DNA of 64,000 nucleotides from Allacma fusca (Eukaryota; Arthropoda; Collembola; Symphypleona; Sminthuridae). Below the pieces are notes generated by a model. That model had not been told where the DNA came from. It was given only the letters and a program-made list of their open reading frames with translations, and did no database searches. The stretch is taken from positions 12,028,001-12,092,000 of the forward strand of contig OX359246.1 in assembly GCA_947179485.1 (NCBI GenBank), in the 5' to 3' direction. Shown here in pieces: positions 1 to 64,000 of this stretch (positions are counted from its first letter, which is position 1; each line of letters starts with the position of its first letter). Made by a program: the position numbers and the translations under genes.

Positions 1-267
1 TCCAACTCTCGCAAAAATAGTTAGCCCTATTTTTTTACAATTTATATTATACACTAGTTATTCGCATTACATACATTAACTGCATTAGATGGGCGTATCA
101 TTGAACTGCTCTTTTTCGAATAATTCTTTTCGAAGGAATTTAGTCTTTATAATGTGAATCCTAGAAATATAGGCCCAATAGAATTAAAAGGTACGCATAA
201 TTATATGGTTATATAATTATTTTTGTTGTTGTTTTTTTGAAGCATACATATTATTCAGTTACTGTTT
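1..267. other. 3' flank of WSD copy A (repeated flank)
   Basis: No gene is seen here. The stretch is the downstream flank of the minus-strand acyltransferase copy A. Closely similar sequence lies downstream of copy B (about 7570-7837) and copy C (about 28950-29226), and a partial copy lies at about 23990-24140. It is therefore part of the duplicated gene unit. AT-rich runs here could hold the poly(A) signal of copy A. Confidence 0.6.
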
Positions 268-446
268 TCAATCCTCATTCCTTCCGAGTACATCCAGTTC
301 CGATAGAAACTTGGATGAAAGGATCCCAGGTGGTATTTGAGTTCCAACGACATTTTTAATCATATTAAAAACCAGTCGTTGCTGGTTATTTACTCCCCAT
401 GAGGAAATCGTCATTCCTTAGGAAGGAAGGATTAGTTAATCACTGT

Positions 447-1141
447 TAGTGCATCGCATGGGTTCAGGTCGCACCCGGGTATTTGGGTTCAGGTCCAGGT
501 TCAGGTTCAGTATGGGTTCATTTATTTTGGACCCAATAATTTTGGGTCCTTTCTGGGTACAATATTTTACACCCGTAAAATTGGGTACAGGTTCAGGTTC
601 AGGACCAGGTACAGAGAAAAACCCGTTTTGATTTTACCTGTCAGGACCAGGTGCAACACATAAAAGACCTGAACCTGATCGCAAAAGACCTGAAATGTTT
701 GGGTTCATTGATTGAAAGTTAAAGGCCGGAGAATTCAAGCTTCTCAAATGATTTCCATCGCAAAAGCAATGGCAGGGTGTCCCAGGAACCAGTGAACTTT
801 CATTCTTATGCATTTTAAATATATTTTGTACTACAAATACCCAATTGTACTTTTAATACAAGATAAAATTTAAAAAAGTTTGGATTCTCAAGTACCCAAA
901 CATATTCAGGTCCGGTCCAAAAATACCCGGGTTCAGGTCGTCTTTTGGGTACTTTTTCGGGTTCAGGTACTAATCAGGTGCGGGTACTACAAAAACGCAA
1001 TTGGGTCAGGTTCAGGATCGAAAAATTTGAACCTGTGAAATGGGTACATTTTCAGGTACAGGTTCACGCTTTTGAGGTACCCAAAGTTTGGGTCCAGGTT
1101 CTGGTACAGGTACGACTGTTTTGAACCCATGCGATGCACTA
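447..1141. mobile_element. Word-filled hAT-like MITE (GGTTCAGGT word) in copy A intron
   Basis: Inverted termini start TAGTGCATCGCATGGG at 447 and end with the complement at 1141. A perfect 8-bp target duplication ATCACTGT flanks it (439-446 and 1142-1149). The body is dominated by degenerate copies of GGTTCAGGT and GGTACAGGT at both ends. It sits in the intron between exons 2 and 3 of WSD copy A and is absent from copies B and C. The 8-bp duplication and TAGNG terminus fit the hAT superfamily. It has no coding capacity. Confidence 0.9.
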
Positions 1142-2093
1142 ATCACTGTGCTAAAAATGTAAAATCATATTGTTCAATAGTCTTACCAATTTTGCCATAA
1201 GGATTACAAGTAAAAAAGGCATCAATTATTTCCCCTTCGTCAACAAATTCTTGGGTTGATGTACAAGGGAAGATGGCAATATCGACACCGGGGAAACCGT
1301 CTGAGTCGTCTGCAAAAAACTGTCTTGCCATGAAAACTGGTAAAAGTGTTATTAGCCGAATGCACAAGTCATTGGTGTAGCTGGTTAGATTGTTCGCAAT
1401 GTTTTGAAGATCAGTTTCAATTCGGAAGATTGTTTCATTTGGGAATAAAATGTTGGCGTTGCAAGGGAGTTCTAGGAAACAGGACGTCCTGGGAGTAAGC
1501 AAAACGAAATGAAATTATTTTTCTTTAATTATCTGAATGACTCATTGTGGTTTTAAATAAAAATTAGTATTTTTTCAGAATTGCCATAAAATCCTTACCA
1601 GTGATTACAAATTCCACCAGGGTGGCTTGTGAATGGAAATGTCGACATGACTGGAATGTAATCTGGAGGAGTCGGATTACTTGCCTTAAAAAGACCCTCA
1701 AGAGCTTCACCCATAGCCCCATGCCTGACTGACATGTACTGCACTCCTATTTTGTTTTTTATTGACTTGACTGTGCTATTTTGAAAGATATATTACAAGC
1801 CTGATGAGCTGCCGAATCTGAGTTGCTAAAATAGTTTGTCTTTGGCCAAATCCACATTTGCCGGACAAACTCATAGGGGAATGTAAGGAGAATCCAAAGT
1901 TTTTGTCCGAACAAAATATATATGTACGTAGAGGAAGTAGGGATCCGAAAAGGGGTTTCAAAGAGATTCCGAAGCAGGTTGATACTACTGTGCCCATCAC
2001 AGAGTCCATGGTCAACGCGGAAGATAAGGACAGTTTGACAACCATTCTGTCCAGCTGGATGGGGAAAATTGGATATGACGAGGACCTCCCAAT

Positions 2094-2737
2094 TATAGCT
2101 CCTTATTGAGTGATTACCTTGCGGAACCGTACTCGAACTCGTACTCGAAATCGAAGCATCGAGTATGGACTCCAATCCAAGGTACTCGTACTCGCCACAT
2201 ATACGAGTACTCAGGAAAATACTTGAAATAAGCGACCGAGTTCCAGTTCAGAACCCGAACTTGTTTCATACTCGCGAGTACGGAACTGTAAATACCGAAA
2301 TCCCGTACTCGTACTCGTGCCGTGACTCGAGTCTTCATACTCGAGTATTTAATAATAACAAGACCACAATTGAACAGTGATTTTTTTTAGATTTAGAGTC
2401 GTGACTGGTGGATACAACGATTTTTTGTGATAATTTCATATTAGCGCCTTCGTCTCTTTACTGGAAATTCAAAAGTTTGCAACACTTGTGTGCACGTGTA
2501 CGCGTACTCGTATATTGAGCATGTGGTACTCGAACTCGAACTCGATAACCCTTATGAGTATTTTTATTGGACTCGTACTCGTTTGATACTCGTACTCGTA
2601 AGTATGTGAAAAATCGTTACCCGTACTCGAAACCCATTTCAAGTATCGAGTATTCACAAAAATTTGACCGTACTCGACTCAAACTCGTACTCGTACTCGA
2701 TACTCGCTGGTATACTCGAACTCGATAAGGAGCTATA
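2094..2737. mobile_element. Word-filled hAT-like MITE (ACTCG word) in copy A exon 1
   Basis: The inverted termini are TATAGCTCCTTAT (2094-2106) and ATAAGGAGCTATA (2725-2737). A perfect 8-bp duplication CTCCCAAT lies at 2086-2093 and 2738-2745. The ends are filled with TACTCG/ACTCGA words, with a less repetitive middle. Copies B and C read straight through the site, so they act as empty-site controls. The insertion splits the acyltransferase reading frame. Confidence 0.93.
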
Positions 2738-3280
2738 CTCCCAATGACTTTGGTTTGGCTTCCAAGGATGTTTCGTCAGTTTTGGGAGCACCACTTCCAA
2801 GGAGGACATGTCGCAAGGGGTTGGAAGTTGGAAAGTACTTTCTTAGTCGTATCCCCGAACGTGGTTTTCAAGACTGAATTGTGCGTCAGATTCCCAAAAG
2901 GCATATCCCATGAAACTAGTGTAGTAGGTGGTCAGTTTGTGGTATATTTTCTCTCCGTTTTGATGTTTTATGGTGAAGATACGATCCCGAAACAATTTGC
3001 GAATCCTGGCGATAAGTATTGGCTTGTCAATGACTAAACAGACTGTAGTATTGTGAAGGCCTTGCTCAGGTTGTTCTGTTGTGTACAGGGCGTCATAGCC
3101 CAAATCAAAGGGTTGCAAGTCTGGGCGACATATTTTTACAAATATTATTAGAATATTTCGGTAAAGTACAAATATCAAGAGCACTGGGGTAAAAATGATG
3201 TATAAGGCGAAGGAAATGGTAATAGGAACGAAAATATTCTTCAAATATTTGAAATAGTGGGTTGACATTTTCCAAACCAT

Positions 3281-3600
3281 TTTGTATGCTTGATTGAAAT
3301 TTGGAAGTCGTGTGTTTCGGTACACAATTAACCAGTTGTAGAATGTGGTTGCCACTGATACGCCTTGTTGAAATTGTACCTAGTGTTAACTTCTGCAGAT
3401 GTATTTATTAGAAACATCTACAGTACTCTCGGTGTTACTATAATATTGTTTGCTTTTTATTGTTCTGTGATTGTAACTGTATACCTATCCACCAAGTGTA
3501 AGATTACTTTGAAAACTATTTATTCCATATCCCACGGTTATGCAAATACATTTTACCCCATACCAATTTTCCTGGTTTTTTGAGAATTTTGCCGCATAAA
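3281..3600. other. 5' flank of WSD copy A
   Basis: This stretch is homologous to the upstream regions of copies B (9506-9740) and C (32941-33150), including the remnant of the promoter-proximal AATAAATA...CTGCAGAAG segment on the minus strand. Copy A has lost the TATAAAAG sequence seen in copy B. No separate gene is seen. Confidence 0.5.
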
Positions 3601-5844
3601 TATATGTTAATGATGCTCAGCCCTTCAGCGGTAGGATGTCCATATTATTTGAATCCCAAATCAGGACTTATTCATAAAATAATTTTAACGTATCTAAAAT
3701 TTAAAAAAATATCTAGCAGAGGAAGGTAATTGGCAAGAATACCAGAAAAAATGTTTTATACGAGTCCATATCCGTTGTATTAAGGAAAAAACATTTTGAG
3801 TACAAATGACAATAACTTTTGAACCCGTGAGCTCTTACCGCCAACGTTTGTGAGGCATTTTACATATTTTTTCATGACATTCAACGATTGTTTTTCTGAA
3901 TCAGTTAATGAATTGTCAGTTTCAAAGAGCACAACACATACATCAAACAGTAAATCTGTATCTATTTCGATATCAATTAAAAGCTAATACAGGGGGGAAT
4001 ACATTTGTGAACACCAAAGTTGACAATGCAGTCATTTACTGAATATGACGAAGCTTTTTCCCCATTCAGTCCAGCATATTCGAGTTTTGTAAAACATTTC
4101 TGCTCAGATAATTTTCCCCACATTTATTCAAGTCAACTAAATGAATTTTAAGCCACTTTTCGGGTTCAAATATTTTAAAATATAAGGAAAGCCCTTCGTT
4201 GTTTTTTTTATTGATTGCATTGGACCCCATGGAAAAGTAGGAATTCGAAGAAATTTATCCTGCGTTAAGTTTGCAAGTGATAAAAGTGCTGGCACATTGT
4301 TTACCAAAACTGCTAACTTTTGTGTGACCTAACGTAATTGAAGATGCAATATTCGAATATAAGAAAATTTGTCATACTAATCCAGAATTCAAAATGTTTT
4401 AAAGGATTCAGAAATAGCAACATTTACATACCTGTTTAAAAATTTAGCATTCTTATGATTATCCATGGAAAGGTGCTTCTTTAATTCCGCTATTCAATCA
4501 TTTGCACTGTTTAGAAAAATAGTAAAATCCCGATGTAGTTTGATTTTGTATGAAAGTTACTGATTGAACATATAATTAAGTAATTGACTTGTCCGAATAC
4601 AAGAATTACTATTCTAAAGATTAACAAGAGTATTTATTAAAATGTTAAGAGTTCCGTGTCTTAGTGCATTCTGTTACAAGCGTTAGTTATCATTGCATCT
4701 TAACCAGATCAATGTACTAATACATTACATAAGCTTGCTATGCTACATTTCATAATATTTGCATTACAATTATTACTATGAAAGTAATATTCAATACTTT
4801 TGCTGTTGTCAAATAACTTTGAAATTACAGAAATAGCTAAATAAAATAATTTCACTTTCTTCAAATAAAATTAACAGCAGTAACAATTACCACTGCTCCA
4901 ATGTAGCAAAACCATGTCACTTCACTTATTCTCAACAGTGCACATCATTTCTACCAACGTTTTGCACATTTCATTATTCAATATGCAAACGTTTCGCAAA
5001 TGCAGTCGTTATAGACGCATATATTATTGCGCGCATAGGATAAACCGCAATAGCATCATTAGGCGGTCTCATCAGTTTTCTGCCAATATTTGTACTGTGT
5101 GCTGGATGTCTAGTAGTACATTTAAGTATACATAATTATGCCAACAATAGCGAGGCGAATTCAGCTGAGATTATACTTTTATTGTTTCTGGGGCAACACT
5201 AAACCAACACATTGCATCAAATCAACTTTAAAACAACATTCGTACATATGCATCCGAAAAATCAGGACTTTAAGCCTACTCGTGAGGTCATCATGTGTGC
5301 CTATTGCAAATCAGGACTGATGGACACCCTATTCAGCAGTAGCAGTCCAGTTGTTTGGTCCTGACATTGGGTGATATATTTTGAGTGTTTCTAACGGCTA
5401 CGATGATTCTGAAGTTCTAGTATTAGTGATTATTTGAATTCCATGACTTCGTCATTTATCATTGTAGTATTTTGAGTAAGGAACGTAAATAGACCATATT
5501 ACATGATATACACGACGTTTATGTACCATATGCGTTATAACCAGTTTTGTATTCGTCTAAATACGGGTATTACCTGCTTCCACGGGGGTTATCTATTTTG
5601 TTGTACTACGATATCTCTCCCAAAAGTGGAATGTTCCGGTTTACGACAACTGTTCCGGAATTACGATAACCGTCTCCGGATTACGATAACTGTCCCCAAG
5701 TTCCTGATTACGATAACTGTCCCCAAGTTCCTGATTACGATAACTTTCCCCAAGTTCCGGAATACGATAACTGTCCTCGGATTACGATATCCGTATCAGA
5801 AATATATTTACAATTAGTGGTTTTGGCGATAACTATCATTTGAC

Positions 5845-6186
5845 TTTTGAGATATCGTGCGGAAGCAGGACACGCATGTACGTATGGACAAGGCTGTTTT
5901 ACTAGGGAGCTAACGCCACCCTAAAAAGGTAGGAATTAAAGCCAATCAAATATCTATGTATTTCAGAACCCTCGCATTTGTTGGATATTATTTGCTTAGG
6001 GCTCTCATATATACTTTAAGGGAAATGTCAGTTTGTGTCGAGTGTCAAATTGCTATGTGAAAACTTCTAATGACAGGAGAGCCCAGAGTCGAATTCCAAA
6101 GTACGTTGTTTATGGTGGCGTCAGCCCCCTTGTAAAATAGTCTTGTCCGTACGTCCGTGTGTCCTTCCGTACGATAACTCAAAAAA
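5845..6186. repeat. Foldback inverted repeat in R1
   Basis: The left arm at 5845-5921 (TTGAGATATCGTGCGG..., ending in GCTAACGCCACC) is the reverse complement of 6115-6186 with modest divergence. The longer arms seen in R3 (26128-26772) are partly deleted here. No coding function is seen. Confidence 0.6.
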
Positions 6187-6672
6187 CTACTAGGTTGACA
6201 TCGGCCGGATAGTTTTCGAAAAAAATTCTTGAAATTTTCGACTTCGTCAAATGACAGTTAACTCCAAAACTACTTAATGTATCTGTATTTCAATGAAATG
6301 TTTTGTGAATATTGCTTACGTAAAAAGTAATGGTTATTGTTATTACCTACGTGGTTGAAATCAGCCAGATATTTTATTCTGTAAAAATATTTGAATTTTT
6401 GAACTGCAAGTCAAATGATCGTTATCTCTTAAACAACTGAATCCATTTCAATAAACGTTTTTGCAAACATTGCTTTTGTAAATCGCAATGGTTATTACCT
6501 ATGTGGTTGAAATCGGCCCGATTGTTTTTGTGAAAAAAATTCTGAAATTTCAAAAAAAATCAAAATTCATCCTACTTTGACGGCGGCAGTGGACGCCACC
6601 CTACGCGAAGCCACAAACTATCCCGTAGCGATAAATTTAAGAAGAGAATGAAATTCACCCAAGTCCGCATAT

Positions 6673-6966
6673 AAGGATTTTTGTAGGAAGACGGGAAGAT
6701 TCTACCCAGGGAAAAAATATTTCTGGCAGGGAAAATCTCAAATGGAAGGGATTTATTTTTACGAACAGGGATTTTTAAAAGCGTTGACCTTTTTTTGACA
6801 GGGATTTTCAAATTTGTTGACGTGTTTCAGGGAAATTTGTTAATCAAACAGGGATTTTTGGCTTGATTGGCCTAATTTGACAGGGATTTCACGTCTTGTA
6901 AGGAATATTTTTGCCAACAGGGATTTTGAAAATCGTTGACCTTTCAGCAAGGAAAATCCCACCCCT
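6673..6966. mobile_element. Small word-filled insertion (CAGGGATTTT word)
   Basis: R2 and R3 lack this stretch, so it inserted into R1. The flanking 8-mers are CCGCATAT (6665-6672) and GCGCATAT (6967-6974), matching at 7 of 8 positions. About seven degenerate CAGGGATTTT copies fill it. Terminal inversion is weak (AAGGATTTTTG against the complement of GGAAAATCCC). Confidence 0.6.
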
Positions 6967-7785
6967 GCGCATATACGGTATGATTTGTAAAATACTTTAA
7001 TTTAGCCACTGTATCTACAGTAACTGTTACACGACACACGCGATATTTCTTTTACTTTTGTGCGCGCTACAACCGTTTTAACAATTAGGTTAAGAGGGCT
7101 TTGTGGCCAAAGGGAAAAAAGCTTTTCTTGCAAAAATGACCACGTAGTTGCAAATGCAACTTCCAACCGATCTCAACTTTCTCGCCTTTGTTTTTTCGAT
7201 TTCAATAAATACATGAATAAGCAAATCGAGAGCCTGAATAAGTAGTATGTAGATGGGAGTTAGTCCTATATGTAGTTAATTTCATTATTACTATTGATTA
7301 CACTTTTACTTTTTCCTATACTTCTGCCTTTCTATGTTTTACTCACAACCTGTAGGAAAAGCCGAGGATGTAAAGAAACAGAATATCATGAAACTGCAAT
7401 AAATGTTATTTTGTCAATTCAGACAGAGGCTCCAATGTTGAGGGTGGAAAAGGGTAGAGTAGACTGTCATGAAATTGTTTCAAATGATAAGCTCTCAATT
7501 TAAATACAGCATGCACATATTTAAAAGACGTGAAATTGCGACAGCACATAACGTAATAAAACATCTACTGCTTCTCCAACGTTCGCAAAAATAGTTAGCA
7601 TTACGTTTTGTACAATTTATATTATGCACTAGTTATTCGCATGACATTAGCTGAATTAGATGGACGTATCATTGAACTGCTCTTTTTGGAATAATTGTTT
7701 TCAAAGGAGTTTAGTCTTTATTACGTGAATCCTAGAAATATAGACCCAATAGATGTAAATGGTATATATGCATAATTATATAGTT

Positions 7786-7791
7786 TTTATT
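7786..7791 (-). terminator. Candidate poly(A) signal of WSD copy B
   Basis: AATAAA on the minus strand, 47 bases beyond the stop of copy B. Spacing is plausible, but the region is AT-rich and chance occurrence is possible. Confidence 0.35.
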
Positions 7792-7837
7792 ATTTTTTTA
7801 ATTTGCTTTAAACTTATCTATTATTCAGTTACTGTTT

Positions 7838-9505
7838 TCAATCCTCTTTCCTACCGAGCAAATCCAATTCCGATAGAAACTTGGAAGAAAGGATCCCAGG
7901 CGGTATTTGAGCTCCAGCGACATTTTCAACCATATTAACAACTAGTCGTTGCTGATTATTTACTCCCCACGAGGAAATCGTCATTCCTTCGGAAGCAAGG
8001 ATTAGTTAATCACTGTACTAAGAATTAAAAATGCTTTGGTTCAATAGTCTTACCAATTTTGCCATAAGGGTTAGAAGTAAAAAAAGCATCAATTATTTCC
8101 CCTTCTTCAACAAATTCTTGGGTTGATGTACAAGGTAAGATGGAAATGTCGACACCGGGGAAACCGCCCGAGTCGTCTGCAAACAACTGTCTTGCCATGG
8201 AAACTGGTAAAAGTGTTATTAGCCGAATGCACAAGTCATTGGTGTAGCTGGTTAGATTGTTCTTAATGTTCTCAAGAGCAGCTTCAATTCGAAAGATTCT
8301 GTCATTTGGGGATAAAGTGTTGGCGTTGCAAGGAAGCTCTAGGAAACAGGACATCCTGGGAGTAAGCAAAACGAAATGAAATTATTTTTCTTTAATTATC
8401 TGGATGACTCATTGTGGTTTTAAATAGAACTTTTTAGAAGTATTTTTTAAGAATTGCTATAAAATCCTTACCAGTGATTACAAACTCCACCAGGGTGGGT
8501 TGTGAATGGAATTACCGACATGACTGGTATGTAATCTGGAGGAGACTGATTGATTGCCTTAAAAAGACCCTCAAAAGCTGCACCTATAGCCCCATGCATG
8601 ACGGACATGTACTGAGCCCCTATTTTGTTTTTTATTGACTTGACTGTGCTATTTTGAAAATAATCAGATATATCAAGAGCGTGATCAGCTGTGGAATCTG
8701 AGTTGTTAAAATGGCCTGTTTTTGGCAAAATCCACATTTGATGAACAAACTCATAGGGTGATGTCAGGATAATTTTAAGTTTTTGTCCGAACGTCAAAAT
8801 ACTCCTACTTAGAGAGGATTCAGGAAATTTAAAAGGGGTTTGAAAGAGAATCCGAAGAAGGTTCATAATACTGTGCCCATCACTGAGCCCATGGTCAAAT
8901 CGGAAGAGAAGGACAGTTTGACAACCAGTCCGTCCAGCTGGATGGGAAAAATTGGATATGACGAGGAATTCCCAATGACTTTGGTTTGGCTTCCAAGGAT
9001 GTTTCGTCAGTTTCGGGAGCACCACATCCAAGGAGGACATGTCGGAAGGGGCTGGAAGTTGGAAAGTGCTTTCGTAGTCGTATGCCCGAACGTGGTTTTC
9101 AAGACTAAATTTTGTGTCAGATGCCCAAAAGGCATATCCCATGAAGCTAGTGTAGTATGTGGTCAGTCTCTGATATATTTTCTCTCCTTTTTGATTTTGT
9201 AGGCAGAAAATACGATCCCGAAGCATTTCGCGAATCCTGGTGACAAGTATTGGCTTGTCAATGACTAAACAGATTGTAGCATTGAGAAGGCCTTGCTCAG
9301 GTTGTTCTGTTGTGAACAGGGCGTCAAAGCCCAAATCAAAGGGTTGCAAGTCTGGGCGACATATTTTTACAAATATTATTAGAATATTTCGGTAAAGTAC
9401 AAATATCAAGAACACTGGGCTAAAAATGATGTATAAGGCGACGGAGACGGTAATAGGAACGAAAATATTCTTCAAATATTTGAAATAGTTGGATGACCAA
9501 ACCAT
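7838..9505 (-). CDS. WS/DGAT-type O-acyltransferase, copy B (intact)
   Basis: Three exons: 9505-8472, 8355-8054 and 7986-7838. Donors are GTAAGG and GTAAGA, acceptors CCCAG and CGAAG, with a branch-like CTAAT before the last. Phases agree and give 494 aa. Family knowledge: wax ester synthase/diacylglycerol acyltransferases move an acyl chain from acyl-CoA to a fatty alcohol or diacylglycerol. Residues 12-48 are strongly hydrophobic, so membrane anchoring is likely. DHGLSDG at 204-210 corresponds to the catalytic HHxxxDG, keeping the second His but with Asp for the first. The C-terminal part (GMTISSWGVNNQQRL, starting at the exon 2/3 junction) fits the WS/DGAT C-terminal domain. The ATG was chosen for its AACAAAATGG context and an upstream TATAAAAG. 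Open frame extends further upstream without an ATG. Substrate is not predictable. Confidence 0.88.
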
Positions 9506-9621
9506 TTTGTTTGATTGAGTGAAATTTGGATGTCGTGTATCTCTGTACAAAATTAATGAAGTTGTAGAGTATTGTTGTCTATGAAACTCCTAGTTTAAAT
9601 AGTGCGCAGTCTTAACTTCTG

Positions 9622-9629
9622 CTTTTATA
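9622..9629 (-). promoter_or_regulatory. TATA box of WSD copy B
   Basis: TATAAAAG on the minus strand, about 120 bases upstream of the ATG. It predicts transcription starting near 9595 and a short unspliced leader. Copies A and C carry changed versions (ATACATCT and ATATATCT), so promoter strength may differ between paralogues. Confidence 0.55.
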
Positions 9630-9748
9630 TTTATTAAGAAAATCTACAGAAATCTCGGTTTCATTACTTTGTATTCAAGACTAGGTTTCAAAACTACGTA
9701 TTCCATATCCCACGGTTACACAAACAAATTTTTCGCGTGTACTACCTG

Positions 9749-11157
9749 CAGGGTTGGCAAGTGGCAAGAAATGGCCTGGCCGTTATTGGGTAAAATCCGG
9801 TTCTTACCGGCTTGGTCCAATTGCTTGGGTTGGTATAAAATGGTCGTAGTTAATATTATTCAAATAAATCCACTATCAAATAAAAACCGGTTTTAACCAA
9901 AACGTACCACCGGCTTGGATAATATTGCGCATGCATGAACCAGAGCTGCTTTCAGGTAGTAAAAAATCAAGATCCGCACCTGAACCCGACCCGCACCTGA
10001 AATATCAGGTTAATTTTTTTCGTCGACCCGAACTTGGCCCTCCGGATCCGAGTTAATATCCGCACCTGTCAGGTATTTTTGGATCAGGTATTGCTTGGCT
10101 ACCCGCACCTGAAAAAATACCTGAGGTGCGGATCTCAAAACAAACCCGACCCGAACTTGAACCCGACCCGAACTTGAACCCGAACCTGAACCCGACTTTC
10201 AATTATTTTGTCAGAGGAAACTTATAAACATAAGTTCTATCCTAAGACTTTATTAAAGTAAATATGATTTACAAATGACGTTAAGTTGAAAATGCAAAAA
10301 TTTGTACTAATTTTAAGTGACATGTAGCACAAAGAGAATGGGAACAGCTATTGAAGCTTCCCCAAGCATTCTCTGAGTGATAGCTTTAGAAAGAGACCGC
10401 AGATAAGCGTCATGCTTTTCAATTTTAACGAAGTTAAGGCACAAGTATACACGAAATAGATTCCAAATCGATGATGTCTATGTCTGCTACAACGCTAAGA
10501 CTATATCATGAAATTAATTAGCAAAGTTTGACTGTTTGTTAATTTAATGAATATGGCGGCTCTCACGCATCACTAAATACAACGTGTCTTTCAGCCATGT
10601 GAAGCTACATTAACGTTCAGATCAGCCTGAAAGTTTCATTCACTTGAACTTAAAGTTAAATTATTAAGGTAAAAAAATACTTCCAAAATACCTGAAATTG
10701 CAAGTTCGGGTTCAGGTATTTTGAATTCGTCGTACCGAACCTGTACCTGACATTGAGGTCAGGTATATTTTTCAAACCCGAACTTGATCGTAACCCGACC
10801 TGTAATATCAGGTGCGGATCCTGGATGTACCCGCACTTGACCCGAACCTCAGGTACTTTTTTTTGTAGCTGACCCGAACCCGACCCGAACCCGACCCGAC
10901 GGGTATTTTTCAGGTACTACCTGATACCTGCAAGCAGCTCTGGCATGAACACAGGGTTGCCAAATGGTCAGGAATGGCCTGGTTATTATTGGTTAAAATC
11001 CGGTTCTAACCGGCCCGGACCTGTTGTATAGGTTGGTATTAAATGGTCATAATTAATACTATCCAAATAAGTCCACTGTCCAATAAAAACCGGTTGTTAC
11101 CATTTCTTGCCACTGGCTTGGCCTTTATTGATAAAAGCTGGTTTTTTGCCAACCCTG
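9749..11157. mobile_element. hAT-like element with CAGGGTTGGCAAG termini, carrying a nested element
   Basis: Left end CAGGGTTGGCAAGTGG, right end the complement TTGCCAACCCTG. ACTACCTG precedes the left end (9741-9748). The same 8-mer occurs 3 bp beyond the right end, so the duplication is imperfect. The interior is rich in CCGGTT words. A similar element without the nested insertion lies at 19312-19710 with a perfect 8-bp duplication. This one was later invaded by the element at 9941-10942. Confidence 0.8.
9941..10942. mobile_element. Nested word-filled hAT-like MITE (ACCTGA/CCCGAA words)
   Basis: Termini CAGAGCTGC (9941) and GCAGCTCTG (ending 10942) are flanked by perfect GCATGAAC duplications (9933-9940 and 10943-10950). 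Both ends are made of degenerate ACCTGAACCCGACC words in opposite orientations. The middle is ordinary AT-rich DNA. The nesting shows that it is younger than its host element. Confidence 0.92.
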
Positions 11158-11639
11158 ACTACTACCTGTTATTCACATTGCAACCGCAGCTTGTGTAACC
11201 GGTAGTGATTAGATGATTCGAGAATGGGAATTCGTCAAGTTGACTCTACTACGTTAAAAGTTATTATAGGCTGAAGTTAATAGCCCTGATTCGTGATTAT
11301 AATGAGCCATAGGGTGTTCGATGTTGTCGTTAACGCTCGTTCAGCAACACCCAAGTGACATGACATTAGCATTATTATAACTTTTAAAGTATTAGAGTCA
11401 ACTTGACGAATTCACATCCTTGAATCATCTAATCACTACCGGTTACTCAAGCTGGTTGCAATGGGAATAACATATAGTACACTTGGAACATTTATTTGTG
11501 TAACCGTCGGATATGAAATACGTAGTTTTGAAACCTACCCTTGAATACATAGTAATGAAACCGAGATTTCTGTAGATTTTCTTAATAAATATAAAAGCAG
11601 AAGTTAAGACTGCGCACAATTTCAACTAGGAGTTTCATA

Positions 11640-11887
11640 GACAACAATATGAGTTCAGAATGAAGAGTTGTGGTGGCACCTCTCGAAAAACCTCCAAATA
11701 TCCCGCCCCAAGAAATCTCATTTACCCAGACTCAAATGAGAGAATTTCAGTGTATCCTAATAACATCTAAAGTCCCCAAGCGATTTCGATGAAAATGGTC
11801 TCAATGAGTTCAGAATAAAGAGTTGTGGCGGTACATCTCAAAAAACCGCCAAATTTCCCACCCTCAAAAATTTATATTACTTGGCAG
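11640..11887. repeat. Roughly 157-bp satellite-like monomers (S repeat)
   Basis: About one and a half tandem monomers on the minus strand. Further pieces occur at 12442-12542, 14719-14816 and 16501-16660. Landmark phrases are GGGTAAATGAGATTTCTT, TTCATTCTGAACTCAATG and TTAGGATACATTGAAATTC. Three transposons have inserted into the S pieces and separate them. Confidence 0.65.
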
Positions 11888-12433
11888 CACTGATCACTCA
11901 CGAGTTTTGAGAGCAAAACTCGCACTCAACTCGCACTCAGAACTCAAAATTTGAGTGCCGAGTGTGAGACCCGCGGCATTCTGAGCAGAACTCAGTTTGT
12001 GAGGTCGAGTGCCATAAAAATAGATTACAGTCATTGAGCGAGAGTGTGAGAGCAGTATTTGGAATTGGAACTCGTATATACCATAAAGGAATACATGTTG
12101 CCCCCATCTACACTTACAAATTTAGTACATTTTGCCTGCATTTAGCGTTTTGATGATTTCGTTTCCGCTAAAAATGCGAGCTATCGTCAGTTCAGTGGAC
12201 GGCTTCAGCGCTATTCTTTGGCGGATTCCTTGAAATGGCGCTAATTTTAATTTGTTACTGAGAGTTCCTGAGTGCGAGTTTGAGTGCAAGATTTCATCAT
12301 GGTCACTCATGAGTGCGAGTGCGAGCTCTTGTTTGATTCGGAATTTGAGTTCCTGAGTGAGTTCTGAGTTCCGTTTAGAGACTCCTAGCGCTCGTGAGTG
12401 CGAGATCGAGTTCAAAAATTTTGCCGATCAGTG
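11888..12433. mobile_element. Word-filled MITE (GAGTGCGAG word)
   Basis: The inverted termini are CACTGATC and GATCAGTG. A perfect 8-bp duplication CTTGGCAG lies at 11880-11887 and 12434-12441. The ends are packed with ACTCGCACTC or GAGTGCGAGT words. The short open frame on the minus strand within it is a by-product of the words. Confidence 0.9.
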
Positions 12434-12542
12434 CTTGGCAGTTAGCAGTTACCATTGCGTTCTCTCATTTGAAGCTGGGTAAATGAGATTTCTTTGGGGC
12501 GGGATATTTGACAGTATTTCGAGATTTACCACCACAACTCAT

Positions 12543-14718
12543 TCATGGGCACCCTCACGAGGGATTGAGGGATGCCTCGCCCTCTCCCTCGTGGCGAGGG
12601 TGAGTACACGTTGATTTTAGGAGCACTCATGAACATGAGAGAGAGGACCTACAGAGAGGGTGTGAACGAAAGAAGGGGAGGCAGAGAGGACATATAAGCC
12701 CTCACGACATTATGTTACCGGAATCTTTATGCGAAAATCTTTCAGACATTGTTATGTAGCAAGCCCAACTCGCCAACTTCACTCACAGTAAACTAACAAA
12801 TAACCGTCTCCCCCTTCTTAGGATAGAATGATATTTTATGTGAGCTAAGGTACTCGGTCATTGCCGGTTCAAAAATCCAAAGTTTTAATTTCGAAAAGGT
12901 TAAAGGTCCTCCTGTTTACCTTTAAATTGATCATGTTAAACTCCATAATAAATTTTCATTTTAAGATGTCGGTGAGGCTTGGTAATTTGTAAACAAGGAC
13001 TCTACCTCAGCTTTATATTTGACGAATGCTGTTTGCATGCCCTAGTATGAAATATTACTGGTCTAAAGTTAAGGAACTGCTAAGGCTTTGATCAATAAGT
13101 CATTTTCTGAGCCATTGCACAGATTATAATTAAGAAACGTTGTCGACACTAAAATTGGCAGAATTGTATCACAAAATAATACATTGTAGTCCGACTACTG
13201 AAATTTTGCCATTTCGCTAAAAATCAAAATATAAAGGATATAGGCACTTTTTACCAATGAATTGGAATTTTGAAATTATTTGTAGAGCAAACCAGCCCTA
13301 AATCGAAAAAAACATTGTCAATTTTCACAATTTTTATACTTTTATGCCAACCAGGAAACCTAATTTGTTGGAACGATTAAATGCATAGCTAAATGTTTCA
13401 TTGCTATATTCTACGTTCAGTTAAATGTTTTTACCCATACCTGATGGTTTATAACCTAACTATCTTATTGAACCTGTACCCAAACCGAATGGGTGACAAA
13501 ATGAGTACCACCTCTGTACCTGTACCAAAATACTCGGGTAATCCCTGTACCAATGAGGGGCATTATTTTGAATACAACACATTGCTGTTTGTTTCATCAC
13601 CAACTTTTTCCTAAAATATTTTTGAACGCTAGGTTGTACGAAATTTTATGAACTTTCTAAGCGATCCAAAAGGTCCTTACGTTTACAATTGGGAGTGTGT
13701 ACTGCAAGAACGAAGAGCAAGGTTAGGAAAATATTACTTCAGGGGAAAAAAGATAAAAACAAATTCTGATCTTGCCATTTTTTTTATGGGGAGGGCTTAA
13801 GTTTCCCTTGTATACAAATAACCGCTGCTTAGCCACCCGTCACAGCGAGATTAGCATGTAACACTTGTCAAATCTGCCTAGTATAGTCTCATAGACGTTA
13901 AAATTTTTAATTGTTTTTCGTCGGAGCGCAACAATTTTCGTATCTTACGAAATTCACATGCGAAATTTCAGTGGTCAGGGAATATTTTGTGGTTGTTTTT
14001 GTGTTGGAAAAATAAAATTTTAGATATTAAGTTTCTCAGTGTCAGCGGACATTATGTGAACTGAAGTGCAAGAATAAGAATAATGGGCCCATCATCACCG
14101 GAAGGTTAAGATTTTGCGACCACAGGCGGAGGAACCCCACTGGGCTCCTTCGTTTCAATTTCAAAGGGTATCAACATTGAACCTAAGAAATTTTAATTAT
14201 TCATTCAAGAAAAGCGAAACATAGTCAAACATTGTCCACATATAATAAATTCACAATTACTTACTTCCTCGCCTTTTAAAACACATTTTGCAATCGCTTG
14301 TAGCGACTTGACAGGGCTATTCAAAGGGCTATTTATTATACATCGAGATTGTAGACAGGACCAAACAAGACGCTAAGCAAAGTAGAAGAAATTGATACAG
14401 AAGAGAAACTGAACATTGAGGATGATACATTTTAAAGCTGCCATATTTTTACCAAGCGTCCGCAAAAAAGTTATTTGAAAGCTCTAGGATTGTAGAAAAT
14501 TGTAAGCGAGTTGTTTAAGTATAGTATAAAATAACGAGGGCACTCATGAGGGCGAAGGAGAGGGGTGTATTTTAAAATTAGCACCTCACGAGGGTGAGGA
14601 CGAGGGCAATCCGTAACGTGTCGCGCGATTGATGACGAGGCAGAGTGTCAGTGTCAGTAGACTATATTCTATCTCTCATGAAAAGAGGCAGAGGGGTATA
14701 TGAAGGCCCATTTCTATG
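12543..14718. mobile_element. Long word-ended insertion (CTCACGAGGG word)
   Basis: This stretch interrupts an S repeat. The flanking 8-mers are CAACTCAT (12535-12542) and CAACTCTT (14719-14726), a 6 of 8 match. The first 200 bases and the last 200 bases are rich in CTCACGAGGG/GAGGGTGAG words. The 1.7-kb middle shows no recognisable gene and includes a fragment of a GTACCTGTACC-type word element near 13490-13560. It may once have carried coding sequence. Confidence 0.55.
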
Positions 14719-14816
14719 CAACTCTTCATTCTGAACTCAATGAGACCATTTTCATGGAAGTCGATTGTGAAGTTTAGATGTCATTAGGATACATTGAAAT
14801 TCTCTCATTTGAGGCT

Positions 14817-16500
14817 GAGTCTGTTTTTTTCAATACGGCCATTCCCATATTGAAGTATTTTTTTGGAATATGTATATATAATTTACATATATACATTGTA
14901 AATAGCGTGATTACTATTGTGGGCAAAAATAATTGGCCTACAACCAACCAATCCCAAATTATTAAAAAATGTTGTGCTGCGGCACGGTCCCAAAGAATGG
15001 AGCGTGATAGGGCTTTCTGTTTACCTCGAAGGCGCTGCGCGTGTATTGCGTTACAGAGGCCTCCTCTCCTCGTCTACTTTAGCAAGCAAGCAATGCTTGC
15101 ATGCTTGCTGTATGTACACACATGCAATCCACCCGTCACTTACTTCGTGAACAAACCCTTACGTATATATCGTCGGTGAAGAGGCAAAATGATCTAGGTG
15201 CATAATCGATTAAAATCAAAATGATCTACATAACTTTTTCCCTAAAGGCAAAATGAACTGGGTGCAAGCCTCTTTAAAAGCAAACTGATCTACATACAAT
15301 TTTCCTTAAAAGCAAAATGATCTAAGTGCTGGTCTAATTTTTTTCGTGAGAAAACTAGCATCTGTAAGGAGGACACGTGGTTTATAAGGGTTAACCATGA
15401 CTGTAATTGACCTAGGGTTGTGGGTTAATATTCGCTGAAGGGTTTGTTATTACTAAGGATCATTCCGGCAACTAAAGTTAATTTCACTTTTTGCATCTAA
15501 TACATTTTTAGTTACGAAAACTGCAACATTCATTTATTTTAAAATCGACGAATTAAAAGACGAATCAAAATCACAGTAAGCTCATGTGTTAGTGTGCACA
15601 TTGAATTGGTTTTCCCTTTAATAATTCTCAACGTGGAGTTTTTTCAAATCGTATTCTACGGTCATCACTATTATCATAACATTCAGAATCATTTTCAAAT
15701 GTTAAATCATAATTGACAAAATGTATTTTTTCAATGTTACTCAAAGAAAGAAATGGAGGCATTGGGGAATTAAATGCATACATAAAAGATTTTGAATACC
15801 TCGCATTTTTGTACACCGGCATTAGAATGTGTTAACTTATATTGTTTTTATTATAATTTGTATTTAGATCATTTTGCTTTTATGAAAAGCTGCATCTAGA
15901 TCATTTTGCTTTTAAAATTCAATGCAAGTTAGATCATTTTGCCTTTAGTGAAACTGCAAGTAGATCATTTTGATTCTAATCGATCATGCACCTAGATCAT
16001 TTTGCCTCTTCACCGACGATATGTATACAAAATGCCCGTGTCGGTTTTTTGCTGTTTTCGCGGTGAGCACAACGTAATACGCACTTTTTTAAAATTTTGA
16101 TTCGTCGTTCATATGAAGCCTAACATTTTGAAGCAAAAAAATTATGCAGATTACGTTGTGCTCACCGTGAAAAAAAATCCGTAATGAGCAAAAAATGCAA
16201 TGTAATTTTTAAAAAAAAAATCCGTTATAATTATCCCACGTTGTCCGAAAAAATCATGAAGCAACCTTAGGTTACTGTAACAATTATACCGCATGCCAAA
16301 TTAAAATACTTGAGTTATTAAGGCTGCTCAAAATTATTGAAATTTTCGGACTTTTTCGGGTTTTTGACCTTCCTATTGAGACTTAGCGGAAAAAAATTGC
16401 TTGGAATTTTTTTCATCTTATTGTGCATCCGATGGGCCCCTCTAAAAGTTTTTTAAAAAATAGTGATTTTCACGGTGGCCGTTTTCAAAAATACAGACTC
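14817..16500. mobile_element. 1.7-kb TIR element inserted in S repeat
   Basis: The termini GAGTCTGTTTTTTTC (14817) and the imperfect complement ending ATACAGACTC (16500) extend about 25 bp, including ACGGCCA/TGGCCGT. A GGCT duplication lies at 14813-14816 and 16501-16504, and uninterrupted S monomers show the joined site. The interior has an inverted pair around GGTGAGCACAACGTAAT and a nested element at 15167-16022. No transposase is recognised. Confidence 0.65.
15167..16022. mobile_element. Nested element with iterated GATCATTTTGC subterminal repeats
   Basis: The inverted termini begin ATATCGTCGGTGAAGAGG and run inward through four or five degenerate units of about 35-40 bp on each side, each containing AAAATGATCTA or its complement TAGATCATTTT. 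GTAT flanks both sides. The middle (about 15340-15860) shows no recognised gene. The design resembles the word-filled elements but with longer iterated units. Confidence 0.7.
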
Positions 16501-16689
16501 GGCTGGGTAAATGAGATTTCTTGGGGGCGGGATATTTGGAGGCATTTCGAGATGAACCACCATCACTCTTCATTCTGAACTCAATGAGACCATTTTCATC
16601 GAAATCGGTTGGGAACTAGATGTTATTAGGATACATTGAAATTCTTTCACTGCTATGAAAAAAGGTACACGTGCCCAACCGAAGCGGTT

Positions 16690-16850
16690 TTGATGAATTG
16701 TTTGAATTGCAACTCCCATGATATGATTCGATTCAGTTCAATGCCCCAAATCGAATCATTCGATTCGGCTTTGCTGCAAATCGAATTGAAATACTACTGA
16801 ATCGAATTGAATCGAAAATTTCCTATTCTGAATTGAATTGGTCCGACCAC
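16690..16850. mobile_element. Truncated AATTGAATC-word element
   Basis: This carries dense AATTGAATCG words ending in GGTCCGACCACTA, which resembles the terminus of the complete element at 17588-18449. No left terminus was found, so it is treated as a fragment. Confidence 0.55.
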
Positions 16851-17587
16851 TACCTATGACCTGACAATTCCTATGGTTATTCAAAATCGTCCATTAAAAT
16901 CATATATTAAAACTATTAAAATATAGAACTAGAAATAAAGGATACGAACAGTGTTACAACAATTTTTAGATTCGTCTTAATACGGACATTTTCTGTTCCA
17001 TGTTGAGGAGTCTTTTGAACTCTGCAGCAGTACGAAGGACATCAACCAGATACAACTGGCGGAGCAATATTGCAGACTTTTTTATGGGACAGTTCTGGGA
17101 AAGCTAACATTAACTATAATTTTCAGTAGTGTTCGTTTGGCTGATGATACATTAATGGATAACTAGATAGGATTAGCGCGTTTCCATTTGAGAACTAGAC
17201 AAAAACGTGTACAAAATAGTTACGAAAGATGCCAAAGCTTAGAAGACAAATGAAACGTACATATATTGAAACCGGACATTATATCTTTGTATTTATGTAC
17301 CAAGGAAAATAATTTGAAATTATTAACCCATAAAATATTACAAAATACGTTAGGACTCGCGATGGAGACAGCTGCATCTGTGTCTTGCTGAAGTATGACA
17401 TTTTATTATAATATTTCTATATTCTATTTACTAAAGTCTTATTACCAAAAATCCGATTGGCTATTGTTGAAATCCTCTGAAATAAAAAACCTCCCTTTAA
17501 TGGGATTTTTCTGACGCTGCATTCATCTTGCACATCCCAGAAGGCAACGTTATAAGCTCTTACGGGAAGAGAAACGTGTAGTCAAAC

Positions 17588-18449
17588 TAGTGGTCCCGAT
17601 CTTTCAATTCTGAATCAAAACAAACTCTATTAGATTCAATTCAATTCAATTCTGATGCATCATTTTTCGATTCAATTCAAAGCATGAATTGAATCATTTC
17701 ATTCAATTCACTTCATGAATGAAATCACGCGAAATGCCTTGAATCGCAATTTAAATGATTCAGGTGCAACGAATTTGTTTGCATATCACGCTAAAAATGC
17801 AGCTAGTAACGCATCACATTAAAAAGCTCACACATGTTTCTGAGACATTTTTGATTTTTGCTGGGAATCCGACTTATCAATTATTTTGTACATACTAATT
17901 TTTATACATCAATTACTGCAATTTGTTTTTATAGCATTTACTAACGGTCCAATTTAGGTCATAATGTGACAATTAATTAGCAGGATATGCAACTCGAAAT
18001 AGCTAATGTTACAGTCAACTCTCGCTATAAGGGATGCTCATGGGACATTCCGAATTTGTCTCTTATGAGCATAGTGTTATATATTGTGTAAATGGGAATC
18101 GGGACTGTAAATCCAAATCCCTTATATCAAAAGATTCTTAAGCATATCCAATCTAGCAAGAGTTTATACTGTATTGAAAATTTTAGCCATAGTGAAATTG
18201 TTTGTCTTATATTCTTGTATGCTGTTTTATGTAGCCATTATAAAATCCTTAAAATAAAATTTTTATGTCATCACCTTTTACTGTCGGAATGATTTGAATC
18301 ATCATTCGATTCAATTCAGCACGCAGAAATGAATCAAATTGAATCATGTGAATCTTGAATTGAATCGAATCGTTGTATTTCATTCAATTCATAAGTTGAA
18401 TTGAATCAAAACAATTTTTTTGAATTGAATTGAAAGATTGGAACCACTA
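17588..18449. mobile_element. Word-filled hAT-like MITE (AATTGAATC word) with an empty-site paralogue
   Basis: The termini are TAGTGGTCCCGATC (17588) and GATTGGAACCACTA (ending 18449). A perfect 8-bp duplication AGTCAAAC lies at 17580-17587 and 18450-18457. The duplicate block shows a single AGTCAAAC at 36982-36989 with no insertion, a natural empty site. Both ends are filled with AATTGAATC words. The middle contains a fragment resembling the CTCGCTATAAG terminus of the TA element at 22741. Confidence 0.94.
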
Positions 18450-19311
18450 AGTCAAACTTTTATTTCCCAAAATGATTTCCAAACTACTAGAAATTATGTT
18501 TTAATATAATTTTCGTAATCACTGGTAAGGATGACCAGTGAGGGCTAGAACAGTAGTAAAAACTCTGATTTAATTACTCGTTGTCATATTATGACCTGTG
18601 TCACCTTTATCTCGACTCACCTTTGAAACTCCCTGAGAAATCTAACAAAAAGTATAAAGAACTCAAGAATAGGAATTAACTCAAGGTAAAACTCCCAGAG
18701 ATTATCAAGAGAGGAGCACATAAAGTTAGATTTATAATCAGATTCCTATAATAGTTTGTTGATTGCTGTGAGAACACGGATATTCCATTTGGTGTATATT
18801 CTTCGATAACGTATGTTTTGACACACACTCTATATATATATATGTATATGCTATTAGTAGCGTACGGCCATTCCAAGTCTACATCAGACTCTCGCGGAGA
18901 TGATTCCCAAGCAAAAGTAAGCTAATTCCAGCTTAATATGTTATTTCCTTGCTCAAGGCAATGATGCCGATGTGAATTGGAAAAGCAAGTTTTTGTACTT
19001 GTTATTCTCTGAGAATGCTTTGGCCACAAACAAACAGAGAGAAGGAGTAAGATTGATTACCGTACCTGCTCACAAGCTCATCCTCAGCATAATATTTACA
19101 TACAAGAAGTCCTTATGTAAGCAGTTAATTCTCTACCAGTGTCTCTTGGGACAGAAGGAAGCCAGAAAGGCCATTAAAATACAATGGATTTAAGCCTCAA
19201 AAATGTCAAGCTATTCCGAATGATACAGTGGATTGTCAGCAGTCTTGGAGCAAGTCTCACATCCGAAGGATTAAATATTGCAAGTCTCGTGAACTTCAAG
19301 AGAGTCTTCGC

Positions 19312-19710
19312 CAGGGTTGGCAAGTGGCAAGAAATGGCCTGACCGTTATTGGTTAAAATCCGGTTCTTACCGGCTTGGTCCAACTGCTTGGATTGGTATA
19401 AAATGGTCGTAATTAATATTATCCAAATAAATCCACTGTCCAATAAAAACCGGTTTTAACCAAAACGTACCACCGGCTTGGCTAATATTAAGCATGCACG
19501 TACACAGGGTTGCCAAGTGGTCATAAATGGCCTGGTTATTATCGGTTAAAATTCGGTTCTAACCGGTCCGGACCTGTTGTATAGGTTGGTATAAAATGGT
19601 CATAATTAATACTATCCAAATAAGTCCACTGTCCAATAAAAACCGGTTGTTACCATTTCTTGCCACTGGTTTGGCCTTTATTGATAAAAGCCGGTATTTT
19701 GCCAACCCTG
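19312..19710. mobile_element. hAT-like dimer element (CAGGGTTGG termini) with an empty-site paralogue
   Basis: The left end is CAGGGTTGGCAAG and the right end CCAACCCTG. A perfect 8-bp duplication GTCTTCGC lies at 19304-19311 and 19711-19718. The paralogous site at about 37845 has only GTCTTCAC followed directly by the flank. Two similar units of roughly 195 bp lie in tandem (19312 and about 19506). CCGGTT words recur. It sits in the probable leader intron of the truncated Sec14 copy. Confidence 0.92.
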
Positions 19711-19745
19711 GTCTTCGCAAATAATTACTAATAGGAAGGATCACT

Positions 19746-19970
19746 ATGGGCAAAACCACAGAAACGAATGTAGTTGCGGCTATTTCTGAGGTAAGTTTTT
19801 TAATCTCTATTTTATGTTTATAGTGCTCAATAAGTATGCGAAACGTTCATTTCTGAGGTTCAATATTTCCATTCGATTTTATGACACATAGCTCGAAACT
19901 GCCATCAGAGATATCAGCAATGAGGATAGTATGTACGACGATGACTTTTATGTCCTTCAGTGGCTGAAAG
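19746..19970 (+). pseudogene. Sec14-like gene fragment (exons 1-2 only)
   Basis: Exon 1 (19746-19790, 15 codons from ATG) and exon 2 (19892-19970, 26 codons plus one base) match the complete gene at 37882 almost base for base, with intact splice sites. The encoded start of the CRAL-TRIO N-terminal region reads DDDFYVLQWLK. Exons 3-7 are missing: homology ends near 20210 and different repeats follow. The cause is most simply the breakpoint of the segmental duplication. A truncated transcript is possible but could not encode a lipid-binding fold. Confidence 0.85.
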
Positions 19971-20329
19971 GTAAAATTATTATAAGAAATTTTTCACAGA
20001 ATTACGCCCTGTTAATATCCTCTGTAAAGATCCTCCCGTCAACACACTTTCACTTTTACTGCGTGATCCCCCAAAATTTATTATCCAATTATTTACTGTT
20101 ATATACTACAATTTTATTATTATTACACTTATTACTCACACGTTTCAATACTCTGACGGTTAGAGTTTTATGTATATACCATACCATGCCTTCATTGTAT
20201 TTTCAGTAGTTTCATTGAAGTATAACCTTCCATATGTGCATTTGTTTTACACGGCGGTGCTCGACTCACATCAAAATAACAGCAGATGATACAGGATTTA
20301 AGGAATAACGTTTCTTTTCTACGCAGGAT

Positions 20330-20850
20330 TCGCTGGAAGTACTACAGTATGTTTTTCATTTCAAGTACGAGTACCAAGTAATTTCAAATTCAATACCTGT
20401 ACTTGTACTCGTATCTTGCTGCGAGTACGTTTTGAGAACTCGTACTTGTTACGATACTCGGTTCGCAATTACGCAAATACAGAATACGAACAGAGTTATT
20501 GGACCCGAGAGTACGCGTACTGTGGAATCACATAGAAATGGACCCTAGCCAATTAGCCATCCAGGTGTGCTGGCAGGCCTCCCCGTGTCCTCGGTCGTGT
20601 AATTTACATGGTACGTACATAGTTCCGTCAAATTCACGCTGAATAATACAAAATATTCATTCCGGAATACGAGCCAATGAGGGCCGGGGAGGCGTTCCAG
20701 CACACCTGGATGGCTAATTGGCTAGGATCCATTTCTATGTGATTCCACAGTACATGATTTGTTGTGACTCCGTACTCGACCCGTACTTGTACACGTACTT
20801 GAAACTCGAGTAGGTACTCCAACTCGTGCGGAGCTCTGTTGTTGGCCAAA
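20330..20850. mobile_element. GTACTCG-word element, left end not identified
   Basis: Degenerate GTACTTGTACTCG words lie at about 20360-20520 and again, inverted, at about 20754-20840. The right end reads GCGGAGCTCTG, which fits the CAGAGCT terminus of other elements here. No matching left terminus or target duplication was found. It is interrupted by the small palindromic element at 20517-20753. Confidence 0.5.
20517..20753. mobile_element. Short MITE with 66-bp inverted ends
   Basis: The sequence starting GTACTGTGGAATCACATAG is repeated inverted at the end (…GTGATTCCACAGTAC), with arms of about 66 bp and a loop of about 100 bp. The target duplication cannot be separated from the terminus (TA or GTAC). 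It splits a GTACTCG-word element. No coding capacity. Confidence 0.75.
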
Positions 20851-20859
20851 TGTATCTTG

Positions 20860-21660
20860 ACTGTGAAGATGTTTTTGAGCATTTTTGTAAATCTTCATAC
20901 ATCAAAATATAGACGATGATTACTATACGGAAAAAAATCAACGTTGGTGCAACAAGCCGGCGATTTTTCGCCGAAATCGCGAAAATTTGGGGACGAAACG
21001 AATGAATAAATTATTTACTTAAACTTACTCAAGTTTATTGGTTCAAGGTCGGCTTTATGGGCAATAAAATAACTACATTTTCTACAGGTTCCACAGAACA
21101 AGCTTAAGGATCCTGCAGTGGTTACCTAATGTCTATTCTTTATTCGAAAGATAGAATCTCCTATATTTGAATCTAATATCTGTACTCGTGTATTATCCTG
21201 GTGAAGAAATGTTTTTGGTAATTCTACTGTTTTATTTAACTTTGCTCGTTCCACAGAGTAATTTCTGCTAAAAGTCTCATATATGCAAAAAACATTCTAG
21301 CACATTCCATTTTAGTTGTTATTTTAGTCAAATTTTTTTCAAACTGATTGTGTACAAAACGTTATGCTATTAATGGTTAATAAAATTAAAGTAATACATA
21401 TTCCTTGTATTTACTAAATTACTCTTAAAAATGAAATAAGAAAATACTGAACAATAGAATTAATTACAATAGTTTCACTGGAGATGACGCTAGTTTCTAA
21501 GATACATCTTCAGACATTCTCAAACTTTCAGCGTGAATGAAACAAGCGGCCATTTTGACATCTTCAGTGTATCTCGTATGTCTAAGCGAAGTTTGTTCGA
21601 TTACGTCAAGATCTCGCGAGTTTCATTAAACGAGTTCTCGTAGATATCTTTAACTCTGTG
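20860..21660. other. Gene-free spacer
   Basis: AT-rich sequence between the truncated Sec14 block and repeat block R2. I see no conserved frame, splice structure or repeat here. Confidence 0.4.
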
Positions 21661-24165
21661 CGTGCTGGGTATATGTTGTATTAAGGCAAAAACATTCTAA
21701 GTACACATGACAATAACTTTAGAATCCGTGAGCTCTTGCCGGCAACATTTTTGTACATTTAAGTAATTATACATATGCCAACAATAGCAAGGCGAATTCA
21801 GCTGAGATTATACTTTTATTGTTTATGGGGCAACACTAAACCAACATATTGCATCAAATCAACTTTAAAACAACATTCGTACATATGTATCCGAAAAATC
21901 AGGACTTTAAGCCTACTCGTCAGGTCATCATGTGCGCCTATCTCAAATCAGGACTGATGGACACCCTATTCAGCAGTAGCAGTCCAGTTGTTTGGTCCTG
22001 ACATTGGGTGATATATTTTGAGTGTTTCTAACGGCTACGATGATTCTGAAGTTCTAGTATTAGTGATTATTTGAATTCCATGACTTCGTCATTTACCATT
22101 GTAGTATTTTGAGTAAGGAATATAAGTAGATGATATTACATGATATATATACATGGCGTTTATGTACCATATGCGTTATAACAAGTTTTGGATTCGTCTA
22201 AATACGGGTATTACCTGCTTCCACGGGGGTTATCTATTTTGTTGTACTACGATATCTCTCCCAAAAGTGGAATGTTCCGGTTTACGACAACTGTTCCGGA
22301 ATTACGATAACCGTCTCCGGATTACGATAACCGTCCCCAAGTTCCTGATTACTAGGTAGCTAACGCCACCCAAAAAGGTATTAATTTAAATTAAAACCAA
22401 TTAAAAATGTATTCAGCTCCTTCGCATTTGTTACATATTATTTGCTTGGGGCTCTCATATATATTTTAAGGGAAGTTTGTGTGGAGTGTCAAATTGTTAT
22501 GTGGAAACTTCAAATGACCGGGTAGTTTTTGAAACAAATTCTTGAAATTTTGGACTTTATTTGTATTTCAGTGAAACGTTTTGTGAATATTGCTTACATA
22601 AATAGTAATGGTTATAACCGTGTGGTTGAAATCGGTCAAATAGTTTTTTTCGTAAAAAAATTTGAAATTTCGAACTGCAAGTCAAATGATCGTTATCTCT
22701 TAAACTACTGAATTCATTTCAATAAAAGTTTTTGTAAATACAGTGCGTTCTCGCTATAAGAGGCCTCCGTATAAGAGCATGTTCAATATAAGAGCACTCC
22801 CAGGTCCCCCCCTATAGGATTGTTGGGCTGTAAATGTTCCCTATAAGAGCACCGCTTATAAGAGCATTTTCGATGTAAGAGCTGGCATTTTACATCCTCA
22901 TGGTAAACAAGATCCATTATAAGAGCATATGAGCAGACATAGAAACGTTTATGAAACGTTCCCAGGAAAATCTCAAGAGCGTGAATACGCACAATATACT
23001 GAAGTTGGTGACGAGAGAGCAGAGTGCATATACCCAGCACATATGGATACAATTTATCCTGGCTAATATGCCAGGATGCATTTGAATCTGAATTACTAGA
23101 TTCTATGGATACAATTGAAAGTATTGTAGACAAATCCCTTGCAATGAATTTTTGGCAGGCTCACATTACTATTTCATTCTAAGCAAACATTAATTGAATA
23201 ATTGATAATATTTGTAAATAACATTTTAGTTTATCTTATAATCTAATGCACTGTGTAATGGCGTTGTCTTATTTAGCCCACTTCTTAATAATGTAGGTCT
23301 ATGTAATTTATAATCAATATTTTAATGTATTTAGATATACTGTATGTTCTCTATAGGAGCATACCGTTATAAGAGCGCTTTTGGCGTGCTTTTATCGGTG
23401 CTCTTATAGCGAGAGTGCACTGTATTGCTTATGTAAAACGTTATGGTTATTGCCAATGTGGTTGAAATTTTGAATGTTTTTTCGAAAAAAAAACTCAAAA
23501 TTCACCCTACTACGACGGCGGTAGCGGACGCCACCCTACGTGAAGCCACAAATTATCGCGTAGCTATAAATTTGCGTACGGTATGATTTGTTAAAACCTT
23601 TACTTTAGCCACTGTATCTACAGTAACTGTTACACGACACACGCGATATTTCTTTTACTTTTGTGCCTTCCATAGCCGTTTTAACAATTAGGTCAAGGGG
23701 GTTTTGAGGCCAAAGGGAAAAAAGCTTTTCTTGCAAAAATAAACACACAGTTGCAAGTGCAACTTCCAACGGATCTCAACTTTCTCGACTTTCTTTTTTC
23801 CCGAGCAATAAATGCATGAAGAAGCAAACCCAGAGCCTGAATAAGTATGCTGATGGGAGTTAGTCCAATATGTAGTTTATTTCATTGTTACTATTGATTA
23901 CACTTTTAATTTTTCAACCCTTCTGCCCATCTATGTCTTACTCACAACCTGTAGGAAAAGTCGAGGATGGAAAGAGACACTATACATACTTCTCCAACTT
24001 TCGCGAAAATAGTTAGCACTACTTTTTGTACAGAAGTAGGTGGACGTATTATTGAACTGCTCTTTCTGGAATAATTTTCGGACGAATTTAGTCTTTACTA
24101 TTATGTGAATCGTAGAAATATAGACCCAATAGAACTAAAAGGTATGCATAATTATGAAGTTAAAA
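21661..24165. repeat. Repeat block R2 (partial)
   Basis: Matches parts of R1 (about 3770-3850 and 5100-7560, with gaps) and of R3. It has only about one 27-bp minisatellite unit, the degenerate 155-bp units (about 22505-22740 and 23425-23480), and then the 3' flank seen below each WSD gene. No WSD gene follows. R3 begins directly after it. It is probably a leftover of unequal exchange. Confidence 0.65.
22741..23422. mobile_element. Pogo-like TA element filled with TATAAGAGC words
   Basis: The left end is CAGTGCGTTCTCGCTATAAG and the right end CTTATAGCGAGAGTGCACTG. TA flanks both ends (22739-22740 and 23423-23424), and R1 and R3 show the undisrupted site. CAGTG ends with a TA duplication fit the pogo/Tc1-mariner group. 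TATAAGAGCA words are repeated near both ends. No transposase remains. Confidence 0.8.
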
Positions 24166-25625
24166 ATTTGACATTTTTATGATTGTCCATGGAAACGTGC
24201 TTCTTTAACTCCGTTATTCAAACCATTTGCACTACTTAGAATTTACAGATACTGTACCAGTAATTAATGACTCACTTTTTCTACCGATTTAATAATGGCA
24301 GCAAAATGAAAAGGCAGTTTTCCTTTGGCGATGTTAATATTTAGTTTAATACGATAACTGGTAGATTTTTTAAATTATAAAATCACTGGTGGAATTAAAA
24401 CCCGTATTTACTACGATTCCAAAATTTTACTAATTGTATGTGCATGTCAAGGTGTGTGTGACTGATAAATAGTAAAATCCCGATGTAGTTTGATTTTGTA
24501 AAAAAGTTACTGATTGCACATATAATTAAGGAATTGACTTGTCCGAATACACGAATTACTATTCTAAAGATTAACAAGAGTATTTATTGACATTTTAACA
24601 GTTCCGTGTCTTAGTACATTCTGTTACAAGCGTTAGTCATCATTGAATCTTAACCAGATCAATGTACTAATACATTGCATAAGTTTGCTATGCTACATTT
24701 CATAATACTTGCATTACAATTATTACTATGAAAGTAATATTCAATACTTTTGCTATTGTCAATTAACTTAAAAATGACAAAAATAGCTAAATAAAATAAT
24801 TTCACTTTCTTCAAATAAAATTAACAGCAGTAACAATTATCACTGCTACAATGTAGCAAAACTATGCCATTTCACTTCTCAACCGTGTATATCATTTCAA
24901 CCAAAGTTTTGCACATTTCATTATTCAATATGCAAATGCAATCGTTATAGATACATATATTATTGCGCGCATAAGATAAACCGCAATAGCATCAATAGAT
25001 TGTCTCATCAGTTTTCTGCCAATATTTGTACTGTGTGCAGGTTGTCTAGTAGTACATTTAAGTAATTATGCATATGCCAACAATAGCAAGGCGAATTCAG
25101 CTGAGATTATACTTTTATTGTTTCTGGGGCAATACTAAACCAACATATTGCATCAAATCAACTTTAAAACAACTTTCGTACATATGCATCCGAAAAATCA
25201 GGACTTCAAGCCTACTCATCAGATCATCATGCGCGCCTATCTCACATCAGGACTGATGGACACCCTATTCAGCAGTAGCAGTCCAGTTGTTTGGTCCTGA
25301 CATTGGGAGATATATTTTGAGTGTTTCTAACTGCTACGATGATTCTGAAGTTCTAGTATTGAGTATTAGTGATTATGTTTATTCCATGGCTTCGTCATTT
25401 ACCATTGTATGTAGTATTTTGAGTAAGGAACATAAATAGATCAATTAAATGATATACATGACGTTTATATATGCGTTATAACCAGTTTTGGACTCGTCTA
25501 AATAGGCGTATTATCTGTTTCCACGGGGGTTATCTATTTTGTTGTACTACGATATCTCTCCCAAAGGTGGAATGTTCCGGTTTACGACAACAGTACCCGA
25601 ATTACAATAAACGTCTCCGGATTAC

Positions 25626-26086
25626 AATAACTGTCCCCAAGTTCCTGATTACGATAACTGTCCCCAAGTTCCTGATTACGATAACTGTCCCCAAGTTCCT
25701 GATTACGATAACTGTCCCCAAGTTCCTGATTACGATAACTGTCCCCAAGTTCCTGATTACGATAACTGTCCCCAAGTTCCTGATTACGATAACTGTCCAC
25801 AAGTTCCTGATTACGATAACTGTCCCCAAGTTCCTGATTACGATAACTGTCCCCAAGTTCCTGATTACGATAACTGTCCCCAAGTTCCTGATTACGATAA
25901 CTGTCCCCAAGTTCCTGATTACGATAACTGTCCCCAAGTTCCTGATTACGATAACTGTCCCCAAGTTCCTGATTACGATAACTGTCCCCAAGCTCCTGAT
26001 TACGATAACTGTCCCCAAGTTCCTGATTACGATAACTGTCCCCAAGTTCCTGATTACGATAACTTTCCCCAAGTTCCGGAGCACGA
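25626..26086. repeat. 27-bp minisatellite, about 17 units
   Basis: Tandem units of CTGATTACGATAACTGTCCC plus CAAGTTC, with rare variants (an A in CCAC, a GCTCC). R1 has about three units and R2 about one, so the array expanded after duplication. Because 27 is divisible by three and the unit lacks stops in several frames, it creates long spurious frames on both strands (repeating ITITVPKFL one way, VIVIRNLGT the other). Confidence 0.93.
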
Positions 26087-26127
26087 TAAGTGTCCCTGGA
26101 TTACGATATCCGTCCCAGAAATATATT

Positions 26128-26772
26128 TAGTAGTTTTGGATATAACTGTAATTTGACTTGAAGTTCAAAGTTTCAAGAATATTTTTCTCGATGACTATCT
26201 GACCGATTTCAACCAAATACGAACTCAGACTTACCTTTGACACAAATAATATCTATAAAAACGTTCATTGAAATCGGTCCACTAGTTTTGAGATATCGTG
26301 CGGAAGGACACGCATGGAGGTATGGACAAGGCTATTTTATACTGTACGAGGGAGCTAATGCCAAACTAAAAAGGTAGGAATTAAAACCAATTAAATATGT
26401 ATTTCAGCACCCTCGCAATTGTTACATATTATTTGCTTAGGGCTCTTATATATATTTTAAGGGAAGTGTCAGTTTATGTCGAGTATCAAATTGCTATGTG
26501 GAAAATTCAAATGACAGGTGAGCCCAGAGTCGAATTCCCAAGTACAATGTTTATGGTGGCGTCAGCCCCCTAGTAAAATAGTCTTGTCCGAACGTCCTTG
26601 TGTCCTTCCGTACGATAACTCAAAAACTGCTAGACCGATTTCAATGAACGTTTTCACAGACATTACTTGTGTCAAACGTAGGGCTGAGTTCCTATTTGGT
26701 TGAAATCGGCCGGGTAGTTTTTGAAAAAAAATCTTGAAATTTTGAACTTCAAGTCAAATGACAGTTATCTCC
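26128..26772. repeat. Foldback repeat with about 225-bp arms
   Basis: The left arm at about 26128-26352 is the inverted copy of about 26548-26772. Shared phrases include GACCGATTTCAATGAACG and TTTGAACTTCAAGTCAAAT with their complements. The loop of about 195 bp contains GGGAAGTGTCAGTTTATG. This could be a foldback transposon. No coding sequence was recognised. Confidence 0.75.
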
Positions 26773-26871
26773 AAAACGACTTAATGTAACTGTATTTCAA
26801 TTAAATGTTTTGCGAATATTGCTTACGTAAATAGTAATGGTTATTACCAATGTGGTTGAAATCGGCCAGAT

Positions 26872-28063
26872 CAGTGGTCGTCACGGGAACGAGTAAAACC
26901 CGGCTACATGGGAACGGGAACGAGTACAGGAACGGGTACGGGAACAAATATTTTGTTCCCAGCGCGTTTGGGTAAGGGAACAGGAACACACTCAGGTGGA
27001 CCCGATCACAGGGAACAGGAACAGAAGTGGGAACAGGAACAGAGATTTTCAATTTGTTCCCGTTCCCATCGGGAACGGGTACAGTCTAAACATGGTCCCG
27101 TTCCCATACCTGTTGTTCCCGGGATCGAGTGGGTACTTTTACCATCTTCTAGAAACACTGAATTGATCTTGGAAGACTTAATAGTATTTATGTAAAAAAC
27201 TCAATTTGCATATTCCATTGCATTCTTTTTTTCCTGCAATTTCTGCACACATATCCTTGCCTTAAAGATAATAATGCTAGAACTCCTTTTTCAGTACAAT
27301 TGAGGTATTTCATAGAATAATTCTACAAATTTAATATAATAAATATTAAAATAATTAATATTCGTTAATTTTTTTGTTGCAAGTTTTACTCTTGAAAAAT
27401 TGATTGATCGAATTAATGTTTTTCCAAATAAGACTAACAAAGGGAAACTTATCCATATATTTTTCAGATATTTTGTCTATGCAGAAAATTATCCATGGGC
27501 CAGCTATGATCTTAAATATTAAGTACCATTTTGAAACCCTCATCAACATTCAATTTTATTGTTGGAAAATCAACATCACTGCTTCAATAATTGTTACATC
27601 CTTTGCCAGTATGGCGTTTTAGAGTTGGTATTCGGTCTACTCGGTACATAATCTCTGAACAATTAAATAATTAATTATTACGATGTTACGTTTGCTATAG
27701 GGGTGTGTTTAGCCGTCCTGCACGTTGTTTTTTATCTGAAAAACGAAGGGTTTGGTATTTACAGAAATTTTGATAATAATTTTTATCACACCTAAGTACA
27801 ACACGACCTGGACCCGGGAACGGGACCGGGAACACCAGCTGTGGGAACGGGTACGGGTCCAGAACATTTCTAATTTCTGACTACAGGAACAGGAACAGGT
27901 CCGGGTACGAATTTGTATTAAATTCACGGGAACGGGTACCTAATATACTGTTCCCACTATCACGGGAACGGGTCCGGGTACGGGAACACTTAAGGGGAGT
28001 ACCCATTGAGTGGGAACAGGAATGGGAACGGGAACAAACTTTTTGTACCCATGACGACCACTG
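26872..28063. mobile_element. Word-filled hAT-like MITE (GGGAACG word)
   Basis: The termini are CAGTGGTCGTCACGGG and the partial complement ATGACGACCACTG. The flanking 8-mers GGCCAGAT (26864-26871) and GGCCAGAC (28064-28071) match at 7 of 8 positions, and R1 shows the uninterrupted site. GGGAACGGG words fill about 300 bp at each end around an AT-rich centre. CAGTG fits hAT termini. Confidence 0.88.
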
Positions 28064-29226
28064 GGCCAGACAGTTGTTTTCGTAAAAAAACTTGAAATTT
28101 CGAACTGCAAGTCAAATGATTGACGTTATCTCTTAAGCTACTTAATCCATTTCAATAAAAGTTTTTGTAAATATTGTTTATGTAAATCGTTACGGTCATT
28201 GCCTATGTGGTTGATTGTTTTTTCGAAAAAAAAACTGAAATTTCGAAAAAAAACTCGAAATTCATTTTACTTTGATGGCGGTAGTGGACGCCACCCTACG
28301 CGAAGCTACAAATTATCGCGTAGCGTTAAATTTTAAGCAGAGAATGAAATTCACGCAAGCCCGCATACGGCATGATTTGTAAAAGCCTTTAATTTAGCCA
28401 CTGAATCTACAGTAACTGTTACACGACACACGCGATATTTCTACACACGCGAGTTTTAACAATTACTGTAGGTTAAGAGGGCTTTGAGGCCAAAGGGAAA
28501 AACGTTTTTCTTGCAAAAATGAACACACCGTTGCAAGTGCAACTTCCAACCGATCTCAACTTTCTCGCCTTTCTTTTTTCCCGAGCAATAAATACATGAA
28601 GAAGCAAACCGAGAGCCTGAATAAGTAGTATTTAGATGGGAGCTATTCCTATATGCAGTTTATTTCAATATTACTATTGATTACACTTTTACTTTTTCAA
28701 CCCTTCTGCCCTTCTAAGTTTTACTCACAACCTGTAGGAAAAGTCGAGGATGGAAAGAAACAGGATATCATGAAACTGCAATAAATGTTATACTATCAAT
28801 TCCGACAGAGACTCCAATGTTGAGAGTGGAAGAGGGCAGATTGTCGGGAAATTGTGATAAATGTTATGCTCTCAATTCAAATACAGCCCTCGCATATTTA
28901 AAACACATGAAATAGCAAAAGCACATAATGTTATAAAACATACCTTCTCCAACTTTCACAAAAATAGTTAGCACTGTTTTTTGTACAATTTATATTATTC
29001 ACTAGTTATTCCCATTACATTAACTGAATTAGATGGACACACCTATCGTTGGACTGCTCTTTATGGAATAATTCTTTTCGAAGGAATTTACTCTTTATTA
29101 TGTGAATCGTAGAAATACAGACCCAATTGAATTAAAAGGTATGTATATAGATATATGTACAATTATACAGTTATATAATTATCTTTTTATTTTGTTAGAA
29201 GCTTACCTATTATTCAATTACTGTTT

Positions 29227-32200
29227 TCAATCCTCTTGCCTTCCGAGTACATTCAGTTCCGACAGAAACTTGGATGAAAGGATCCCAGGCGGTATTTGAG
29301 TTCCAACGACATTTTCAGCCATATTAAAAACCACTCGTTGCTGATTATTTACTCCCCATGATGAAATCGTCATTCCTTCGGAAGCAAGGATTAGTTAATC
29401 ACTGTTCTAAGAATTTAAAATCATTTGGTTCAATAGTCTTACCAATTTTGCCATAAGGATTACAAGTAAAAAAGGCATCAATTATTTCCCCTTCTTCAAC
29501 AAATTCTTGGGTTGATGTACAAGGGAAGATGGCAATATCGACACCTGGGAAACCGTCTGAGTCATCTGCAAAAAACTGTCTTGCCATGGAAACTGGTAAA
29601 AGTGTTATTAGTCGAATGCACAAGTCATTGGTGTAGCTGGTTAGATTGTTCTTAATGTTCTCAAGAGCAGCTTCAATTCGGAAGATTCTGTCATTTGGGG
29701 ATAAAGTGTTGGCGTTGCAAGGGAGGTCTAGGAAACAGGACCTCCTGGGGGTAACAAAACAAAACGAGATTATTTTTGGAAAGTTGCTTTATCTTCTCTC
29801 TGTCACATTTTTAATTTTTTGCAAAACAACTTTTCTGGCCTTGAAAAGCAACTACCTCTGCTATCACTCGAGGGTAAAAAAATGATTTTGCATGTGACTT
29901 TTAAACGAAAGCTCCGATTGGAAATTTTAAGGGCTTAAAGTCGATTGGAGACTTCAAATAATGTGCGTGAATATTTTTAATGTTGCACCTGAAGGGGTTC
30001 TAGAGTTATTGGCATATATCAACAATTTTTAGGCATCGTTGCTATCTAAGACCTATCATAGCTACCATTTAATTAGCATTGCAAAAATTCTAAGGGTGTT
30101 CTTCACTAGCGATTTCCTTAAAATTTGGCACAAAGGTCCCTTAATATTATGTAAATCTATGTCCAAAAGGGCATGTTGCGCAAACGAAGGGTTCAAACTG
30201 TATAAATTAATTTTCGTTAAAGTAGACCTAGTGATTACCGTAGTTAGCGTAAGATTATAGAAACATTGATCGTTTGAAGCAAAAAAAATAATAGGATTCT
30301 TTGAAACATTAATCTTTTGAAAGAAAAAATAATAATGATCACATTATTTGAAACATTGATCTTTTCAAACAAAAAAATAATAAAACAGTTAACGAATAAA
30401 TCGGCTAAAAAGAAATTTTGGAACGGAAAAGTCTTTCATATCATAACGATACTACAACTACTGCTATGACAGAGGAAATTACAAATCCACTCACATTGAA
30501 GTGAGCGTTTGGTGTGTGCTAACTAGCAGTACATACCGCAGAACCCAACATCTATCTCTCTCTCACCTCCGCGACAGACAGGGGCACCGGGCTTTGAAGC
30601 CATTCCTCAACGATGGTAGTTGAATACATTCAGTGATGGACTACTCCTGTCCAGAGCTGCGCTCAAGTTCAAGTAGACCATGAGTATTTCAAATAATGGT
30701 CAAGTGTGAATACCATTTTTATATTTCTATTTTGAAAAAGACTTGAGTGTTGAGACTTGAAAGTTCAAGTTGGGGTCATGATCAAGTCATGGTCAAGTCA
30801 AGAGTTGTCCCGGGTGTATTTGGCCAGGTTCAAGTTACGCAAAACGTACTTGAATACTTGACCCTGAATTTTCAAGTAATTGTCTGACAATGAACCGTCA
30901 AGTTTAAGACCGACTGAAAAATATACTTGACAATCAGGGTCAATTCTAGTTCAGGGTCAATTCTGGGATTTACTTGACGTGAGCGCAGCTCTGCTCCTGT
31001 CTGCCTATATTTTAATAAATACATGAATACATCTCATTTTTGTTAAAATGTTTAAGTCCAGCATTGTATTGGAATAAAATAATACATACATGGTTTAATT
31101 ACGGCATTATACTTGCAGATGTATCTATATGTAACAAATACTAATTGTAAAAGAAATAAATAAACTTAGCAGCCAAAAAGCTTAAAAGTAAAGTTGCTTT
31201 TCCGCCCTTAAAAGTAATAAACAAGTTATGGTACAATAATTATTTTATAGTACAAAAATATGCACGAACAATGAAATTATTTATTGAAAAAGCAACGCGA
31301 TCACACTTTTTAATTCACACAAATATTTTGTAATATAATATGTTATTACAGATTTCATTTTCTTTCGTATGGTGTTCCTAAAATGCATAAAACAATAGTT
31401 TGTGTAATTTTATCGTAAAATGAAGTTCTGCTACAGCCACTATACATTTATCTACATCCAACGTTTGCCTTACAAGAAAAAAACCAAATTTTGTAAGCGA
31501 AAAGAAAAGGTTCATTGCCGAAGTGATCCTCTGCTCCAAATGCCAACACGCTTAAATAATTATAAAATTCTAAAGTTACCTGCACCAGATTATCACATAT
31601 TGCGTAATAATCGCAGAAGGCAAAGAAAAACATATTACAAAAACATGTGTGAGAAAAAGTTCTTCATTAAATCATGTGTGATCGCGTTGCTTTTTCAATA
31701 AATAATTTCATTGTTCCTGCATATTTTTGTACTATAAAATAATTATTGTACCATAACTTGTTTATTACTTTTAAGGGCGGAAAAGCAACTTTACTTTTAA
31801 GCTTTTTGGCTGCTAATTTTATTTCTTTAATTATCTGGATGAATTATTGTGGTTTTAAATAGAACAAAGTATTTTTTATGTATTGCCATAAAATCCTTAC
31901 CAGTGATTACAAACTCCACCAGGGTGGCTTGTGAATGGAAATGTCGACATAACTGGTATGTAATCTGGAGGAGTCTGATTGATTGCCTTAAAAAGACCCT
32001 CAAGGGCTGCACCTATAGCCCCATGCATGACTGACATATACTGAACTCCTATTTTGTTTTTTATATTTTTGACCGTGCTATTTTGAAAATAGTCAGATAT
32101 ATCACAAGCGTGATGAGCTGTGGAATCTGGGTTGCTAAAATAGCTTGTCTTTGGCAAAATCCACATTTGCTGGACAAACTCGTAGGGTAATGACAGGATA

Positions 32201-32940
32201 ATCCTAACTTTTTGTCGGAACGTCAAAATATTTCTGTTTAGAGAGGATTTAGGGATCCCAAAGGGGGTTTGAAAGAGATTCCGAAGCAGGTTGATAATAC
32301 TGTGCCCATCACAGAGTCCATGGTCAAAGCGGAAGATAAGGACAGTTTGACAACCACTCCGTCCAGCTGGATGGGAAAAATTGGGTATGACGAGGACCTC
32401 CCAATGACTTTGGTTTGGCTTCCAAGGATGTTTCGTCAGTTTCGGGAGCACCACTTCCAAGGACGACATATCGGAAGGGATTGGAAGTTGGAAAGTACTT
32501 TCGTAGTCGTATCCCCGGACGTGGTTTTCAAGACTGAATTTTGCGTCAGATGCCCAAAAGGCATATCCCATGAAACTAGTGTAGTATGTGGTCAGTTTGT
32601 GGTATATTTTCTCTCCGCTTTGATTTTTCATGGTGAAGATACGCTCTCGAAGCAATTCGCGAATCCGGGTGATAAGTATTGGCTTGTCAATGACTAAACA
32701 GACGGTAGTATTGTGAAGGCCTTGCTCAGGTTGTTCTGTTGTGTACAGGGCGTCATAGCCCAAATCAAAGGGTTGCATGTCTGGGCGACATATTTTTACA
32801 AATATTATTAGAATATTTCGGTAAAGTACAAATATCAAGAGCAATGGGGTAAAAATGATGTATAAGGCGACGTAAACGGTAATAATAAGGAAAATATCCT
32901 TCAAATATTTGAAATAGTGGGATGACAATTTCCATACCAT
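29227..32940 (-). CDS. WS/DGAT-type O-acyltransferase, copy C (intact, long intron 1)
   Basis: Exons 32940-31901 (1040 bp), 29744-29443 (302 bp) and 29375-29227 (149 bp, TGA). Phases agree and give 496 aa. Compared with copy B it has two extra residues near the start (MVWKLSSHYF) and the first full codon of exon 2 is changed to Arg. Residues 14-50 are hydrophobic. DHGLCDG at about 206-212 is the acyltransferase motif, with Asp for the first His. Intron 1 is 2156 bp instead of about 116 bp because it holds mobile DNA (about 29775-31820). The splice sites GTAAGG and CCCCAG are intact, so correct splicing is likely but unproven. The start ATG has the context ACAAAATGG. By family it would be a membrane-associated neutral-lipid synthase. 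Confidence 0.86.
30652..30993. mobile_element. Word-filled hAT-like MITE (CAAGTT word)
   Basis: The termini are CAGAGCTGCGCTCAAG and GAGCGCAGCTCTG. A perfect 8-bp duplication CTCCTGTC lies at 30644-30651 and 30994-31001. Almost the entire 342 bp consists of CAAGTT, CAAGTC and TCAAG words. The terminal heptamer CAGAGCT is shared with the elements at 9941 and 35092, whose words differ. Confidence 0.93.
31169..31813. mobile_element. TA-flanked element with 138-bp inverted repeats
   Basis: The arms at 31169-31306 and 31676-31813 are inverted and nearly identical, starting GCAGCCAAAAAGC. TA flanks each end. The 369-bp centre holds part of a 93-codon plus-strand frame that resembles nothing I recognise. 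Near-identity of the arms suggests recent activity. TA targets point to the Tc1/mariner-like group. Confidence 0.82.
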
Positions 32941-33473
32941 TTTGTATGATTGAGTGAAATATGGAAGTCGTGTGTCTCTGTACAAAATTATCAGTTGTAG
33001 AATATTGTTGCCACTGATACTTGTTGTTGAAACTGGGCCTAGCCCTAACTTCTGCAGATATATTTATTAGAAAAATCTGCAGAAATCTCGGTTTCATTAC
33101 TATGTATTCAAGACCACATATTCCATATATCCCACGGTTATACAAATAAATGTTACCCCTGTGCTACCTGTGAGTTCCAATGTAACCAGATTGTAATAGG
33201 TAATGAATAGACGATTCGAGAATGTGAATTCGTCAAAAGTTGACTCGAATAAGTTAAAAGTTATGATAGGCTGAAATCATGCCACTTGGGTGTTTTGAAT
33301 GAATGTCGCTAAACGAGTATTACAATGCAAATAACACCCTGAGGCTCATTATAATCACCAATTAGGGCGCTAACTTGCTTATCTACATCAACTGGAATAG
33401 CCCTGGGAAGACCATTACTTGTTGTGGTCCCAGGCTTGGGACAGCACCTGGACACGTCCTGAGTAACCTACAA
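32941..33473. other. 5' flank of WSD copy C
   Basis: Homologous to the flank of copy B, including the segment ending GACGATTCGAGAATGTG and a diverged promoter (ATATATCT in place of TATAAAAG). No gene is seen. This flank and the one at 33474-38000 separate the divergent WSD and Sec14 genes. Confidence 0.5.
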
Positions 33474-33811
33474 GCCTGCTATGACCTGACAATTCCTATG
33501 GTGAATCAAAGTCGTCCATTAATTAAAACCGTAATTATATTAAAACAATATACAACAAGAAATAAATTAAGCCAACAGTGTTATAACCCACTAAACCCCC
33601 TAAACAACTCTATGATACAGGTGGCACAGTGCACCCCCCTGATTGTATCCAGTATGGTAAAGTATACATATGGACTGTACCCTGTACCCCCTCAGTTTTG
33701 ACAATCAATGTCAAGCTCCGAAATTAGAAGCTCGAAATTTACCAAAATCAGACATTCATGAGATCAGGTAGTTAACTAAAATGTGATTATTACATGAGCG
33801 TGTGCCCAACC

Positions 33812-34645
33812 GGGTTACATGTCTACTGCCACCCAAGCAACTGCCATAAGGACAACTGCCACGCGGAGAACTGCCACAAGGACAACTGCCACAATAATAA
33901 TTGCCACCCGCTTCGAAAACCCTGAACGTACCAACTGCCACATTACCTACTGCCACTTTACCATCTGCCAACTGAAACCATATGTATACTGAAGCTCCGG
34001 AAATGCAGTGTAAGCTCCGAAAATGATAGTAAGCTCCGGAAATGATAGTAAGCTCCGGAAATGATAGTAAGCTCCGAAAATGATAGTAAGCTTCGGAAAT
34101 GATAGTAAGTCTCGGAAATGATAGTAAGCTCCGGAAATGCAGTGTAAGCTCCGGAAATGATAGTAAGCTCCGAAAATGATAGTAAGTCCGGAAATGATAG
34201 TAAGCTCCGGAAATGATAGTAAGCTCCAAAAATGCAGTGTAAGCTCCGAAAATGCAGTGTAAGCTCCGAAAATGCAGCGTAAGCTCCGAAAATGCAGTGT
34301 AAGCTCCGAAAATGCATAGTAAGCTCCGGAAATGATAGTAAGCTCCGGAAATGATAGTAAGCTCCGGAAATGCATAGTAAGCTCCGGAAATGATAGTAAG
34401 CTTCGAAAATGCTGTGTAAGCTCTGAAAATGCAGTGTAAGCTCCGGAAATGATAGAAAGCATTAGTTCGGAGAAGTGGCAGTAGGTATGTGTGGCAGATG
34501 GTAAAAGTGGCAGTTGCCCAAGTGGCAGCAGGTAAGTGTGGCAGATGGTAAAGTGGCAGTTTATTGTGGCAGTTGTCCTTGCGGCAGTTCTCCGCGTGGC
34601 AGTTGCTCTTGTGGCAGTTGCTTGGGTGGCAGTGGACCGGACACG
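33812..34645. mobile_element. Word-filled element (ACTGCCAC word) enclosing a minisatellite
   Basis: Flanked by perfect GCCCAACC duplications (33804-33811 and 34646-34653). The ends are imperfect inverted repeats built from many ACTGCCAC words (left) and GTGGCAGT words (right), sharing phrases such as CCACCCAAGCAACTGCC. The centre is a 19/20-bp minisatellite (33990-34460). The long minus-strand frames here arise from the repeats. Confidence 0.82.
33990..34460. repeat. Two-type minisatellite, 19 and 20 bp
   Basis: About 24 tandem units of the forms TAAGCTCCGGAAATGATAG (19 bp) and TAAGCTCCGAAAATGCAGTG (20 bp), arranged in runs and with hybrid units (GCATAG). The pattern suggests unequal exchange between two unit types. 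Confidence 0.85.
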
Positions 34646-35091
34646 GCCCAACCGTGGCAGAAAAACTGAAAACGTTTCGCCCCTATCAGTTCAGTGTATC
34701 ATGTCACATCAGTCGTCTTTGGTATTTCATTCAAACAACGGAATTACTTGTCATACCAAGTCATATATTGGTAGTAACTTTCCTAAACCCGAACTTGATC
34801 TGATACTTGAATATCAGGTCCATAAATCTTGCGAACCGAACTTGGATTTGAATTATACTTTAACCTCACAACTTTGTAGTATGAAGCCGCAAAAACACTC
34901 CAACGGGTGGAGCTAAGATTTTCAATTTCCATCGTATTTATTAAATTCAGATTCGGGTTCACTCATGGTTTTTTCCTTGTGTTACAGTCTCACCGGACAA
35001 TTTACTTCAATAGTTTTTCAAAAATGATGAAAAATTAGAAGACAATTTTTAAGCACGATGATTTACAGAATACACAACGGTCACTCCATAT

Positions 35092-36008
35092 CAGAGCTTA
35101 TCTGCCGGGGACAGGGACGTCCCGTCGGGACACTGGACGGACCGGGACGTCCCCGGGGACAAAATAATTGTCCCCATGTCGTATTCGGGACGGGACGGGG
35201 ACAAAAAAATTGGCCCCATTATATTCGGGACAGGACGGGGACAAAAAAAAATGTCCCCATTATATCAGGGACGGGACGGGGACAACAAAAATTGTCCCCA
35301 CTATATTCGGGACGGGATGGGGGCAAAAAAAATTGTCCTCATTGTATTCCGGACGGGACACTGTTTGGTCCTGTATATAACGGGACGGGACGAGCAAGCA
35401 TAACAGAACAAGGATAACGTTTCAGCTTTAATTCTCTTGAGTAAACTATTCTGTGAACACTATTTTACCGAATGCAAGACATTCTATTTTAGGTGGTAGA
35501 AAATGAATCTTGTTGATCAAAAAGTTAAGAAAGAATCTTGGAGCCACGATTCTATAAATGCGTTTTTTATGTCTTTAGTACAAATATTTTTTGTACGAAA
35601 TTTTCCTCATGTTCTGATTTTCGGTATGACTGTTTTTAGTAATTATCGGGACGGTGCAGGAATTTTATTCACATGCCCCAATTTTCGGGACCGGGGACAA
35701 TGTTTTTTAAACATTTTGGGGGCGGGACGGGGACAAGCTTTTTGTCCCCATGTCCCGACTTTCGGGACGGGACCGCGGACAACGTTTTTTAAAAATTTTG
35801 GGGACGGGACGGGGACAACGTCTTTGTCCCCATGTCCCGACTTTCGGGACGGGACCGGGGACAATGTTTTTATAATTTTTTGGGGACGGGACGGGGACAT
35901 GGTTTTTGTCACCGTGTCCCGATTGTCTGGACGGGACTGGGGACTAAGGTTTTTAAAAAATATCGGGACGGGGACGGGACAAGAATTTTGTCCCCAGCAA
36001 AAGCTCTG
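35092..36008. mobile_element. Word-filled hAT-like MITE (GGGACGGGGACA word)
   Basis: The left end is CAGAGCTTATCTGCCGGGGA and the right end GTCCCCAGCAAAAGCTCTG. A perfect 8-bp duplication CTCCATAT lies at 35084-35091 and 36009-36016. Degenerate GGGACGGGGACA words occupy both ends around an AT-rich centre. The several overlapping open frames on both strands are word artefacts. Confidence 0.93.
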
Positions 36009-36126
36009 CTCCATATGAAGGTGAGCTCCAGCTCCTGTGCATATCTTGGCAGGCATGGTTTCTAGAATGCGTGTTGCAGAAGTGCGAACAATCGAGGGAG
36101 AAGAACGCACAAAGGAAGCAAACGTT

Positions 36127-36401
36127 GGAACTAGGATACTTGAATCGGTACTTGAAAGTGCAAGTTCGGGTTCAAGTAAAACCCCTGCCCAGACCTGAAC
36201 TTGAACTTGATCCTTAGTTCAAGTCAATTCTGTGGACTTGAACTTGGACCAGAACCGACTTGAATTTCCAAGTTCGGATCCAGCAAATACTTGAACTTGA
36301 CCCGATTCAACCAAGTAGAAACGCTCATGATCCCGAACTGTCTCCGAACTTGACCTGACTTGATACTTGTCAAGTACTACTTGAACTTGAGCGCAGCTCT
36401 G
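36127..36401. mobile_element. CAAGTT-word element, left end missing
   Basis: The right end reads GAGCGCAGCTCTG, the same as the element at 30652-30993, followed by TTTTGAAC. Segmental duplicate 1 has the uninterrupted TTTTGAACTCTGCAGCAG at about 17013. No left CAGAGCTGC terminus was found. AACTTGA and CAAGTT words dominate. Confidence 0.6.
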
Positions 36402-38260
36402 TTTTGAACCCTGCAGCAGCACGACGCACTCAACCATATATGTACAACTGACGGAGCAATTATTCCAGGCATTTTTATGGGACAGTTCTGGGAAAGCTAA
36501 CATTAACTATAATTCTCAGTATTGTTCATTTGGCTGATGATCCATTAATGGATAACTAGATAGGACTAGCGCGTCTCCATTTGAGAACTACACAAAAACG
36601 TTTTTACACAAATAGTTATATACGAAAGCTGCCAAAGCTTTAGTAGACAAATGAAATGCAGATACATACAAATATATTGAAACCGGACATTATATCTTTG
36701 TATTTATGTACCAAGGAAAATAATTTGAAACTATTAACCAATAAAATATTACAAAACACTCGCTAGGACTCGCGATGGAGACAGCTGAATTACAGTATGA
36801 CATATTATCAGAATATTTCTATATTCTATTTACTAAAGTCTTGTCATTAACGAGGATCCGATTGGCTATTGTTGAAATCCTGTGAAATACAAAACCTCTC
36901 TTAAATTTTTCTGACACTACATTCATCTTCCACAGCCCAGAATACAACGTTATAAGCTCTCGCAGGAAGAGAGATTTGTATAGTCAAACTTTTATTTCTC
37001 AAAATGATTTCCAATCTCTACACATTCTAGAAATTATGTTTAATATTTTCGTAATCACTGGGAAGGACATGATGACCAGTGAGGGCTATAACAGTAGTAA
37101 AAACTCTAATTTAATTACCCGTTGTCATTTTATGACCTGTGTCACCTTTATCTCGGCTCACCTTTGAAACTCCTTGAGAAATCTAACAAAAAGTATAAAG
37201 AACTCAAGAATAGGAATTAACTCAAGGTAAAACTCCCAGAGATTATCAAGAGAGGAGCACATAAAGTTAGATTTAGAATCAGATTCCTATAATAGTTTGT
37301 TGATTGCTGTGAGAACACGGATATTCCATTTGGTGTATATTCTTCGATAACGTATGTTTTGACACACACTCTATATATATATATATGTATATGCTATTAG
37401 TAGCATACGGCCATTCCAAGTCTACATCAGACTCTCGCGGAGATGATTCCCAAGCAAAAGTAAGCTAATTCCAGCTTAATATGTTATTTCCTTGCTCAAG
37501 GCAATGATGTCGATGTGAATTGGAAAAGCAAGTTTTTGTGCTGGTTATTCTCTGAGAATGCTTTGGCCACAAACAAACAGAGAGAAGGAGTAAGATTGAT
37601 TACCATACCTGCTCACAAGCTCATCCTCAGCATAATATTTACATACAAGAAGTCCTTATGTAAGCAGTTAATTCTCTCCCAGTGTCTCTTGGGACAGAAG
37701 GAAGCCAGAAAGGCCATTAAAATACAATGGATTTAAGCCTCAAAAATGTCAAGCTATTCCGAATGGTACAGTGGATTGGCAGCAGTCTTGGAGCAAGTTT
37801 CACATCCGAAGGATTAAATATTTCAAGTCTCGTGAACTTCAAGAGAGTCTTCACAAGTAATTACTAATAGGAAGGATCACTATGGGCAAAACCGCAGAAA
37901 CGAATGTAGTTGCGGCTATTTCTGAGGTAAGTTTTTTTAATCTTTTTATTTTATGGTTAGTGCTGAATAGGTATACAAAACTGTACATTTGTCAGGTTCA
38001 ATATTTCCATTCAATTTTATGACCCATAGCTCAAAACTGCCATCAAAGATATCAGCAATGAGGATAGTTTGTACGACGATGACTTTTATCTCCTTCAGTG
38101 GCTGAAAGGTAAAATTATTATAAGAAATTCTTCACAGAATTACGCCCTGTTAATTCTCTCTGTAAAGATCCTCCCGCGTCAGCACACTTTCATTATTACT
38201 GCGTGATCCCCCCAAAATTTATATTCCAATGATTTACTCTTATATACTACAATTATTACA
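36402..38260. repeat. Segmental duplicate 2 (Sec14 5' region)
   Basis: Counterpart of 17010-20210 without its two insertions. It supplies empty sites for the elements at 17588 and 19312. It contains the promoter region, a probable leader exon with donor GTAAGC at 37460, and exons 1-2 of the complete Sec14-like gene. Confidence 0.8.
37372..37386 (+). promoter_or_regulatory. Candidate TATA region of first complete Sec14-like gene
   Basis: An alternating TATATA run about 500 bp upstream of the ATG, conserved in the truncated duplicate (18829-18850). It would give a leader exon ending at a GTAAGC donor (37460), joined to an acceptor TAATAG at 37870 just before the ATG. The leader intron is inference from conservation and splice motifs. 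A simple repeat could mimic a TATA box. Confidence 0.4.
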
Positions 38261-40371
38261 TTTATTACTCACACGTAAAAAACTAAATGTTTCCGTCACA
38301 TTTCACGCTCCCTATGAAACAACCACAATTCTCAAAGAACCCCATAAAAATTTCGTTCACAGTTGTTTAATTATTTATTATTTTTATAACGTGAGTGAGA
38401 ATTACATGGTATAAATATTTGACTTGAAAGTCCAACATATACGCAAGCAGCTAGGGATGAAATTATTTTATGAGGTGGTTGATCTTTCCTGTGATTGTAG
38501 TAATTAATTCAGACACTATGTACATATGTATGTACAACTTTCACATATTAAGATTACAACGGGGAATTACAAGACTTATTTTTTCCACGACAATATCTCA
38601 TGTAAAATTCATGCTGACGAAGTGCCGTTCCAGAGAGAGAGAGTTGACTGCTCATTAAATGAATATTTTATTAAAGCTAAAATGTAATTACTTGTAATGA
38701 AGCAAATTTTAAAAATATGAAAATAATTAGTAACATTTTATTTTCAGCTGGAAAGTTTAATTTGAAAAAGGCTGAGAAGAAGTTGAGGAAAGTAAGTATT
38801 CTTTTTAAAATTGACCTGTGTAAGAATTAACACTAGAGTAATTTCGTACCCTTTTGTGCTGCAATAGAAAGATGTGTCTTGGTGATTTTAAATTACAGTG
38901 TACTCTTTCTATAAGGCAACCCTAAAAGTAACAAAAAGGTCTTTCTGAGCATCCACCCCAAAGAAAAAAAGTATTGTTGTAATAGGAAACATGTTATTTG
39001 AGTATTGAATTGTGCTCCTGCAAGGACTAATATCATATGAGAGTACACTGTATTTATTTTTACTTCAAAATATTACATATAGCTGTTATTAGAAAAACCT
39101 TGCAGGTGTTCCAATATCTCCAGTGTCATTTTTTATGCTAGCCTTGCAACTTGCACATTTAATTTAATCAAGTATAAACAACATATGTAAATCCTGTATA
39201 TATGCACATCCATGTGGACATTTTTAAATGCAAGCAATTTTTTATTGCTTTTCAATGCAAAGACCTGTTCAAAAGAATTCCGAAGTTGACTCTCAAGCAT
39301 CGATTCTTTTCAGGCAGCCAAGTGGCGCAAAGAAAATAATCTCTCTGGGCTTGTGGATGAGCCCTATCCTGAGAACTGGTTGGAGGCAGTTCCGATCCAT
39401 GCGGATGCCGTCTCAAAAACTGGGGTTGTAGGTAATCCAATATGTGCATTTTTACCTTTTGGAGGATTAAAAATATTTTTTGAAAACATTCTTTCAATGA
39501 GTTTAATAATAATTATGGCTATTTAATAATTATTCTCATTCGAACTTGTTTGTTCCTGAAACAGTGACAACAATTCAATTCAGTGCTGTGGATATCCCAG
39601 GCCTTTTCAAGCAATGGGGACGGGAGCAAATTACTAAGCTAACAGTCCAAGGTTTTGCACAAATGGAAAATGTCATGCTAGAACTCAACAAGCGAAAGTT
39701 TGGGGGTCAACCACTCACGGAAGATTCCCTGGAAGGGGCAGTTATGCTCATTGATGCGGATAAGCTTTCAGCAAAGGATTTGAGCTCACTTGAAGGTGCA
39801 TATTCTTGACGAGAGTCTTATGTTGGTATAATTTTAATTATTGAAAAATTTTTTTAAACATTAAAAATGCTGTAACTTTTTTAATTCACAGTGATCCAAA
39901 CCTTCACTGACATTTGCAAGAAACTCAAAAAATATTTCCCTACCCTGGCATCTAAAATCATTGTTGTGAATTGTGAGTGTCTTTTTATTTTTAAAATTAT
40001 TATTATTAAAATTTATTAGGGATAATGTAGATGGACTTTTGGATTTTAAATTTGTGAAAATAATTACCTTATTTCTTAACAGTTAGCATTATTTGCTATA
40101 ATATGACTAATGTATTCCCCTCGGAATTTCAGGTACATCTGTGATAGATGCTCTGCTCAAGATCGCACGTACTATTTTGGAAAAAGCCTCCCTCAAGTTT
40201 GAAATCTTTGGCAAGGATGACAAATCAAATTGGCATGAAGCCGTCACAGCTCAAATACCTGCAAAATTACTCCCTGAGGCTTTTGGGGGAACTAAACCAA
40301 AGGAAGAACCCATCAAACGGGACAGATTTGTGGACAAAGCTTTGATTTTGTCCTTAGTGAATGATTTGTGA
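37882..40371 (+). CDS. Sec14-like CRAL-TRIO lipid-binding protein 1
   Basis: Seven exons: 37882-37926, 38030-38108, 38748-38791, 39314-39431, 39565-39795, 39892-39972 and 40133-40371. All introns are GT-AG and phases agree, giving 278 aa. A short CRAL-TRIO N-terminal helix region spans about residues 28-65 (FYLLQWLKA, then KKAEKKLRK and KWRKEN). The Sec14 fold runs from about 70 to 255: LIDADKLSAKDL in place of the usual DLEG-type strand, YFPTLASKIIVVN before the exon 6/7 junction, and the hallmark FGGT at 250-253. Family members bind one hydrophobic ligand (phosphoinositide, retinoid or tocopherol type) and move or present it. The ligand here is unknown. It has no GOLD domain and no signal peptide, so it is probably cytosolic. 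Confidence 0.9.
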
Positions 40372-43300
40372 GAAATCTGTTATTAAATCTTCTTGTCCTT
40401 GGTAAATGACCTGTGAGCATCGAAATGATTCTGGAAGTCCTGGTGACTGTTAAAAAAATATTACACAGTTTTTCTGCTCTTATGTATACTTGTTCGTATT
40501 TGAACGTAGTTCATTATCCATCAACTGTTGCCCAGTGCTTTCTAAATTCAATTGCTCAACTTCATTCATGTAAATGAATTGAAGCCATCAAGTGCATACA
40601 TACTTATGTGACTTTACCATTTCCTACAGACACTGACTCATTCTTTTTGTGCTCCCCAGAGCGATAGTATCCTTTACGTAATTAACCGGTTCCACTACAA
40701 ATGTACTCCAGAAGGTGTAAAAATAATGGAATAATTTCCTCCAGGAAAGGATTTTATTAGGCATGAACATATATACAGATAATAGTTGAGAAAACATTTT
40801 TGGATAATAATAATAATTCAAGACGAGACTGTAGTCGTGGTCAACTCTTTAAGGTAGTAATTTTGGAGACGAGGGTATTTTATTAGACATGCGTTTGGAT
40901 TTTGTCCTTAGATAGATAGATTTTTACTAGAGTCACTTATGTGTCATGTTAATACCTGCTTGGAATAAATTAAAGCAAGAGACATTTGACTTTGCTGTCA
41001 GGCATAGACAGTAGCGTTGTCTTCTCCTATTAAAAATTGCTTTTGACTTGTAATCAATTCAAGCTAGGATATATGTACATATTGAGTATTCATCTCTGTA
41101 TGGAATAAGATATCAATGATTAATCGACATAATAAAAGAGTTTTTACGTAGATGTAAATATACGAGCGATGTTAAACTGTAGCAAATAAATGCATCTGCG
41201 ATTTATGTACAAGAGACACATAAAAGTGAGAAAATTCTCCGAAAAGGACAAGAGCAAAAGATGTGGGAAATTACAAAGGGTCCTTATACATACATACATA
41301 CATGCTTTAAAGAGGTGATTTCCGAATAAGTCTCATGCAATATATAAGAGCAGATTCACAGAATAGAGACAGGAGTCGAAATTCCAACCAAATTACAGCA
41401 AAGTAATTGTATGCACGACTGCAATACTTACAGTAATAGCAAAACTTTTCTGAATTTCATTAAGAACTTGAGCCTGTGGATTGACGTTCATGAAAAGACC
41501 GGTCAATGGCCCTTCTTTCACGACATCTCACAAGCAAGTATTCAAGCTGAAACTTGTGTATGAAAAATTACTTAAACATAAAGTAGGACTCTCATTTGTT
41601 ATGGATAGCGTGAATCAGAATGAGCTGGATGGGTGCCTGGGAACTTGATTCAGCGCCACAGTGATTGCGGAAGGAAACTAAACTTGATAGAGTCACTAGT
41701 GAACATATCATGCTGTAGTTTGGCTAGAGGGCGCTGAGTGCGAAATCGTTCAGCTTCAAATGATACCACGTTTAAGGAACCAAGAGCATGAACCTGTATT
41801 GACATCATTTTATGATTCTGTTACTTGAGTCTCAGGTTCCCGCAGCACGTTTGCTTCCTTTGCTCTAGCTGCAAGAGCTATTAACATGGTAATGTTCACA
41901 ATTATGGCTCACACGTAGTCTTGCTTTATGAAATTTCTTTATAAATTGTTTTTAAATTTTCTAGCTCTTCCAATTGAGATTCCGTGGTCATTAGTTGTCC
42001 TAGCGATTTGTCACTCGCACAAAACGAATTGAAGGGACGTTTTAATTCTTCAGCCCGATTAATCATCTTAAAGGTCGAATTCCATGTTTCAAATCATCTA
42101 CAATTGGTAGTTTTCTCACTGACATCTGATCACATAGTTTATGCAAATTTTCTTACAAAATGTGCTAATACTTAATATTTTTCATAAGGTTTCGAATGTG
42201 AGTTTTTTTGAAATTCCATGATCGGGTAACTTTTCTGATTTGATTCAAATTTCTTTTGCTGCTCCGCTTTCATGGTCTTCAAGAGATCAAGTTTAAAATA
42301 TATGCAAATCATCGAATTCGGCATTTGTTTTGCAACAGATGGCAGATGAAACTGTAACATGGAGGATTTCTGCTGAGATACAGGCCTCCTTGTAAATTTG
42401 GGAATTTTGCGTTTGAAACCCTCCGGCTCTCACCTAGTTTGAATTGACATTTTTTTATGCGATTTTAGATACCCCGGGAAGGTCCTCTACTCAGACAACA
42501 CAAAGTTTCATGTTGGTCTATCCATCAAAATTGCTCTCCTTGTGAGTAAATTGTGTGTAATTGTATGCAGTTACTTGTTTTTAGTTCTAGACTAGTCCAA
42601 GGAAAATCCCCAAAACGTTCTGGAACTTTTTCCCACATGAATATAATTCCTACTGATTTTTATTTACTCCAAACATTCAACATTGGTCAAGGAAGCATTT
42701 GCAGGCTTACACAATTCTGGTTCCGGGATAATAAATTAATCCATAATGAGCTGAACACAACGACATCATATTTCATAAGACGAGTGGAGTAAAAATCTTG
42801 TCGCGTGTAACTCTAGCGTGTTGTGACCCATTTTGTTATGCAGGAGAACCGAGGACCTCAAAAGTTCAATGAATCCAGTTCATCTTATAGAATTTAAAGT
42901 AGACTGTTGGAGTGGCATGTGCATTTTTAAATAGACACAATTCCAGTATGTACATAATTTCTCTATAACATGCATTCCTATACGCAGCAATAAAGCAAAA
43001 GAGTCAAATTCTGAGAGGTGATCTTCTAAAGATGGAACACTGGTTAGCATTGCCTAAGAGGATATTGGAACACGTGTTCCTTAAATTCAGTTTTTGGGTA
43101 CAAGTTTAACTTGAGAAACTTTTGATGCTCGCAGAAGTTCATACTGAAATCCATGATTCCACAATAAATTATATTGCAATTTTATATTTATTATAAAATT
43201 CATTATACAAGTGATTCGCAATAAATTTTATTCGCCTAGACTTCCTTGAAAATCCTTAATTCTCCAATTTCATACCTGACCTATGGTAGCCTTTGTCTAT

Positions 43301-45039
43301 ACGGACTGGACTTGTTTTTGTTACAATGAAAGTATACACATCCTTATGCATCTAACAATGTTCAAATTAAATTACAAGATGGTGTAACCACTGCACATTC
43401 AAAAGACGGATAATGTTTGCCAAAAAAATACATGCGCACCTTTATGACTTAAAATGTCATGACATTAAGGAGATTTAACTCTTGAAAGCTTTAAACCTAT
43501 GTTGCTACATGTAACATGGGCCAATATTTCCCACGTGTTTCTTAAACGTGACTCATTGAAAAAACAAAGCGTAGTTTCCAGACTACTTGTTGGCCTGTGG
43601 CTTCCCCTTGTAATTATAATATAAATGTAGCTAATTGTGTGAACGACATGCACTCCTCAAACATGTATTTATTGTTACACTACCAATTATAATTTTTTTC
43701 TCACAAACTTTCCAGAATCCATTGATTTTAATCGTAGGCTCCAGCAGATCATGACACAAGGAATTATGTAGAAGCATATAATTCCCAGTAAATGCTCTGT
43801 TAAATAGAAGCAGACACAGTGTTGTAATCTAACTATACGTGATTCCCTGTGAATCAAGCATTTCAGCAATTTCCTGCTCCGATTAAATATCCCCACAGTG
43901 AATTGTAAGTTTTATTTTATTTTATTTTGGACTTCCATTTATGGAAAATATACGGGTACAATTTTCAGTATATATGTATATATATCTAATAAAATGGATT
44001 AATATAATTGGATGCCATGTAAATCGGGCGGAATTATTAGCCTGCTTTATTTCCCGACCTGGATCCGGACAGTATTTTCTGACAGCAAAAAGAGGTCAAA
44101 AAGTACACGTACATTTCCTCCACCATTTGTTTTTAATTTCATGGTAATGTTTTTATAATTAGTACGCTTGCATCTTGTTTTTCTTTGTTTGATTCTTCAA
44201 AATACTACTTTAAATTTTCATCTTGTTCCAGTACAAATAATTCACATGAACTGTTAAAATTTATGTAACTACTAGATTTGATGTCAGAGTCTCAAATTAC
44301 TCAGCTTGTAGGATATAGTCTTTTTTGCTCCAAACAATTTCCAACAACATATCAAGGAATGAAATTCCTTCATGAGAATATTTGTTTGCAAAAAACAATT
44401 CAAATATTTGTTCCTCTCATTTTAAGTGCACCCTTAGCAAAACTTTAAAGAGACAAATTATGGTTTGTTTAACATTTAAGCTGTAACTACATGCACGAAT
44501 TTGTGTACATATTCTAAGAAAGATAACTGTACTTGCAGGCCGTATTTGTGTATACTGAATACACCAATGTTGAATGCATTACATTAATTACTAGCAATTA
44601 CAAGTTTAGATTGAACCAGTATGTGCTAAAGTGTCTTTTGCCGCTAGCTAATAATACATTAACTGTTCTCTGACGTACGTTATGTTGTAAACGAGCATAA
44701 AAACGTGTTACACATAATCATGTGTAAATACATATCCTGCTAAAGCTACATTGGACGTCATAAACTCCTTCCACATGCAATTACACGCATTTGACCCATG
44801 ACTTTAAAATGCTGAATGAAGCATCAGTAAACAATCTTGTTTGTGATATTTGTAAACTGTTTACTCTGGAAATTTGTTTTGAACAATCTTTTAGCCTATA
44901 ACCTATCTACTCTTATTGACAAATAAAACACATAACAGGAATCTGAACTAAGAAATCCCGTGTTTTTTATCAGTCATTTCCATTGTTTTATAACGTGTCT
45001 TTCTTATGCGAGGTGATCCAAAACTGGGTTATATGTTTT
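40372..45039. other. 3' region and gene-free spacer after Sec14-like gene 1
   Basis: It begins with the likely 3' UTR. Just past the stop, 40392-40418 is a diverged echo of the last coding bases (TCTTGTCCTTGGTAAATGAC against TTTTGTCCTTAGTGAATGAT). A TACATACATACATACATG microsatellite lies near 41288. Otherwise it is AT-rich. I see no conserved frames, splice chains or tRNA. Confidence 0.45.
40964..40969 (+). terminator. Candidate poly(A) signal, Sec14-like gene 1
   Basis: AATAAA about 590 bases past the stop codon. No closer canonical AATAAA was noticed. This is a low-information motif in AT-rich DNA. Confidence 0.25.
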
Positions 45040-45520
45040 GTATATAGGTTCCTATAAAGAGGACAATTAACACTTGAATGCGGTGAGGCAACAAATAGTT
45101 GACAACACCCTGCACACATTCGAAGAGTCCTAAAAATCTGAGAGATGAATTGTAAACAAAGTCCATAAAATAATCTCCAGTGAATCTCCGCATCATACCA
45201 GATATTTTTTACCCTTTGCTCAAACAACGTGCGAGGAAATGATTCACTATCAAGTCCAGTCCTGCTGCTCACCCATTGACTCTATATACATATGTAGGAA
45301 GTAAACAATATGTTTGAAGTATCCCCTGGGTTTTCTAAAATTAGTGAGCTGGATGTCCTTCGAATAGTTTATTGTGAGTTGTTTTTGTGGAAGCTCCTTT
45401 TAATTAATCCCATCATAACATTTGTAAAAACCATCCCCGTACCGGTTTATTTTCTGCATTTACAATTAATAAGTTACATATTTGAAGCATTCTGTCATAC
45501 ACTAGTTCTGGGAAAGCTAT
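45040..45520. repeat. Direct repeat, copy 1 (partner at about 46030-46500)
   Basis: About 470 bp recurs about 970 bp downstream. Shared phrases are GACAACACCCTGCACA, CCAGTGAATCTCCGCA-like, TAGGAAGTAAACAA and AACCATCCCCGTACCGGTTT. Divergence is clear, so the duplication is not recent. Short frames in each copy are not conserved. Function is unknown. Confidence 0.7.
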
Positions 45521-46029
45521 ATACTTAAATGTTCAACAAGGGGTCATTACAAAGGTAAAGTTGCTATTTGCTATAAATTTGGAAAATATTTCTCACGAGA
45601 GCCTTTAACTACAGTAAATTAATTACTAATTACCTATTGAGAAAGAACCATTGAATTGTAGAAAAATCTGAGTCAATTCAGCCGACAAGTACAGTATACT
45701 TTATTGTACGGGAGCCTCCATTAAATCTTATATTTTACTCCTTTACGTTTATGATCATTTAAAAAAATAATGCAAGATCTTCAAATCTCTTTATAGTGAT
45801 TATCTTCAATAATTTCTAAATATACTCCAAAATAAGCGTCATAATTCATTCCTGCCAGGAACAGTAGTCATTTATAAACCCTTAATATAAATCACACATG
45901 TTACAAATTACTATTTACAATCGGAGTGTTCTTCGCCTGTGTGGATATCTTCAATGAATAACAAATACAATAAGTTTGTAATTACTTAATTTAAAAACAC
46001 CTCTGTGTTTTTGACGCTGTCTAAAAAAA

Positions 46030-46500
46030 CACTTAATCTGTACATGCGGGATGACCAGCACTTGTTGATAACACCCTGCACATTGGCAGAGTCCTAAAAA
46101 ACTGAAAAAGGGATTATAAACAGAGTCCAGAAAACAATTTTCAGTGAATCTCCGCAGTGTACCAGGATTTTTTACTTTCCCTCGAACAACATGCTAGAAG
46201 ATAATTTAATGCCAGATGCATACAGCTCTATGTACGTTAGCACATGACTCTATAAGTAGGAAGTAAACAACATGTTGGCAATGTACTCTGCCTTGTCTAA
46301 AATTCTTGAGCTGGGTGTCCTTCGAATAGTTTGTTGTCAATTGTTTTCGTGGAAGCTCCTCTTAATTGCCATCAACCTTTACCACAACTTTTGTAAAAAC
46401 CATCCCCGTACCGGTTTATTTTCCACAATTAGAACTATAACCAGTTGCATATGTTTAGCATAATGTAATGTCACTGTCATGGGAAAGCCAGGTTTTAAAT
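46030..46500. repeat. Direct repeat, copy 2
   Basis: Partner of 45040-45520 in the same orientation, with small indels. The intervening stretch 45521-46029 is AT-rich without recognised features. Confidence 0.7.
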
Positions 46501-48033
46501 GATGAGCAAGGAGTCATTGGAGTTGTGAGGTTCCTTTTGTTTTGCAAATTAATTCTCACAGTAGCCGTTGACAAGAGTTACTGTAATACAGATAATTATT
46601 ACTAATTAGCCATTCCACGGAGGAAATAGTAGAATCTATCTCTCAACATCCGGTAATCTTTGAAACAATTCAGCCGACAATTGCAGTATGTCCCACTGAA
46701 AGTAACCCTTTTTTTAAGAGCATTTTATCACAATATTATTATAAAAATAGATACTTTTGGACACACCCCCCGTTCTCCCCAGGGTTAGCTTTTGTCTCAA
46801 GTTTTTTCTCCATTGAATCTAAAATATGTGAAAACATTCCCACTAATTCTACACAACAACTTTTTTTTTAACAAGAACCTCTGCGCTTAAATTCTACATT
46901 CTAAATAATATATTCTGAATAGTTTCCTAGACTGTAAAAACATTCTTGAGTCTTTGTCATGCCAGGATTCAGCTCTTTAAAAACCATGCAATATAGCCAG
47001 AATTTGATATATTTTTGAGTAATAACTCTAACTGCTTTGAATATTTGAACAAATGAATTTTATGAAAGTTGCTCCGAGAATTTTAAATTAAATAGATATT
47101 GGGCACAAACTCATGTTTTAATTTCGTGGAGTCTGTCGGGTAATCCCAGGATTACATTAATTGGTTCATGTCTGAGGAAATTTGCAATCATTACTAAATA
47201 GAGACAGCAAAAAGAATTGTACAATTTTAACGTACAAAAACGTAAAGCTATGTATGTATATGAACTGTACGATGATCTATAGAATTAATCTAATCTGAAA
47301 TAAAAATGAAGGATCCAGTACAGCCTTCCTGTCGGCAAAATTATCTTCGACGCTACCATCAGTTGGCAAAATCCATCCTAACTCGGGATGTATCTGGACC
47401 CGAGTGTACAAAACTATTTATGAACGTGTGTGTCTTATTTGATACATAATATTTACAATATTGCAAATTAAAGTGTACAGGTAGACGATCATGTGTTGTT
47501 ACTGTTGGGTAAGGTTAATAAATGGTTAAAAAAATATTGTTGGCAGCCAATTGACGTCATAGTAGCCGATACGTAGGTACATACATTTATAGGTACATAT
47601 GTGTAACTAGTGCAAATACTGGAGGTACACCCAATTGTATATATATAAAACTCAAAGAATATCTACCACATCAACGGCCCTCATCCCTGAACTCCCTCAA
47701 CACATACATACGTTCCATACATAAATGGAAAGATTCTGATCTCAGAGGATTTTAATAGACATTTAATGCAACTAAAAAAACATGGTATGTATTTCTTTAT
47801 GGGATCAGTGGGAATTTACTTTTTCAGACTTGACATTTCGTAATGACCAATATGTTTACTATTTATCCTGGAAACCTGTCTTGTTGAACTACTGAGCCTC
47901 CTCTGACTTTCTTGCAGTTCATCAGCTGGAGAGCTCCCACAAACACCTAATTTTTACAGGCTTCAATAATCTATTGAGTTTTAGAAATTCTGACGGTCTG
48001 ACAAAAGAACATTACTATTTCCAGGTCTTTATC
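46501..48033. other. Spacer and 5' flank of Sec14-like gene 2
   Basis: From about 47280 onward it matches the flank of gene 3 (from about 59065), marking the left edge of the tandem Sec14 unit. A phrase TTTCCAG just before the ATG could be the acceptor of a leader intron. No other gene is seen. Confidence 0.45.
47644..47650 (+). promoter_or_regulatory. TATA box candidate, Sec14-like gene 2
   Basis: TATAAAA within TATATATATAAAACTC, about 390 bp upstream of the ATG. The duplicated gene downstream has CACATAATACTC at the equivalent place (about 59441), so the motif is lost there. Confidence 0.45.
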
Positions 48034-51000
48034 ATGGAAACCATTGAGAATTGTGTGGACGCTGCCATTGCAGAGGTAATAAGTAATACCAGTTTATTTA
48101 AGTAAACTTTACAAATGTAAAATATCTTAACTATTTATTTAACTCCTGAATATTCTGTAATTCCATGTTTAGCTGAGGACAAATATCAAAGATATCATTC
48201 ACGAAGACAGCTTGTACGGAGATGAGTTCTATCTTTTGAGATGGTTGAAAGGTAAGTAAAAAATATTATGTTGTCTATAGTCTTTAATTCGCATGGAATT
48301 GATCCATTTTGAAGCTAATTGGTTTGACTCCTATCCTTAACAGTTAGCAACATGAAAGTGAAAAAGGCGGAAAAATATCTAAGAAGTGTAAGAGGCAGTA
48401 AAAGTTTTATAGACGTACTTAGCACTAAAAAAATATTTAATGCAGGGAAAAAGCATGTGGATATTAATTGTGATACTTATTGTCTGAGAACTTATCTAAT
48501 GATTATAATTTCAAACGTTTCAAATTTTCAGACGGCAAAATGGCGTAAAGAGCTAGATGTGTCTTCAATGTATAACGGCTCCTTTCCTGACGGCTGGCTG
48601 GAATCCATGCCAATTTATGCGGATGCTGTGACAAACAGTGGGTCTTTAGGTAAATCTAAAATAAAAATAAAGGCATTTTTTTAAGACATACATACATTGG
48701 ATTACGACAAATGATGGGTATATTGTGATATAAAATGCTTTGTTTCATTTGAAACATTTATATTAAAATTATGTGAAGTATGTGAATTGTTGGAAATTAC
48801 TGGATTTTCCTTTAAAACAACAGCTGCCTCTGTTCAAGCTGGACTCGTGGACATTAGAGGGATTCTAGAAGAAAGGGGAAGGGCAAATGTAGTTAAGCTT
48901 CTGGTTCAGGCATTTGTGCAAGCCGAACGGGTATTGGTAGAGCTGAACAGAAACAGGTTTGGGGGTGAATTTCTCACAGAAAACTCCGTGGAGGGAGGAA
49001 CGATGATTCTTGATATGAACAACTTCCAAGCTCGACACTTGGGATCTTTACAAGGTGAATATATTCATGTGTACAATACATAATTTAAGTTCACTCCTTA
49101 TAACCCATTAGAATTCAATGAGGACAGTTAACAAAATCTCCTGCTTTGAAATTGTACCACCTTCATAAAATCTCACAAGTGTAAATATAATGGTTATCAA
49201 ATTTTAACCGACAATGAGTTTTAATCATTATAGAAAACTAAAGTCCGTATTATTTCGCCTGGGTCCGGCCGCGAGATGTGACCAAATCTCAATTCTAATG
49301 CTAATAATGAGACCACCTATACTCCTTTCCCAATTCAAAATGAACATGCTTATAACCATTTTGGATTTTCATATTTCGGCGTGAAATTGAAAGCAACGTA
49401 GGAGTCAAATAGACGATAGTCTTTCCTATTCAATTATCGAGTCCCAGTTTTGAAATTTTCTTTCACATTTTCGCTAAATAATTTTAACTATTATGATCAG
49501 TATCCAAAAGAGATTTAGTGAAGACTTTTTAACATTTTCAAAATATTAGGTCATTCTCAGGCTCAAGTAGATACTTCTAATATTTTGTAATTGGTAACCA
49601 AATTTTCTTTTAATTACAGACAGTACAAACTTTACACAAGCTAGACCACATTTTTGAGAGAGAAAAAATGTTGATATAAATGATTATCTCTCTAGCACTG
49701 CTTATCCAACTGAGTCAGCCTTGGTAAATTCCTGCTTCAATCGTAGCACGTTTTAGTTAAGAGGTATTGCCATCTCCAAAATTTGTCTGTGTATCGTCGA
49801 AATCCGAAAATCGAAGTTTCTTGTACGAATTAGAACGTAAAATTTTAATACAGGAATGAGTGCTATTAGTGTTGAGATTTTGAGATTTGATGATCTCCAG
49901 AGACGGAACCCAGGTTACCTGTCCCAAACTTCAGTGAAGGTTCCGACTTGCATATGTCCAAATACATCAAACTCAATTTGATATTTGATCCGCTGTGTTC
50001 ATCCAAAAATCTCTTCTTGACAATTGCGTTGCACGTTTGCCATATCTGAATAATTATTACATTGTGACCAATGTCGTTAATTTCTGTACATTTAAGCTAA
50101 ATTTACATAAAAATTAAATATATTCATGCTCATATTGTTTTGTATCCTCTAGTTTTACAGACTGTTGGAGAGGTTTGCAAAATCATAGTCAAGTACTTCC
50201 CTGTTCTGGGTGCCAGGATCATCGTTTTAAACTGTAAGCATTCAAATCCAATATTTTTGACATGAATATACAGTGCGAAAATATAGATATTTACATTTGT
50301 CATTTTCAGAAAATAAAACTATCAATTAGGTAAAGTATGTTTGAACCGATTCTAGAATTAGTTCTGGGACAAAAATTCAGGAACTGCTGAATTGTAAGAT
50401 ATCGATGAAATCATGAAATATAAAATTTTAAAGATGATAGTTTAATTAAAACTTCCTAACCGAGAACGTTTATGCAACTTTAGCAATAAGATCAAGTCAA
50501 ATCTACAAAATATTGAAGCGAAAACAATCTAGATCTAAACGCTTCAATTACTACGAAAGGACTGAAAATTTCAAAGTTTCCTGCACACATTTAACCAGGC
50601 ACACTACAATGTCCGGGAATTGGGGGCAATGACTTTTTTAGGGGGACAATGTCCCCCATGTTCCCCCTATTTCCGGACTGCCTGCATTTAACTATTTAAT
50701 CTACATCTGCCTCAATCAAAGAAAACCAAATTAGTGAAACGTAGAAAAGGTTGTAACAAAACGCTTTTAGGGTATTTAGGGATTAGGGATCCACAATTTC
50801 CGGCAGCCCCTGAATTATTAAACGTAACAATACAAATATCTCAATTACGCAAGATTCAAATTCTCACTGACAGGAATGTTCAGACAGGAATCACACTACT
50901 ATGTATAATTTTGTCGTGTAGACAATCCGGAGAATCCGGTACTAAATATTTCCTGTTGGTTTTAAACGAATTAATACGCTAAAAAAATAGAGATCCTCAT

Positions 51001-51841
51001 TAATAGTAAACGTTTCTTGAATTGTTAAATTGTGTATTTCTAAAATCCATATATAGGAGACATTAGAATCGATGCATAGCTAATTGTAAGATTTTACTTT
51101 GACATACGACTGATTTTTTTTATTGAATAGGTATATTAAATTCGTTATACCTATTTAAGCTTAGCCTCAGTTTCTAAATTGTCGTACGACGTAAACAAAA
51201 CGAGTAAACCTAGTAATAGTACTAACAATATACTGTTATGAGGGGCTTTAACTCACACTCAGCAATAATGGATTGCAATAAAATGTTTTACTCTGTAGAG
51301 ACAGGGATGATAGATAATCTTCTAAACTGTGTCTCTAATAGTGAGAGATTACAGTCTCTCTTACCTATTCCTGTAAATATTAGAATTATCCTCTTCATCT
51401 CTGATCCGTTCGAAGATAACGCTGAAGACCTTGAAACGCCTCAGTATGTTTCGGGTCTACAATGTGTTGGCTGTGTCGGCAAAATTCAGAAATAGGACAA
51501 ATACATTTTTGTGTATGTTGGATATTGGTAAACGTTAATAAATTAAATAAGAAGTTAGTTTTAATCTGGGATCATTAATAATTACAGGTAACAGCTTTGC
51601 CACTGTGATACTTAAAATAATACGTTCCATCCTGGAAAGTCCATCACTCGTGTTTGAAGTGTATGGTCAGGACAAGTCGGAGTGGCAAGATTCGATTACG
51701 TCTCAAATACCCAGCCATTTAATTCGAGACGTCTTCGGAGGGACTCGTCCTACAGAGGAAAAAATCAGAAGAGACACCTTAGTTGATACACGAGCTCTCC
51801 TGTCGTACGCACGGGACCTGCAACGTATTTCGACGGACTAG
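48034..51841 (+). CDS. Sec14-like CRAL-TRIO lipid-binding protein 2
   Basis: Exons 48034-48075, 48173-48251, 48344-48387, 48532-48649, 48824-49054, 50153-50233 and 51588-51841. The middle exon lengths 79, 44, 118, 231 and 81 are identical to gene 1, so the structure is conserved. Product 282 aa. The N-terminal helical region reads EFYLLRWLK and KAEKYLRS, then KWRKEL. The core has ILDMNNFQARHL, YFPVLGARIIVLN and FGGT near residue 250. The C terminus (SYARDLQRISTD) differs from gene 1. By family it carries a lipid ligand in the cytosol. Ligand unknown. It is nearly identical to gene 3, so it is part of a tandem duplicate. Intron 6 holds an 89-bp transposon. Confidence 0.9.
50596..50684. mobile_element. 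Minimal 89-bp word-filled MITE (GGGGGACA word)
   Basis: Ends CAGGCA and TGCCTG, with inner GTCCGG/CCGGAC. A perfect 8-bp duplication CATTTAAC lies at 50588-50595 and 50685-50692. The inside is little more than GGGGGAC/GTCCCCC words. It sits in intron 6 of Sec14-like gene 2 and is absent from gene 3's intron. It is the smallest member of the class in this window. Confidence 0.85.
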
Positions 51842-52762
51842 TAATATTATTCAAATTTTGTTATATGTTAGTCATATTTACGCATAGCGTTATTATTAAT
51901 CTATTTTAATTGTTACGAAAGAATAACCATAAATATGTGTAAGCCCCTATTTTATGACACAGCTTTGAGGATGGAAGAGCAATTAAGGGTGTACTCACCT
52001 AAAACATGTTCCTTCCGTAACCGTAAATATTTTTGTCGGTATCACAGAAGGAACTAAACAGAAACAACATTCCAACCGCTTACGAACAGACATCTCGCAT
52101 TCACACTTCCGCAAGTAATTACATACGGTCTGACAAAACATGCTTCATGTGAGTACACCCTAAGTCAAAATCAGTAAAGAGAGTTGATTTTGGTCAGTAT
52201 CTTTAATAATAATAGTAAGAATTGTAAATATATTACATTTTGGTAACTCCAGGAAATCAAATTCCAGGACTAGGATTTAAAATAGAATATAAAACATGAG
52301 TTTTAATGACTGTATGTACCTGAATTCTGTGAAATTAGTGAAGCGCCAATTTTAAATTGCTAGAATAAAAATTCTTGATTATTGGGAGAACTATTAAACT
52401 ATACGCATATTTTTACGCGTAAGCGGATGAACACAACACTTCTCCACAAATCATAGCAGGAGGAACATGCACACGTGTCATGTACAGGAAGCCTTTGATC
52501 TTACTATGCATATGTATTAGTACAAATTAAATCCAAACTAGATTAAGATATTTATGAAATGTTCAAGTGTGATGATTTAACTTAAAATTAACGTTGTAAG
52601 TATAGTTAAATTATGGATAGTTTCAGCGTTAAAATAAGATTGGAATAACCGTTTTACCGAAACTAGCCGCACTATAAATGTTTCGACACTAACGTCTTTC
52701 CAATTCGGTCCAAAAGTGTTTAAATTTAAATAATAAAAATAATGGGAGCTCACATGGAAGAC
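51842..52762. other. 3' flank of Sec14-like gene 2
   Basis: The first 560 bases match the flank after gene 3 (63091-63480), apart from an insertion near 51985-52160 (GTGTACTCACCTAAAACATG to ACATGCTTCATGTGAGTACAC) that has inverted ends. No gene is seen. Confidence 0.45.
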
Positions 52763-55290
52763 CGGCGTGTTTATAACGATATACGAATACGAGATTATTG
52801 TTCAAATCATACATTTTTAGAAACAAATAGTGATATGTATCCTGTTTTTTCGATGATATACCGTCACATAATCACAGATAATAACAACAGTTACGCCTTC
52901 TGTCGTCTTTCGTTGCAGCCCGATGAGCTGAATGAGGGAATGAAAGATTGTAATTATAACAACGAAATGTGTAATTGTTTCAGGCTGCATGCACGCCATG
53001 TCTGCACCTCAAAAAAGACAAAACGCATACTTTTGGCCACTCGTTCATACAATATTTACCAGATTTGACCAAATAATATCCGTGCTACTGACTGGATGGT
53101 TTGTTACTTTTAAGACAAATCTTGAACAATGCCCGAACGTAATCGTTCGAAGTTATTCCACGGTTTAAACAGTGAACGTATGGATAAACCATTTCAGCGA
53201 ACAGATTATTCGGAGCAGTTGTCCAAACGTTGTTCACAAAATGCGGAGAAGAAAAAACGATGGGTTTATGCATATGCGTAAACATTGTGAAAAAGTACCA
53301 GAAAAGGTTTTAGTACCATCTAAAGATTATATTACAGGAATGGACAAATCTGAAGATTTTGGTAAATAATCGAACGCGAAGAAACCCAGAAGAGGTACTA
53401 AACTATTGAATGTAAAATTTTGCTCAAAATACTAAATTCCGTATGTATATATGGTACTGGTAAAAATGCAAATGCACTTTTTTACTTGTAATTTTCACTG
53501 CTAACGACGGATTATTAGAAGCCCGAAGTTAAGAATGAATCTTATCGCGTAACTACTAGGTTTCGATGTCATTTCGCAGAATTGCAGAATCTAAAGCATT
53601 GTACAAATTGGGACAAATTATGAAGTCCGCAGGCAATATAAACTATAAAAGAAACTGACAGAAATTCAAACCCACTTGAAATCAGGCAAGAAGTACATTA
53701 CATTGAACGAATAAACTGGAATTAACGACAAGTGGTACTTAAACGTCGCAATTTATGACCACGACAGAGAGTTCATATACTTGAGTTTAGAACCGATCCT
53801 CGAGACGTTCACATCACAAAACTACATAAAGTTAATCATTAAGGGGCTGATATCTTGATATATTGTTGGAAGTACAAATTATGGAGCAAATGTTGTAACA
53901 CAAATATGATTAGCTCTCGAATAGCATACATTAACTTTGCTTTGCGCATCGACTGCATCTAGCAGTACCTGACACTCCATGTCCAACTAAAAGGGACGAC
54001 GGTCAATCGGATTCGGAGAGTATGGACATTGATATAGGAGATGCTGTTGCTTATTATGGTACTTATTGGGTGCTTCAGATGACGACACTTCAGGATCCAA
54101 TTTAGATGACCATTCTTTCTTCGATGAAAGTTATTATAATGCAAGCATTATTTAGAAGAGAACTTCTTATTTAAAGCACTGCAGAGAAAATTTACGTCTC
54201 TAACGGTCTAAATTCTTTCGAAAATCGGCAAAACCTAATGCCGATTTACAACGATAAATTCAAGGAGACGCAAAAGAAAAATTCGCGACACAAACATTCG
54301 ACACAAAAACCCGCTAATCTAGCGTTCTAGCCACGATAAACCGATACATTCATATTTAGCAAAGCATATTCAAAAAGATCTTCGAGCAAAGTGAATTGCT
54401 GCCCAACTTGCCAACATAGAAAATTGTTACATTATCCCATGAAACCCCGAGGTAACTGAAGAATTAATAAATGTTTTCGGACCACTTCAACCTGCCATGG
54501 AAATACTTAATTACCATTTTAAGACTGCCAAATCGGTGCAGCTGATGTCAATCTTTTGGACTTTCAAGATTTATTCATTACGTTAAAACGAACATCGAAA
54601 TTACGATAAGCAATTCGAAAGTAAATTCAGAAGAAATGAACAACACGAAACAAATATTTTCTACTCTCTTTATTCTGGAATTAATGATTCAGTCTCAACA
54701 ATTACAGGCTCGTCCGTATTCTAAAAGTTACACATGAGTGTTGCCCTGCAGTCCAGTATCACATTAAGTTGACAATGTTCCTAATTATTTCAGGGTATTT
54801 GGTCGCAAAATTATGTGTTAGTCTGTAAGATTGTTTTAATAAAATGCGGTGAAGATGATGATCTGACTAAGACGGTCTCAAAGCCTCTTTTATTCTGGAG
54901 CTCGTTATAACTTCTAAAATCCCTTTAAATGGTAAAATAAGTAACATTAATCCAGAGCAGAAATACTGCAAATCATATCGATGACGTGTCGAAATTTCAA
55001 ATGAAGTTCCTAGCACTCCAATATTTTTTCAGCAAATAGAATATTGGGACTTACTCGATTGAATCACTAACACTCAATTTTAGACTGGATACATGCAGTT
55101 GAGAATGTTGGCAATACTAATTAAACCGTGCAGTCTCGGGAAAAGAAACCATTACATCTTGAATTAAACGGATGTGGTCATTTCAAATGTGCCCAAAGCG
55201 GTTTTTAATCTGCTTAGATTAAAAGAATATAATTCAGTACTACCCGGTGTGAACAAAAAATACGAAAGTTAAATTGAAGAAAATTTAATG
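52763..55290. mobile_element. Decayed element with CGATAT-type left end
   Basis: The first 170 bases (CGGCGTGTTTATAACGATAT onward) align with the left end of the complete CGATAT element at 57419. What follows is not word-filled. It contains broken coding-like stretches, including the BED-like frame at 53172-53369, a readable acidic patch SDDDTSGSNLDD near 54075 and a frame near 54470-54570 (EELINVFGPLQPAMEIL). No right end was found. A solo LTR interrupts the far side. I suggest a longer, possibly once autonomous relative. This is weak evidence. Confidence 0.35.
53172..53369 (+). pseudogene. Possible BED-finger remnant of a hAT-type transposase
   Basis: A 65-codon frame contains SSCPNVVHKMRRRKNDGFMH followed by MRKHCEKVP. 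The Cys, the spaced basic stretch and H-x3-H resemble a BED zinc finger of hAT transposases, but the second Cys is not present and the final Cys is shifted. It lies within the decayed element that starts at 52763. It could also be a chance frame. Confidence 0.2.
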
Positions 55291-55295
55291 AAAGT

Positions 55296-56547
55296 TGTAA
55301 TAAATATGATAAACCTATTATAAAAACAATTCCAAAACTTACCTTAATTGTATTGGTGCCGTTATCGCCCCCCTACACTCTACACACACACTCACTCTCT
55401 CACACTCTCACACACACTCTTATACTCAGGCTATAATTTGATTTCCCACGGAGGCGGAGCTACCCCAGCCCACTCTACTCAAACTATTCTAGTCCTCCAC
55501 GTCTCTCCACATAACCCTACTCTTACGAGTTCCCATACGAGCCACATATGACTCTTTTGCAAGTTGCGTCAACTTACGTGCCCCAACCCTTTCATATTAA
55601 AACTACACCGCATATAATATTCCATCCTTGGGTAATATTTTCATTATAACTTTATTGAAAATAATACCACTTTAGTGCCGTTTGCTATCCATACGAGACA
55701 CGTATAGACTCCTTGTGTTTTTTCTATTACAGACACGGTACTTTCAGCAGCCTAGTCCTATATAGCTTACTCTCATTGAGGTAATTTATATGGGCACATA
55801 CTTGTGCATTCTAGTCTACCTACCTTATTCAATCTTTCATATTGTTGCCTTAAATATTAGCCTATGCTATATTTAAGCTATATATGCATCTCCTTGTGTT
55901 TTGCTCTATCTTATATTAAATAATAAATTCTGTCCTATACGCAAATGCCATTAATTCTCGGTTGTGTGGCGTATAAGTCCAAGCCCACTTCCAAGGCATA
56001 TATTTGCTTATAGCACCATCTTTCGCGTGTTATAAGGGTAGGGTATTAAAGCTCTGGAGAGGTTCTACGCTCTCGTTTAGAGGCGCAGAGCACAGCTGTC
56101 CTGTAGGAATAATAGGCACTAAGCCAGGACATATTCTTCCAGGGATATTCTTGTCAGGGGTATAACAGACCATCGCCCCAAATACCCCACCATTGGATAT
56201 AATTATTTTATATGAAATTATGAGTCCGTAACGCACTGTAGCGCCATATACTTATGGAATATTGTAACTATTGTACAGCTACCACCTAGAGTGATCTCAA
56301 ATTGTTATTGATCTCTGTAATTAAATTAATTGAACAATATTTACGTATTTGGAACGATATATGTAGTCTAGGGGAGACGTCAAATTGTATATTATATTGA
56401 GAATTGTGTTTTACCTCACGGTAACTTGTATCTGGAACTATAATTAATTCTATTCTGGGTTATATTGAATAAATATAAAGTTTATTCCAGTATTTTTGTA
56501 TCTGAGCCTGGACTCAGCACAGGTAATAACCAGGGCGGTTCATTACA
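55296..56547. mobile_element. Probable solo LTR
   Basis: A 1252-bp stretch begins TGTAATAAA and ends TTCATTACA, giving imperfect TG...CA inverted ends. AAGT flanks both sides (55292-55295 and 56548-56551). AATAAA occurs near 56469, about 80 bp before the end, as expected in an LTR. No internal retrotransposon genes or second LTR are seen. An inverted repeat with no LTR origin cannot be excluded. Confidence 0.5.
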
Positions 56548-56551
56548 AAGT

Positions 56552-57410
56552 GAAAATGTTAACCGTAGATTATTGGCACCCAAAGTTGTCAACAACCATC
56601 TCATGTCATCAAGTTACATAACATTAATTAATTGATTAAAATTATTCAGACAATGAGAAGTTTTACTAGTTAATTCTTACCTCTAAATATTCTTGCACAT
56701 ATTTATCAGTCGTGTCCTCAAACACTGAATTAATAGTAGAAAACTAATTCTGCATCACAAATAACTAATAACGTTAATTTCAACGTTTTTTTACGCGCTT
56801 TCTGAATCGTGCCTTAATCTTGGCAGCAATATCAGTAGATTGTTTTCCATGTATATGCAATGTACAATATCATAACGGTCACTGAAAATATTGTTGCACG
56901 CATGAACACTTCGCAGACGTAACATCCGTAATATAATCCTGAGTGCAGAAAGCAATATTAGACGACCCGAACTGAAAGTGTATAAGATGATATTTAACTT
57001 CGTTTTCCAGATTAAAGGATGACTTTAAGGAAGACTTTAGTATCTGCCATGTTTACAGAATTGAGACTCAGTTTGGAAAGGAAAATGGAGAAAAATGCAT
57101 GGTAAGCTGGAACAATTCTTGCGACCAGCTCACACTGTATATAATTTAAGCGTAGAAACTCTGCTGCAACGTCACTGTTATCCGTGCATGCAACAATTAC
57201 GGGTATTCATGACATGGTCATAAAACACAAAGTCTAATAGCTTTATATTGCTCGCTCTTGCCGTGGCCTTATGTCATTATAGTACCTCAAAACTTTAGTA
57301 CTTTTGTCAGATCTTGACTCTTCTCAATTTCCTTTTACATTTTTCCATTTTTGATCCATCGTTTCTATTTAGCATTAACAATATTTGGAAAAAAAATTTC
57401 TGGACTTAGT
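56552..57410. other. Gene-free spacer
   Basis: AT-rich sequence between the probable solo LTR and the CGATAT element. No conserved frame or repeat was recognised. Confidence 0.4.
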
Positions 57411-57418
57411 ATAAATAC

Positions 57419-58256
57419 TAGGCATGTTCATAACGATATACCGATACGATATTATCGTTCATATCGTACATTTTTTAGAAACGATATATCACGATATTTA
57501 TCGGGGTTTCCCGACGATATATCGACACATGATTATATCGTAAATTCGCGAGTAATAACAAGAATTGTGCATTTTTTTGGCAAAAATGCGAGCAAAACTA
57601 GCGGACAAAATCATTTTACGACTTTGGAAAATCATACCACACCAAATTCGGTCTAAAGATATTCAAGATGTTTTTTTTATGCTTGATCCATTTAACAGTC
57701 GACATTAATGAGCTGGCCGTCATTCTAATACACAGGGTTTAGCATTTTTGCGAATAAAGATGCGCAACTATAATTTTGGTTTTTTGCTATTTTGTTGACT
57801 TTAGTTTGAAAACTTTGAAAACGTTAGAAACTTTAATGACTTAAGTTCCCTAATAAGGTTATCCGAATTCGGGGGTCAGTTATCAGTGTATTGATGAACA
57901 GAAATTCTATGGTGTAATTATTATGTGTAGTTTTAATGTTTTCTTACTGACGCTATTATTATCTTTGAAATGCTTCAAGTTGTACATATTTTCAACTCAA
58001 TGCCTTTTAGACTCGTGTATTTGGAATAAAATGTAATCTGTGCTAATTTGGGCTGAAAATTTGGTTCCTAAGGAGCCTTAGTAATAATAATTAGCTTGTA
58101 CACGAAATTAAAGTTCTGTTAATTTCCGTTAAATAATGCCAGAAGCCACAACGTGATATATCTTTATATCGTTCCTCGATATCGTTATCGGTAATTTTTC
58201 ACAGAACGATAACGATATGAACGATATTTTAAAATCGAACGATATGAACATGCCTA
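57419..58256. mobile_element. Word-filled hAT-like MITE (CGATAT word)
   Basis: The termini are TAGGCATGTTCATA and TATGAACATGCCTA. A perfect 8-bp duplication ATAAATAC lies at 57411-57418 and 58257-58264. CGATAT/ATATCG words crowd both ends (about 57430-57540 and 58150-58240). The centre is AT-rich non-coding DNA. A diverged left end of the same family is at 52763. Confidence 0.93.
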
Positions 58257-58264
58257 ATAAATAC

Positions 58265-59843
58265 GTGCTTTCGATCAAATAAACTAATGATTAATGACGA
58301 ACTTGCAAGTGAAATCATTTCACTTTACAGACCGTTTTCTGACGTGTCATGCCTTTGATACATATTAAAATCATAAATTTAGATTCTTCAATCATCAAAT
58401 ATGTTCAAGATATTTGAAAAGTTCTACTTTAAAAATTATGAAAAGTATTTCAAAAATCCTGAAAAATACACCAAACATTCTAAAATTAAAATCTTTAAAA
58501 CTTATTTAAAAAAATCTGCTTTATATATCTTATAATATAATATAATATACCAAAAGCTTTAGAACCATCAGTGGATCAATCTTGAATTTGCTTGAATTGA
58601 AATTGGAGTTGCTTGAGCATTGAATGTGCGTAAAACGATTGCAATAAAATTACAATTACAAATTGTTCAGACTACGTCAGCTCGTTCGGTATTCAAACAA
58701 ACCATGAACGACGCCCCTTTGTGGAAGCACTAAATTATTGAGAAGTAATGAACTTATATAAAACATGTTGTTTTGTTACTCTTTTGTCAGCTGAAGTTGC
58801 AAAATTATAATGACCATAATTGGTCAACAAAATAAATTACACCAAATCGGGTTAAAATAATTACAGTACAGATATATTGCATTACAGAATACTTACATAA
58901 ATACAGGTTGCGACAATTAATTTATTCTTCACTCCATTTTCAAAAGATTTTGTTTGTGGATTTTTCAAAAGCAGACTCATTCAACTAGGCCAACGAACAA
59001 AAATTTACGGCGGAGATTTAATGACTACAGAAATAATGAAATCTGATATAAAAATTAAAAATCAAAAATCCAGTACTCTGTTTATACTTTGACACTAATT
59101 ATCTAGATCTTCTCCGTATACGCTTCCTGTCGGCAAAATTATCTTCGAAGCAACCATCAGTCGGCAAAATCCATCTTATCTCGGGATATTTCTGGATCCG
59201 GGTGAAATATTTATTCATGAACATGTGTGATTATTTGATACATAATACTAACAATAATAATTGCAGATGAAAGCGTGAAGGTAGATGATGATACGTGATT
59301 ACTGTAGGGTAAGGCCAATAAATGGTTAATAAAATTCATATTGTTCGCAACCTGTTGACGTCAAAGTTGCCTACCTACATATATGTATATGTGCATGCGT
59401 AAATGTGCCTATAACAACTTACTTGAGGTTCACCCAATTACACATAATACTCAACGAACTTTTACTCTATCAACGACACTCATCCCCTGGACTTCCTCAA
59501 TTCACACGTGCCGTACATAAATGAAAAGATTTTGATCTCAGTGGATTTTTATCAGCATTTTACTCCATTAAAAAATATGGTATGTATTTCTGGGTGGGAA
59601 CAGTGGGAATTTACGTTTCCAAGCTTGACATTTCCTAAAAACCAATATATTTACCATTTATCCTGGAAACCTGTCTTGTTGAACTATACTGAAACCGCTT
59701 TGACTTCCTTGTAGTTTATCAGCTAAAGAGCTCCCACAAACACCTAATTTTTACAGGCTTCGATAAAAATTTCAGTTTGGGAAATTTTTACGGTCCAAAA
59801 AAAAGAACAAAAAGTGCCCTATCACTATTTCCAGGTCTTAACC
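58265..59843. other. 5' flank of Sec14-like gene 3
   Basis: From about 59065 it matches the flank of gene 2. From about 58390 to 59040 it also resembles the region after gene 3 (about 63600-63780), which marks the tandem-unit boundary. The TATAAAA of gene 2 is replaced by a changed sequence near 59441. No other gene is seen. Confidence 0.5.
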
Positions 59844-62800
59844 ATGGAAACCATTGAGAATTGTGTGGACGCTGCCATTGCAGAGGTAATAAGTAATCCC
59901 AGTTTATTTAAGTAAACTTTACAAATGCTAAATGTGATAATTATTTATTTAACTCATGAATATTTTATAATACCATGTTTAGCTAAGAGCAAATATCAAA
60001 GATATCATTCACGAAGACACCTTGTACGGAGATGAGTTCTACCTTTTGAGATGGTTGAAAGGTACGTAAAAAATGTTATGTTGTCTAGCCTTTAAATCGC
60101 ATGTAATTGAACCATTTTGAAGCTAATTGGTTTGACTCCTATCCTTAACAGTTAGCAACATGAAAGTGAAAAAGGCGGAAAAATATCTAAGAAGCGTAAG
60201 AGGCAGTCAACGTTTTATAGACATACTTAGCACTTGAAAAAATATTTAATGCAGGGAATCAAGCATGTGGATATTAATTGGAATACTTATTGTCTGAGAA
60301 CTTGTCTAGTGATTGTAGCTTCAAAACGTTTCAAATTTTCAGACAGCAAAATGGCGTAAAGAGCTAGATGTGTCTTCAATGTATAATGGCTCCTTTCCCG
60401 ACGGCTGGCTGGAATCCATGCCAATTTATACGGATGCTGTGACAAACAGTGGGTCTTTAGGTAATGCTTTAATTTGCAAGGGTTCCCTTGCCCAACACAT
60501 CTAAAATTAAAATAAAAACATTTTTTTTAAGCATAGATTGGATTACGCCTAATGACAGGTATATTCTGATACAAAATGCTTTGATTCATTTGATGCATTC
60601 GTATCAAAATTATATTATGTGAATTGTTGGAAATTACTGATTTTTTTTTAATACAATAGCTGGCTCTGTACAAGCTGGACTCGTGGACATTAGAGGGATT
60701 CTAGACGAAAGGGGAAGGGAAAATGTAGTTAAGCTTCTGGTTCAGGCGTTTGTGCAAGCCGAACGGGCGTTGGTAGAGCTGAATAGAAACAGGTTTGAGG
60801 GTGAATTCCTCACAGAAAACTCCGTGGAGGGAGGAACGATGATTCTTGATATGAACCACTTCCAAGCTCGTCACTTGAGGTCTTTACAAGGTGATTATAT
60901 CTACTTATGTGTACCTGTGAATATAACCCATTAATATTCTGTGAGGAGGTCCTGGCGTTAAAACTGACACTGTCCTTCAGGAAAAAATACCTTTCACAAT
61001 GGGGCAACTTAAAGAGAGTTGACTTGACTGAAAGTAGCAAAACTTGACTCTTCCAAGACATTTCCATACAAGGACAAAATTATTATTGTGATAAATGTGA
61101 ATTTGTCCAAATATTGTCGCTCTGGTATGGACAAATCCCCCTGGCGGAAAAATTATTATAGCGTAAATCCACTCCGAGAGATTCCTTCATTAAAGTATGT
61201 TCCCTTAAATGACAAGAAGACCATTTCGGAACATTTCTACAATTTTTGCCCAAAATATGTCAATTCCTTGGGGTTAAATGATGCAATTTCCAGAGTCGAA
61301 TTTAATTTCATTTATGGGTGTTCTTCAGTAGAGAGAGAGCTACAATTGATTATTAGTTCATCATCTGTGACATATAGCGTTGAGTCTCTCAGAAAGAGCA
61401 CCCCTGAAACTAGCAAAATTTGAGTGTTTTCATTAAATAAGTTGATCCCTCCTTGGTATTCAAACAACTATTATTACATTTACGGAACTGACAATTGGGG
61501 ACAGTAATTATTAACAAAATTTTCTGCTTTGAAATTTTTTAGCATTCTTAAAATTTCTTTATGAAAGTATCGCTCAAAAATCAAAATTTAGAATCATAAT
61601 TTACAGAGATAAACTCTTATGAGAACGAAGAACAATGATTTATTAGTGTAAATTATTTTTAACATTTCGGTCACAAGTGTAAATATAAAGGCTACCAAAT
61701 ATCAACCTACAATGAGTTTTGAAGAAGTCATTAGAGAAAACTCTCCAGCTACGGAACCCAGGCTACCAGACCCAAACATTACTGATGAGTTTGACCTACA
61801 TATGTCCATAAACATCAAGTCAATTTGATATTTGATCCGCTGTGGTTAACGAAAAATCTCTCATTGACAGTTTGATTGCACGCTTGTCATATTTGAATAA
61901 TTATTACACTGTGACCAACGTAGTCAAAATGTTTACATTTAAGCTCATTCACGTCAAAATTGAAACTATTCACGGTGCCATTGTTGTTTTGTTTCCTCTA
62001 GTTTTACAAACTGTTGGAGAAGTTTGCAAAATCGTGGTCAAGTACTTCCCTATTCTGGGTGCCAGGATCATCGTTTTAAACTGTAAGAATTCAAAGCCAA
62101 TATTTCACATGAATACACAGTGCAAAAATATAGATATTTACATTTGTCATTTTCAGAAAATAAAACTATCAATTAGGTAAAGTATGTTTGAACCAATTCT
62201 AGAATAAGTTCTGGGACAAACATCCAGGTACAACTGAATTGTAAGAAATCGATGAAAATCTTGAAACACAAAATTTTAAAGATGATAGTTTGATTAAAAC
62301 TTCCTTACGAAAAACGTTTACAAGATCGAATTAGTGAAATGTAAAAAAGCTTGTAACAAAATGCTTTTAGGAAATATAATTAGGGATCCACAATTCCCGC
62401 AGCCCCTGAATTATTAAACGTGACTAAAAATTTCGGGTCATAACGTTTTGGCAATGTTTTGATTTGTCAATATTAGTTGAAAACAAAATACGAATATCTC
62501 AATTACACAAGAATAAAATCCCCCTCAAAATAATGTTCAGACAGGATCCATATAATTTTGTCGTGTAGAAAATCCGGAAAACACACCAAACATTTCCTGT
62601 TGGTTTCAATCGAATTAATACGCTAACAAAATGGAGATCCTCATTAGCAGCAAACTTTTTTTGAGTAGTTGTCCTTTGCATTTCTGAAATCAATATACAG
62701 GAGCCATTTTAATCGATGCAAAGCTCAGATTTTAATTCGACATGCGACTGATATTTTTTAATGAACAGACATATTCGTTATACCTATTTAAGCTTAACTT

Positions 62801-63090
62801 CAGTTTCTAAATTGTGATCACAAATACTTACAGGTCAAAGCTTTGCCTTTGGAATACTGAAAATAGTTCGTTCCATCTTGGAAAGTCCGTCACTCGTGTT
62901 TGAAGTGTATGGCCAGGACGATTCGGAGCAATGGCAAGATTCGATTAGATCCCAGATCCCAGCCCATTTACTTCGAGACGTCTTCGGAGGGACCCGTCCT
63001 ACAGAGGAAAAAATCAAAAGAGACATTTTAATTGATAGACGAGCTCTCCTGTCGTACGCACGGGACCTGCAACGTATTTCGACGGACTAG
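59844..63090 (+). CDS. Sec14-like CRAL-TRIO lipid-binding protein 3
   Basis: Exons 59844-59885, 59983-60061, 60152-60195, 60343-60460, 60660-60890, 62002-62082 and 62834-63090, all GT-AG and in phase, giving 283 aa. Exon 1 is identical to gene 2. Other differences are few (for example NRFGGEF becomes NRFEGEF in exon 5, and one added Gln in DSEQWQDS). FGGT is near residue 251. By family it is a soluble lipid-binding or transfer protein with unknown ligand. It is a tandem duplicate of gene 2. Intron 5 (1111 bp) contains an unexplained 111-codon frame that gene 2 lacks. All catalytic-fold landmarks are kept, so it is probably functional. Confidence 0.9.
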
Positions 63091-64000
63091 TAATAAGTAG
63101 TACTCAAATTTTGTTATATATCATTCAAATTTACCCATAAACATAGCGTTATAATTAAGCTATTTTAATTGTTAGGGAAGAACAACCATAAATAAGTTTA
63201 AGCCCCTATATTATAACATAGCTATGAGGATGGAAGAGCAATTCAGTCATATTCACTGAAAAGAGTCAATTTTAATCAGTAGCGCTAATAATAGTAAGAA
63301 TTGTAAATATATTACATTTTGGTAACTCCCGGAAGTAAAATTCCGGAACTAGGATTTTGAATAGAATATAAAATATTTGAATTTTAATGATTGTATGCTC
63401 CTGAATTTTGTAAAATTAGGGAAGCGTCAATTTCAAATTGCTACTATAATAAACCTTAATTATTTTGAAAACTGTCGAGACCTATTTTACCTCTAGCGGA
63501 TTAAAGCGGATTTTATAAAAGGCAGGAAAATTATTCATGGCGGACATTCTTCGGATATGTCATTACGCTTCAACGCGTATAAAAGCCATAACTTTAGTTT
63601 TTTCAATGGTAAAATATGTTCCAGATATTTGAAAGCTTCTAATAAATATTTTAAAAATTGGGAAAGTATTTCAAAAATCCAAAAAAATATACACACATTC
63701 TAAAAAAATGTTCTAAGATGACACATTGACCTAGGTCAACAAATAAAGATTTACGGCGGTCAAATGACTATAACAGAAGGATTTTACCCAACTTTCCTAA
63801 AATAATTTGCTTCATAGTTCATAAACAGTAAGAATTGAAATGTTCCCAGGACTTCAAATGTTGTGAGTACAGATATTTGTAGATATTTTCTAAAGGAATA
63901 ATAATTAGATATTTTGAACGAATGGACAGAAACACAGGAATTACTTTGGTATCAAACGTTTTAAAAGTGTACATACTTTATAGTATTGTATATATAAGTA
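63091..64000. other. 3' flank of Sec14-like gene 3
   Basis: The first 400 bases match the flank after gene 2. From about 63600 the sequence resembles 58390-59040, the upstream part of this gene's own unit (AAAGTATTTCAAAAATCC, TTTACGGCGG). This suggests that another unit begins here. No gene is seen within the window. Confidence 0.5.

What the first reader, a model, noticed from the sequence alone, without database searches (positions are those of the whole stretch)
447..58256. A class of hAT-like elements built from short repeated words
Eleven insertions carry perfect 8-bp target duplications: 447 ATCACTGT, 2094 CTCCCAAT, 9941 GCATGAAC, 11888 CTTGGCAG, 17588 AGTCAAAC, 19312 GTCTTCGC, 30652 CTCCTGTC, 33812 GCCCAACC, 35092 CTCCATAT, 50596 CATTTAAC, 57419 ATAAATAC. 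Most bodies are a single 5-10 bp word repeated degenerately near both ends around an AT-rich centre, and each family has its own word. hAT transposases such as maize Ac bind many short subterminal motifs, so the words may be expanded transposase-binding sites. I infer that selection for transposase recruitment, or slippage, drives word expansion. The window may document a family-wide diversification of recognition words.
Basis: partly seen in the sequence, partly recalled or inferred. Interest (0 to 1): 0.92.

Follow-up and report, generated by a model that had tools for sequence, protein, structure and literature searches.

The report
Springtail jumping genes with repeated words
The window, from a springtail genome, holds several families of small jumping genes that probably cannot move by themselves; most carry many copies of their own short DNA word near both ends, probably the docking sites for the enzyme that moves them, so one genome may show how such docking words change.

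Summary
All 11 eight-base duplications are present. Nine flank elements with hAT-type inverted tips, and eight of those nine have their own word far above chance. Exceptions: 33812 has no terminal inverted repeat and is foldback-like; 50596 has no word; 19312's word is weak; 30652 multiplied as passenger of a larger repeat. The genome is probably Allacma fusca. Families 447, 9941, 2094 and 57419 have tens of copies with fixed ends; duplications are perfect in 29/30 and 28/30 loci checked for 447 and 9941. Other loci gave seven further word-bearing elements. First words start at bp 12-16 in 23 of 28 ends (2.8 expected). Five families share an RRGT core, sense-oriented at bp 14-15 in 8 of 10 ends (0.8 expected), where Hermes has its BED-bound AAGT. 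Copies often differ by whole word units, pointing to slippage. A relative of 447 retains a decayed, sub-threshold hAT transposase C-terminus. Most likely these are non-autonomous hAT elements with expanded subterminal transposase-binding repeats: a known principle, unusually expanded and diverse here. No autonomous partner was found (that search did not complete); binding is untested.

The parts
439..1149 (.). hAT element 447-1141 (695 bp) with TSD ATCACTGT; tip TAGTGCATCGCATGGGTT, words GGTTCA/TCAGGT/ACCCAA
   Evidence: 40 full-length genome copies; TSD in 29 of 30 loci
2086..2745 (.). hAT element 2094-2737 (644 bp) with TSD CTCCCAAT; tip TATAGCTCCTTAT, word CGAGTA/ACTCGA
   Evidence: 40 of 40 listed copies full-length
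9933..10950 (.). hAT element 9941-10942 (1002 bp) with TSD GCATGAAC; tip CAGAGCTGCTT, words ACCCGA/ACCTGA; inserted in a 19312-type copy
   Evidence: empty site exact
11880..12441 (.). hAT element 11888-12433 (546 bp) with TSD CTTGGCAG; tip CACTGATC (8 bp only), words CACTCA/GAGTGC/ACTCGC
   Evidence: genome copies not searched
17580..18457 (.). hAT element 17588-18449 (862 bp) with TSD AGTCAAAC; tip TAGTGGT(C/T)CC, word GAATTGAA/CRATTCA
   Evidence: genome search not answered
19304..19718 (.). hAT element 19312-19710 (399 bp) with TSD GTCTTCGC; 12-bp tip CAGGGTTGGCAA, internal second head at 19505, weak word AACCGG
   Evidence: genome copies not searched
9749..11157 (.). second 399-bp copy of the 19312 family (94.2% identical, no gaps) interrupted by element 9941; its own 8-bp flanks do not match (ACTACCTG, ACTACTAC)
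30644..31001 (.). hAT element 30652-30993 (342 bp) with TSD CTCCTGTC; tip CAGAGCTGCGCTCA, word ACTTGA; passenger of a larger repeat
29773..31828 (.). larger dispersed repeat that carries element 30652 through the genome (Helitron-like is a guess)
33804..34653 (.). 33812-34645: foldback-like repeat, 73-bp inverted arms at 33825-33897 and 34561-34633 built of CAACTGCCACAAGGA, central 19-bp satellite 33992-34460; no terminal inverted repeat, so not accepted as hAT
35084..36016 (.). hAT element 35092-36008 (917 bp) with TSD CTCCATAT; tip CAGAGCTT, words CGGGAC/GGGGACA
   Evidence: relative L080:640-1418 with its own TSD ATGTATGT; genome search not answered
50588..50692 (.). 89-bp candidate 50596-50684, TSD CATTTAAC, 6-bp tip CAGGCA, no word
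57411..58264 (.). hAT element 57419-58256 (838 bp) with TSD ATAAATAC; tip TAGGCATGTTCAT, word ACGATA/ATATCG
   Evidence: 28 of 44 rows full-length

Best explanation
Nine of the eleven features are non-autonomous hAT transposons of the springtail Allacma fusca. Each family is presumably moved in trans by a hAT transposase that cuts at the short tips and makes the 8-bp duplication (shown here: tips and duplications; for 447, 9941, 2094 and 57419 also fixed-end copies; for 9941 an exact empty site). The repeated words are subterminal binding sites for the BED finger of the cognate transposase; the first lies at about bp 12-16, others stack behind it (position shown; binding inferred from Hermes, Herves and Ac). 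Word number changes by slippage or unequal exchange, adding or losing whole units (shown between 9941 copies). Ends that still recruit transposase are kept, so the ends vary less than the middle (shown for 9941, though not word by word). Different families use different words because they answer to different transposases (inferred).
For: TSD plus tips. Independent insertions ending at the tips. Exact empty site for 9941 inside a 399-bp 19312-type copy. Further elements outside the window with words. First word at bp 12-16 in 23 of 28 ends of 14 elements, 2.8 expected from random starts inside the same end zones, maximum 10 in 5000 simulations (19312 and 33812 not counted). Sense RRGT at bp 14 or 15 in 8 of 10 ends of five families, 0.78 expected from their own end zones, 0 of 20000 simulations reach it. 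Hermes BED binds AAG(T/C) with its first site around bp 15-18 (PMC10368747, passages and section 7). CRATTCA in 17588, 15 against 0.8 expected, matches the core of the Herves transposase motif C(G/A)ATTCAT (PMC3143072, passages). Indels of 6 bp or more in the ends of 9941 subfamilies are 6, 11, 17 or 23 bp of word sequence; variable sites 21/565 in ends against 40/437 in the middle, Fisher p 0.0005. hAT C-terminus remnant in L024:2508-3654, whose tips and words resemble 447: only Pfam match PF05699, E 0.046.
Against: No intact hAT transposase was seen; the PF05699 genome search did not complete. The PF05699 match is below its curated cut-off and rests on two frames set side by side (0.16 for the first frame alone, no match for the second alone). 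Words are not more conserved than other end positions. A letter-shuffle test does not show that the families' top words are more alike than chance (5 of 28 close pairs, null mean 3.5, reached in 752 of 3000), so the RRGT grouping is post hoc. The two ends of an element share tips, so ends are not independent. The exact known words are mostly not enriched: Hermes AAG(T/C) in 30652 is 16 with a shuffle maximum of 16, Herves CRATTCAT in 17588 is 2 with maximum 2, Ac AAACGG is not raised in any of ten window elements. 11888's right end lacks the early word. Two of nine further elements outside the window have no clear hexamer word.
Confidence: 0.72

Rival explanations
1. The elements are hAT MITEs but the words are passive: slippage inflated a short stretch next to the tips, and the arrays have no role in recruiting transposase.
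For: Word-unit indels; in the 2094 family 13 of the 25 copies whose length is not 644 differ by a multiple of 6; within the ends words are no more conserved than non-words.
Against: Ends are more conserved than the middle; first words at a fixed distance from the tip in families with different tips; both ends carry the same word, in mixed orientations and uneven spacing, which plain slippage does not predict; core and position match Hermes.
Confidence: 0.16
2. The words bind a host factor (a zinc-finger repressor, replication or chromatin protein) rather than the transposase, and each family is a decoy or target for such a factor.
For: Inference only: arrays of near-identical short sites, a word of its own for most families.
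Against: No host protein identified; tip-proximal position fits transposase sites better.
Confidence: 0.06
3. Several families are carried by other elements and their duplications are inherited, so they are not independently mobile.
For: True for 30652: 19 of 19 other loci extend into a shared larger repeat.
Against: For 447 (12 of 30 loci compared) and 9941 (30 of 30) similarity stops within 8 bases of the tips, the window's own copy aside, and the TSDs differ between loci apart from one pair, L002 and L003, that also shares a flank.
Confidence: 0.06

Closest known systems
Maize Ac/Ds (hAT)
   Same: 8-bp TSD, 11-bp tips, AAACGG hexamers in the terminal 200 bp at either end bound cooperatively by the transposase, non-autonomous derivatives sharing tips and hexamers (PMC3260210, passages).
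   Different: Ac uses one word, and only three copies are reported as required; here word arrays are much longer, and several families in one genome each use another word. AAACGG itself is not raised in the window's elements.
Hermes (hAT)
   Same: BED sites AAG(T/C) concentrated near the tips, 17 and 14 sites, first one at about bp 15; quasi-palindromic pair and mixed orientation (PMC10368747, passages and section 7).
   Different: Hermes encodes its transposase and has a single short site; here RRGT variants (AGGT, GAGT, GGGT, AAGT) characterise different families and arrays fill much of the element.
Herves (hAT)
   Same: Repeated C(G/A)ATTCAT motif at both ends, sufficient for transposase binding as a tetramer (PMC3143072, passages); 17588 carries CRATTCA 15 times.
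   Different: Full 8-mer not clearly enriched in 17588; no transposase known for 17588; tips of Herves not compared.
Tol2 (hAT)
   Same: A highly repetitive subterminal sequence is reported essential for transposition (only the title of the 2006 Genetics paper was seen, in reference lists; the paper is not held; the AAGTA word is recalled).
   Different: Fish element with its own transposase; relation to these families not tested.
Coral CMITEs
   Same: MITEs with an unusually conserved inner region, some in tandem arrays (PMC2872659, abstract and outline).
   Different: Related to piggyBac-like elements, not hAT.

Membership tests
hAT superfamily (non-autonomous) | 8-bp target site duplication | tested here: met
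   11 of 11 in the window; 29 of 30 and 28 of 30 loci for 447 and 9941
hAT superfamily (non-autonomous) | short terminal inverted repeats with hAT-like tips | tested here: met
   nine of eleven; 33812 none, 50596 only 6 bp
hAT superfamily (non-autonomous) | transposition by a hAT transposase with RNase H-like and C-terminal dimerisation domains | tested here: inconclusive
   decayed PF05699-like piece in the 447 relative L024:2508-3654, E 0.046, below cut-off; genome search for PF05699 did not complete
hAT superfamily (non-autonomous) | MITE behaviour: many copies with identical ends and no coding capacity | tested here: met
   copies: 447, 9941, 2094, 57419 and L024n; other families not searched or unanswered; coding capacity judged from size and from ten short stretches scanned, not exhaustively
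hAT with subterminal transposase-binding repeats (Ac, Hermes, Herves type) | short motif repeated inside both ends, close to the tips | tested here: met
   eight window families and seven outside elements; position control
hAT with subterminal transposase-binding repeats (Ac, Hermes, Herves type) | motif bound by the cognate BED/N-terminal domain | not testable with these tools
   needs protein and DNA binding assays
hAT with subterminal transposase-binding repeats (Ac, Hermes, Herves type) | motif required for transposition | not testable with these tools
   needs an excision or integration assay
Foldback-like elements (considered for 33812) | long inverted arms made of short tandem repeats | tested here: met
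   73-bp arms 94.5% identical plus 22-bp arms 100%, 15-bp repeats
   low density elsewhere in the window; genome-wide not tested

The most novel reading that the evidence does not exclude
A single springtail genome holds a radiation of hAT families in which the BED recognition word turns over faster than the tips. Families with the same tip use different word arrays (CAGAGCT: ACCCGA, ACTTGA, CGGGAC; TAGGCATG: ACGATA, TCGAGA; TAGTGC: GGTTCA, GGTACA). Each array is spread and homogenised by slippage, and five families step through RRGT variants around the Hermes site. This would be a natural record of co-evolution between DNA-binding domain and site, with non-autonomous elements under selection to out-recruit one another by longer arrays.
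Probability: 0.38. Interest if true: 0.75.

Novelty: new variant of a known kind. Interest (0 to 1): 0.57.

Why it matters
hAT transposases are known to read short repeated sites, but how a transposase changes its site is hard to study because the well-studied families come from distant hosts. Here many families live in one genome, some with copies identical over 1 kb, so tips, words and, once found, BED fingers could be compared pair by pair. It would also show whether non-autonomous elements win by stacking extra docking sites.

Tried and rejected
Considered and rejected: (1) words as ordinary satellites (one search shows them rare outside the elements in the window); (2) all eleven as one class (33812 lacks terminal inverted repeats, 50596 lacks words); (3) 30652 as an independently spreading family; (4) transposase remnants in the window or in the first 80 loci by a strict motif scan: none in 361 kb, a weak negative, since it missed the frameshifted piece in L024; (5) closeness of words shown by a letter shuffle: not significant; (6) Pfam, PDB and protein-database matches for the BED-like 114-aa reading frame of the nested element in L081: no zf-BED match, a weak zf-C2H2_aberr match (E 0.078), no PDB match below E 0.66, and no homologue; (7) Rfam and tRNA scans of the window: nothing. 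The consensus step mixed orientations and is not used beyond its TSD count and the note that the copies in the majority orientation differ from it by 0-4 of 695 bases.

Never answered: the family search PF05699, asked many times, always 'busy'; one request for 35092, one for 33812 and three for 17588 likewise.

Full report
Source. The window is C8:12028001-12092000 of a 392.74-Mb assembly in 91 contigs. A window reading frame is 83% identical over 49% of its length to an Allacma fusca protein, the only hit, and the published A. fusca assembly is 392.8 Mb in 95 scaffolds (PMC10427803, passages). I take the organism to be this springtail. The words 'repeat' and 'transpos' do not occur in that paper's main text.

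Checking the observation. Nine elements have matched tips. A scan requiring an 8-bp TSD and 9 of 10 matched tip bases gave 9 hits, against 0-2 in each of ten simulated windows; the same scan with TSDs of 7 bp gave 7 hits and of 9 bp gave 1. The looser 7-of-8 scan gave 16 hits, seven of them off the list, against 1-8 in simulations, so tips of 7-8 bp alone are weak evidence for 11888. In the 81 fetched loci the numbers of distinct structures for TSD lengths 6, 7, 8, 9, 10 were 26, 2, 18, 0, 2, variants of one family counted apart. The peak at 8 stands out from 7 and 9; the count at 6 is high and I did not sort chance from other elements there.

Words. For eight of the nine hAT-like elements the top hexamer exceeds every one of 200 shuffles: 447 GGTTCA 15, 2094 CGAGTA 24, 9941 ACCTGA 17 (with ACCCGA 17), 11888 CACTCA 10, 17588 ATTCAA 18, 30652 ACTTGA 15, 35092 CGGGAC 26, 57419 ATATCG 14. 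19312 reaches 6 against a null maximum of 5; 50596 shows nothing; 33812 has strong repeats but no terminal inverted repeats. The words lie mostly in the outer 35% at each side, except in the short 30652. Neighbouring same-strand words are most often 6 bp apart in 447, 2094, 9941, 11888 and 30652.

Genome copies. 447: 40 full-length copies at 99-100% (40 candidates scored out of 1251); TSD perfect in 29 of 30 loci, at 28 distinct sites, L002 and L003 sharing TSD and flank. One copy sits inside another copy of itself (L022). 9941: 41 rows, all 1-1002, 23 of 30 fetched loci identical over 1002 bp, TSD perfect and different in 28 of 30. Similarity ends within 8 bases of the tips (12 of the 30 loci of 447 and all 30 of 9941 were examined, apart from the window's own copy). 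2094: 40 of 40 rows 1-644 at 93-100%; 15 are 644 bp, and of the other 25 lengths 13 differ from 644 by a multiple of 6 (632, 638, 650, 656) and 12 do not (634, 636, 642, 643, 645, 646, 652, 660). 57419: 28 of 44 rows 1-838 at 87-100%, four of them close together on C8. 30652: the 19 loci other than the window's own all align beyond the element into a larger repeat, 29773-31828, so its shared TSD is inherited. These searches score only the best 40 candidates, so counts are lower bounds.

Empty sites. Removing 9941 and one TSD copy from its surroundings leaves 399 bp that align without gaps, 94.2% identical, to element 19312; that interrupted copy's own flanks do not form a perfect TSD. In L081 a 2180-bp element with TSD ATAGGAAC and tips TAGGCCTCCGC sits in a copy of the L024 element whose uninterrupted form has ATAGGAAC once at the same place.

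Elements outside the window. The flanks of loci L001-L080, fetched for 447, 9941 and 30652, hold seven further elements with 8-bp TSD and matched tips. L081, fetched because a copy of the L024 element broke off there, holds two more, one nested in the other. Seven of these nine exceed all 200 shuffles: L024:2508-3654 CAGGTA 18 (tips like 447), L080:640-1418 CGGGAC 22 (tips and word like 35092), L073:811-1380 TCGAGA 15, L008:912-1453 GAAGGC 14, L027:255-1195 AGTTCA 18, L029:2273-3645 GGGTAC 16, and L081:280-2459 ACATGA 32. Two do not: L056:928-2519 (1 of 200 shuffles reaches it) and the nested L081:1238-2352 (67 of 200), although the latter has AACGR 19 times against a null maximum of 15. The scan also found 21062-21821 in the window, 8-bp tips without a word (37 of 200). 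The L024 element has 30 rows of 48 spanning 1 or 2 to 1147.

Position and core. Among 14 word-bearing elements the first of the top words begins at bp 12-16 in 23 of 28 ends; random starts inside the same end zones would give 2.8, at most 10 in 5000 simulations. In 447, 2094, 9941, 11888 and 30652 a sense RRGT stands at bp 14 or 15 in 8 of 10 ends, against 2.8% for random places in the window and 0.78 of 10 expected from the elements' own end zones. Both ends of L029 and of L024 also show GGGT at bp 14; the other seven outside elements, whose words are not of this kind, do not. The two ends of one element share their tips and are not independent. In Hermes the BED site is AAG(T/C), and from the passages I read its first site stands at about bp 15-18 (PMC10368747). 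17588 carries CRATTCA 15 times (0.8 expected), the core of the Herves motif (PMC3143072). Against this: Hermes AAG(T/C) itself is not above the shuffle maximum in 30652, the full Herves 8-mer is not above it in 17588, and AAACGG is raised nowhere in the ten window elements. The idea that five words are variants of one scaffold came after seeing them, and a letter-shuffle test of top-word similarity is not significant.

Tips against words. Elements with the same tip group carry different words: CAGAGCT[GT] (9941, 30652, 35092), TAGGCATG (57419, L073), TAGTGC (447, L024). 447 and the L024 element favour GGTTCA (15 against 6 GGTACA) and GGTACA (15 against 10 GGTTCA) respectively, as expected if words spread within an array.

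How arrays change. In eight distinct sequences of the 9941 family, indels of 6 bp or more in the ends are 6, 11, 17 and 23 bp of word sequence, some of them shared by several copies and so not separate events; indels in the middle are 1-9 bp and unrelated to the word; three small non-word insertions in one copy's right end and single-base deletions there also occur. Variable sites are 21 of 565 in the ends and 40 of 437 in the middle (p 0.0005; zone borders set by me). Inside the ends words and non-words vary alike (8 of 229, 13 of 336). So the ends are constrained or homogenised, but selection on the words themselves is not shown.

Link to a transposase. The middle of the L024 element encodes, in two frames, a stretch like the hAT C-terminus. 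Its only Pfam match is PF05699 Dimer_Tnp_hAT (E 0.046 with the frames side by side, 0.16 for the first frame alone, none for the second alone; cut-off not reached). The nested element in L081 has a reading frame of 114 aa over a GT-AG intron (1567-2033) with C-x4-C and H-x4-H in a BED-like setting by eye; no database supports this. No intact transposase was found; the genome search for PF05699 did not complete.

Judgement. The class is real, reaches beyond the window, and is of hAT type. Words as expanded subterminal transposase sites is the best reading; slippage is seen, selection on words is not. Paper searches that could have shown an earlier report of word-filled hAT families (listings and abstract starts seen) gave none; that is a limited, open-licence library.

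Noticed in passing
29773-31828: A dispersed repeat of about 2 kb, seen at least in part in all 20 loci fetched for 30652, carries that hAT element; its 31154-31314 and 31676-31828 stretches are inverted copies. In the flanks of the nine copies printed I saw no obvious TSD; possibly Helitron-like.
   Followed up: partly
8468-9589, 31897-33063 and 2843-3379, minus strand: Long reading frames that look alike by eye; the first matches the wax ester synthase/DGAT catalytic domain just under the cut-off, the second has no Pfam match, so probably a local gene family.
   Followed up: partly
25616-26096, 5675-5776, 22276-22335: A minisatellite of about 27 bp (TCCTGATTACGATAACTGTCCCCAAGT), 17.8 copies in the first array; the third is a 20-bp variant.
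   Followed up: no
9570-9744 and 11475-11649: Inverted pair, 93% identical, bracketing the nest of 9941 inside a 19312-type copy.
   Followed up: no
19312-19710 and 9749-11157: The 19312 family has two heads (CAGGGTTG at the start and about 193 bp further in) and one tail, in both copies.
   Followed up: partly
L081:1238-2352: hAT-like element nested in another, with AACGR words (six AAACGG, the Ac word) and a two-exon, 114-aa BED-like reading frame without a catalytic part; no homologue found. Possibly a stand-alone DNA-binding protein, or just a decayed transposase start.
   Followed up: partly
L029:2721-2990: A 90-aa frame inside the L029 element matches PF17237 Emr1 (E 0.00021, below the cut-off); meaning unknown.
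   Followed up: no
L022; G000:C8:50361535-50363587: A 447 copy inserted in another 447 copy, and two 9941 copies lying 59 bp apart.
   Followed up: no
15210-15324 and 15865-16007: Two imperfect tandem arrays of about 32 bp that by eye share a TCATTTTGCTTTTA-like core on opposite strands.
   Followed up: no
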